From Bacteroidales bacterium (GTDB taxonomy: Bacteria; Bacteroidota; Bacteroidia; Bacteroidales; UBA932), in the NCBI GenBank assembly GCA_017502125.1, contig JAFVVN010000007.1, positions 1-39,412 on the forward strand: a stretch of 39,412 nt of DNA, in the 5' to 3' direction. Under the pieces are notes generated by a model that worked only from the letters and a program-made list of their open reading frames with translations, searched no databases and was not told where the DNA came from. A program made the translations under genes and the position numbers. Of the stretch, positions 1 through 39,412 are shown in pieces (positions within the stretch are counted from its first letter, which is position 1; each line of letters opens with the position of its first letter).

Positions 1-738
1 ATCGACTACGGCGCCAGGTTCTATGACCCGGACCTCTCCCGCTGGACCACCCCTGACCCGCTGGCGGAGAAGTACTACAGCATCTCGCCGTATGCCTTCT
101 GCAATAACAATCCGGTGAATTTTGTGGATCCGGATGGAAGGTTCCCTGGCATCATCTGGGATGTTGCCAGCATTGGAATGGGAGTCAGCAGTTTTGTTCA
201 GAATGTGAGGACTGGCAATGTCAGAAGTGCAGTAGAAGATGGGGTCGGCATTGTTATAGATGTTTTTGCTGCAGCTGTTCCATTCGTACCTGGTGGGGTG
301 GGGGTCGTAAGGGCTGGTGCGAAAGCTGTCAATGCCATCGACAATGCCACAGATGCGATGAAGGCTGCAAGAACTGCAGACGGTATCAATAATGTAGCTA
401 ACAGTTCAGATGCAGTCTCTGCTACTGCACATGGAAGGATGAACGAAGAGCGTGTTTTAAATGATTTAGGATTAACAAAAAACACAACAACTGTTCAAGG
501 CAAGACAAAAACAGGGGAGGCTCGAAACACAATACCAGATGCTATTACATCTGATACCGTATATGAGGTTAAAGATGTGCAAACCCTAAGTAATACGAAG
601 CAGATTCAATCTCAAATAGACTATGCCAAGAAAAATGGATTAGATTATAAAATCATTACAGGTACAAATACGCATGTTTCTCGAAACATACCAGAAGAAT
701 ATATAATACGTTTAAAATATATAGGACCACAAAAATAG
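1..738 (+). CDS. Rhs/YD-repeat polymorphic toxin, C-terminal part with nuclease-like tip (5' end outside window)
   Basis: The reading frame is open from base 1, so only the last 245 residues are seen. It begins inside the Rhs core end motif: YGARFYDPDLSRW, then NNNPVNFVDPDG at about residues 35-46, the usual boundary after which the variable tip begins. A hydrophobic, Gly/Val/Ala-rich pre-toxin stretch follows (about 50-110). The final ~100 residues contain IPDAI, then YEVKDVQ and a downstream Gln (QIQSQIDYAKK), the layout of a PD-(D/E)xK nuclease of the Tox-REase-7 type. I infer a DNase-like toxin delivered to competitor cells. Base composition drops to AT-rich from about base 440, as expected of an exchangeable toxin cassette. 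The immunity candidate starts 8 bp downstream. The Rhs assignment is firm; the nuclease subtype is inferred from motif spacing. Confidence 0.85.
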   Translation: MDYGARFYDPDLSRWTTPDPLAEKYYSISPYAFCNNNPVNFVDPDGRFPGIIWDVASIGMGVSSFVQNVRTGNVRSAVEDGVGIVIDVFAAAVPFVPGGVGVVRAGAKAVNAIDNATDAMKAARTADGINNVANSSDAVSATAHGRMNEERVLNDLGLTKNTTTVQGKTKTGEARNTIPDAITSDTVYEVKDVQTLSNTKQIQSQIDYAKKNGLDYKIITGTNTHVSRNIPEEYIIRLKYIGPQK

Positions 739-746
739 TATTAACT

Positions 747-1358
747 ATGGGACAATACGATAGGAAAAATTTCATAATCTCAGTTAAATTGCGTGAGAGT
801 TGCTCAGATAAAAGAATAATTGATTGGCAATTGGAAAGAGACTATTCCTATACCCCCGATGAAGTAAATACATTTGAGACAAGTATACTTCCTCACTATA
901 ATCTATTTGCAGAAAAGATTGTAAATTTCTTTATAGAGTATAAATCCTGCAGTTTATCGCCGAACAAATGGAACACATTTGAGCCGATAAAGCATACTTT
1001 TGATATCTCAGAACTAAGTAAATATGTGGGCATTCTAGCATATCCGGGCAGTCATTTATTCTTTAAGAAGGACGGGGTATGTAGTTGTCATATAGAGAAT
1101 TGTGATTACGGCTTTTGGTGGTTTGGTGGCAAGCCTTGCAGGCCAAAAGTGTCCTTTGAATATTTGGTTGAGATAAGGATTTTTTTCAGCAAGCAGAGAA
1201 AACCAAAGATGGAGTTTATGCAGCAGCTGGCTGATGATATGGCTGAATATTTCAATACAGATTATGCAAAGATCATAGATCAGGAAATGGCATCAGAAAT
1301 GCCTCCATTGTATGAAAAAGATCCAAAAGCTGTCATTTATGATGCAGTAGCTAAGTAA
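747..1358 (+). CDS. probable immunity protein for the Rhs nuclease toxin
   Basis: This 203-residue protein has no signal peptide or membrane segment and I do not recognise its family. It is rich in aromatic residues and has four cysteines in the centre (CSCHIENC and the Cys after FGGKP), with a GFWWFGGK motif around residue 125. It starts 8 bp after the toxin stop codon, is AT-rich like the toxin tip, and is closed by a strong terminator. That position and size are what a cognate immunity gene of an Rhs toxin would have, so the role rests on context, not on homology. It would act in the cytoplasm by binding and blocking the toxin domain. An unrelated orphan protein is the main alternative. 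Confidence 0.6.
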   Translation: MGQYDRKNFIISVKLRESCSDKRIIDWQLERDYSYTPDEVNTFETSILPHYNLFAEKIVNFFIEYKSCSLSPNKWNTFEPIKHTFDISELSKYVGILAYPGSHLFFKKDGVCSCHIENCDYGFWWFGGKPCRPKVSFEYLVEIRIFFSKQRKPKMEFMQQLADDMAEYFNTDYAKIIDQEMASEMPPLYEKDPKAVIYDAVAK

Positions 1359-1385
1359 TGTTAAACGTTAATATCTAGCTAAACT

Positions 1386-1422
1386 AAATGACGGGGGCCA
1401 TATTGGCTATCCGTCATTTTTT
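1386..1422 (+). terminator. intrinsic terminator after the toxin-immunity pair
   Basis: Arms AAATGACGG (1386-1394) and CCGTCATTT (1411-1419) pair perfectly. An inner GCCA/TGGC stem extends the hairpin, and a T-run ends at 1422. It lies 27 bp after the immunity stop codon, in the right orientation to end that transcript. Confidence 0.85.
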
Positions 1423-1463
1423 AGCAAGAAGATATCTATGAAATAGTATCTGTGTCGTTAGAT

Positions 1464-1613
1464 TCAACTTATAACCATCCCAATCCTGAACATCGGAAGG
1501 TACATCGCAATCAGGATGATTGCTACGATACCACCTACAAGAGTGACCATAAGCGGTTCTATGTAGGTACTCAAAGATTTGAATGAGGAGTCGATGTTTT
1601 CAGCGAACAGGTT
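1464..1613 (-). pseudogene. remnant of a GspF/PilC-like inner-membrane protein (C-terminal ~49 residues)
   Basis: On the minus strand an open frame with no start codon ends at TGA 1464-1466 and is closed upstream by an in-frame TGA near 1614. It reads VINLFAENIDSSF, then LSTYIEPLMV, GGIVAIILIAMYLP and MFRIG. This is the conserved C-terminus of type II secretion/type IV pilus assembly proteins of the GspF/PilC family: the LxxxxEPL segment, the last transmembrane helix and the xAMYLPxF end. The other ~350 residues are absent, so it cannot encode a working protein. It sits directly downstream of the XRE gene. I infer that incoming accessory DNA or a deletion removed the rest of the gene. Confidence 0.7.
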
Positions 1614-1646
1614 AATGACTCAGCTATTCTCTGCATGGGTCTGTCT

Positions 1647-2282
1647 TCAGAACAGGATATCTTCTGGAAGACATTTAAGAGCTCTTGCCAGTTTGATGAC
1701 ACTCAGAGCCTCTGCTTTCGATATGTCTTGATAGTCCTGCTCATATGCCTTTATCATCCTGACCTTCACGCCGGATATTTCTGCCAGTTCCTTCTGGGTA
1801 AGGCCGGCAGACTTACGCTGCCGCTTGAGAGGGTTGACTGACTTCCCCTTATTCTCAGCGATTCTTGCTGTGACCGTATCAATCATCTTTGATATATCCG
1901 CCTCATGATGGGTAGGGTAGAGGTTCAACAGGAATGGTATTGTGACGCCCCATTCCTTGATCTTCTCAAAAGAATAACCTGTATACCACTGCAGGTAAGC
2001 CAGTGCCCATCCTGCCCAGTATGTGGCTGTTCTTCCAAAAGTCCTGTACTCGGCATATACAGGCGTTCCTCCTGTATCCTCAATGACCCTTTCAGCCAGC
2101 TCTATACCAGACATTCCGGCAATGTATCGGGGACTGCCGCTACCGAACTGCTTTGATATGTCACTGACCAGAAATCTGTCAAAGAACAGTTCCGGGTCAC
2201 CGTAGGTCATGGAGCCATAATCCAGCATTACTGCCAGATTGGACATAGCGTCCTCCAGATATGCCTTATCGTAAGCGTTCAT
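1647..2282 (-). CDS. XRE-family antitoxin partner of the DUF3990 toxin
   Basis: The protein has about 211 residues. The last ~60 form a Cro/C1-type helix-turn-helix (GLTQKELAEISGVKVRMI, then a second helix pair ending PEDILF). The first ~150 residues are a partner domain I cannot assign further, presumably the part that binds the toxin. Two ATG codons are possible, at 2288 and 2282. The second is preferred because a GGAGG at 2290-2294 lies 7 nt before it but touches the first. The gene overlaps the end of the DUF3990 gene by about 17 bp, so the two are translationally linked. In such pairs the HTH protein neutralises the toxin and represses the operon; the palindrome at the upstream promoter (2949-2968) is the likely binding site. 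Confidence 0.75.
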   Translation of the reverse strand: MNAYDKAYLEDAMSNLAVMLDYGSMTYGDPELFFDRFLVSDISKQFGSGSPRYIAGMSGIELAERVIEDTGGTPVYAEYRTFGRTATYWAGWALAYLQWYTGYSFEKIKEWGVTIPFLLNLYPTHHEADISKMIDTVTARIAENKGKSVNPLKRQRKSAGLTQKELAEISGVKVRMIKAYEQDYQDISKAEALSVIKLARALKCLPEDILF

Positions 2283-2931
2283 CGTCATTCCTCCATTGCT
2301 GTCTTATGATATCTATGATGAAGGTTCCCTCCAAAGGATTTGACTTTTCCTTCATCTTCCTGTAATCTTCCCTGGCCTTCTGGTCCCTGCTCACCCACTT
2401 AGGATGATATATGCTGCTGTCCACAGGAACAGCTTCATCGAATGTAAGCATATTGAAGGCTTTCTCACTTTTCAATACTACCTGTTCACCCAGTTCACCA
2501 AGCTTCATGGCTTCAGCAAGTTCTTCAATGGAAAGACTGTTATTAAGAAAGTCTTTGGCGAAAGAGAAATAGGAGTCGTCAGCTCGGTATCCTCTTATTA
2601 TGTCGAAGGTCTTATACTCCAGCAGAAAATTCTGCAGAATATAGTCTCTTGCCGCCGATGCCACTCCGACAGATAGGTCAAAGGTCCGGTTCTCCAGGAG
2701 AATCGCCATCCAGTTCAATATATGATGCTTCGTCAGATCACAAACTGTCAGGTCTGTCATATCCAGACTATAACCATTCATGAAGCCATCCTTACCCGAA
2801 GAGCAGGCCCATTCCTTGGCGAGTTCCACATGCTCAGTACAATAAAGCCCCAGACCATAGTCATTCTTATGGTTTCCTTTGCCGAGCTGTGGCATGTCAA
2901 TGACTGATATCGAACCGTGATAGAGTTTCAT
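2266..2931 (-). CDS. DUF3990 protein, ADP-ribosyltransferase-like toxin
   Basis: This 221-residue cytoplasmic protein begins with LYHGS, followed by DYGLGLYCTEH and AKEWA within the first 45 residues. This is the N-terminal signature of the DUF3990 family, thought to adopt an ADP-ribosyltransferase-like fold in which the first HG pair and the Gly-Tyr strand bind NAD. Near the C-terminus TFIIDIIRQQW is also family-like. It is the first gene of a two-gene operon with an XRE protein, the arrangement of a toxin-antitoxin pair. I infer NAD-dependent modification or NAD depletion as its activity; no target can be read from the sequence. The start ATG at 2931 lies about 33 nt after the predicted transcription start. 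Confidence 0.75.
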   Translation of the reverse strand: MKLYHGSISVIDMPQLGKGNHKNDYGLGLYCTEHVELAKEWACSSGKDGFMNGYSLDMTDLTVCDLTKHHILNWMAILLENRTFDLSVGVASAARDYILQNFLLEYKTFDIIRGYRADDSYFSFAKDFLNNSLSIEELAEAMKLGELGEQVVLKSEKAFNMLTFDEAVPVDSSIYHPKWVSRDQKAREDYRKMKEKSNPLEGTFIIDIIRQQWRNDDERLR

Positions 2932-2948
2932 AATGCTTTTCCGTTAAA

Positions 2949-2978
2949 AGTATCGTTATAACGACACTTGCAAATATA
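2949..2978 (-). promoter_or_regulatory. promoter plus palindromic operator of the DUF3990-XRE operon
   Basis: On the minus strand the -7 box TATATTTG (2971-2978) matches TAnnTTTG, and CTTG lies 19 nt upstream as a near-match to the TTTG -33 box. Just downstream, over the expected transcription start, is TCGTTATAACGA (2953-2964), a perfect 12-bp palindrome. It extends to 20 bp (2949-2968) with one mismatched pair. Autorepression by the XRE protein is inferred. Confidence 0.65.
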
Positions 2979-3088
2979 ATGCTTTGTTTTCAAATAACAA
3001 GAACCATCTTGAATATAGGAACACCGGCAAAAGCAGGTCTATGCCAGGAAATATTCAGAATAACTCCGCCCCAGCACACGAACTCCGG

Positions 3089-3420
3089 ACCGACAGGCAG
3101 AGTTTGGGCTGATTCAGCGCCTGTCGGTGCCCAAAATGAGGGTCGAAGGCACGAAAACGGGAGAGACAGGCAGAGTTTCGGGGCTAAAGTTGCCTGACGA
3201 TGCCCAAAACGGGGGCGCAAGACGCAAAAACAGCGGAGACAGGCAGAGTTTGGGCTGATTCTGCGCCTGTCGGTGCCCGAAATGAGGGTCGAAGGAACGA
3301 AAACGGGAGAGACAGGCAGAGTTTCGGGGTCAAAGTTGCCTGTCGGTACCCAAAACGGAGGTTCAAGACGCAAAAACAGAGGAGACAGGCAGAGTTTCGG
3401 GCAAAACTCTGCCTGTCGGT
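3089..3420. repeat. five tandem copies of a 40-bp palindrome, ~73-bp period (locus A)
   Basis: Copies start at 3089, 3162, 3235, 3309 and 3381, each 40 bp. The first has arms ACCGACAGGC and GCCTGTCGGT. The last has the longest perfect stem, GACAGGCAGAGTTT paired with AAACTCTGCCTGTC around a 6-nt loop. The 33-bp spacers alternate between two conserved types, so the array is really a ~147-bp unit duplicated plus one extra half. The region 2932-3635 has no convincing gene; reading frames through it only translate the repeats. Confidence 0.85.
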
Positions 3421-3440
3421 GGTCATAACGGGGGATTTGC

Positions 3441-3592
3441 CGAAAGACGGAGCGCCAGCCATAACAGGAGAGAGCAGACGAAAGACGGAGCACCAGCCAT
3501 AACAGGAGAGAGCAGGCGAAAGACGGAGCACCGGCCATAACATGAGGGGACGGGCGAAAGACAGGATGCCGTCCATAACAGAAGGGGCAGGA
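3441..3592. repeat. 38-bp tandem repeat, four copies
   Basis: Units begin at 3441, 3479, 3517 and 3555 with CGAAAGACGGAGC or a close variant, followed by a CCATAACA block. The first two differ at only a few positions; the fourth is degenerate. The array lies between the 73-bp repeat array and the 3' end of the SIMPL-domain gene. Confidence 0.8.
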
Positions 3593-3635
3593 TGCCGGTG
3601 CGAAAAGCTGTCTGACGCTACAAAAGACAGGGGGG

Positions 3636-4343
3636 TCAGTTCTTCAGGTAGTAGGTGACGGAGGTGACGACGCGTACCTTCTTTATATATGGGGTGTTGC
3701 TGTCGCGGTTCTCGATGGAGAATGTACCCTGGCTGGCGGTCTTTATCTTTCCGAGCTTGCTGTCGGAGTCCTTGGCGAACTTCTTGGCTGTCTCTCTGGC
3801 ATTCCTGGTGGCCTCTTCTATCATCTGGGGCTTGATATCGTTCAGGCTTTCATATTTGAACTCCACGGGGTTCTCCCACTGGCTGGTTCCTCCTGCCACG
3901 ATGCCTTTCTTCAGAAGTTCCGACTGCTTTCCCATCAGGGAGAGCACCGTGTCGACCTGAGAGGTGCAGACCGTGATCACGTTCTTTGCTATATATCTGT
4001 ACTGACGGTTGTTGTCCCCGTACTCATTGGCCAGCTTGTCGGAAATCTGGGGCACGGACACAGTGATTTCTGAAGGGTTGACACCACCTGCCTGGAGGAA
4101 AGCCAGAATCACTTCGTTGTTCCTGTCCGTCTGGTCATAGATGGACTGGATGTCGTCTGCCATAACCTTGTATACCACAGGCCATATGACCTTGTCTGCC
4201 TTGACCTCCCTCTCACACAGTCCCTTCACATTCACAACACGTTCATATTCACGGTATTTTTCCACCGCTCTCGGAAGCATGGCTCCCATGACGAACAGTC
4301 CTAACATTACTGCCAGTCCGCTGATGATTCTGCCTTTATCCAT
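3636..4343 (-). CDS. SIMPL-domain (DUF541) membrane-anchored protein
   Basis: The ~235-residue protein has a short basic N-terminus, one membrane segment (about residues 6-24, ISGLAVMLGLFVMGAML) and a periplasmic SIMPL domain over the rest. That domain carries the family's pattern of VNVKG, then DKVIWPV, a long helical region and VTSVTYYL at the end. The biochemical role of SIMPL proteins is unknown; members occur in cell envelopes. The longest frame would begin at a GTG at 4355, but the ATG at 4343 gives the better start. The gene appears to be transcribed alone. A palindrome (4361-4376) lies between it and the likely promoter. Confidence 0.8.
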   Translation of the reverse strand: MDKGRIISGLAVMLGLFVMGAMLPRAVEKYREYERVVNVKGLCEREVKADKVIWPVVYKVMADDIQSIYDQTDRNNEVILAFLQAGGVNPSEITVSVPQISDKLANEYGDNNRQYRYIAKNVITVCTSQVDTVLSLMGKQSELLKKGIVAGGTSQWENPVEFKYESLNDIKPQMIEEATRNARETAKKFAKDSDSKLGKIKTASQGTFSIENRDSNTPYIKKVRVVTSVTYYLKN

Positions 4344-4360
4344 AGTATCAGTCACTCAAG

Positions 4361-4376
4361 TTTCGCACTTGCGAAA
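4361..4376. promoter_or_regulatory. hyphenated palindrome upstream of the SIMPL-domain gene
   Basis: TTTCGCA, two bases, TGCGAAA: a perfect 7+7 dyad 18-33 bp before the ATG at 4343, extending to 10+10 with one mismatch. It could be an operator or a 5' leader hairpin. No protein is assigned. Confidence 0.45.
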
Positions 4377-4527
4377 GTTAAACAAATTTTCAATCTGCGT
4401 AAATGTAGCAAAAATCCTGCAAAAGAAGACATGACCGCACATTACATATAAATATCCGGCATCTATATATCATGGGTACGAGAAATGATTTTTTAATGAC
4501 CATATATGTAATATGATGAAAATTATG

Positions 4528-4535
4528 TATATTTG
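4528..4535 (+). promoter_or_regulatory. predicted Bacteroidetes -7 promoter box for the nitroreductase gene
   Basis: TATATTTG matches TAnnTTTG. It lies about 85 bp before the gene start, leaving a leader of roughly 75 nt. The -33 region is T-rich without a clear TTTG. Confidence 0.45.
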
Positions 4536-4618
4536 AAGTGTTTGAAACTCTGAGGGATAGTCCTGTTCAGAGGACGATATGGAGCAATCCGGAGAACTAA
4601 CTATCAACAATAGGAATC

Positions 4619-5239
4619 ATGAGAAGAATCAGTATGTTTCTTGCAGGACTTTGCCTGATGACGGCAGTTTCGTGCACACAGCCAGACAAGGAGGAAAATG
4701 AAATGAATGAGGTTATCGAGAACATCATGGCGCGCCGCAGCATCCGCCAGTACAAGGCCATTCCGGTGGGCAGGGACACCCTGAACACCATCATGGAATG
4801 CGGAATCAATGCGCCTAACGGACAGAACAAACAGTCATGGGAGGTGAGAATCGTGGACAAGCCGGAGCTTCTTGCAGAAATGTCTGAGGCGATGGGGGCA
4901 TCGCACGGAGGAAACGAATTTGCAAAGGGATGCTTCAGGGGGGCACCTGTCATGGTATTCATCGCACGTGACCTTTCATATGATTTCTCCGCATATGACT
5001 GCGGACTTCTTGCAGAGAACATCATGCTCTCGGCATGGTCTCTTGGAGTGGGATCGATATGCCTCGGCAGTCCGGTGCGCTTCCTCACCGACAACGACAT
5101 GTGCAAGCCATATGTGGAGGGACTAGGATTCTCTGAGGGATATGAACTCTGCCTCTGCGTGGGTCTGGGATATGCGGACGAAAGTCCTGAGGCAAAGCCA
5201 CGCGACATGGGAAAGGTGGCATATGTGGACAAGTTCTGA
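4619..5239 (+). CDS. nitroreductase-family flavoprotein with a lipoprotein signal
   Basis: The 206-residue protein has a typical nitroreductase core from about residue 31: ARRSIRQY (FMN phosphate contact), GINAPNGQNKQSWE, then DCGLLAENIMLSAWSLGVGSIC and a terminal GKVAYVDKF. Such enzymes bind FMN and reduce nitro-, quinone- or disulphide-like substrates with NAD(P)H, normally in the cytoplasm. Here the ATG at 4619 adds a lipoprotein signal: basic MRR, a hydrophobic stretch and AVSC with Cys19, followed by an acidic DKEENE patch. A second ATG at 4703 (Met29) has AAGGAGG at 4688-4694, 8 nt before it, and would give a cytoplasmic form of ordinary start. Both forms are plausible; the sequence alone does not decide. 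The preferred substrate is unknown. Confidence 0.85.
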   Translation: MRRISMFLAGLCLMTAVSCTQPDKEENEMNEVIENIMARRSIRQYKAIPVGRDTLNTIMECGINAPNGQNKQSWEVRIVDKPELLAEMSEAMGASHGGNEFAKGCFRGAPVMVFIARDLSYDFSAYDCGLLAENIMLSAWSLGVGSICLGSPVRFLTDNDMCKPYVEGLGFSEGYELCLCVGLGYADESPEAKPRDMGKVAYVDKF

Positions 5240-5297
5240 CTGGACACTGACAGGAAACCATAATATTTTCTGAGAAAATTTTAAACAGTTTCTGAAT

Positions 5298-5909
5298 ATG
5301 GCAAGCGACCGGAAATGGGTTATCGTCCGGATCGACGGAAAGATAGCTGCAATCTCTACAGATTATAAGGCTCTCGCAGACGTGGCTGCAAGGCTGGCAA
5401 AGGAGAGCAGGCCTGAACACTTGAAGGTGGTGGCGGAAACGGTGTCATTCGACTCCGTGTGGGAGTTGCGCTGCAAGGCCAGGTGGGATGACTTCATTCT
5501 GTTCGGCACCGAGTTCCAGAAGAAGGTGTGGAGGACCCTGTATGACCTCACGCATTCCGGCGAAGGGACAGACTGCAGGACCGGATCTGAAAACGGTCCT
5601 GATGCGGCCAAACCAGAACTCCTTAGTTACAGCGACTTTGCAGAACTGTGCGAGAATCGCGCCGGGGTCCGTGCTGTGGCCCATGCGGTGGGACTGAATC
5701 CGCTGGCTGTGGTCATCCCATGCCATCTGGTGGTTCCCAAGGAGTCCATCGACAGGATTCGGGAGATACGCAAGAAGGCGGAAGACACCATATTCAAGGG
5801 GGACGACCTCTGTCTGGACAAGGTGCTTCGCGACCCGGCGACTGACTTCGGCGAATATTCGCTCGGACGCAGACTCAAAAGGGAACTTATCTTGAAGGAA
5901 CTTCTTTGA
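5298..5909 (+). CDS. ogt: methylated-DNA--[protein]-cysteine S-methyltransferase family (Ogt/MGMT)
   Basis: The C-terminal half is the alkyltransferase domain: GTEFQKKVWRTLYDL (about 70-84), YSDFAE, RAVAHAVGLNP with Arg125 as the likely arginine finger, and IPCHLVV with the alkyl-acceptor Cys142. The family transfers alkyl groups from O6-alkylguanine to this cysteine, restoring the base. Two oddities: the usual PCHRV arginine is leucine, and a ~20-residue Gly/Asp-rich insert (about 88-108) separates the DNA-binding helix from YSDF. The N-terminal ~65 residues match the variable domain of the family. Length (203) is slightly above the usual 160-190. It starts 58 bp after the nitroreductase gene on the same strand; co-transcription is possible. 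Confidence 0.85.
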   Translation: MASDRKWVIVRIDGKIAAISTDYKALADVAARLAKESRPEHLKVVAETVSFDSVWELRCKARWDDFILFGTEFQKKVWRTLYDLTHSGEGTDCRTGSENGPDAAKPELLSYSDFAELCENRAGVRAVAHAVGLNPLAVVIPCHLVVPKESIDRIREIRKKAEDTIFKGDDLCLDKVLRDPATDFGEYSLGRRLKRELILKELL

Positions 5910-5955
5910 GGATGTTTTCTGCCCCCTGTCAAGGTCAGAATGTACCGAAAATGGA

Positions 5956-6068
5956 ACCGTCAGGCAGAAAATTTGTCCAAAACCTGCCTGATGGTCCCGT
6001 TTTTGAACTTTGGACCCGCGATTCAGGCACCGTCCGGCAGAGAATCAGCATAAAAGCTGCCTGACGGT
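5956..6068. repeat. two copies of the 40-bp palindrome, 73-bp period (locus B)
   Basis: Copies occupy 5956-5995 (arms ACCGTCAGGCAG and CTGCCTGATGGT) and 6029-6068 (ACCGTCCGGCAG and CTGCCTGACGGT), with 33 bp between. They lie 47 bp after the alkyltransferase stop codon. The rest of the gap up to 6295 holds AT-rich DNA and the promoter at 6227; I see no gene. Confidence 0.85.
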
Positions 6069-6226
6069 CCCGGTTCCTGATGTGACAAAAAAGAGTTGGA
6101 AGGTTTACATCATCAGGAGGTGGACTTGGACCGGAATCGGGCTCCGTATTCTGAGCGCACAGGAGGGTTTTTATGAAAAAAACATAAAATTTAATTTAGA
6201 ATTATTCCAAATTAAAAATATTTTGC

Positions 6227-6235
6227 TACCTTTGC
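6227..6235 (+). promoter_or_regulatory. predicted -7 promoter box for the winged-helix/rubrerythrin operon
   Basis: TACCTTTGC matches the TAnnTTTG box followed by C that is common in Bacteroidetes. It sits in a strongly AT-rich stretch 61 bp before the ATG at 6296. No clear -33 TTTG is seen. Confidence 0.6.
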
Positions 6236-6295
6236 ATCGGAAACAGAGACAGAGCCTTGACAGGCATAGGAAAACAACCAGTTAAAACAAAGAAA

Positions 6296-6472
6296 ATGGA
6301 AAAGGAACTCATATTGAAAACTATGAAGGAGGCCGGCAAGCCAGTGGCTGCAGGCGAGGTGGCTACACTCTCAGGACTTGACAGAAAGGTGGTGGACAAG
6401 GTCTTCGCCGAACTGAAGAAGGAGGGAGCTATAGTATCACCCGTAAGATGCAAATGGACTCCGGCAGAATAA
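6296..6472 (+). CDS. small winged-helix protein next to rubrerythrin
   Basis: A 58-residue protein that is almost entirely one winged helix-turn-helix: helix 1 EKELILKTMKEAGK, a short helix GEVATLSG, recognition helix DRKVVDKVFAELKKEG, then a wing (AIVSPVRCKWTPAE) with one cysteine. Similar small proteins are common in Bacteroidales, often annotated as MarR-like regulators. The ATG at 6296 is preferred over an in-frame ATG at 6257, which lies only ~22 nt after the promoter box and adds a non-conserved tail. The gene ends 34 bp before rubrerythrin with no terminator between, so the two probably share a transcript. DNA binding is inferred from fold; the target is not known. Confidence 0.75.
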   Translation: MEKELILKTMKEAGKPVAAGEVATLSGLDRKVVDKVFAELKKEGAIVSPVRCKWTPAE

Positions 6473-6506
6473 TATAAATGTGAAACAACTAAATAATGAT
6501 AAAGTC

Positions 6507-7082
6507 ATGAAATCGATCAAAGGTACAAGAACAGAGCAGAATCTCTTGAAATCATTCGCCGGCGAGAGCCAGGCACGTTCACGCTATACTTTCTTTGCAG
6601 AGGTTGCGAAGAAGGAAGGATATGAGCAGATCGCAGCTGTATTCATGGAGACGGCAGAACAGGAGAGGGAGCACGCAAAGCGCTTCTTCAACTTCCTTGA
6701 GGGCGGTCCGCTTGAAATCACAGCATGCTACCCTGCAGGCGTGGTGGGAACAACTCAGGAGAACCTCCTTGCAGCAGCAATGGGAGAGAAGGAAGAGTGG
6801 GACATACTCTACAAGGAGTTCGCGGAAGTGGCTTCCGAGGAGGGCTTCCCGGCAATCGCAGCGACATTCAAGAACATAGCAAAGGTGGAGGCTGAGCACG
6901 AGCGCCGTTATCTCAAGCTCCTCAGCCGCCTCACAGACGGTGACTTCTTCCATCGCGACGGAAAGATCTGGTGGCAGTGCCGCAACTGCGGATATATCGT
7001 TGAAGCACAGGACGCTCCTAAGACATGTCCTGCATGCCTCTTCCCACAGGCTTATTTCGAGCCGATGAAGGAGAACTATTAG
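6507..7082 (+). CDS. rbr: rubrerythrin
   Basis: The 191-residue protein has the standard rubrerythrin layout. An N-terminal four-helix ferritin-like domain carries diiron ligands in the pattern of Glu20, ETAEQEREH (about 48-56), EKEEW (about 94-98) and KVEAEH (about 126-131). A C-terminal rubredoxin domain has Cys158-x-x-Cys161 and Cys174-x-x-Cys177. It reduces hydrogen peroxide using electrons from the rubredoxin iron, a main peroxide defence in anaerobes. The residue after the last cysteine is Leu where Gly is usual (CPACLF). The longest frame starts at a GTG at 6480; the ATG at 6507 matches the family start. A strong terminator follows. Confidence 0.95.
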   Translation: MKSIKGTRTEQNLLKSFAGESQARSRYTFFAEVAKKEGYEQIAAVFMETAEQEREHAKRFFNFLEGGPLEITACYPAGVVGTTQENLLAAAMGEKEEWDILYKEFAEVASEEGFPAIAATFKNIAKVEAEHERRYLKLLSRLTDGDFFHRDGKIWWQCRNCGYIVEAQDAPKTCPACLFPQAYFEPMKENY

Positions 7083-7105
7083 TATCTATACATGCGCTTA
7101 ATCAG

Positions 7106-7134
7106 GCGGCACCCGAAAAGGTGTCGCTTTTTTT
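7106..7134 (+). terminator. intrinsic terminator of rubrerythrin
   Basis: Stem GCGGCACC (7106-7113) with GGTGTCGC (7120-7127), one G-U pair, a CGAAAA loop, then seven T. It lies 23 bp after the stop codon. Confidence 0.9.
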
Positions 7135-7190
7135 GTTATATTCGTGGCTGGTATCCTGATTCGCTGACGGAGACCTGACAACTTGAACAG

Positions 7191-7325
7191 TTTCCACCAA
7201 AACAGGGTGTTTCCTGGAAACGCCAGGGGAAAAACACAGTTTATCCACCCAAACAGGGGTATTCGTGGAAGCTCAAAAGGGGAAAAACGGTTTTTCCACA
7301 GAAACGAGGTTTTTCGTGGACAAAG
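7191..7325. repeat. tandem ~50-bp repeat upstream of the GH2 gene
   Basis: Units at 7191-7239, 7240-7290 and a partial one at 7291-7325. Each opens with TTTNCCAC-like sequence and AAAC, has GG(T)nTTTCGTGGA-like sequence in the middle, and the first two close with GGGGAAAAAC. Within a unit TCCAC and GTGGA form a small dyad. The last unit ends 12 bp before the GH2 start codon, so the array forms the promoter/leader region. No TAnnTTTG box was found in it. Confidence 0.65.
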
Positions 7326-7337
7326 ATTGAAAGACAT

Positions 7338-9863
7338 ATGATGAAAAGACTGATGACCATTGCTGTCCTGCTGGCTGCCATAGCTGCCGGGGCACAGACA
7401 CCACGTGAAAAGATCAACTTTGACGACAACTGGCAGTTCGCATTCGGCGATGCATCCTCCCCTGCAAAGGATTTCGGATGCGGGACCGAATACTTCAACT
7501 ACCTTACAAAAGCCGCCTCCATCCATAACGAGGGTCCATATTCCCCTAAGTTCGATGCCAGCGGATGGGCTGTGGTGGACCTCCCTCATGACTGGGTGGT
7601 GGATCTTCCGTATGCAGAAGAGGCAAGTCACAGTCACGGATACAAGACTGTCGGACACAAATACCCGCAGACAAGCGTCGGCTGGTACAGGAAGACATTC
7701 ACAGTTCCGCAGGAGGACTACGGAAAGCATATCTGGCTGCAGTTCGACGGAATATTCCGCGACTCGCGCATATGGGTGAACGGATTCTACCTCGGTGGAG
7801 AGCCGAGCGGATATGCCACAAGGACTTATGATATATCGGAATACCTCAACTACGGAGGAGAGAACCTCGTATGCGTCCGGGCAGACGGCACTCTCGAAGA
7901 GGGATGGTTCTACGAGGGAGCCGGCATATACCGTCATGTGTGGCTGAACAAGGCTGCGCCGGTGCATGTGGCGCCTTTCGGCACGTTCGTGCATTCGAGA
8001 TTTGCGGGAGACATGCTCCCGGACGGAGGATTCGAGGTCGATTTTTCAAAGGCGACTCTGTATATAAACACTACTGTGCGTAACATGGCCAATGCCGCTA
8101 CAGAATATAAATATACACTCCGTCACACATTGAAGGATGCACAGGGCAAGGAGGTGTCAAGCTGTGAGGCCAAGGGAACCGTACTTCACGGCAAGGAGGA
8201 GCATCTATGCAAGACACGCATGACAGTGGAGGACCCGCATCTGTGGAGCTGCGATGATCCATATCTATATACTGTGGTGACCGAAGTCTTCATAAATGGA
8301 AGGCTCACAGATGGATATACGACTATAACAGGCATCAGACACATAGATTTCGACAAAGACAAGGGATTCTTCCTGAACGGCGAGCCGGTCAAGCTCAAGG
8401 GAGTGAACATGCACCAGGACCATGCGGGAGTCGGCTCAGGCATTCCTGACGGGCTTCAGGAATGGAGGCTTCTCCAACTGAAGAAATTCGGCTGCAACGC
8501 ATACCGCTCAAGCCACAACCCGATGACTCCGGAAATGCTCGACGCGTGCGACAGGCTGGGAATCCTGGTCATCGAGGAGAACCGTCTCACGGGAATCAAC
8601 GAGGAGCATACGCGCCTGTTGCAGAGGATGATCGAAAGGGACAGGAACCACCCGTGCATAATACTCTGGAGCGTGGGCAATGAGGAATGGGGAATCGAGT
8701 GGAACGACTTCGGCAATCGAATAGCGGAATCAATGAGGGAATATTGCCACAGGCTCGACCCTACCAGAAAGATGACGGTGGCTTCCAGCAGCGGCCCGAC
8801 CATTCTGGTGCCGGCCGATGTTGCAGGATACAACTATATACTCCAGAACCCTGTGGACAAGCACCGGGAGGATTATCCTGAGCGCTGTGCACTCGGATCG
8901 GAGGAGACTACCGGCTGCGGCACCAGGGGTGTATATTTCCCTGAACGTAAGGAGCCGGATCTTGAATCTGCTGCAGAAGGCGGGCAGAAGAAGGCAGAAG
9001 GTTGTCCGCCGTCAGCAGTGGACGCCGGCAACGGCCGAATGGTGGCCTTCAACCGCAGCAAGCACGGACCTGACAGTCTGTACAACTGCATCGAGAGAGG
9101 ATGGAAGTTCTATGCCGAACGTCCTTGGCTTGCCGGACTCTTCTACTGGACCGGCTTCGACTACCGAGGAGAGCCTAATCCTATGGTCTTCCCGGCCACC
9201 AGCTCCGAATTCGGAATCCTGGACTACTGCGGATTCCCTAAGGACGAGGCATATTACCTCAAGTCATGGTGGACCTCGGAACCCGTACTGCATATCCTTC
9301 CGCACTGGAATCTTGCCGGACATGAAGGCGAGACAGTCTCAATCTGGGTGTACAGCAACTGCGACGAGGTGCAGCTGACCGTCAACGGAAAGAAGCTGGA
9401 GAGAAAGAAGATGCCGGTGAACGGACATCTGGAATGGACAGCCGTATATAAGCCGGGCTCGCTGAAGGCAGTGGGTTACAAGGCTGGAAAGAAAGTCATG
9501 GAAACCTGTATAGCCACCACTGGAGAGGCGGTGAAGGAAGTGTGGACGACCGAGACTGTCGGTGACATCATGGTGGCAAACGTCAGCCTGACCGATTCCA
9601 AGGGACGTTTCGTGCCGACTGCCAATCAGGAAGTGACCTATACGGCACCTGAAGGCTGGACCATCCTCGGCTGGGGCAACGGAGACCCTGCCTTCCAGTA
9701 TGTTGAACGTCCTGTGACATATGGAGCTTCAGCAGCAGATGGCACAGCAGCGTCTGACGGGACCTATCTGACGGGGACCCCTGCACCGGATCAGGATGCA
9801 CGAAGCATCAAGGTGGTCACCTTCAACGGCCTGGCACAGGTCATTCTGCAGCGTTCCATATAA
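7338..9863 (+). CDS. GH2 glycoside hydrolase (beta-galactosidase-like), secreted
   Basis: The 841-residue protein has an N-terminal signal peptide (hydrophobic stretch, cleavage near AGAQ), a GH2 sugar-binding jelly roll (about 24-215), an Ig-like domain (about 225-335) and a TIM barrel (about 336-620). The acid/base is Glu449 in SVGNEEW. The nucleophile is probably Glu522 in LGSEETTGCGTRG. A DUF4982-type domain and a C-terminal Ig-like domain follow (about 650-840). This domain set is typical of Bacteroidales periplasmic beta-galactosidases, though beta-glucuronidase or related activity cannot be excluded. Two low-complexity inserts rich in Ala/Gly/Pro, near 540-567 and 790-815, look like extra loops. 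It stands alone on the plus strand, apart from the PUL, between the repeat array and a terminator. Confidence 0.88.
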   Translation: MMKRLMTIAVLLAAIAAGAQTPREKINFDDNWQFAFGDASSPAKDFGCGTEYFNYLTKAASIHNEGPYSPKFDASGWAVVDLPHDWVVDLPYAEEASHSHGYKTVGHKYPQTSVGWYRKTFTVPQEDYGKHIWLQFDGIFRDSRIWVNGFYLGGEPSGYATRTYDISEYLNYGGENLVCVRADGTLEEGWFYEGAGIYRHVWLNKAAPVHVAPFGTFVHSRFAGDMLPDGGFEVDFSKATLYINTTVRNMANAATEYKYTLRHTLKDAQGKEVSSCEAKGTVLHGKEEHLCKTRMTVEDPHLWSCDDPYLYTVVTEVFINGRLTDGYTTITGIRHIDFDKDKGFFLNGEPVKLKGVNMHQDHAGVGSGIPDGLQEWRLLQLKKFGCNAYRSSHNPMTPEMLDACDRLGILVIEENRLTGINEEHTRLLQRMIERDRNHPCIILWSVGNEEWGIEWNDFGNRIAESMREYCHRLDPTRKMTVASSSGPTILVPADVAGYNYILQNPVDKHREDYPERCALGSEETTGCGTRGVYFPERKEPDLESAAEGGQKKAEGCPPSAVDAGNGRMVAFNRSKHGPDSLYNCIERGWKFYAERPWLAGLFYWTGFDYRGEPNPMVFPATSSEFGILDYCGFPKDEAYYLKSWWTSEPVLHILPHWNLAGHEGETVSIWVYSNCDEVQLTVNGKKLERKKMPVNGHLEWTAVYKPGSLKAVGYKAGKKVMETCIATTGEAVKEVWTTETVGDIMVANVSLTDSKGRFVPTANQEVTYTAPEGWTILGWGNGDPAFQYVERPVTYGASAADGTAASDGTYLTGTPAPDQDARSIKVVTFNGLAQVILQRSI

Positions 9864-9888
9864 CCTCCTGAATACCAGAGGTTTAAGC

Positions 9889-9922
9889 AAAATCGCCTGC
9901 GGCAAATGTCGCAGGCGATTTT
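9889..9922 (+). terminator. hairpin terminator after GH2 (GCCTGCG family copy 1)
   Basis: A perfect 13-bp stem, AAAATCGCCTGCG with CGCAGGCGATTTT, around the loop GCAAATGT. A-run and T-run flanks let it work on both strands; the SLC13 gene ends just beyond it from the other side. Two further copies lie at 17013 and 20422. Confidence 0.85.
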
Positions 9923-9974
9923 ATGTAAAGCGCTGACAATCAGCTGGGTGAGCATTTTACTTTGGCAGGGAATA

Positions 9975-11861
9975 TCAGAACGGGAAGATGAGCGGAAGCA
10001 CGAAGACCATGATGACACCCATGAGGATCTGGAGCGGGAGTCCGACCTTCACATAGTCCATGAAGGTGTACTGTCCGGCCGGCATCACGAGGGCGTTAGG
10101 CGGTGTGGAGAACGGTGAAGCGAAGCACATGGAAGCCCCGACAGTGACTGCAAAGAGGAATGACAGAGGGTTGACTCCGATTCCGATGGCACACTGAAGA
10201 GCGATAGGAGCCATGAGGACAGCCGTCACCGTGTTGCTTATGAATATGGTCATCGTGGATGTAGCGAAATATACGGCAGCAAGTGCCAGATATGGTCCGC
10301 TCGACCCGAAGGTATTGATTATGAAATCTGCAATCATTCCAGAAGCCCCAGTCTTCTCAAGGGCTGTGGACATAGGAAGCATCGCGGCAAAGAGCACGAT
10401 GGTCTGCCAGTTGATGGTCTTGTAGGCCGCCTCCACATTGCGTACGCAGCCTGTCACCACCATGAGCACGGCGGCAAGAAGGACCGAAGTCACCGGAGCC
10501 ACCGGAATGGAATCCACCACCATCATCACGATCATGGCTATCATTATGGCTGCCGCAACAGGAGCCTTATAGTCCAGGGTCACCTTGGCCGCCTCCTGAA
10601 GAGGTTCTCCGAGGACCACCCAGTTGTCCGACTCGTTACGCAGGCGGGCTATGTCCTTCCATGTTCCCTGAACCAGAAGCACGTCTCCGCTGTGCATCTT
10701 CTCCGATCCGAGTTCCTGTAGGATATAGTCGCTCTTCCTCCTGATACCCAGCACATTGACGCTGAACTTGCTGCGGAAACCAGCCTCAAAAACGGTCCTG
10801 TTGATCATCGATGAAGACGGCATGATAAGAATCTCCGCTATTCCGATGTCGAAGAAGTCCAGGGACGGGTTTGAAGAGCTGCCCTCTATCTCGTCAGTGT
10901 GGTTGTCGAGCAGTCTGAGCGAATAGTCTGAGGCAAACTGCTGCACCTGCTCGATGTCTCCGGAAAGATAAAGCACATCCCCCGTCTGGAGCACCAGAGA
11001 AGGCGATGCCAGCTGCTGGCTGACGGTACGGACGAAACGGTTGTTGCCGGCACTGCGGCGCAGCTCCATGACATTTATTCCATATTTCTTGTATATATCC
11101 AGCTCCACAATCGTCTTGCCCACAGCCGAGGAACCGGAATCCTTGACATGAACCCTGAACAGATTGTCTGTGAGGCCATATTCCCTGACAAGTTCCTTTA
11201 GCGACTTGCCGCCTTTCTTCTTGTCCTTTCCCTTCTCCTTAGGAGTCAGGAACCACTTCGTCAGAGGCATGAGCACGAGGATGCCCACTGCCAGGGTTAT
11301 CAGACCCACAGGAAGGAAGGTGAAGAATGATATATCCTGAACAGAAGAGTCCACGATGCCGTTTGCCTTGGCCGTCGAAAGGGTCTCCTGGATGATGAGG
11401 TTCGGAGGGGTACCGATGAGGGTCATCATACCTCCCATGCTGCTGGCAAATGCAAGTGGCATGAGCAGACGGCGCGAAGATGTTCCTGCATGGGCCGCCA
11501 TACTCACCACGATAGGAAGCATGAGGGCCACAGTGCCTGTGTTGCTCACGAAGGCTCCGATGAAGGCTGTCACCAGCATCACCAGCAGGAATAGCCTGGT
11601 CTCGCTGGTTCCGGCAAGCTTTATGACCTGTCCGCCTATCATCTTGGCAAGTCCGGTCTGGAAGATTCCTCCGCCGACGATGAACAGACCTACCATCATG
11701 ATCACCGTCGAATTCGAAAATCCCGCCAGTCCCTCGGCAGGAGTCAGCACCTGACACAGAAGCAGGGCAAGCAGCGCGCATATGGCCACAAGGTCAGACC
11801 TGACCCTGCCGCTGACAAAGAGCGCTGCAGATATAAGGAGTATTATAAGTGTTGCTACCAT
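9975..11861 (-). CDS. SLC13/DASS-family permease with two RCK-C domains
   Basis: The ~628-residue protein has about five hydrophobic segments, a soluble middle section, and a second set of about six. Conserved transport motifs occur in both halves: FVSNTGTVALMLP and LIGTPPNL in the first, FISNTVTAVLMAP and FSTPPNALV in the second. The middle contains two RCK-C (TrkA-C) modules (about 230-315 and 325-405) with paired VLQTGDVLYLSG and MHSGDVLLVQG strands. Relatives carry anions (dicarboxylates, sulphate, possibly others) with Na+; substrate cannot be read here, and the RCK-C domains suggest ligand control. The longest frame starts at a TTG at 11885, but that lies within the probable promoter box CAAAGATA (11883-11890, TATCTTTG on the minus strand), so the ATG at 11861 is preferred. 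Confidence 0.85.
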   Translation of the reverse strand: MVATLIILLISAALFVSGRVRSDLVAICALLALLLCQVLTPAEGLAGFSNSTVIMMVGLFIVGGGIFQTGLAKMIGGQVIKLAGTSETRLFLLVMLVTAFIGAFVSNTGTVALMLPIVVSMAAHAGTSSRRLLMPLAFASSMGGMMTLIGTPPNLIIQETLSTAKANGIVDSSVQDISFFTFLPVGLITLAVGILVLMPLTKWFLTPKEKGKDKKKGGKSLKELVREYGLTDNLFRVHVKDSGSSAVGKTIVELDIYKKYGINVMELRRSAGNNRFVRTVSQQLASPSLVLQTGDVLYLSGDIEQVQQFASDYSLRLLDNHTDEIEGSSSNPSLDFFDIGIAEILIMPSSSMINRTVFEAGFRSKFSVNVLGIRRKSDYILQELGSEKMHSGDVLLVQGTWKDIARLRNESDNWVVLGEPLQEAAKVTLDYKAPVAAAIMIAMIVMMVVDSIPVAPVTSVLLAAVLMVVTGCVRNVEAAYKTINWQTIVLFAAMLPMSTALEKTGASGMIADFIINTFGSSGPYLALAAVYFATSTMTIFISNTVTAVLMAPIALQCAIGIGVNPLSFLFAVTVGASMCFASPFSTPPNALVMPAGQYTFMDYVKVGLPLQILMGVIMVFVLPLIFPF

Positions 11862-11882
11862 ATGGCCTGAAGTTATAGACGG

Positions 11883-11890
11883 CAAAGATA
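11883..11890 (-). promoter_or_regulatory. predicted -7 promoter box for the SLC13 gene
   Basis: TATCTTTG on the minus strand matches TAnnTTTG, followed by C. It predicts a leader of roughly 15 nt before the ATG at 11861. No good -33 box is seen. Confidence 0.5.
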
Positions 11891-11944
11891 CTGAAAATAT
11901 CAGACCTGAGGCCAGACGAAATTAAAGTTTACGTATCAGCACCT

Positions 11945-12613
11945 TCATAGTCTGCTCCTCCTCTTTATCATCGCGATCATGCTGTATGCCATCGGGGTGC
12001 CGAAGAAGGCCTCGATACCGAGCTTCATGAAATACTGAAGGGCGATCATCAGCAGGATGTCACGGGTCGGAAGAGTGCCGGCAAAGGCAATCAGCACGAA
12101 CGGAATGGTGTCCAGCAAATATCCGATGACGGAGCTTCCGATGGTCCTGACCCAGAGTCTCCTCTCACCGAATCTCTTGCGGATCCACTCCATGAGCCAG
12201 GCGTTGGACAGCTCTCCGCAGAGGAAGCCCACAAGCGAGGCTATGACTATCCTCGGCACATAATTGAATATGGAATTATAGGCATTGGCCGTGGCATCAA
12301 GATAATCCGGCGAAGGCAGCCACACCCCTATCTGGGTGCAGACGACCATGAGCAGGTTGCACACGAATGTCAGGATTATGACCTTGCGGGCGGTCTTATA
12401 GCCCCATATCTCGGTGAGGACGTCACCAAGCATGTACGCGAACGGGAATGTGATCGTGCCGGAATCGAAGTACAAAATATCGAAGATGCCGATGACCTTT
12501 ACGGCCATTATGTTTGACACAAGATATGCCGTGACAAACAATGCAGAAACGATGACAAGCAGCATGTCGCCGCTCTCCCGGTTTTTTAAAGGGTTTTCCG
12601 AAACCTTGTTCAT
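11945..12613 (-). CDS. yhhQ: queuosine precursor transporter (YhhQ/VUT family)
   Basis: The 222-residue membrane protein has about six hydrophobic segments and the family landmarks: AYLVSNIMAVKVI early, then FPFAYMLGDVLTEIWGYKTAR, GFLCGELSNAWLM, RTIGSSVIGYLLDTIPF and a C-terminal LGIEAFFGTPMAY. YhhQ-type proteins import queuine or preQ1-type bases used to modify tRNA at position 34. It has its own promoter box about 20 bp upstream. The SLC13 gene follows 83 bp downstream, also with its own promoter box. Confidence 0.9.
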   Translation of the reverse strand: MNKVSENPLKNRESGDMLLVIVSALFVTAYLVSNIMAVKVIGIFDILYFDSGTITFPFAYMLGDVLTEIWGYKTARKVIILTFVCNLLMVVCTQIGVWLPSPDYLDATANAYNSIFNYVPRIVIASLVGFLCGELSNAWLMEWIRKRFGERRLWVRTIGSSVIGYLLDTIPFVLIAFAGTLPTRDILLMIALQYFMKLGIEAFFGTPMAYSMIAMIKRRSRL

Positions 12614-12630
12614 ATCAAATTAATTTCCCG

Positions 12631-12638
12631 CAAAGTTA
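12631..12638 (-). promoter_or_regulatory. predicted -7 promoter box for yhhQ
   Basis: TAACTTTG on the minus strand matches TAnnTTTG, followed by C. The implied leader is about 10 nt. It marks yhhQ as transcribed apart from the PUL that ends at 12768. Confidence 0.5.
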
Positions 12639-12767
12639 ATCAAAACTTCGATTCCGGGGAAATCGGTTGTTAAATATCCATAAGCAAGATCGAAACCATC
12701 TTAAAAACAGGTTTGCTATCCGGAGAAATGGCGGAATCCCCGGATGATAAAAACCTCAGTTTTAAAA

Positions 12768-14417
12768 TCAGTTTACGAGAAGTTCGATGTCGCAGCCCCA
12801 GAAGACAGATGGCATGGCCGGTTCCAAGGTGCCGTCGGATCTTATCAGGGAGATGTCTTTGATAAGGACTTCCAGTTCTTTGTCTGTTGTGCACTGGAGG
12901 GTGGTGCGGGAGGCTTTGGAACCGAGGGATGATTCCTTGAAATAGACTGTTGTCGAGGCGTCCTCGAATTTGACATACTGCTCCTTGCCGTCGCTTTCGC
13001 CATAGACCTTCACATGGAGGGTTCCGCTTTCGGGGGCCTCTGCCAGTTCGAAGGTCAGACCCTTGTACTCGGACAGGTAGAGGGCCGACGGATGGAGGTT
13101 GGCCTCGGACCAGAGCTGGCGATAGGTTACCTTATAGTCCAGGTCATAGTCTTCCAGAACAGGAATCTGAGGGGTGAAGCCTTCACCGTGATATGCCTTC
13201 ACTATGGCCTCTGTGATTTCCGGATGGCTGAATGCCGGAATGGAGCGGTAAAACCCGTCGGAAAGATTCATCCAGTGGAAGGTACCCATTCCATATTCCT
13301 TGGCCGTGCGGACAAAATAGTCGGCATAGTAGCAGAAATTCTCCAGGGAAGGGTTCTCGCTGAATGTGCCCCACTCGCCTATTATCACCGGACCACCTTT
13401 GGAGACCAGATGCTGGTCCAGGAGTCGGAACATCTCTGAGACCTCCGCTTCCATGGAAGGAAGGTTGTCAATCTCAGGATAGGCATGTACCTGAAAAAGA
13501 ATATGGTCCTCAACGGTGTCCACAGGCTTTTCCATATATATGAGCGGGTCCGGGAGATGCCGGTTCCAGGTGCCGGAGCCGTTGCATGCCCCATATGTGT
13601 TCACCACCAGGTTCCTGACGGCATTGTTGCCACCGGTCGCACGCACCACGTCCACAAAGCTCTGGGCATAGGAATTTATTGCGTCATAAGCCTGAGAGGC
13701 CGCTGTGGCATCATAACCTATATTCATGGAGGCATAGCACCATGAACGGCTCTCGTCCAGCATTTCGTTATATGATTCGAAAAGGAGACGCTGGTCATAT
13801 GACTTGAACCTTTCGGCTATCTGCTTCCACAGACCTTCGTAGCGGGCCTTGACAGTCTGGTATATTTCCGGATCTGCCACAAGCCAGGCGTCAGGATCGG
13901 CACCGGTGTCATGATGGATGTTGATTATGCAGTACATTCCGGCGTTGAGAACATAGTCCACAATCTCGTTCACGCGGTTCATCCACTCGGCAAAGACCAC
14001 TCCGTTGGCATCCATATGGACTCCCCAGGTCACAGGGACGCGGATGGCTCCGAAACCGGCGTTCTTCATCATGGTCATGAGTTCGGGACTGGTCACAGGC
14101 TGTCCCCATCCCGTCTCCCATGCTCTCCAGTCACGACCGTCAGTGCCGCCGGTCCACCAGACTGCATCCAAGGTGTTTCCCAAATTCCAGCCCACTCCCA
14201 TGCTGCGGATGGCTTCGTAGGAGGACTCGAAAGCGGGAAGGTCAGGGGTCGGCTCGGGATCCGGTTTCTGCTCCGAACCGTCATCGGGCTGCTTTTCAGG
14301 TTCCGGACCGGCAGGAATCTCCGGCAGCGGCCCTTCATTCTCGGAAGACTCATCCACAGGAGAGCATGACAGCATCAAGCCTGCCATGCACACTGCCAGA
14401 AATATATATCTTTTCAT
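12768..14417 (-). CDS. GH5 endo-beta-glucanase/mannanase lipoprotein, last gene of the PUL
   Basis: Counted from the ATG at 14417 the protein has 549 residues. The longer frame to 14462 adds a tail without signal features and overlaps the palindrome. MKRYIF and a hydrophobic stretch end in LMLSC (Cys18), a lipoprotein signal. A Pro/Glu/Asp-rich linker follows (about 20-65). The GH5 barrel (about 66-415) has GVGWNLGNTLDA, INIHHD, acid/base Glu218 in FESYNEM and nucleophile Glu348 in VIIGEWG. It resembles subfamily GH5_4, which includes endoglucanases, xyloglucanases and mannanases. The last ~120 residues form a beta-rich module, perhaps carbohydrate-binding; I cannot name its family. The acidic linker after the cysteine suggests surface display. 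It follows GH94 after 64 bp. Confidence 0.85.
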   Translation of the reverse strand: MKRYIFLAVCMAGLMLSCSPVDESSENEGPLPEIPAGPEPEKQPDDGSEQKPDPEPTPDLPAFESSYEAIRSMGVGWNLGNTLDAVWWTGGTDGRDWRAWETGWGQPVTSPELMTMMKNAGFGAIRVPVTWGVHMDANGVVFAEWMNRVNEIVDYVLNAGMYCIINIHHDTGADPDAWLVADPEIYQTVKARYEGLWKQIAERFKSYDQRLLFESYNEMLDESRSWCYASMNIGYDATAASQAYDAINSYAQSFVDVVRATGGNNAVRNLVVNTYGACNGSGTWNRHLPDPLIYMEKPVDTVEDHILFQVHAYPEIDNLPSMEAEVSEMFRLLDQHLVSKGGPVIIGEWGTFSENPSLENFCYYADYFVRTAKEYGMGTFHWMNLSDGFYRSIPAFSHPEITEAIVKAYHGEGFTPQIPVLEDYDLDYKVTYRQLWSEANLHPSALYLSEYKGLTFELAEAPESGTLHVKVYGESDGKEQYVKFEDASTTVYFKESSLGSKASRTTLQCTTDKELEVLIKDISLIRSDGTLEPAMPSVFWGCDIELLVN

Positions 14418-14458
14418 AGTCTGCTCAGATTGCTTAATAATGAGTTCATTTGACAAAA

Positions 14459-14475
14459 CCACTGTGTCACAGTGG
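14459..14475. promoter_or_regulatory. CCACTGTG palindrome between GH94 and GH5
   Basis: CCACTGTG, one base, CACAGTGG: a perfect 8+8 dyad starting about 7 bp after the GH94 stop codon, flanked by GACA/TGTC. In the minus-strand transcript it is followed by TTTTG, so it could be a weak terminator. The tight symmetry also fits a dimeric repressor site. Confidence 0.55.
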
Positions 14476-14481
14476 CCTGTC

Positions 14482-16968
14482 TTATCCCAGAGTCACCACC
14501 ACCTTGTGTTCTCCAGGTGTGTGTGGAACCAGATTGCCCTCAAGGTTCACTCCGTCAACCACCAGGGATTTCACTCCGCGGCAGACACCGGAAGGATTCC
14601 GGACAGTGATCTCGTAGAGGGAGCCGCGGAATCGGCGGCGGACCGTATATTCCTTCCAGTCAGGACATATGCACGGGTCTATGCATAGGCCGTCGTATGC
14701 CGGTTTCACTCCGAGGATATACTGGGTGACGGCATACCAGTTCCATGCGGCGGTTCCCGTGAGCCAGCTGTTCTTCGCCTCACCTGGTCGTGCAGCGTCC
14801 TTGCCGGCTATCATCTGGGAATATACATACGGCTCCACCTTGTGCAGGGCACAGTCTTCTATATACGACGGACATATCTTCCTGTAATATTCCCATGCGC
14901 GGTCGCCGCGACCGATGACGGTCTCGCCTATAATAACCCAAGGATTGTTGTGGCAGAATATGCCGGCGTTCTCCTTGTAACCTGCCGGATATGAAGATAT
15001 TTCACCATATTCCACGAAATACCTTGTGAAGGCCGGGTTGTTCAGGACGATTCCGTGCTCACAGTCCAGACGCTCCTTCACCGAATCAAGCGCCCTGGTC
15101 ACCATTCCCTCTTCCAGACCGATTCCGGCCATAGAGCACCATCCCTGTGACTCGATGAATATCTGACCTTCATCGTTCTCGTGCGAACCGACCTTGCGGC
15201 CGAAATAGTCATATGCACGAAGGTACCAGTCTCCGTCCCAGCCGTGCTTCTTGACCGCCTCTACCATATCGTTAACGAGGCCCTCTGCACGGGCAGCCTC
15301 ATCGGAGAGTCCCAGATGACGGCAGAGTTCCACATAGTCACGGCCACAGACAACGAACAGACCTGCAATCATAAGTGATTCAGCCTTAGAGCCTTCCGTC
15401 TTATTCTCCGTGGTCTGGAACGATTCGTTCGGATCCCATGAGAAGCAGTTCAGGTTCAGACAGTCATTCCAGTCTGCGCGGCCGATGAGAGGCAGCATAT
15501 GCGGACCGAGATTGTTGACCACATGGTCGAAGGATATACGCAGATGCTCCATCAGAGAAACCTCGGAACCTGGCTGGTTGTCGAAAGGCACCGGCTCGTC
15601 CAATATTCCGAAATCTCCTGTCTCCTTTATATATGCCACGGTTCCGAAAATGAGCCACATAGGATCGTCATTGAAACCGCCGCCGATGTCGTTGTTGCCG
15701 CGCTTGGTCAGAGGCTGGTACTGGTGGTAGCATCCGCCGTCCGGGAACTGGGTGGAGGCTATGTCTATGATACGCTCGCGGGCGCGCTCAGGAATCTGAT
15801 GCACGAAGCCCACAAGGTCCTGGTTGGAGTCCCTGAAGCCCATTCCGCGGCCGATTCCGCTCTCGAAGAACGAGGCCGAACGGGACATGTTGAAGGTGAC
15901 CATGCACTGGTACTGGTTCCAGATGTTGACCATCCTGTCCATCTTTTCCTCCGGACTCTTCACCGTATATATATCCAGCAGGGCATCCCAATATGCCTTG
16001 AGCTCGGCAAATGCCGCATCCACCTTGGCCGTGGTGTCGAGGGCCGATATGAGTTCGCGTGCCTTTGTCTTGTTTATGACAGGTGAACTTCCGCTATGCT
16101 TCAGGCCCGGCATATCAAAGACGAGATTGCCGCTGTCATCTGTCACAAACTTCTCTTCCTGAGGGTTTTCCACATATCCGAGCAGGAATATATAATCCTT
16201 GCTTTCGCCAGGCGCGAGTTCCACCTCTATGCAATGCGAGGCTATCGGGCTCCAGCCGTGGGCTATGCTGTTTCCGGAAGTGCCTGCCATAACCTTCTGA
16301 GGGTCTCCGAAGTCGTTATACAGGCCTATGAAGGTCTCCCTGTCTGTGTCGAATCCGTCCACAGGTGCGTTCACGCTGTAGAATGCATAGTGATTGCGGC
16401 GTTCCTTATATTCGGTCTTATGATATATGACCGAACCGTCCACCTCGACTTCGCCAGTCGAGAAATTGCGCTGAAAGTTCTCCATGTCGGTGGCTGCGTT
16501 CCACAGGCACCACTCGGCGAAAGAGAAGAGCCTGAAGCTTTTCGGGGCAGCAGAGGTGTTACGCAGGGTCACCTTCTGGACCTCTGCCCAGCTATGGAGC
16601 GGAACGAAGAAGAGCACACTTGCCTCGATGCCGTCCTTGGCACCGGTGATGCGGGTGTAGCTCATTCCATGACGGCATTCATAGAAGTCAAGCGGAGTCT
16701 TGCACGGTTTCCATCCCGGTGACCAGACAGTGCCGCCGTCGTTGATATAGAAATATCTGCCGCCGTTGTCCATAGGGACATTGTTGTAGCGGTATCGCGT
16801 AATACGACGGAACTTGGCATCCTTGCAGAAAGTATATCCGCCCGCCGTGTTGGAAATCAGCGAGAAGAAGTCCTCATTGCCGAGATAGTTGATCCATGGC
16901 CACGGGGTCTTGGGATCGGTGATCACATATTCGCGGTGCCTGTCGTCAAAATATCCGAATGTCGTCAT
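14482..16968 (-). CDS. GH94 cellobiose phosphorylase
   Basis: The protein has about 828 residues, near the usual ~810-820, and no signal peptide, so it is cytoplasmic. Its start [16 protein letters not shown] and PWPWINYLG match the family N-terminus, so the ATG at 16968 is preferred; an ATG at 17001 would add 11 residues. Further landmarks are the N-terminal beta-sandwich, [31 protein letters not shown] and [10 protein letters not shown] with catalytic Asp502. The enzyme converts cellobiose and phosphate to glucose-1-phosphate and glucose, saving ATP. In this PUL it would handle Glc-Glc disaccharides from a glucomannan or beta-glucan backbone, next to GH130 for Man-Glc. Other GH94 substrates (cellodextrin, laminaribiose) are less likely given the motifs. 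Confidence 0.88.
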
Positions 16969-17012
16969 AATTCGTGCGTCACTTAAAGTATTGTATTTCA
17001 ATCATTTGAAAT

Positions 17013-17044
17013 AAAACGCCTGTGCCATATGCCGCAGGCGTTTT
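17013..17044 (-). terminator. hairpin after GH36 (GCCTGCG family copy 2)
   Basis: In the minus-strand transcript: AAAACGCCTGCG, loop GCATATGG, CACAGGCGTTTT, with one G-U pair. It lies about 26 nt after the GH36 stop codon and before GH94. A small CCTGAT/ATCAGG dyad (17055-17067) lies between it and the stop. Confidence 0.75.
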
Positions 17045-17069
17045 TGCTTAATTGCCTGATTATCAGGGA

Positions 17070-19271
17070 TTAATCTACTGGGGCTGCCACAAGGCGGAGG
17101 ACGCGGCTGGACCAATCGTCCTGCTTGTGATAGTCCACCTTATGCTTGAGCGGGATTTCCAGACCGGTCTCCATCAGGAACCTGCCGCTGAACGACAGTC
17201 CTTCATATGGGAGAGGCTCGTTGTCTATGCGATTGAGCTCGCGGACCTCATATAATCTGTCCGGATCCAGACCTGCCATCTTCACGCGCGGGAGGTGGTC
17301 GTCATAGAAGGTCTCTGTCTTCCACCAGTAGAACACCGCCTCGTCCTTTTCCGGAGCGACATACATCAGGGATGCCATGTTGTGGCCGTCGTATGGAGAG
17401 ACGAGACGATATATGTCACCCTGCTGCACTACAGGGCGGATTTCCTTATATTCCGCTATGGCCTTTCTGCAGAGGTCCCTCTCCTCCTGAGTCATGTTGC
17501 GAGGCTGGATCTCCATGCCCAGACGGCCGCTCATGGCCACGTCGATGCGGTATTTCAACGAAGTGGTGCGGAAGACGGTGTGGTTAGGAGTGGCACTTAT
17601 ATGGGAAGCCATCGCCACTGCCGGGAAGAAATATGACACACCCCATTGCATGTGGATACGCTGGAGGGCATCGGTGTTGTCGCTCACCCAGAACTCGTCG
17701 AACCAAGGGAGCACGCCCCAGTTGGCACGTCCGCCTCCGGAAGCACATGCCTGGATGGTGACATCAGGATATTTAGCACGGATCCTGTCGCAGACCTTCG
17801 CGAATCCGCGGTGATATTCGATGTAGAGATGACTCTGCCTGTCCTTAGGGAGGTACTGTGAGCCGTGGTTGACGATGGACATGTTGGCGTCCCACTTTAT
17901 GTAGTCGATGCGGGGGTTCTCTGTCATCAGGTCGTCGACGATCTTGAACACGAAGTCCTGAACCTCCGGATTCGAGAGGTCGAGCACAAGCTGGGTGTTG
18001 CCTCGGCCGACAACCGGTTCACGCTCCGGAGCCTTGATCACCCAGTCGGGATGCTTTTCATAGAGCTCGCTGACCGTGTTGGTCATCTCCGGCTCGATCC
18101 ATATTCCGAAACTGATTCCGTGGGCGTCTGCACGCTCCACCAGCCAGCCTATGCCGTTAGGAAGCTTGTTCTTGTCCACATTCCAGTCACCGAGGGCGCA
18201 GTTGTCGGTCAGACGAGGATATTTCTCGCCGAACCAGCCGTCGTCCATAACGAAGAGTTCGCCGCCCATATAGGCTATATCCTCCATCATCTTGTCCATG
18301 CCCGGCTCGTTGATGTCGAAATATACACCTTCCCAGCTGTTGAGGAGAATCTTGCGGAGCTGCTTGCCGTGTGCCAGCTTGTAGTTGCGGCCCCACCTGT
18401 GGAAATTGCGGCTGGCCCCGCTCAGACCTTCGTCCGAATATGTCAGGGCAAGTTCAGGGGTCTTGAAAACTTCCTTGGAAGCGAGGGTATATTCAGAATT
18501 GTCCGGGTTGATTCCGGCATAGAACTGATGCCAGTCGGTGTCGCGGGTGTCGATGCGGAGTTCATAGTTTCCGCTGTAGCAGAGGGCTGCTCCGATCACG
18601 CGGCCGGTGTTTTCCTGCGGCTTGCCGTCAAGGGAGAACATGACCTCGGAATGGTCTGTGTGGGCATTTCGTACTCCGTCCTTGTTCTTGACCGTGAACA
18701 TTCCGCGCTCGAGAGGCTGCTGGGTGAGGCGGCTTTCGTTTGCCCATGTGCCGTGGAGATGACTGATCCAGACATCACCGACACGGATAGGAAGATAGCC
18801 CGAATCGAAACGTGCCAGCTTCACCGGCTTCTTCTCCAGGTTCTCGATCTCGGTCCATGTCTCGATCATGTCCACATCCTGATATGCACGATAGCACACT
18901 GTTACATAGAACGGATACACGGTGTCCTTCAGACGGATTCTTGTCACCTTGGCGGTCGGTTCCTCAATTGTCCGGATTCCCTCCACATTCAGAACAGTGG
19001 ACATATTCCCATCCGCATGGGTCACTCCAAGGGCTGCCTCAGAAGCACACCAGAGACCATATGGCGGATAGGCATTATGGTTCGGAGCACCGGCTGCCTG
19101 AAGGTTAGCGACATCCGCATCGCAGAGTCTGTTTCCGAAATATACGATCTGGAGTTCCTGACCCGGCTCTGCCTTAAGAATCAGTTCTGTGTTCGGTGTC
19201 GCCACGCGTACCTGTGCCATGGTCAGAGCTGCGACCATCAACGACACCAGCGATAATAGTGTTTTTTTCAT
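17070..19271 (-). CDS. GH36 alpha-galactosidase, secreted
   Basis: The 733-residue protein has a signal peptide (hydrophobic run, cleavage near TMAQ). An N-terminal beta-sandwich (about 20-290) is followed by the catalytic barrel: NSWEGVYFD, VMDDGWFG, FGIWIEPEM, nucleophile Asp461 in YIKWDAN, CASGGGR, and SDNTD at 530-534, whose second Asp is the expected acid/base. The C-terminal ~100 residues form a beta domain. GH36 enzymes remove alpha-1,6-galactose, here from galactomannan or galacto-glucomannan oligosaccharides, probably in the periplasm. It lies between GH5 (151 bp upstream, across the palindromic repeats) and GH94 (downstream, across a hairpin), so its mRNA segment is bounded by structures on both sides. 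Confidence 0.92.
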   Translation of the reverse strand: MKKTLLSLVSLMVAALTMAQVRVATPNTELILKAEPGQELQIVYFGNRLCDADVANLQAAGAPNHNAYPPYGLWCASEAALGVTHADGNMSTVLNVEGIRTIEEPTAKVTRIRLKDTVYPFYVTVCYRAYQDVDMIETWTEIENLEKKPVKLARFDSGYLPIRVGDVWISHLHGTWANESRLTQQPLERGMFTVKNKDGVRNAHTDHSEVMFSLDGKPQENTGRVIGAALCYSGNYELRIDTRDTDWHQFYAGINPDNSEYTLASKEVFKTPELALTYSDEGLSGASRNFHRWGRNYKLAHGKQLRKILLNSWEGVYFDINEPGMDKMMEDIAYMGGELFVMDDGWFGEKYPRLTDNCALGDWNVDKNKLPNGIGWLVERADAHGISFGIWIEPEMTNTVSELYEKHPDWVIKAPEREPVVGRGNTQLVLDLSNPEVQDFVFKIVDDLMTENPRIDYIKWDANMSIVNHGSQYLPKDRQSHLYIEYHRGFAKVCDRIRAKYPDVTIQACASGGGRANWGVLPWFDEFWVSDNTDALQRIHMQWGVSYFFPAVAMASHISATPNHTVFRTTSLKYRIDVAMSGRLGMEIQPRNMTQEERDLCRKAIAEYKEIRPVVQQGDIYRLVSPYDGHNMASLMYVAPEKDEAVFYWWKTETFYDDHLPRVKMAGLDPDRLYEVRELNRIDNEPLPYEGLSFSGRFLMETGLEIPLKHKVDYHKQDDWSSRVLRLVAAPVD

Positions 19272-19290
19272 TTACTGATCATTTATATAT

Positions 19291-19403
19291 ACCATCAGGC
19301 AGAGTTTTGACCGATTTTCTGCCTGACGGTGGGAAAAATGGTTCATTTTGTATGGTTTTGGGGACCGACAGGCAGAGTTTTGACCGATTTTCTGCCTGAC
19401 GGT
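19291..19403. repeat. two copies of the 40-bp palindrome, 73-bp period (locus C)
   Basis: Copies occupy 19291-19330 and 19364-19403 and differ at only two positions. Arms are ACCATCAGGCAGA or ACCGACAGGCAGA with TCTGCCTGACGGT; the inner part GTTTTGACCGATTT is identical. The 33-bp spacer is unrelated to those at loci A and B. The array lies 20 bp after the GH5 stop codon (19423). A further CAGAC/GTCTG hairpin fills that small gap. Confidence 0.88.
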
Positions 19404-19422
19404 CAGACTGTCGGTCTGAGCG

Positions 19423-20403
19423 CTATAGCTGTTCCTTCACGAAACGCCCCCACGGACGAAGGTCAGACTCTGCCCAAGGTCCCTCTGACAGAGCAGATGG
19501 CAGGAGCATCGAACAGGTTTCCTCCTTGTCGGAGATAGACCAGAAGAGGTAGCTGATGTCGTTCTCGTCCATCCACTCGATCCATGCCTCGGTCGACTCC
19601 ACATCTATAGGTCCCTGACCGTCGGCATTCATTCCTCCGCACTCGGTCACGAAAAGGGCCAGTCCCTTGCTCATCGCATAGTCACCCTTCTCACGAAGCC
19701 ACTCCTTATGGGTGCCGGCATAGAAATGGAGGGTGTACATGAGGTTGTCATAACCTATGATCGGATCATTTGCGGCATCGTCCACGTTCTGTGACCATCT
19801 CGGCGTACCGACAATGATCACAGCGTCCTTCTCGATGGCGCGGATTGCCGCGATGACAGTTTCCGAATACTCCTTGATCTCTGCCCAGGTGTAGTCTATC
19901 TGATTGACATGGTCCTTGTATGAAGGCTCGTTCCATATTTCATATATCACATTCGGAACACCCTTGTACTTCGAAGCCATATAGGTGAAGAACTCCACTG
20001 CCGCATCCGTGTGCAGACCGTGGGCATGCCAGTCCACAAGGACATATACACCGTTGGCAATCGCCGCATCCACGATGGTGCAGGCGCACTGCTTTCCGAA
20101 ATCAGGGTCGTCAAGATAGCACTTCGCCTGATTCTCGCCGGCACGAAGTTCCACTCCGATGGCAGCACGGACAATCTCTGCATCCCAGTCCTGAACCACA
20201 TGGCGGACTGCACCGGCATTATAGAATCGAGGCCAGAGGCAGTTCCAACCGAAACTCATTCCTTTAAATTCAACAGTGTCGCCCAATTCGTTCATCAGGG
20301 CCGTGCCTTCCACATGGAGGCGTTCCACTTTTGGGGTGTGCGTTGTACACATGACCGACAACATCACTGTTGCCAGAAATCCAGCAAAATGTCTAATCTT
20401 CAT
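19423..20403 (-). CDS. GH5 (subfamily 2-like) endo-beta-1,4-glucanase
   Basis: The 326-residue protein is essentially one GH5 barrel resembling bacterial Cel5A-type cellulases (GH5_2). It has VEFKGMSFGWN, VDWHAHG, acid/base Glu159 in YEIWNEP, LHFYAGTH and nucleophile Glu254 in FVTECG, followed by the WSISDKEETCS end motif. It would cut beta-1,4-glucosyl linkages, implying that the target backbone contains glucose as well as mannose. The N-terminus looks like a lipoprotein signal, but the lipobox is irregular: Met occupies the position before Cys19 (LSVMC), where Gly, Ala or Ser is usual. Lipidation is therefore uncertain; periplasmic release is the alternative. It follows the symporter gene across a hairpin. 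Confidence 0.88.
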   Translation of the reverse strand: MKIRHFAGFLATVMLSVMCTTHTPKVERLHVEGTALMNELGDTVEFKGMSFGWNCLWPRFYNAGAVRHVVQDWDAEIVRAAIGVELRAGENQAKCYLDDPDFGKQCACTIVDAAIANGVYVLVDWHAHGLHTDAAVEFFTYMASKYKGVPNVIYEIWNEPSYKDHVNQIDYTWAEIKEYSETVIAAIRAIEKDAVIIVGTPRWSQNVDDAANDPIIGYDNLMYTLHFYAGTHKEWLREKGDYAMSKGLALFVTECGGMNADGQGPIDVESTEAWIEWMDENDISYLFWSISDKEETCSMLLPSALSEGPWAESDLRPWGRFVKEQL

Positions 20404-20421
20404 AATATCAATTATTTACAG

Positions 20422-20454
20422 AAAATAGCCTGCGCCATTTGCCGCAGGCGTTTT
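20422..20454 (-). terminator. hairpin after the sugar symporter (GCCTGCG family copy 3)
   Basis: In the minus-strand transcript: AAAACGCCTGCG, loop GCAAATGG, CGCAGGC then TATTTTC. It begins about 15 nt after the symporter stop codon. Stem, loop and orientation match the copies after GH2 and GH36. Confidence 0.75.
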
Positions 20455-20468
20455 AACGTAAAACTTTG

Positions 20469-21878
20469 TTAGTCAGCGATTTCCGTGGCGCGACGGGTGG
20501 CGAGTTCAGTCTGAACTCCAGCCATCTTCTGCTTGGTGAGCGGGTAGAACCAGACCACGAGGATCGAGAGGGCGGCAACTGCTGCAGGAACCCAGCTCAT
20601 CAGGATACGCAGGCCGAGGATGGCGGTCTCTGTCTGGACAGCTCCGGCAACTGTGCTGTAGCCGAAGGCGGCAAGCATCCACATCACGGCGGACCCACCG
20701 AATGCGCCTCCGAACTTCTGAGCCATGGATGCGGACGAGAAGATCAGACCGGTGGAAGCGGTTCCGTCCTTGAGCTCTGACCAGTCGGCCACATCGGCAT
20801 ACATGCTCCATACAAGCGGCGAGATGACTCCGGTGAATACGGAGATCACAAGCTGGAAGGCGAGCATAGCCCAGTAGCCGCCAGTGGTAGCAGGGAGGAA
20901 GAAGAACAGGATGCTGAGTACCACGAGGGCAGCCATAGAAAGCATATATGTGCTCTTCTTGCCAAGATGCTTGGACATAGGGACAGCCAGGACGACTCCG
21001 ACCATGTTTGCGATTTCACCGATGGAAAGGAATATGCCGGCTGACACGAGGAAGGCCCACTGTGGTGCCATCTCCACGGTCTTGACTATATAGTCTGCAA
21101 AGAAATATGCCGTGGTGGTTCCACGCACGGTGTTGAAGAGGTTGGATGCCAGAGCCGCACCGATGAGGAGCCACCATGGCTTGTTCTTCAGAAGAAGCTT
21201 GAGGTCCTGACCTATAGAGACTGTAGACTCACTCTTCACATGCTCCCTGGTAAGAAGGAAGCACAGAAGGAAGAGCACCAGACAGCACGAGGCAATCACC
21301 ATCATTGCATGGTTCCATGCCACAGGGTTAGTGGACACTGAAGCAAGTCCGCCGGCACCTTCCACAGCAACGCGGGTCTTGTCGAACATATTGCAGAGAG
21401 GTTCCCACGCAAAAAGTGCGATGAAGCTTCCTCCATATGCGAAGAACATCCTGTATGAAGAGAGGACCGACTTCTCGTCAGAGTCAGCAGTCATCACATT
21501 CAGGAGCGAACCGTAAGGGACATTGATTCCGGTATATACGGTCATCATCAGGATATATGTCACATATGCCCAGACTGTCTTGCCGTTCTCAGGAGTCGTG
21601 AAGAGAAGGATTCCGCAGACTGCGAAAGGCAGGGCAAAGAACAGGAGATACGGGCGGTACTTGCCCCAACGGGTCTTGGTGCGGTCTGCAATTATACCCA
21701 TCATAGGATCGGACACCGCATCCCAGATACGTGTAACAAGCATGAGCACTCCTGCATCGGCCAGACTCAGGCCGAATACGTTGGAATAGAAGAACGGAAG
21801 GAAGTATGAGAAGAGTTTCCAGAACATCGACGATGACATGTCGCCGAAGCCGTAACCGATTTTTTCTTTCAGGGTCAT
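20469..21878 (-). CDS. GPH-family (MFS) glycoside:cation symporter
   Basis: The 469-residue inner-membrane protein has about 12 hydrophobic segments and the GPH family signature DAVSDPMMGIIADRTKTRWGKYRPYLL (in part) near residues 53-80, with GYGFGDMSSSMFW at the start and WSMYADVADWSELKDG in the second half. Family members import disaccharides with Na+ or H+. Lying between GH130 and GH5, it is the likely importer of mannobiose, mannosyl-glucose or cellobiose released in the periplasm. It has no extra C-terminal regulatory domain. A 22-bp tandem repeat separates it from GH130 upstream. Confidence 0.9.
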   Translation of the reverse strand: MTLKEKIGYGFGDMSSSMFWKLFSYFLPFFYSNVFGLSLADAGVLMLVTRIWDAVSDPMMGIIADRTKTRWGKYRPYLLFFALPFAVCGILLFTTPENGKTVWAYVTYILMMTVYTGINVPYGSLLNVMTADSDEKSVLSSYRMFFAYGGSFIALFAWEPLCNMFDKTRVAVEGAGGLASVSTNPVAWNHAMMVIASCCLVLFLLCFLLTREHVKSESTVSIGQDLKLLLKNKPWWLLIGAALASNLFNTVRGTTTAYFFADYIVKTVEMAPQWAFLVSAGIFLSIGEIANMVGVVLAVPMSKHLGKKSTYMLSMAALVVLSILFFFLPATTGGYWAMLAFQLVISVFTGVISPLVWSMYADVADWSELKDGTASTGLIFSSASMAQKFGGAFGGSAVMWMLAAFGYSTVAGAVQTETAILGLRILMSWVPAAVAALSILVVWFYPLTKQKMAGVQTELATRRATEIAD

Positions 21879-21903
21879 TGATCAGTGTTTTTAGGGTTTA
21901 TAG

Positions 21904-21997
21904 ATCCCCGGTCAAGCCGGGGATGACGGAGGTACAATCCAGGGATGAGGGAGAGTCAAGCCGGGGATGACGGAGATTCATGCCGGGGATGAGGGGG
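21904..21997. repeat. 22-bp tandem repeat with a CCGGGGAT hairpin after GH130
   Basis: CCGGGGATGA or its variant recurs at 21917, 21939, 21961 and 21983, exactly 22 bp apart. The first unit also forms a hairpin, ATCCCCGG with CCGGGGAT around TCAAG (21904-21924). The array runs up to the GH130 stop codon at 21998. Similar CGGGGATGAC sequence recurs at 23178-23220. Confidence 0.85.
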
Positions 21998-23161
21998 TTA
22001 TTTGCCGCCAAGGTTTTTGTCGATCAGGCGGTTGAGGCGTCTGACGGTTTCACCGGTTGTGAATGCGTCGGGTTCGGTGTTCAGGCAGTAGTCCACCAGG
22101 CGGTCCACAGTCGATGTAGCCACATGCATGCGGGTGTCGCTTGAAGCATAGTAGATGAACACCTTGCCGTCCTCGTCAGCTATCCAGCCGTTAGTGAAAA
22201 GGACGTTCATCACGTCACCTACATATTCCCAGCCCTCAGGAGCCATGAAGAAACCAGCCGGCTCAGCAATCACCTTCGAAGGATCTTCGAGGGACGTCAT
22301 ATACATATATAATACATATCTCAGACCTGATGCACATACGCGCACGCCGTGAGCCAGATGCAGCCAGCCCCTGTCGGTCTTTATAGGATGAGGACCTTCG
22401 CCGTTCTTGCACTCCTTGATGGTGTGGTAGAAGCGATGGTTGATGATCTTCTCCTCTGTGATGACCACATGCTCCATGCTGTCCACCAGGGCCCAGCCTA
22501 TTCCGCCGCCGTTTCCAGCATCGATGAACCCGTCCTGAGGGCGTGTGTAGAGGGCATATTTCCCGTCCACGAACTCAGGATGCAGCACCACGTTACGCTG
22601 CTGCGAAGAGGACTCCATGTCAGGAAGACGCTCCCAGTTCACAAGGTCCTTGGTGCGGGCTACTCCGGCTGCGGCCACTGCAGAAGAAAGGTCTCCCGGC
22701 GCTGCCGAAGGATCCTTGCGCTCGACGCAGAATATTCCGTATATCCAGCCATCCTCATGGGCGGTCAGACGCATGTCATATACGTTGGTTGCCGGCTCGC
22801 CATATTCCGGCATCGTGATCGGACGGTCCCAGAAACGGAAATTGTCCACTCCGTTAGGGCTCTCGGCCACAGCGAAGAAGGATTTGCGGTCAGCTCCCTC
22901 GACACGCACGACGAGGATATATTTTCCGTTCCACTTTATCGCTCCCGAATTGAAGGCAGCGTGCACCTCAAAGCGCTCCATCAGATATGGGTTTGTCTCC
23001 TTGTTCAGGTCGTAACGCCAGAAAAGAGGGGCGTGTGCACCGGTCAGAACAGGATTGATATAGCGTTCATAGACACCATTCCCTTCTATGGGCTCATTCT
23101 TTCTTGTGATGAGGGCCTCATGCTGGGACTTCAGCCACTCAAGTCTCTCTTCGAATTTCAT
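21998..23161 (-). CDS. GH130 4-O-beta-D-mannosyl-D-glucose phosphorylase
   Basis: The 387-residue protein, without signal peptide, has the GH130_1 layout: [45 protein letters not shown] with the probable catalytic Asp129, [38 protein letters not shown] and [14 protein letters not shown]. Length and motifs match the mannosyl-glucose phosphorylase described from Bacteroides fragilis. It converts Man-beta-1,4-Glc and phosphate to mannose-1-phosphate and glucose in the cytoplasm. In the known mannan pathway an epimerase first turns mannobiose into this substrate; no such gene is in the window. Without it, the enzyme could use Man-Glc cut directly from glucomannan. Confidence 0.93.
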
Positions 23162-23177
23162 GATTTATTTTGTTTAG

Positions 23178-23220
23178 ATCCCCGATCAGGTCGGGGATGA
23201 CAGGTTGGTGATCGGGGATG
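23178..23220. repeat. CGGGGAT hairpin/repeat after GH26
   Basis: ATCCCCGA and TCGGGGAT (23178-23198) form a hairpin around TCAGG. TCGGGGATGAC recurs 21 bp on at 23212. It resembles the array at 21904-21997 and lies directly 3' of the GH26 stop codon (23225). Confidence 0.8.
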
Positions 23221-23224
23221 ACGG

Positions 23225-24322
23225 TTAAAGGAACATCATATGGTCAAGGGCAGCGAAGGTGCAGAAGTCATCTGCAGATTCCTGTCCAGGGAACGGAGCA
23301 TAGTAGTGGTGCTGCATATTCTCGTCGCATGCATTCCTCCATGTCAGGACATAGGATATAGGGTAATCCTTCAGCACCTCATAAAGAACCTCTGTCCACC
23401 ATTTAGGATCCTTGACCCCCTCATAGCCAGTCTCTGTAACAGCCGGAATCTTGCCGTGCTCCTTCGCAAACGCCACAGTGATGTCAATCGCGTTCTTCAT
23501 CTTCTTGAAGTAGTCTTCCCTGGTGCTGTAGAAATAGCAGTCAAAGCCCACCATATCAATGATTTCATCACCGGGATATCTTTCCGCATAGACCTCAGGA
23601 GAGGAAAGTTCGCCGGCACCCGGAGAATAAGACCACACAAGATTGGTCAGCCCGCGCTCGTTCATCATATAGTCATACGTCATCTTCCAGAGGGCCTTGT
23701 ACTGCTCGGTCGTGCAGAGCTTCTGACCCCACCAGAACCAGCTTCCTGTGTGCTCGTGCCAAGGGCGCCAGATCAGAGGAACCGGAGTGCCGTCAGCTGT
23801 CTTTACAGACTCCATGAAGTCCGCCGCCTTGCAGAGCCATGTCATGAAATACTCATGCTTATCTCCACCCGGGAGAATCGAAGCGACCACCTGGTCTGAA
23901 GATACATCCCAGGCATCACCACCGGTGAGAGGATTACGAGGATGCCAGGAAATGGTCACAACGCCGCCGCGCTCATGATGGGCGACAATAGAGGCGCGCA
24001 TATGGTCGAAACTGTTCTTGTCCAGATTTGCCGGCCAATCCATCTCGATGCCGCCCAGGTCCAGTCCATAGACAGCCGGATACTTGCCGCAGGTGGCATG
24101 CACATCAGACTGCACATACTCCGTGGCATCGTCTGCAAGTTTCCATGAATGACCATACATCAGGTCGTCCTGATGGCCGTACATGATCTTCCCCTGCTCC
24201 ACGAGGTCCGTCAGACGGTCTATCAGGGCATCAGCAGGAGTCTGAGCCGGTTCTTTCGGGCAGCACGAAATGATGACGATTGCAGTTGCAATCAAGGTAA
24301 GATGTTTTAGGATGTATTTCAT
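23225..24322 (-). CDS. GH26 beta-mannanase lipoprotein (mannobiohydrolase type)
   Basis: The 365-residue protein starts with a lipoprotein signal ending VIISC (Cys20). The GH26 barrel covers the rest: KIMYGHQDD, YGLDLGGIE, ISWHPRNPLTGGDAWD, acid/base Glu190 in RPWHEHTGSWFWWG and nucleophile Glu297 in AVTETGYEG. The sequence pattern and single-domain form resemble the B. fragilis ManA/BfMan26 type that releases mannobiose from chain ends. That fits its place directly upstream of GH130 and the symporter. Exo versus endo action cannot be settled from motifs alone. A repeat follows its stop codon. Confidence 0.9.
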   Translation of the reverse strand: MKYILKHLTLIATAIVIISCCPKEPAQTPADALIDRLTDLVEQGKIMYGHQDDLMYGHSWKLADDATEYVQSDVHATCGKYPAVYGLDLGGIEMDWPANLDKNSFDHMRASIVAHHERGGVVTISWHPRNPLTGGDAWDVSSDQVVASILPGGDKHEYFMTWLCKAADFMESVKTADGTPVPLIWRPWHEHTGSWFWWGQKLCTTEQYKALWKMTYDYMMNERGLTNLVWSYSPGAGELSSPEVYAERYPGDEIIDMVGFDCYFYSTREDYFKKMKNAIDITVAFAKEHGKIPAVTETGYEGVKDPKWWTEVLYEVLKDYPISYVLTWRNACDENMQHHYYAPFPGQESADDFCTFAALDHMMFL

Positions 24323-24345
24323 AATAAATTGTTTTTATAGTTTGC

Positions 24346-24395
24346 CACGTCGCTTCGCTCCTCGCAATGACAGGGGAAAGCTTGCAATGGCAGGG
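24346..24395. repeat. CGCTTCGCTCCTCGCAATGAC-type dispersed repeat after the BACON-GH5 gene
   Basis: The stretch contains CGTCGCTTCGCTC then CTCGCAATGACAGGGG, and the GCAATGRCAGGGG part recurs 20 bp on. This sequence family is widespread in bacterial intergenic DNA. It lies directly 3' of the GH5 stop codon at 24398. Confidence 0.7.
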
Positions 24396-24397
24396 GG

Positions 24398-25888
24398 CTA
24401 CCAGGTAGGTGCGCTGTTATATACGTCTTCGAGGGAGAGGGAATTCCTGTACGAATCGACAAGAGCCTCTATCGCTGCTTTCGCCTCCGGTGAGCAATAT
24501 TCACCTTTTCCATGGTCTATGAAGGCGTGCCTTTCATTTCCTGCTCCCTTTGCTCCGTTGTCCCATATTATAGATGGAACGAAATATGTCTTTGCCAGCT
24601 TAGCATAATATTTCAGATAGTACTGCTGGAAAGCCTGCTCACGTGCAGTAGCGCGGTTGACGCAACCAAACTCGCCCATATATACAGGTATGCCCTTCTT
24701 TATGAAGTTGTTGTATATCTTCTCAAAGACTCTCTTCAGGTCCGCCTCGTTATCGCCGGAAACCTTCTTTGATTCGTCAGCCGTGTGACCCCACTCAGAC
24801 TTTGTCGCAGGCAGAGTGTAATCATATGGATCATAGCAGTGAACAGCCATGATAAGGCGACCTTCAACAATATCTTCCGGCATCACGAATGACTGGATGG
24901 CGATGTCGACATTTGTACAATATGCCGGAATACCGAGGATACGGTCTGTATTTTCTCCGCCTGATGCACGCACAGCGTCCACAAACGCCTGGTTCCACTC
25001 GCTCAGGCATTGGTACTGCCTGCCTCCGTCATTGCGGTTGTCTCCCCAGCCCCAGCCTCCATCATGAATCTCGTTGAAGGCCTCGAAGATGAGGAAATCG
25101 CCCTTGTCCTTGAACTTGTCGGCTATCTGCCTCCACATCGCGCTCACCTGATCGAGGATCTTCTGGTGAACAGCCGGATCTTTAGCCGCAGTCTTGATGT
25201 CAAGCCAGTTCTTGCTGTCCGCTCCGTCGTGGTGCATGTTCACGATGGCATTCAGTCCTGCCGTTTCTGCGTAATCGACTACTTCGGCCACTCTGTTCAG
25301 CCATTTCTCATCAATCTTGTAATCAGGCGCAGAGCCTATATGGCCCAGCCAGGTCACAGGAATGCGGACAGTGCTGAATCCGGCAGCCTTCACCTTGTTC
25401 ATAGTCGCCTGAGTCGCCTTCGGGTTGCCCCATGCAGTCTCTCCGGACACGCCGTTGTTATACGCATCGAAATGGTTTCCAAGGTTCCAGCCTATGCCTA
25501 AGCGTTCGGCATAATCCTTTGTTATGTCGCCGCTTGGCGCTGCCGTTGCACTCTTCTGCGAAACCTCGACATATCGGTTCTGATCTCCGGAGGTGATTGT
25601 GATCCTGGTCTGACGAGCCTCTAGAGCATAATTCTGAGTTGCTGTCACAGTGACGACAGTCTTGTCTCCGCTCATGGCTCCCTTATTCGCAGTAAGCCAC
25701 TTCTCGCCGGGAACCACCGAGAACTGTCCGGAAGCTGTGACCGTGAATGTATCTTCTCCTCCGGCTGTGCCGAAATCCAACGTGGTCTTGTCTACGGACA
25801 AGATTACACTCTCATGCTGCTCCGGGCTTTCCGGTCCGCAGGACATGGCTATAAGCATAGCCGAAAGTATGTATAATATTTTTATCAT
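24398..25888 (-). CDS. BACON-GH5 endo-beta-glucanase/mannanase lipoprotein
   Basis: The 496-residue protein has a lipoprotein signal ending AMSC (Cys17). A BACON domain (about 28-112, with GGEDTFTVTASGQFSV and RYVEVSQK) acts as a spacer or glycan contact. The GH5 barrel (about 125-480) has LGIGWNLGNHFDA, RIPVTWLGHIG, VNMHHDG, acid/base Glu273 in FEAFNEI and nucleophile Glu406 in VYMGEFG. It resembles GH5_4, a subfamily active on xyloglucan, beta-glucan or glucomannan. BACON-GH5 proteins of Bacteroides are cell-surface endo-enzymes, so surface placement is likely. It starts only 6 bp after the upstream GH26 stop codon, the tightest coupling among the enzymes. Confidence 0.9.
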   Translation of the reverse strand: MIKILYILSAMLIAMSCGPESPEQHESVILSVDKTTLDFGTAGGEDTFTVTASGQFSVVPGEKWLTANKGAMSGDKTVVTVTATQNYALEARQTRITITSGDQNRYVEVSQKSATAAPSGDITKDYAERLGIGWNLGNHFDAYNNGVSGETAWGNPKATQATMNKVKAAGFSTVRIPVTWLGHIGSAPDYKIDEKWLNRVAEVVDYAETAGLNAIVNMHHDGADSKNWLDIKTAAKDPAVHQKILDQVSAMWRQIADKFKDKGDFLIFEAFNEIHDGGWGWGDNRNDGGRQYQCLSEWNQAFVDAVRASGGENTDRILGIPAYCTNVDIAIQSFVMPEDIVEGRLIMAVHCYDPYDYTLPATKSEWGHTADESKKVSGDNEADLKRVFEKIYNNFIKKGIPVYMGEFGCVNRATAREQAFQQYYLKYYAKLAKTYFVPSIIWDNGAKGAGNERHAFIDHGKGEYCSPEAKAAIEALVDSYRNSLSLEDVYNSAPTW

Positions 25889-25894
25889 AGTCTT

Positions 25895-27364
25895 TTATTT
25901 AAACGAAGGCATGTCTTCGCGGTTAAGTACATATGGACTTCCTATTACATTGTTCCAATACTCAAGAGTATTATAAGACCAGTCAGGTGAATTGAGGGTG
26001 ATGTTCCCGACCGAATCAGTAGCGCACCATACCATGAACCATGACCATCTATTGCCTGCTTCCATGCATTTTTCCGGGTCAGGGATATTGCCGCATTCGC
26101 TTATTGCAACAAGTTTCTCACCACCGGTCAGATCCACAAGAGCCTGATACTGACGGGTCTTCGCCTCTGTATCCTGTGCATATATATCCACTCCCAGAAT
26201 ATCGACATATTCGTCTCCCGGGTACCAGTCAAGGTACTGGTCTTCCGCCCACTTCGTCACATCCACAGTCCACACCCATATGAGATTGTCAAGGCCGTAC
26301 ACATTTACCAACCGGTCATAAAGGAGCCGCCATAACTGCTTGCAAGGTTCCGCTCCATGTCTGCCCCACCAGAACCATGCTCCGTCCGAGCCATAAAGGT
26401 CATAGTTGCCCGCAGCCTCATGGAGAGGACGCCATATCACCGGAATATTCTCATCTTCAAGAAGTTGCAGATAGCCTGCCACTTCCTTTATATCCTTCAT
26501 GATAAAGTCATGCTGCCATGTTCCTTCCTTCAACGCCTCCCTTATGTCAAAGGATGTCTGGTCAGAATAGAAGGCATATCCGTCGAAATTGTAATTGTTC
26601 ACGCCGTTATCCCAAGCCTCCTTGCTGTCCGGAACGTTCCAGTGCCACATATAGGTCACAAGTCCATTGGCTCCCCACTGCTCCCTCGGTGCAGATATAT
26701 CATTGTAATTCTGAACCCAGCCCCAATCGGACGGAGTCGGTGAGAACTGCAGGAAAAGGAAGTCGTAGCCGGCCAGAGCAGGATGTTTACCGGTATGGTC
26801 ATAAATGAAGTCTACGAAATCATTCTTATGCGAATGACTCGACTGGACTCCCGACAGGGTCTTCTTTCCGATCTGTTCAAAAAGGAAATTATAAACGTAT
26901 AATGCTTCCCGTGAAGCATTCGGATTGACCAGAGACTTCATAGAATCGGGATCCGCAGGCGAATATGCATCGACCTCATTCATCGAGAATGTCACACGGA
27001 TCTCTTCCGCGGCCTTCTGGTTGGAACCATAGCCCAGAACGGCTCCTTCGGGCACTGTGACAGTGTATGTCTTGCCGGGCTTAAGTTCCAGAACTTCTAT
27101 ATCGATTTTGTTTGCAGAAGCTGCGACTTCTCCGATCGAGGCACCGCCATCAACAGAAATCCCGGCCTCTCGGTCAGCAGGACATCTGATGCTGCGGTCG
27201 AACATCATTGTGACAGTCAAGGTGCTGCCTACAAGGTCTCGTGCCCCGTCAGAAGGATCACACGACACCAGCTCCGGTCCTGACACCATATCCTGCACAT
27301 CAGTTTCCTGACAGCCAGCCAGCATCAGTCCCAAAACCAGAAATTCCAACCAAAGCTTCTTCAT
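25895..27364 (-). CDS. GH26 endo-beta-mannanase lipoprotein with N-terminal Ig-like domain
   Basis: The 489-residue protein has a lipoprotein signal ending LMLAGC (Cys18). Residues ~29-127 form a Big_5/SbsA-type Ig-like domain (ELVSCDPSDGARDLVGS, LKPGKTYTVTVPEGAV). The GH26 barrel (about 145-485) has LSGVQSSHSH, GYDFLFLQFSP, MWHWNVP, acid/base Glu316 in WRPLHEAAG, DGAWFWWG, and nucleophile Glu423 in AISECG. It is a different GH26 subtype from the one at 23225, with longer loops, and as the first enzyme after the binding proteins it is the best candidate for the surface endo-mannanase that starts degradation. A strong hairpin precedes the gene. Confidence 0.9.
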   Translation of the reverse strand: MKKLWLEFLVLGLMLAGCQETDVQDMVSGPELVSCDPSDGARDLVGSTLTVTMMFDRSIRCPADREAGISVDGGASIGEVAASANKIDIEVLELKPGKTYTVTVPEGAVLGYGSNQKAAEEIRVTFSMNEVDAYSPADPDSMKSLVNPNASREALYVYNFLFEQIGKKTLSGVQSSHSHKNDFVDFIYDHTGKHPALAGYDFLFLQFSPTPSDWGWVQNYNDISAPREQWGANGLVTYMWHWNVPDSKEAWDNGVNNYNFDGYAFYSDQTSFDIREALKEGTWQHDFIMKDIKEVAGYLQLLEDENIPVIWRPLHEAAGNYDLYGSDGAWFWWGRHGAEPCKQLWRLLYDRLVNVYGLDNLIWVWTVDVTKWAEDQYLDWYPGDEYVDILGVDIYAQDTEAKTRQYQALVDLTGGEKLVAISECGNIPDPEKCMEAGNRWSWFMVWCATDSVGNITLNSPDWSYNTLEYWNNVIGSPYVLNREDMPSFK

Positions 27365-27386
27365 CTATATTAATTTACATTAATAA

Positions 27387-27463
27387 GTCGGTCCTGACCG
27401 ACGCGACCGCAGGTCGCCTGTTTGATTTTTTTGCTCCCAAGGAGGCGGTCAAGCCTCCTTGGG
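27387..27463. repeat. three inverted repeats between the binding-protein gene and GH26
   Basis: In plus-strand order: GTCGGTC/GACCGAC (27387-27402), GCGACC/GGTCGC (27403-27417), and an 11-bp perfect stem CCCAAGGAGGC/GCCTCCTTGGG with loop GGTCAA (27436-27463). The long hairpin comes ~13 nt after the binding-protein stop codon in the transcript and has no T-run behind it, so full termination is unlikely. Partial termination or an RNA-end stabiliser is more plausible. Confidence 0.8.
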
Positions 27464-27475
27464 AAAAGTATAGGA

Positions 27476-29383
27476 TTAAATAAATGATATCTTGGTAAGG
27501 ATAATATTCTCACCCTGAACTACCATAGCATAACCCCAGTCAATCATTGTAGTCAATTCCTCAACCATAAGATCAGTAACAGTAATTGCAATGTAGCCTT
27601 CCTCAGAAATGGTTGTATCACCTGCGTTTACATTGTTATTACCTGCTGAACTCTCAGGAAGAACCATTCCACCCCAATGTCCATTGAAAAGCTGGAACTG
27701 CCACCAATCAGCAGTAGGAGTCACATAAAATCTTAGAGTCTGACCAGCTGAAATCGGATTAGTCACAAACATATCATTTGGCTTGATTTCAAGATTCAGA
27801 GACCATACTCCAAGATCTTCTGAGCCTTCCCAGACAACAATCTCCTTCGGCTTACTTCCATCTACGATAACTTCCTCTTCCCAGTACATCTCGTTGATGA
27901 TGAAGCCAGAACCACTAAAGAGGAGATGCTTTTCATCTACTGTTGTCACCAGCTTATCTCCTTCTTCAGGATATGACTGAAGATCAACGACGAAAGTAAA
28001 TGTGCCATCGCCATTGTCAACGAACTTATCTGGCGTATTAGGAGTAATGTCATTCGAATCTGCATTTCCGATTGACCAGTGACCATCAAGGATGCGAACC
28101 TGCCACCAGTCACCTGTTGGAGTAATCTGGACATTGAATGGAGTGGTCTTCATCTTCTCCCATGTTTCCGCAGGAATCTCAGCGACACACTCACTATTGG
28201 CATCCATACCCTCCTTTGCATAACGATAAGTACCATCCCAACTAGCTGCACCTACTGAACCGTCGTTCTTCCAGATAGACGTCCTTACGATCTCCATAGA
28301 ACCGCCTGGTACCCATACTTCCTCTGAAACATATATCTTGAGAGGAGTATAGCCACCACCTGTGAAGAGGAGGTGCTTCTCATCAATGGTATCCTTGAGT
28401 GGATCACCATCAAGATTGATTTCGATATAGTATGTACCGTCACCATTGTCAATGATGCGCTCGTCTCCTGCCATGATATCTGCTCCAGTCCATGTTGTTG
28501 ACCACCATCCGTCAGTGATACGGATCTGAGCGGCAGTAGCAGCAAACTGCAGACGGAATGTACCGTTCTTGATGATGTCCCAAACCTCGGCAGGGAATGT
28601 TGCAATACACTCGTTATTGCCGTCAGTTCCCTCAAGACCGAAACGATATGTTCCGCTCCAGCTGATCTCACCGTTGCCTGCTGGATCAGGATTCTCCCAA
28701 AGTACAGTCTCTACTGTCTCGAAGTATCCGCCGTCTGAAGCTGGCTTGTACTCAAGCTCCGGCATGAGGAATGTCTTACCGTCGATTGTATAGACCTTAC
28801 CCTGGAACTTGCCTTCGAACACCTTCTTCGGTACTGTGAAGATGACACTGCTGGTACCCTTGCGGTTGAAGAGCTTGTCCTCTATGAGTGCCGGATTTCC
28901 GTCTGCATCAAGCAGCTCGACACCGGTGATGAACTCGAGGTCAGTACCATAGATTGTAATCTGGCTGCCGCCGTCAACGGGAACACTTCCGTCAGCAGAA
29001 TAACCAGTGATGTCTGTATTACCGAGGGTGAGAGGAAGAGGTGACTCCACCTGCTCTCCAGCCTCTGTGCGTACGAGGATCTTTCCACCTTCAGCAGAAA
29101 TGCCTGCAGGTGCATTGACCCTGATCATGCCATTGCTGACAATCTGGAAGTCTGTTACTACGATGCCTTCCTCAGTTCCTGGGAAAACAACCTCTGTAAC
29201 ATCAGAGAAACCGCCACCGTTGATGGTCATAGGCTGTCCAGCGACCACCTTAGTCGGGAAGAACACCTTGATATTCAGTCCTTCATCAGCAGTCTCAAGT
29301 TGCTCCTCTGCGAGACAACCAGTCAAGGCTGCTCCAAAGGCAACTATCAGAATTGCTCTGAAAAATTTAAATATATTCTTCAT
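27476..29383 (-). CDS. surface glycan-binding lipoprotein (SusE/F position) with IPT domains and three repeat modules
   Basis: The 635-residue protein has a lipoprotein signal ending LTGC (Cys23) with acidic residues after it, as in surface-exposed lipoproteins. Two IPT/TIG Ig-like domains follow (about 37-120 and 125-215). The remainder is three repeats of about 130 residues (about 220-355, 365-500 and 510-635). The first two share GTYR, then NECxA, PAExW, a QxRIxDGxW strand, DNGDGT and DEKHLLF. The third is shorter and keeps WWQFQLFNGHW. Exposed tryptophan pairs suggest three glycan-binding sites in a row. It is placed directly after SusD, as PUL binding proteins are. The exact ligand is inferred to be the mannan from neighbouring enzymes. 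Confidence 0.85.
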   Translation of the reverse strand: MKNIFKFFRAILIVAFGAALTGCLAEEQLETADEGLNIKVFFPTKVVAGQPMTINGGGFSDVTEVVFPGTEEGIVVTDFQIVSNGMIRVNAPAGISAEGGKILVRTEAGEQVESPLPLTLGNTDITGYSADGSVPVDGGSQITIYGTDLEFITGVELLDADGNPALIEDKLFNRKGTSSVIFTVPKKVFEGKFQGKVYTIDGKTFLMPELEYKPASDGGYFETVETVLWENPDPAGNGEISWSGTYRFGLEGTDGNNECIATFPAEVWDIIKNGTFRLQFAATAAQIRITDGWWSTTWTGADIMAGDERIIDNGDGTYYIEINLDGDPLKDTIDEKHLLFTGGGYTPLKIYVSEEVWVPGGSMEIVRTSIWKNDGSVGAASWDGTYRYAKEGMDANSECVAEIPAETWEKMKTTPFNVQITPTGDWWQVRILDGHWSIGNADSNDITPNTPDKFVDNGDGTFTFVVDLQSYPEEGDKLVTTVDEKHLLFSGSGFIINEMYWEEEVIVDGSKPKEIVVWEGSEDLGVWSLNLEIKPNDMFVTNPISAGQTLRFYVTPTADWWQFQLFNGHWGGMVLPESSAGNNNVNAGDTTISEEGYIAITVTDLMVEELTTMIDWGYAMVVQGENIILTKISFI

Positions 29384-29404
29384 AATTGAACTCCTTATAA
29401 ATTA

Positions 29405-31081
29405 CTACCATCCTGGATTCTGTCCAAGAGCAGGGTTCTTCTTGATTTCAGTTTCTGGGATTGGGAACAAGTTGAACTTATCATCCCACTGACGTGTCAC
29501 TGTAGATCTGGTAAGCTGCTTGTCAGCGCTGATATCTGCAACTACTACGTTCTTGAAGTACTCGTTACCCTTCTTCCAGCGACGGACATCCCAGAAACGA
29601 TGGTTCTCGAATGCAAGCTCTACGAGACGCTCACGCTCATAACGCTCTACCCAAGCTGCGCCATCCTCAGTGAACTCAGGCATAGCAATGTCAGCACGGT
29701 TGCGCAATACATTGATAGCCTCGTTGGCAGAAAGACCATAAGTCTTGTCGTTTGCACTGCCTGTTGCGTTGTAAACAGCCTCTGCATAGTCAAGATAGAA
29801 CTCACCGAGACGGAATACGATCCATGTGTGACGACGGGTTACCTGATTGTCAGCAGTCGTGACGCAAGAACCGTCTACATATTTCTTAAGATAATATCCT
29901 GTAGGAGTAGCACCATACTTAGGAGCAGCGTTGAATCCGTCTAAGAATGTCTCGATAACCTTCTTCTGCGAACCGTTGCTTGGCCACTCATCACCATTCT
30001 TCACCACTGTGAGTGCGAAACGTGGATCAAGACCTTCGTAAGGATCTCCTGCAGTAAGGTCAATGCTGCCGGAGTTACGCTCACCGAAGGTAACACCGTC
30101 AGCTACATACTCATACTGGTCAACAAAGCTCTGAGTAGGACAGTTTCCTGAAGAACCATTCTCTACTCCGACAGGATAGTGAGCCATTTCGAAAGTATTG
30201 CTTGCATTACGTCCGATACCCCAGATAAGTTCTTCGTTGAAGAAAGCATTTTCACCCCAGAGGTTAGCATACTTGCTGAGCTTAAGGCCCCATGAAGATG
30301 CATTATCGATGATATAATCACAAGCCTGCGCTGCAGCCTCCCATTTAGTCTTATCGTTTGTAGGGTTATGGAGAGGAGATGCTGCATAAAGAAGCGTACG
30401 AGCCTTGAGTGCATAAGCAGCTACTCTATTTGCACGTCCGAACTCTGCACCTACTTCTGTCGCATAAGATATTGGAAGATGTGGAGCAATCTCGTCGATT
30501 TCATCAACAATGAACTTCACTATCTCGGCTGCCGGAGTGCGTGTAACATTGTTAGCCTGAGCATTTGTAAGAGTATTTGTTACAAGAGGAACGTCTCCGT
30601 AAGTCTTGAACAGTTCGAAATAGAAGTAAGCCCTGAGGAAACGAAGTTCATAAGGGAAGAGTTCCAGCTGCTGGATCCAGTTCTGATACTGAGAGTTGTG
30701 CTCCCACTCAGAAATATCAGCCTTATGTATCTTCTCAAGGTACATATTTGCTTCTGCAATCGCAGTGTAAGATTTGTTCCAGATGGTAGGATTAGGATTA
30801 GCTGGACTCCATCCACCATTGGTGTAGTTATTTACAGCACCTGTCTCCAGTGCATACATAGCCTCATCGGTAGCTCCGGCGAGGAAGTATGCGCTGTTGG
30901 ATTCGAACTCCTGTGTATATACCTGTGCGTAAACATCGAATACCATGTTCTTTATACCTTCCCCATAGTATTCGTAGGTCCAGTCCTCATCACGTGCGGT
31001 CTCCTCAGTATAGTTGAGGTCAGCACACGACACCGAAAGAAGACCGGCGAGAATAAATAAACAGATTTTATCAAGTTTCAT
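29405..31081 (-). CDS. SusD-like glycan-binding lipoprotein (second pair)
   Basis: The 558-residue protein has a lipoprotein signal ending LLSVSC (Cys19) and the SusD/RagB architecture: N-terminal TPR-like helices (YLEKIHKADI, LRFLRAYFYFELFKTYGDVPLV), a central region, and a C-terminal part with RLGEFYLDYAEAVYNATG, INVLRNRADI, YERERLVELAFENHRFWDVRRWK and the closing PIPETEIKKNPALGQNPGW. SusD proteins sit as a lid on their SusC partner and capture oligosaccharides at the cell surface. It starts 12 bp after the short SusC, which is therefore its partner. Confidence 0.95.
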   Translation of the reverse strand: MKLDKICLFILAGLLSVSCADLNYTEETARDEDWTYEYYGEGIKNMVFDVYAQVYTQEFESNSAYFLAGATDEAMYALETGAVNNYTNGGWSPANPNPTIWNKSYTAIAEANMYLEKIHKADISEWEHNSQYQNWIQQLELFPYELRFLRAYFYFELFKTYGDVPLVTNTLTNAQANNVTRTPAAEIVKFIVDEIDEIAPHLPISYATEVGAEFGRANRVAAYALKARTLLYAASPLHNPTNDKTKWEAAAQACDYIIDNASSWGLKLSKYANLWGENAFFNEELIWGIGRNASNTFEMAHYPVGVENGSSGNCPTQSFVDQYEYVADGVTFGERNSGSIDLTAGDPYEGLDPRFALTVVKNGDEWPSNGSQKKVIETFLDGFNAAPKYGATPTGYYLKKYVDGSCVTTADNQVTRRHTWIVFRLGEFYLDYAEAVYNATGSANDKTYGLSANEAINVLRNRADIAMPEFTEDGAAWVERYERERLVELAFENHRFWDVRRWKKGNEYFKNVVVADISADKQLTRSTVTRQWDDKFNLFPIPETEIKKNPALGQNPGW

Positions 31082-31093
31082 AATTCAATCTTT

Positions 31094-33877
31094 TTAGAAT
31101 ACTACAGAAAGTCCGAATGTAACAGCCTTCATCACAGGATATCCTGTATTGAGGTTCTCAGCATCCATAGCAGGGATGTTGTCAAATGACAGAAGGTTCT
31201 GTCCCTGTACGAATATCTTGGCGTCTGAAATCTTGGCATGCTTGAGGATTTTAGAAGGGAACCTGTAGTAAAGTTCACAGTCACGCATCTTGAACCAAGA
31301 TACATTGCGATACCAGATAGTAGACTCCTGAGCATTGTTCGCAACATTTGTTGTTGACAGACGTGGATACAATGCGTTTGCGCCGGCTACATCGAAGCAA
31401 TTGTCATAATACTCCTGCGACATGTTTCTGTTATCTGAGAGAGCTCCCCAGACGCCGTCTACATAACGGAGGTTCTTGATCTGATTTCCTGCGCCCTGGA
31501 ATGTAGCGTTGATTCCGATACCCTTCCACTCGAGGCCGAGGCTGAATGAATAGTTCAGGTGAGGGAATGCAGAGCCATAATCAAGAGCAACAGCATCATT
31601 CTCGTTGATAACTCCGTCTTCGTTGATATCCTGATACTTGATGTCACCGACCTTTACCTGTCCGAACTGCTGGAGAGGGCTGTTGTCGATGTCTTCCTGG
31701 CTCTCGAAGAAACCAAGGGCAACAAGACCGCGAGCGGCATCTGCAGGAGTTCCGATCACTGACATGTTTGGATATACAGGGTTCTCGATCCAATCAAGTA
31801 TCTCGCTTCTTGAATAAGTTGCAAATGCACTTGCATTCACGTTGAGACCGTTACTGAATGTCTTTGCAAAGCGAAGTCCGAGTTCACCACCGTAGCTTGC
31901 CACAACGCCCCTGTCGTCATATGAAGACTGGATACCCACAACTGCAGAGTTCAAAGCATCAGCCTGTACAAGGATATTGCGTCTCTGCTGATAGAATACA
32001 TCGGCAACGATATCGAGGCAGTTTGCAATCCTGAGATCTGTACCGATATTAGCCTTGTATGCAGCTTCCTGTTTGAAGTTTGTTGTAGGGAACTGAGTAA
32101 GGAATGCGCCCCATGTTGAAGCGAAGTTGCTACCGTAAACGAACTCACCGTGTGAACCGTTCCACTGAGCAAGCCAAAGACCGGCTCTAGGGACGAAGTC
32201 GGTGTGCTGGATACCAGCCGATCCACGGAGTTTACCATAAGTGAGAACTCCGTCTGGATTGTTTGCATAGATCCATCCAAGTGCCAATGTAGGAGAGAAC
32301 GCCCACTTTGCAGGATATGAACGGTTAGAGCCGTTTGCTGCAAGGACGAGGTCAACCATGAGCTTGTTTGCATGGTCATAGTGAGCGGCAAGAGCTACGT
32401 TCTGGCGATACCATGTATTGCTCCGCTCATCACGGACCTCGCTCTTCATATTATAATTAAGATTAGCTGCGAAGTTGTCACCGTTTCTGAACTGCGTTGC
32501 ATACTTGAGACCAGCATTTGCTGTTCCGATGCGCCACTGGCTGTCAACCCAATGATTGAAAATGAGTTTATCCTCGATGGTACCCATCACAGCTTCAGCC
32601 ATCTGACCGGAAGCATCATAATAGTTCCAACCATACTGGTAACCCATTGTACGGTTCTCTATTGTATTGGATGCATTATCATACGATCCTCCTACATATA
32701 ACTTAAGTCCTTTTAGGATTATATCAAGATCCTGCTCCAAAGTGATGTCAGCCCAGATCTGGCGCTGGTGAGTCTTGGTGAAACCGGTACCTGAAGCCTT
32801 TGCAAGAAGGTTAAAGTCTCCGTAAGCCTGGCTACCTCCCCATACACCGCCCTGGGTCTTGATAGGGAACGCCAATGCCGGAACCTTGTAGAGATGCCAC
32901 CAAGCATCGTTAGAGCTGATATTAGGAACACCGTTTGTCTCCATGAAGAGAGCAAGGATGTTGGTCTTCACTCTTGTAGTGTTGGTAACCTGGAAGTCAA
33001 CATTGGTACGGATGTTAGCCTTTGAATACTTCAGCTGTGAGTTCCAGTCTCCCTGGTCAGGATGAGCATAGAGACCGCGAGCATCAGTATAATCGAGCTG
33101 CGAGTAGTACTGAACTCTATCAGAACCTCCATACATAGAGATGAATGCATTTGTCTCATGAGCTGTGTTCTTGAAGACTTCATTCTTCCAGTCAACATTA
33201 GGGTATACGAAAGGATCGCTGCCGTCAAGGAACTTATCAAGCTCAGCCTGAGAATATGCGACTGAGTTTCCGTCGTTCACCCTCGCAATATTGAGGGCAT
33301 TTGCATAATCATATGCACTTACCATCGGAGCGGTTTCAGGATCGAACTGAAGCTTATGCGAAGCACCCACCTTGAAATTGAAGCCAGAACCAGCCTGACC
33401 ACGCTTAGTCTTCACGAGGAGTACACCATTGATGGCCTCATGGCCATAAAGAGCAACAGCAGCAGCATCCTTGAGAACTGTAACGCTCTCAACTTCTTCC
33501 ACTGAAAGTCTATCGATAGGACGCTCTACTCCATCAACGAGGATAAGAATGTCTCTCTCGCCTGTAGTCTGGGCTCCACGGATGTTGAAGGAAGCACCTG
33601 TACCCTCTTCACCCTTGAAACCTGTATTCTGAACTGCGGTAAGACCGAGCAGTTTGCCATAGAGAGCATCAGAAAGGCTGATTGCAGATGTACGGCCAAG
33701 TTCTTCAGCGGTAATGGTATATGCCGCCGCTGTAGTGAGGAATTCCGAGCTCTCGACACCATAACCCAAATCCACACTCTGCGACTGCTTGTCGCTGAGC
33801 TGCAGCTGAGCATTGGCTGTCATAGGAGCAAGACAGAATCCCAACAGGCTAAATATAAATATATTACGTAATTTCAT
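31094..33877 (-). CDS. SusC-like TonB-dependent transporter, short form without the N-terminal extension
   Basis: The 927-residue protein has a signal peptide cleaved near TANAQ, then only ~30 residues before the plug domain (SLSDALYGKLLGLTAVQ, FNIRGAQ, ILILVDGVERP, VESVTVLKDAAAVALYG, GVLLVKTKRGQ). The carboxypeptidase-D-like N-terminal domain that other SusC proteins carry is missing; a TonB-box-like SVDLGYGVESS directly follows the mature N-terminus. The beta-barrel occupies the rest and ends in Phe. It lies between SusD genes with gaps of 18 and 12 bp. It imports oligosaccharides together with the SusD at 29405. The lack of an extension may alter TonB coupling. Confidence 0.92.
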   Translation of the reverse strand: MKLRNIFIFSLLGFCLAPMTANAQLQLSDKQSQSVDLGYGVESSEFLTTAAAYTITAEELGRTSAISLSDALYGKLLGLTAVQNTGFKGEEGTGASFNIRGAQTTGERDILILVDGVERPIDRLSVEEVESVTVLKDAAAVALYGHEAINGVLLVKTKRGQAGSGFNFKVGASHKLQFDPETAPMVSAYDYANALNIARVNDGNSVAYSQAELDKFLDGSDPFVYPNVDWKNEVFKNTAHETNAFISMYGGSDRVQYYSQLDYTDARGLYAHPDQGDWNSQLKYSKANIRTNVDFQVTNTTRVKTNILALFMETNGVPNISSNDAWWHLYKVPALAFPIKTQGGVWGGSQAYGDFNLLAKASGTGFTKTHQRQIWADITLEQDLDIILKGLKLYVGGSYDNASNTIENRTMGYQYGWNYYDASGQMAEAVMGTIEDKLIFNHWVDSQWRIGTANAGLKYATQFRNGDNFAANLNYNMKSEVRDERSNTWYRQNVALAAHYDHANKLMVDLVLAANGSNRSYPAKWAFSPTLALGWIYANNPDGVLTYGKLRGSAGIQHTDFVPRAGLWLAQWNGSHGEFVYGSNFASTWGAFLTQFPTTNFKQEAAYKANIGTDLRIANCLDIVADVFYQQRRNILVQADALNSAVVGIQSSYDDRGVVASYGGELGLRFAKTFSNGLNVNASAFATYSRSEILDWIENPVYPNMSVIGTPADAARGLVALGFFESQEDIDNSPLQQFGQVKVGDIKYQDINEDGVINENDAVALDYGSAFPHLNYSFSLGLEWKGIGINATFQGAGNQIKNLRYVDGVWGALSDNRNMSQEYYDNCFDVAGANALYPRLSTTNVANNAQESTIWYRNVSWFKMRDCELYYRFPSKILKHAKISDAKIFVQGQNLLSFDNIPAMDAENLNTGYPVMKAVTFGLSVVF

Positions 33878-33895
33878 AATAATAAGTTCTAATTG

Positions 33896-35929
33896 TTACC
33901 AACCAGGATTCTGAGTAAGACCATAGTCCTTCTGGATCTCGATACGTGAAACTGGGTCAAGATACCACTTGTTAGTCCAGTAACCCTCATCCCACCAACA
34001 GCGTGCGCCGATTTGAATGGCAGTCTTCTCATATTCGAACTTAGGCCAAGGAGTTGACGCATCCCAGCAAAGGTCATCACCTTCCATACGGTTTCCGTTC
34101 TCATCAAGACGATATATTTTGATCTCGTGGAGAGTCTTTGTGAAGAGGTCTTCACGCATACGACGGATCATGTCATAAACACGGTCACCGCACTCTGCTC
34201 CGATCTCACAGTTTCTCTCGCGAAGGATCTCATTGATGAGAGCGTCCTTATCTGTTGTAAGGTTCAGTTCAGGATTCATCTGCTCAAGACGTCCAAGACC
34301 TACACGGCTACGTACCACATGGAGCTGATCGAGAGCGCCCGAAAGGTTACCTGTTTCAGCGAGAGCCTCTGCATAGATGAGATACATCTCAGCAAGACGG
34401 ATATATGACACTCCGATAAACTCATCATCCATTTTTCCTCCTGTATGATCAAGGAACCATTTGAATCTTCTATAACCGGTCTTTATATCGTCAGCATTGA
34501 ATCCTTCGTGTTTACCAAGTTCCAATGAACCTTTTACCCATGAGTCGATGTACTGGAAACCACTGTAGTCTCCGACAACACTATATGGAAACTCCTTTCT
34601 TGGAACAACCATTGTTTCGTACAGACGAGGGTCACGGTCGACAAACATATCTATTCCGTCAGGGTTGTTTCCTGCACCATAGAGATCTTCGTATGGGAAG
34701 TTAGTTCCGTCGGCCATACCGAAACACTCCATAAGTTCATTGGTAGGAACTGATCCTCCCTGACGTACGCAGTCGATAGCAAAGCCTTTCCAGCCCCAGC
34801 CCCAACCGTTGCTAGAGATCACACCGTCAGATCCGGAACTAGACATCCACTGTGTAGGGTGAGCGTCAAAGAGCTTCTCATGATTCTCAGTATCATTGCG
34901 ATATCGGTATGCCCTACGGTAAGCCATACGATAACCGGCCTCGTCCTGTGTCTTAGGCTGAATCAGCTGGTAGTAGTTTCCGTTAGCAGCATTATCTTCG
35001 AAGAAGTCCTCGCAAGCATCAAGACAACGGTTCCAGAGAGTAGGATCCTTCTTTCCGAACCATACGTGGTGGATGTCAGTATACTTGGTCACCTTAAGAG
35101 GATTGTATTCCATATAAGGCTTATCATTATTGAAGAGAGGAGATGCTGCATGCATCCACAGCTTTGCACGGAGAGCGCGGGCAGAAGCACGTGTCAGACG
35201 ACCCGACCACTGTCCCTGATCTGCATTGTCAAGATTCCAGATGAAGCCTGGCTCCTCGATTGCACACACGATAAGAGAGTCTATGAATTCTACTGTCTCC
35301 ATAGCAGTAGCACGACCATCTGTGAAGTCTTCACCTACGGCATATGCCTTCTTTGCAAGGCAAAGTCCTCCGAAGTTACGGAATGCGTCGAAGTAACGGC
35401 TTGCCATGATGGTATAAGCCTCACCGCGAAGACGGCTCTTCTCGTCCTCTGACATGTCAGGAACCCTGTCGATGTTCTCGATGATCTGCCAGCACTTGCG
35501 TACTGTCTCATAGATTGAAACACGTCCGCCTGAATCTGAATTCAGACCACCGGTCTTGGTAGAATAAGAGAATTTACCCTGATAGTTACCATCCTCAGTG
35601 TCCTGAGCGTCTTCTGTAAGAGATCCTGGATAGTAGCTCTGTATAGGGCCACCCCAGGTACAATAGCAGTGATAAGAGTCTGAAAGGGCGTCGATCGGCG
35701 CACCGTTCATCATATTTCCGGAAGTATACGTACAATAAATCTGTCCGTAGGCACTCCATAGGAAGTTACGGGTATATTCCGCATTCGAGAATACTGTGTC
35801 TATATTGACATCTACGCCCGGAGCCTTCTCCAGAAAGGCGTCACCGACAGCAAACTTCTCTACACAAGATGTGCTGAAGAATGCTGCACAGATTCCCAGA
35901 ACAAGTGTACTTTTCAATATCTTTTTCAT
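33896..35929 (-). CDS. SusD-like glycan-binding lipoprotein (first pair)
   Basis: The 677-residue protein has a lipoprotein signal ending STSC (Cys22). It is longer than usual for SusD (typically ~500-600). It keeps the family landmarks: SEDEKSRLRGEAYTIMASRYFDAFRNFGGLCL, ASARALRAKLWMHAASPLFN, IRLAEMYLIYAEALAETGN, LHVVRSRVGL, EILRERNCEIGAECGDRVYDMIRRMR and QKDYGLTQNPGW. Extra length lies in the middle (about 270-440), with a Trp/Gly-rich SSNGWGWGWKGFAID stretch that could contact sugar. It follows the full-length SusC after 11 bp and should form its lid. Confidence 0.95.
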   Translation of the reverse strand: MKKILKSTLVLGICAAFFSTSCVEKFAVGDAFLEKAPGVDVNIDTVFSNAEYTRNFLWSAYGQIYCTYTSGNMMNGAPIDALSDSYHCYCTWGGPIQSYYPGSLTEDAQDTEDGNYQGKFSYSTKTGGLNSDSGGRVSIYETVRKCWQIIENIDRVPDMSEDEKSRLRGEAYTIMASRYFDAFRNFGGLCLAKKAYAVGEDFTDGRATAMETVEFIDSLIVCAIEEPGFIWNLDNADQGQWSGRLTRASARALRAKLWMHAASPLFNNDKPYMEYNPLKVTKYTDIHHVWFGKKDPTLWNRCLDACEDFFEDNAANGNYYQLIQPKTQDEAGYRMAYRRAYRYRNDTENHEKLFDAHPTQWMSSSGSDGVISSNGWGWGWKGFAIDCVRQGGSVPTNELMECFGMADGTNFPYEDLYGAGNNPDGIDMFVDRDPRLYETMVVPRKEFPYSVVGDYSGFQYIDSWVKGSLELGKHEGFNADDIKTGYRRFKWFLDHTGGKMDDEFIGVSYIRLAEMYLIYAEALAETGNLSGALDQLHVVRSRVGLGRLEQMNPELNLTTDKDALINEILRERNCEIGAECGDRVYDMIRRMREDLFTKTLHEIKIYRLDENGNRMEGDDLCWDASTPWPKFEYEKTAIQIGARCWWDEGYWTNKWYLDPVSRIEIQKDYGLTQNPGW

Positions 35930-35940
35930 TACATATCATA

Positions 35941-38900
35941 TTAGAAGTTAAACTGTGCTCCGATGTTGAAGAGTCGGGTCATAGGATAACGCATACCGTA
36001 GTCAAGTCCTGAACCAGGAGCCTCCGGGTCGTTACCCTTGAAGTCTGCGAAAGTGAGGAGGTTGTTTCCTGAAGCGTACACTCTTATATAATTAAAGAAT
36101 GCATCTCTCTTCTTAGGAGTGAATGTGTAACCTATCTCGACGTTCTTCAGACGTACATATCGTGAGTCGACCATCCACGCACGTGAATTACGGTTGTTGT
36201 GAACACGATTGGTGAATGAGATACGAGGAAGAATAGCATCGGTATTATCCTCTGTCCAAGAGTTGTCTGCCACCCACTGGGTGAGAGCTGATGTATTGGT
36301 AGAACCAAACTGGTCACGGAAGTATCCGTTCAGCTGACGGCTCACATGGTCAGCACCGATCCAAAGCATTGTGAAGTCGAGACCCTTCCACTGGAAGTTG
36401 AAGTTCACTGAGTATGTAATCTCAGGGTTATCAGTGTAACCGAGCGGCTTCTGGTCGTTCTGGTCAACAATGCCGTCTCCATTCAGGTCAACATAAACTG
36501 CATCACCATTCTTGAGAGCGACATTCTGATCTGGCATTTCCACACCATACTTCTCGAAGTAACGTTCCTCTGTAGCTCCCTGCTCGTAGAACTCGAAGAG
36601 GTCATAACCGAATGGCTGACCTACAGGAAGTCCTGTACGGCTGAGATATTCATACATAGGCGGAACCTCGAGCATCTCGATGACCTGGTTTCTTGCAAAT
36701 GCAAAGTTTGGCGAGATAGAGTAACGGAAATCACCAAACTTCTGCTCCCAATTCAAAGTAACCTCGAAACCATGGTTCTTCACGCGGCCCTCATTCACGT
36801 AGTTCGCAGGAAGAGATGTGATGGCTGGCAGAGTTGATGCATTTGACACGAGGATATCCTTACGGTCTTCCCAGAAGAAGTCAACATATGCATGAAGCTG
36901 ATCCTTGAAGAAGCCTGCATCGAGACCTACGTTGATCTTTGTTGCAGTCTCCCAAGTCACGTTAGGGTTACCTGCTGTAAGCTCTCTGACTGCCTGAAGC
37001 CAGTTACCGTTTGTACCGAAGTTGGTTCCACGGTCCTGCGGATTCACAGTCATTGAACCAGTATAGAACTGCCATGTACCTGGCAGATAGAGGAAACGAG
37101 CACCGTTTGTACTGTCGTTACCTACGATACCATAGGATGCACGAAGCTTCAAGTAGCTGACAACCGGCTTGATAGGCTGCCACCATTTCTCCTGTGACGG
37201 AATCCAACCTACTGAGACTGAAGGGAAGAGACCATAACGCTTGCCAGGAGCGAAGTTCTCAGATCCGTTGTAACCGATGTTGAAGTCGAGGAGATACTTG
37301 GTGTCATAGTCATATGTAACACGACCTACGAGACCTACGTAACCCTTAGGAATAGACTGATACAAGCTGTTGCTTGAGTCCCATGGATAATAAGTCTTGC
37401 TCTGGTTGTAGAGGAGGAGGGCACCGACATTGTGCTTGCCGAATCTGCGTGCATAGTCGAAGCTTGCCTCAGCATACCAGTTGCGGCTTCCCCATTTGCC
37501 TTCGCTGTAAGGGATAGGCCATGTAACGTTTTCCTTACGGAGAACTTCTTCGCCGTCAACAATGGTTGCAACGTATGTCACACCTGTACCGAAGCCGTTC
37601 TGGCGGTACTTCTGAGCAGTGTACTCAGAGTTGTAAGAAGCCTTTGCCTTGAAAGTAAGACCCTTGGTAAGGAAGCTCATGTCGAGCTTGTACTGAATAT
37701 CGAAGTTGAGCGCATTCGTACTCTGATTCTCATAACCGAGGTCGTAATAGTTAGAAAGCGCATCACGGTCGTATTCTCCTACGATATTCTTATCTGCAAC
37801 GATATGACGTCCCTGCTCATCCACACCGATTCCCGCATAAGGTGTTGCACCCTGGAGATAACGGAAGAGGAAGCCTTCACCACCACCCATTGTGTTGCGG
37901 TCCTGCATACGACCACCGAGAGTGAGGTTGAGCTGGCTGTACTTCGAAATGTTGATGTCGAGGTTTGCACGATAGTTCAGACGCTGATAGTCGAATGTTT
38001 CGTTCCTGTTCTTAGAGAATGTCTTGAAGAGCGAGTTCTGGTTGAGGAAACCTGCTGAAACGAAGTAGCGTACTCTTTCTGTACCGCCTGATACGTTTAC
38101 GTTTGCCTGCTCCTGCCATGCTGCATCCTTCATGATATAGTCAATCCAGTCTGTATTAGGGAAGGTTGTAGGCATGTCACCTGTGCGGAAATGCTCCATG
38201 ACATCATGGTCGAACTTCACGATATCATTATAAGGAGTATAGTCAGCGATTGCCACTGTGCCAGGCCACTGGTCCATTGGGAGGGCGTCAGTGATCTGAG
38301 TGTAGTTGTACATCTGACCATATGTGTATGAATCAGTGAAGTCGATGAACTTCGAGATTGTCTGCACTGCTGCACTTGCAGAAGCGGTCACAGATGCTCT
38401 ACCTACCTCACCACGCTTTGTGGTAACGAGGATTACACCGTTCGCACCGCGCACACCGAATACGGCAGTTGCAGATGCGTCCTTGAGGACTGAGATACTC
38501 TCGATTTCGTTAGGGTCGAGCTGTGAGAACGGACGCTCCACACCATCGACCAGAACGAGAGGCTCGGCACTGTTCAACGATCCTATTCCACGGATTCTGA
38601 TGACCGGTTCATCGGCACCAGGCATACCTGAAGGCTGAACTGCAGAAACACCAGGGAGGTTACCCTGAAGTGAGTTCGCAACGTTCGCCACAGGCGATTT
38701 CAAAAGGGTTTCGCCACCAACAGCAGCGACAGAGCCGGTAATGGTCACCTTGTTCTGCTGACCATAGGCAATTACCACTGACTCGTCGATCAACTTAGAG
38801 TCAGGCTCCATTGTAACATCAAGGCGCTGTGAGATAACCTTTACCTGCTGCGTCTTGTAACCTACGCAAGAAAATTCGAGCGTAGCACCCTGAGGAACGG

Positions 38901-39102
38901 ATGGAAGATCATAATTTCCATCCACATCAGTGACTGTACCGTCGAGTGTTCCCTGAATGATCACACCGACTCCAATCAAACCCTCCCCAAGTTCATCTTG
39001 CACCCGACCCTGTACATGCAGGTTCTGGGCGAAAGCGTGTCCGGAAATGAGGAGCATCAGCGCCATCAATCCGAACAGATGAGTTAGCCTTTTCCTTTTC
39101 AT
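35941..39102 (-). CDS. SusC-like TonB-dependent transporter, full-length form (first pair)
   Basis: The 1053-residue protein has a signal peptide cleaved near HAFAQ and a carboxypeptidase-D-like N-terminal domain (about 27-105: VQGRVQDELGEGLIGVGV, GTVTDVDGNYDL, FSCVGYKTQQV). The TonB-box region DESVVIAYGQQ comes next, followed by the plug (VANSLQGNLPGVSAVQ, IRIRGIGS, PLVLVDGVERPF, ESISVLKDASATAVFG, GVILVTTKRGE) and a 22-stranded barrel ending in the aromatic FNF. It imports oligosaccharides across the outer membrane with the SusD at 33896. It lies 55 bp after the esterase gene; no TAnnTTTG box is seen in that gap, so the operon promoter is probably further upstream, outside the window. Confidence 0.96.
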   Translation of the reverse strand: MKRKRLTHLFGLMALMLLISGHAFAQNLHVQGRVQDELGEGLIGVGVIIQGTLDGTVTDVDGNYDLPSVPQGATLEFSCVGYKTQQVKVISQRLDVTMEPDSKLIDESVVIAYGQQNKVTITGSVAAVGGETLLKSPVANVANSLQGNLPGVSAVQPSGMPGADEPVIRIRGIGSLNSAEPLVLVDGVERPFSQLDPNEIESISVLKDASATAVFGVRGANGVILVTTKRGEVGRASVTASASAAVQTISKFIDFTDSYTYGQMYNYTQITDALPMDQWPGTVAIADYTPYNDIVKFDHDVMEHFRTGDMPTTFPNTDWIDYIMKDAAWQEQANVNVSGGTERVRYFVSAGFLNQNSLFKTFSKNRNETFDYQRLNYRANLDINISKYSQLNLTLGGRMQDRNTMGGGEGFLFRYLQGATPYAGIGVDEQGRHIVADKNIVGEYDRDALSNYYDLGYENQSTNALNFDIQYKLDMSFLTKGLTFKAKASYNSEYTAQKYRQNGFGTGVTYVATIVDGEEVLRKENVTWPIPYSEGKWGSRNWYAEASFDYARRFGKHNVGALLLYNQSKTYYPWDSSNSLYQSIPKGYVGLVGRVTYDYDTKYLLDFNIGYNGSENFAPGKRYGLFPSVSVGWIPSQEKWWQPIKPVVSYLKLRASYGIVGNDSTNGARFLYLPGTWQFYTGSMTVNPQDRGTNFGTNGNWLQAVRELTAGNPNVTWETATKINVGLDAGFFKDQLHAYVDFFWEDRKDILVSNASTLPAITSLPANYVNEGRVKNHGFEVTLNWEQKFGDFRYSISPNFAFARNQVIEMLEVPPMYEYLSRTGLPVGQPFGYDLFEFYEQGATEERYFEKYGVEMPDQNVALKNGDAVYVDLNGDGIVDQNDQKPLGYTDNPEITYSVNFNFQWKGLDFTMLWIGADHVSRQLNGYFRDQFGSTNTSALTQWVADNSWTEDNTDAILPRISFTNRVHNNRNSRAWMVDSRYVRLKNVEIGYTFTPKKRDAFFNYIRVYASGNNLLTFADFKGNDPEAPGSGLDYGMRYPMTRLFNIGAQFNF

Positions 39103-39157
39103 AGTGATAGGATTAAATTTGGTGTTGGTTATTAATAATAGTACATAGTATATGTAT

Positions 39158-39412
39158 TCATTTCAAGAATTCATCCTTTGCCTTCGGCCAGCCCGGCTGC
39201 TGCCAGACATTGTGCCCCGCCAAAGGATAACATATCCATGATTTTTCTGTCTTTATATGGTTATAACCGGCAAAATTCGTATGCGGCGGGCAGACAGGAT
39301 CCTGAAGACCTATCGCCATCAGCACCGGACACTCGATCTTGTCGGTAAAGTTCTTCACATCGAAATAACTGAGGACACGGTACATCTCATCCTCGGACAT
39401 TCCCTTCGCCTT
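39158..39412 (-). CDS. CE7-like acetyl (xylan/mannan) esterase, C-terminal part (5' end outside window)
   Basis: The frame is open to the window edge, giving the last 84 residues. They match the end of AXE1/CE7 alpha/beta-hydrolases: LSYFDVKNFTDKIECPVLMAIGLQD with the probable catalytic Asp, VCPPHTNFAGYNHI, and YPLAGHNVW with the probable catalytic His. The nucleophile Ser lies outside the window. CE7 enzymes remove acetyl groups from sugars and oligosaccharides. Position just ahead of SusC suggests it belongs to the same PUL and deacetylates mannan or xylan fragments. Another alpha/beta-hydrolase family is possible but less likely. Confidence 0.75.
   Translation of the reverse strand, partial: KAKGMSEDEMYRVLSYFDVKNFTDKIECPVLMAIGLQDPVCPPHTNFAGYNHIKTEKSWICYPLAGHNVWQQPGWPKAKDEFLK

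Follow-up and report, generated by a model that had tools for sequence, protein, structure and literature searches.

We consider it likely that F1, a family of 40-bp palindromes dispersed in pairs at a fixed spacing, is a REPIN-like non-autonomous mobile family whose transposase, or a partner of it, acts on bent duplex DNA with the palindromes on one face of the helix. Judged by arm sequence and geometry, F1 belongs with the elements that flank a clade of HUH/Y1 transposases (RAYTs) specific to the genus, in which RAYTs of sister species lie beside different palindromes spaced 7, 8 or 10 helical turns apart, suggesting that the mobile system measures whole turns. Work on RAYTs and REPs has centred on the chemistry of single-stranded hairpins; if true, this would give a family known for such hairpins a step at which duplex DNA is measured.

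The window, the whole 39,412-nucleotide stretch of contig JAFVVN010000007.1, from a gut Bacteroidales genome, that was analysed, carries nine palindromes at three loci (Table 1), all present where the original prediction had placed them. Of its successive distances the 73s stood, whilst a 74 and a 72 were off by one; the fourth copy begins at 3308 rather than 3309, which makes each of the six distances between neighbouring copies of an array exactly 73 bp. Nine sites in the window score at least 19 of 24 arm bases, against zero in 100 first-order Markov surrogates of it (best surrogate 18). An Rfam search of the window gave no match, and a CRISPR-like array was ruled out, as long arrays have like spacers within them and the arrays are dispersed.

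Table 1 F1 arrays in the window, with their spacers and neighbouring genes
Feature	Position	Strand	Description
Array 1	3089..3420	-	five F1 palindromes, period exactly 73
Array 1 palindromes	3089-3128, 3162-3201, 3235-3274, 3308-3347, 3381-3420
DUF3990 gene	2266-2931	-	neighbour of array 1
SIMPL/DUF541 gene	3636-4355	-	neighbour of array 1
MGMT-like gene	5298-5909	+	stop codon 46 bp before array 2
Array 2	5956..6068	+	one 113-bp dimer: 5956-5995 + 6029-6068, 33-bp spacer
Array 2 spacer	5996..6028	+	33 bp; A/T tracts in the phase of the F1 family
Flanking gene	17070-19271	-	19 bp from array 3
Array 3	19291..19403	-	one 113-bp dimer: 19291-19330 + 19364-19403
Array 3 spacer	19331..19363	-	33 bp; A/T tracts in the phase of the F1 family
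Flanking gene	19423-20403	-	19 bp from array 3

The arrays had been described as lying just 3' of a gene, and the nearest 3' ends are 215, 46 and 19 bp from arrays 1, 2 and 3, but 5' ends are also found at 157, 411 and 19 bp. Across 37 F1 sites, median distances are 61 bp to a 3' end and 133 bp to a 5' end. With genes called by a longest-ORF rule and one array at a contig edge left out (37 of 38 arrays), the gaps that hold F1 were co-directional at 19 sites, convergent at 9 and divergent at 9, which differs little from array-free gaps of at least 150 bp in the same loci (25, 7 and 8); a gene-end preference was therefore rejected, or is at most weak.

The F1 unit consists of two 40-bp palindromes (ACCGWCAGGCAG-N16-CTGCCTGWCGGT, that is 12-nt arms, many containing CGTC, around 16 nt) with starts 73 bp apart, giving a 33-bp spacer and 113 bp in total. 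Copies across the genome, as anticipated, were found: with up to 3 mismatches allowed among the 20 specified arm bases there are about 66 sites, the weakest of which may be chance matches, and a reversed control pattern gave 2. Among 83 copies with at least 18 of 24 arm bases, drawn from loci of two species, consecutive distances below 500 bp were 73 bp in 42 cases and 61, 72, 76 and 340 bp once each, a peak at 73 that holds 42 of 45 close neighbours. Exactly two copies make up 26 of 41 chains, and in 37 of 42 dimers the two palindromes resemble each other more when aligned directly than when one is inverted, a test that the symmetry of the palindrome makes soft. The dispersed unit of F1 is the 113-bp pair, mostly a direct dimer, and the doublet at fixed spacing is its replicative unit, as in a REPIN; longer arrays look as if the 73-bp unit had expanded in tandem. 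The claim that spacers are unrelated has to be amended, as those of the five-copy array are alike and phased A/T tracts are common to spacers of different arrays, whose mean pairwise identity is 0.45 over 33 bp and 0.34 over positions 9-24, taking one spacer from each of 32 arrays.

These A/T tracts repeat at intervals of 10.4 bp across the F1 arms and spacer, on either strand, and cease at the element ends, in keeping with the earlier proposal that 73 bp is about seven turns and sets the palindromes on one face; in other families the count is 8 or 10 full turns. Short spacers alone leave the period unfixed (z 16-19 from 9.0 to 10.6 bp), and of 38 single RAYT-flank dimers no more than 23 show a peak of their own at 9.8-10.9 bp. 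The palindrome showed no covariation, with 73.6% of cells paired against a shuffled mean of 73.6% (78 of 83 copies aligned, five dropped), and the spacer paired less than shuffled spacers (48.5% vs 53.9%, the observed level being reached in all 500 shuffles; 28 dimers kept, three of 31 dropped). Selection for a hairpin or terminator was rejected on this lack of covariation. With no compensatory base pairing seen, the phased tracts are a signature of duplex DNA rather than of a hairpin; the outer arms, invariant and palindromic, are uninformative against one.

A REP-associated tyrosine transposase, which the original prediction had proposed looking for, was found in the form of a clade of RAYTs accompanied by pairs of this kind, though no RAYT flanked by F1 was found. 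Together with the dispersed 113-bp pairs and their fixed spacing, this supports the earlier view of the palindromes as REP/BIME-like or mobile, with a set geometry. Nearly every member of the clade has its own arm sequence in its flanking elements, and outside the genus, among 247 genomes of the order, only G000 itself matched (E<=1e-15). The proteins, of about 306 aa, share H50, H52 and Y107 in 45 of 45 aligned (of 53; the eight omitted were broken, duplicate or long-branched copies and others), their HUH middle residue varies and their Y motif is mostly Y[VI]LRN. Their Y1 fold is closest to a solved RAYT, whilst a C-terminal helical extension gave no confident fold match and none by sequence. 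Scores of two members fell below the cut-off of NCBIfam NF047646 (36.7 and 25.8 bits, cut-off 80), those against Pfam PF01797 were also below (20.2 and 21.9, cut-off 23), and seven further members had no Pfam Y1 match.

A pair in the 7-, 8- or 10-turn class was present on at least one side of 40 of 52 RAYT loci (in G311 on one side only), comprising 33 arm families, and the other 12 loci lacked one. The scan also let through pairs at 45, 48, 57, 60, 126, 128 and 129 bp; a palindromicity filter set aside 14 of 66 flank pairs (48 twice, 57, 71, 72 twice, 82 twice, 83 twice, 84, 126, 128 and 129 bp), and the off-class pairs surviving it were one at 45 and one at 60 bp. Pair distances are inherited within a RAYT subclade, so the loci are not independent, and on the RAYT tree they change by whole turns. 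RAYTs beside their own elements were found for the sister families F2-F4. For F1 no flanking RAYT was found in G000 (78% complete) or G032 (91%), which hold one and several RAYTs of the clade, all with arms other than F1.

In the mechanism we favour, F1 would be mobilised by a cognate RAYT that reads its arms; ahead of strand cleavage, or while it proceeds, the pair would be held as duplex on a bent or wrapped helix, both palindromes lying on the same face. Such a placing would demand a whole number of turns, 7 in F1 and 8 or 10 in its relatives; one A/T tract would face inward at each turn, and candidates for holding the bend are a RAYT dimer, an HU-like protein or gyrase. Against a duplex stage stands the description of TnpA-REP enzymes as single-strand acting (PMC6006769). 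We are evenly divided on a broader reading, that elements of the RAYT clade are kept at whole turns (7, 8, 10) by selection on bent duplex, with the A/T-versus-G/C phase conserved whilst base identity, A-tract strand and arm sequence drift, and that lineages change from one spacing to another in whole turns. In this genus, whole-turn spacing and ~10.4-bp A/T phasing are common to many RAYT-linked families whose arms are unrelated. This points to a stage at which REPs move, or are retained, as duplex, for the testing of which the natural 7-, 8- and 10-turn variants are material, and may help to explain why gyrase or nucleoid proteins act at some REP clusters.

A host function, in which DNA gyrase or another nucleoid protein would wrap the elements, making them a Bacteroidales counterpart of BIME-2, with selection on wrapping keeping the geometry and transposition only spreading it, is in our view unlikely. 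E. coli BIME-2 elements are, like F1, extragenic palindrome clusters, gyrase cleaves them above expectation, and the gyrase motif of ~130 bp has a 10.75-bp periodic GC content in its arms (PMC6379681), to which the periodicity of the intergenic F1 over 113 bp is comparable. However, that motif has a distinct ~36-bp centre between its periodic arms (PMC6379681), whereas F1 is periodic throughout, E. coli REP clusters had no 10.4-bp A/T peak (ratio 1.36; 11 clusters, 200 kb) though some bind gyrase, one fixed footprint poorly fits families that share the design at 8 and 10 turns, and the element families are tied to RAYT genes. We give almost no credence to a tandem satellite, already disfavoured, in which 73 bp would be a mere repeat length, multiplied by slippage and spread at random: arrays of 4-6 copies do have similar spacers inside each array, but most chains stop at two copies, dimers with diverged spacers retain the 73-bp spacing, and the design is common to other families with unrelated arms.

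Ordinary REPINs, with selection on single-stranded DNA or RNA hairpins and a fixed spacing copied from few ancestors, are a quite improbable account. In Pseudomonas, two palindromic units likewise form an extragenic replicative unit, GI doublets having a spacing of 71 bp; doublets at fixed spacings of 71 and 110 bp form hairpins, and the elements lie near specific RAYTs (PMC3116915), as the sister families of F1 do here, and the F1 outer arms are too invariant to count against a hairpin. Yet Pseudomonas doublets are 93% inverted and compensatory changes are common in them (PMC3116915), whilst F1 dimers are mostly direct, lack compensation in the palindrome, pair less than shuffled in the spacer and carry the 10.4-bp tracts, and the spacing classes change by whole turns.

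The canonical REP foot GT[AG]G is absent from F1 by base frequencies in the 83 copies. RAYT subclass 2.6 (Bertels group 5), from Bacteroidetes, is flanked by 'atypical' REPs that also lack GT[AG]G and are copied elsewhere in the genome, with published motifs NH[LIV]H, WQ and YIH[QN]NP (PMC6006769); the clade here differs in its varying HUH middle residue and prevailing Y motif, membership being judged by motif only. The sections of PMC6006769 available to us make no mention of a spacing rule for subclass 2.6 elements. CGTC-tagged REPs (CGTC-1 to -4), known in Bacteroidetes among other phyla, share CGTC in their arms with F1, and no dedicated transposase is known for them, which parallels F1 in G000 and G032; their stems are 8-9 bp, with loops mostly of 4-5 nt and HH dimers (PMC3733652), in contrast to the longer arms and mostly direct dimers of F1.

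Of the 11 stretches of named genomes that contain the exact F1 pattern, six are from the isolate of G032; none of the other five belongs to a 73-bp pair. Other F1-like matches in 400 genus genomes numbered one each in G209 (a 73-bp pair without a RAYT), G269 (sister family F4, beside its RAYT) and G360 (one copy on its own). In 61 genus genomes a clean empty site was not obtained for the window region, because synteny around arrays 1 and 2 is poor. Beside other Y1 proteins, 106 flanks, some loci standing under two ids and flank borders being approximate, yielded 18 pairs: two at 45 bp (runs of N), one each at 78, 85, 90, 103 and 126 bp (a rerun gave 85 twice instead of 90), and 11 at 51-52 bp, or 5 turns.

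All nine copies of the 40-bp palindrome (family F1) that the original prediction placed in the window were recovered at three loci (Table), and its ~73-bp period held, whilst its 74- and 72-bp steps gave way: the fourth copy starts at 3308, which puts each of the six intervals inside the arrays at precisely 73 bp. At a threshold of at least 19 of 24 arm bases, the window holds nine sites and 100 Markov surrogates none. The family had been predicted to be dispersed, and the arm pattern (up to three mismatches) matched 66 sites in the genome of the window (2.34 Mb assembly, 78% complete; the window is contig 80), against two for the reversed control. In 20 stretches around these copies and nine from the sister species G032, adjacent copies lay no more than 200 bp apart in 45 cases, and in 42 of these the distance was 73 bp, the rest being 61, 72 and 76. 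Chains at exactly 73 bp (n = 41) comprised 26 dimers, ten single copies, two of three copies and one each of four, five and six. The six-copy array, with alike spacers, is the largest F1 array seen.

Identity outside the dimer fell to ~0.25 in 82 comparisons of F1 dimers (113 bp, with a 33-bp spacer) from different places, a set restricted to cases with a core identity of at least 0.70 and less than 0.5 in each 40-bp flank. Flanks were unlike in 21 of the 22 most similar dimer pairs listed, and two G032 dimers 6.3 kb apart are 97% identical within, yet 25–30% in the flanks. One dimer site is common to the two species together with its flanks (0.90, 0.93). From the fall at the 113-bp borders and the site kept across species, it is the whole dimer that disperses, and it can be retained over time.

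Across 31 oriented F1 dimers, maxima of A/T content recur at intervals of about 10.4 bp between positions 5 and 109, and this periodicity stops at the element borders. Aligned together, 28 dimers give a spectral maximum at 10.4 bp, and singly all 28 peak between 10.2 and 10.5 bp; against 8122 background windows 27 of these 28 exceeded the 99% quantile, eight the 99.9% quantile and one the maximum, although dimers share arm sequence and are not independent of one another. Spacers are the better test of periodicity, and shuffling bases within them gave at most 39.6 (500 shuffles) against 180.1 observed. A and T interchange in spacer columns (column 16: 16 A, 12 T), and the tracts read along the spacer formed A,A,T in 14 dimers, T,T,T in 6, A,A,A in 4 and other combinations in 4, neither the T,T,T nor the A,A,A set being capable of end-to-end pairing. 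There was no covariation in the palindrome (over 78 copies, pairing was 73.6% both as observed and on average after shuffling), a result that does not cover the outer arms, which are too invariant for a pairing test. Pairing fell below shuffled in the spacer (48.5% vs. 53.9%) and the whole dimer (60.9% vs. 64.0%), and repeats within the dimer are mostly direct (37/42).

A REP-associated transposase (RAYT, HUH/Y1 type), proposed as a possible companion, was found for sister palindrome families, whose pairs flank RAYT genes, but no RAYT flanked by F1 was found. In G032 a different palindrome (F2) forms a 72-bp pair 19 bp from a RAYT stop; that genome holds six F2 pairs 72 bp apart, plus two with a diverged partner, and in G063 and G026 a version with one base altered per arm forms pairs at 82 bp. 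Such 82-bp pairs lie on both sides of a RAYT gene in G090 and G258, whilst the G311 RAYT has a pair on one side and, within the 487 bp covered on its other side, none was seen. Relatives of the F2 RAYT occur in 92 of 121 genus genomes (protein search, E ≤ 1e-10). We scanned 103 flanks of 52 loci (50 of the 54 best, near full-length matches, plus those of G258 and G311), and 66 held a repeat pair more than 3 above the best result from 40 shuffles of that flank. None of these 66 pairs lay at 74–81 or 85–103 bp, and 40 of the 52 loci fall in classes of seven, eight or ten helical turns. On contig 34 of G078 (L235) the pairs either side of a single RAYT differ in distance, 104 bp against 83 bp, and have related arms. 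After a palindromicity filter, which removed 14 of the 66 pairs, concentration over 35 loci was 0.86 at 10.3–10.5 bp against at most 0.54 in 20,000 uniform draws, a figure made generous by kinship; one 45 and one 60 were the exceptions to whole turns. The three classes require seven changes on the RAYT tree, well-supported branches alone forcing seven for the seven-turn label, and the 40 loci carry 33 arm families.

Table. Palindromes, repeats and pair distances.
Feature	Location	Distances (bp)
F1, window	3089, 3162, 3235, 3308, 3381	73
F1, window	5956, 6029	73
F1, window	19291, 19364	73
F1, six copies	L044:5004-5408 (contig 31, genome of window)	73
F1 and F2 elements beside ORF6N-domain and PD-(D/E)XK-type genes	L041:4347-6469; L167:264-2921	
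74-nt repeats	L061:427-894 and 1858-1931 (contig 7, genome of window)	148 and 173 (upstream)
RAYT flank pairs, seven-turn	 	71 (4), 72 (19), 73 (14)
RAYT flank pairs, eight-turn	 	82 (13), 83 (3), 84 (2)
RAYT flank pairs, ten-turn	 	104 (3)
RAYT flank pairs, outside classes	 	45, 48 (2), 57, 60, 126, 128, 129
Pairs flanking other Y1_Tnp genes	L111 (=L068), L124 (=L090), L128, L137, L140, L144, L088	51–52

The A/T phase extends across families. Taking one dimer per locus, spacer peaks in the 25 of the seven-turn class lie near −10, 0 and +10 from the midpoint, with z 17.2 at 10.4 bp but 16–19 anywhere from 9.0 to 10.6, so spacers alone leave the period unfixed. The 13 eight-turn dimers have their midpoint in the opposite phase (2.84 rad, z 4.1 at 10.4), which is what an even turn number demands. 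Mean spectra of whole dimers peak at 10.3 in both classes; singly, 23 of 38 peak at 9.8–10.9 bp and 15 elsewhere.

We consider that F1 is probably a REPIN-like element mobilised by a RAYT of this genus-specific clade by means of a complex formed on bent duplex DNA. Pseudomonas REPINs are likewise doublets with a fixed spacing, of 71 and 110 bp (PMC3116915); a literature search, with subscription journals mostly outside its reach, found no paper tying REP spacing to whole helical turns. This reading builds on the observed geometry, phasing, dispersal as a unit, RAYT linkage of sister families and whole-turn changes, and would add a clade RAYT as the enzyme of F1, assembly of the complex on duplex DNA and a partner that bends it. 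The main rival reading, in which gyrase or another wrapping protein is the selected partner, seems rather unlikely; the E. coli gyrase motif does have periodic GC content, at 10.75 bp (PMC6379681). Unlike F1 dimers, E. coli REP clusters gave no 10.4-bp A/T peak (ratio 1.36; 53 hairpins, 11 clusters, 200 kb of MG1655 in four 50-kb stretches, L291–L294), their largest peak being 5.7 at 9.0 bp (peak region 9.0–9.2).

As for a mobilising RAYT, F1 arms share 10 of 11 bases with the family of the G090 contig-165 RAYT and at most seven with all other RAYT-linked families. The G269 RAYT, 94% identical to it, has 73-bp pairs on both sides (family F4), with arms ACCGTCCGACAG and, once, CTGCCTGACGGT as in F1. 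In their subclade 8 of 10 loci have a pair in the classes, all eight at exactly 73 bp. The genome of the window encodes a single RAYT of the clade, which has an 82-bp family of its own; that no F1-flanked RAYT was found may be due to the fifth of the genome that the assembly lacks, or to loss.

The best Y1_Tnp gene of that genome is flanked by 74-nt repeats (palindrome AAATCGCCTGYGGCA..TGCCGCAGGCGATTT). In a second RAYT-like group of the genus, repeat pairs five turns apart, with approximate flank borders, may extend the whole-turn rule. Genes adjoining F1 and F2 elements were assigned by Pfam for L041 proteins, and L167 was likened to these by eye.
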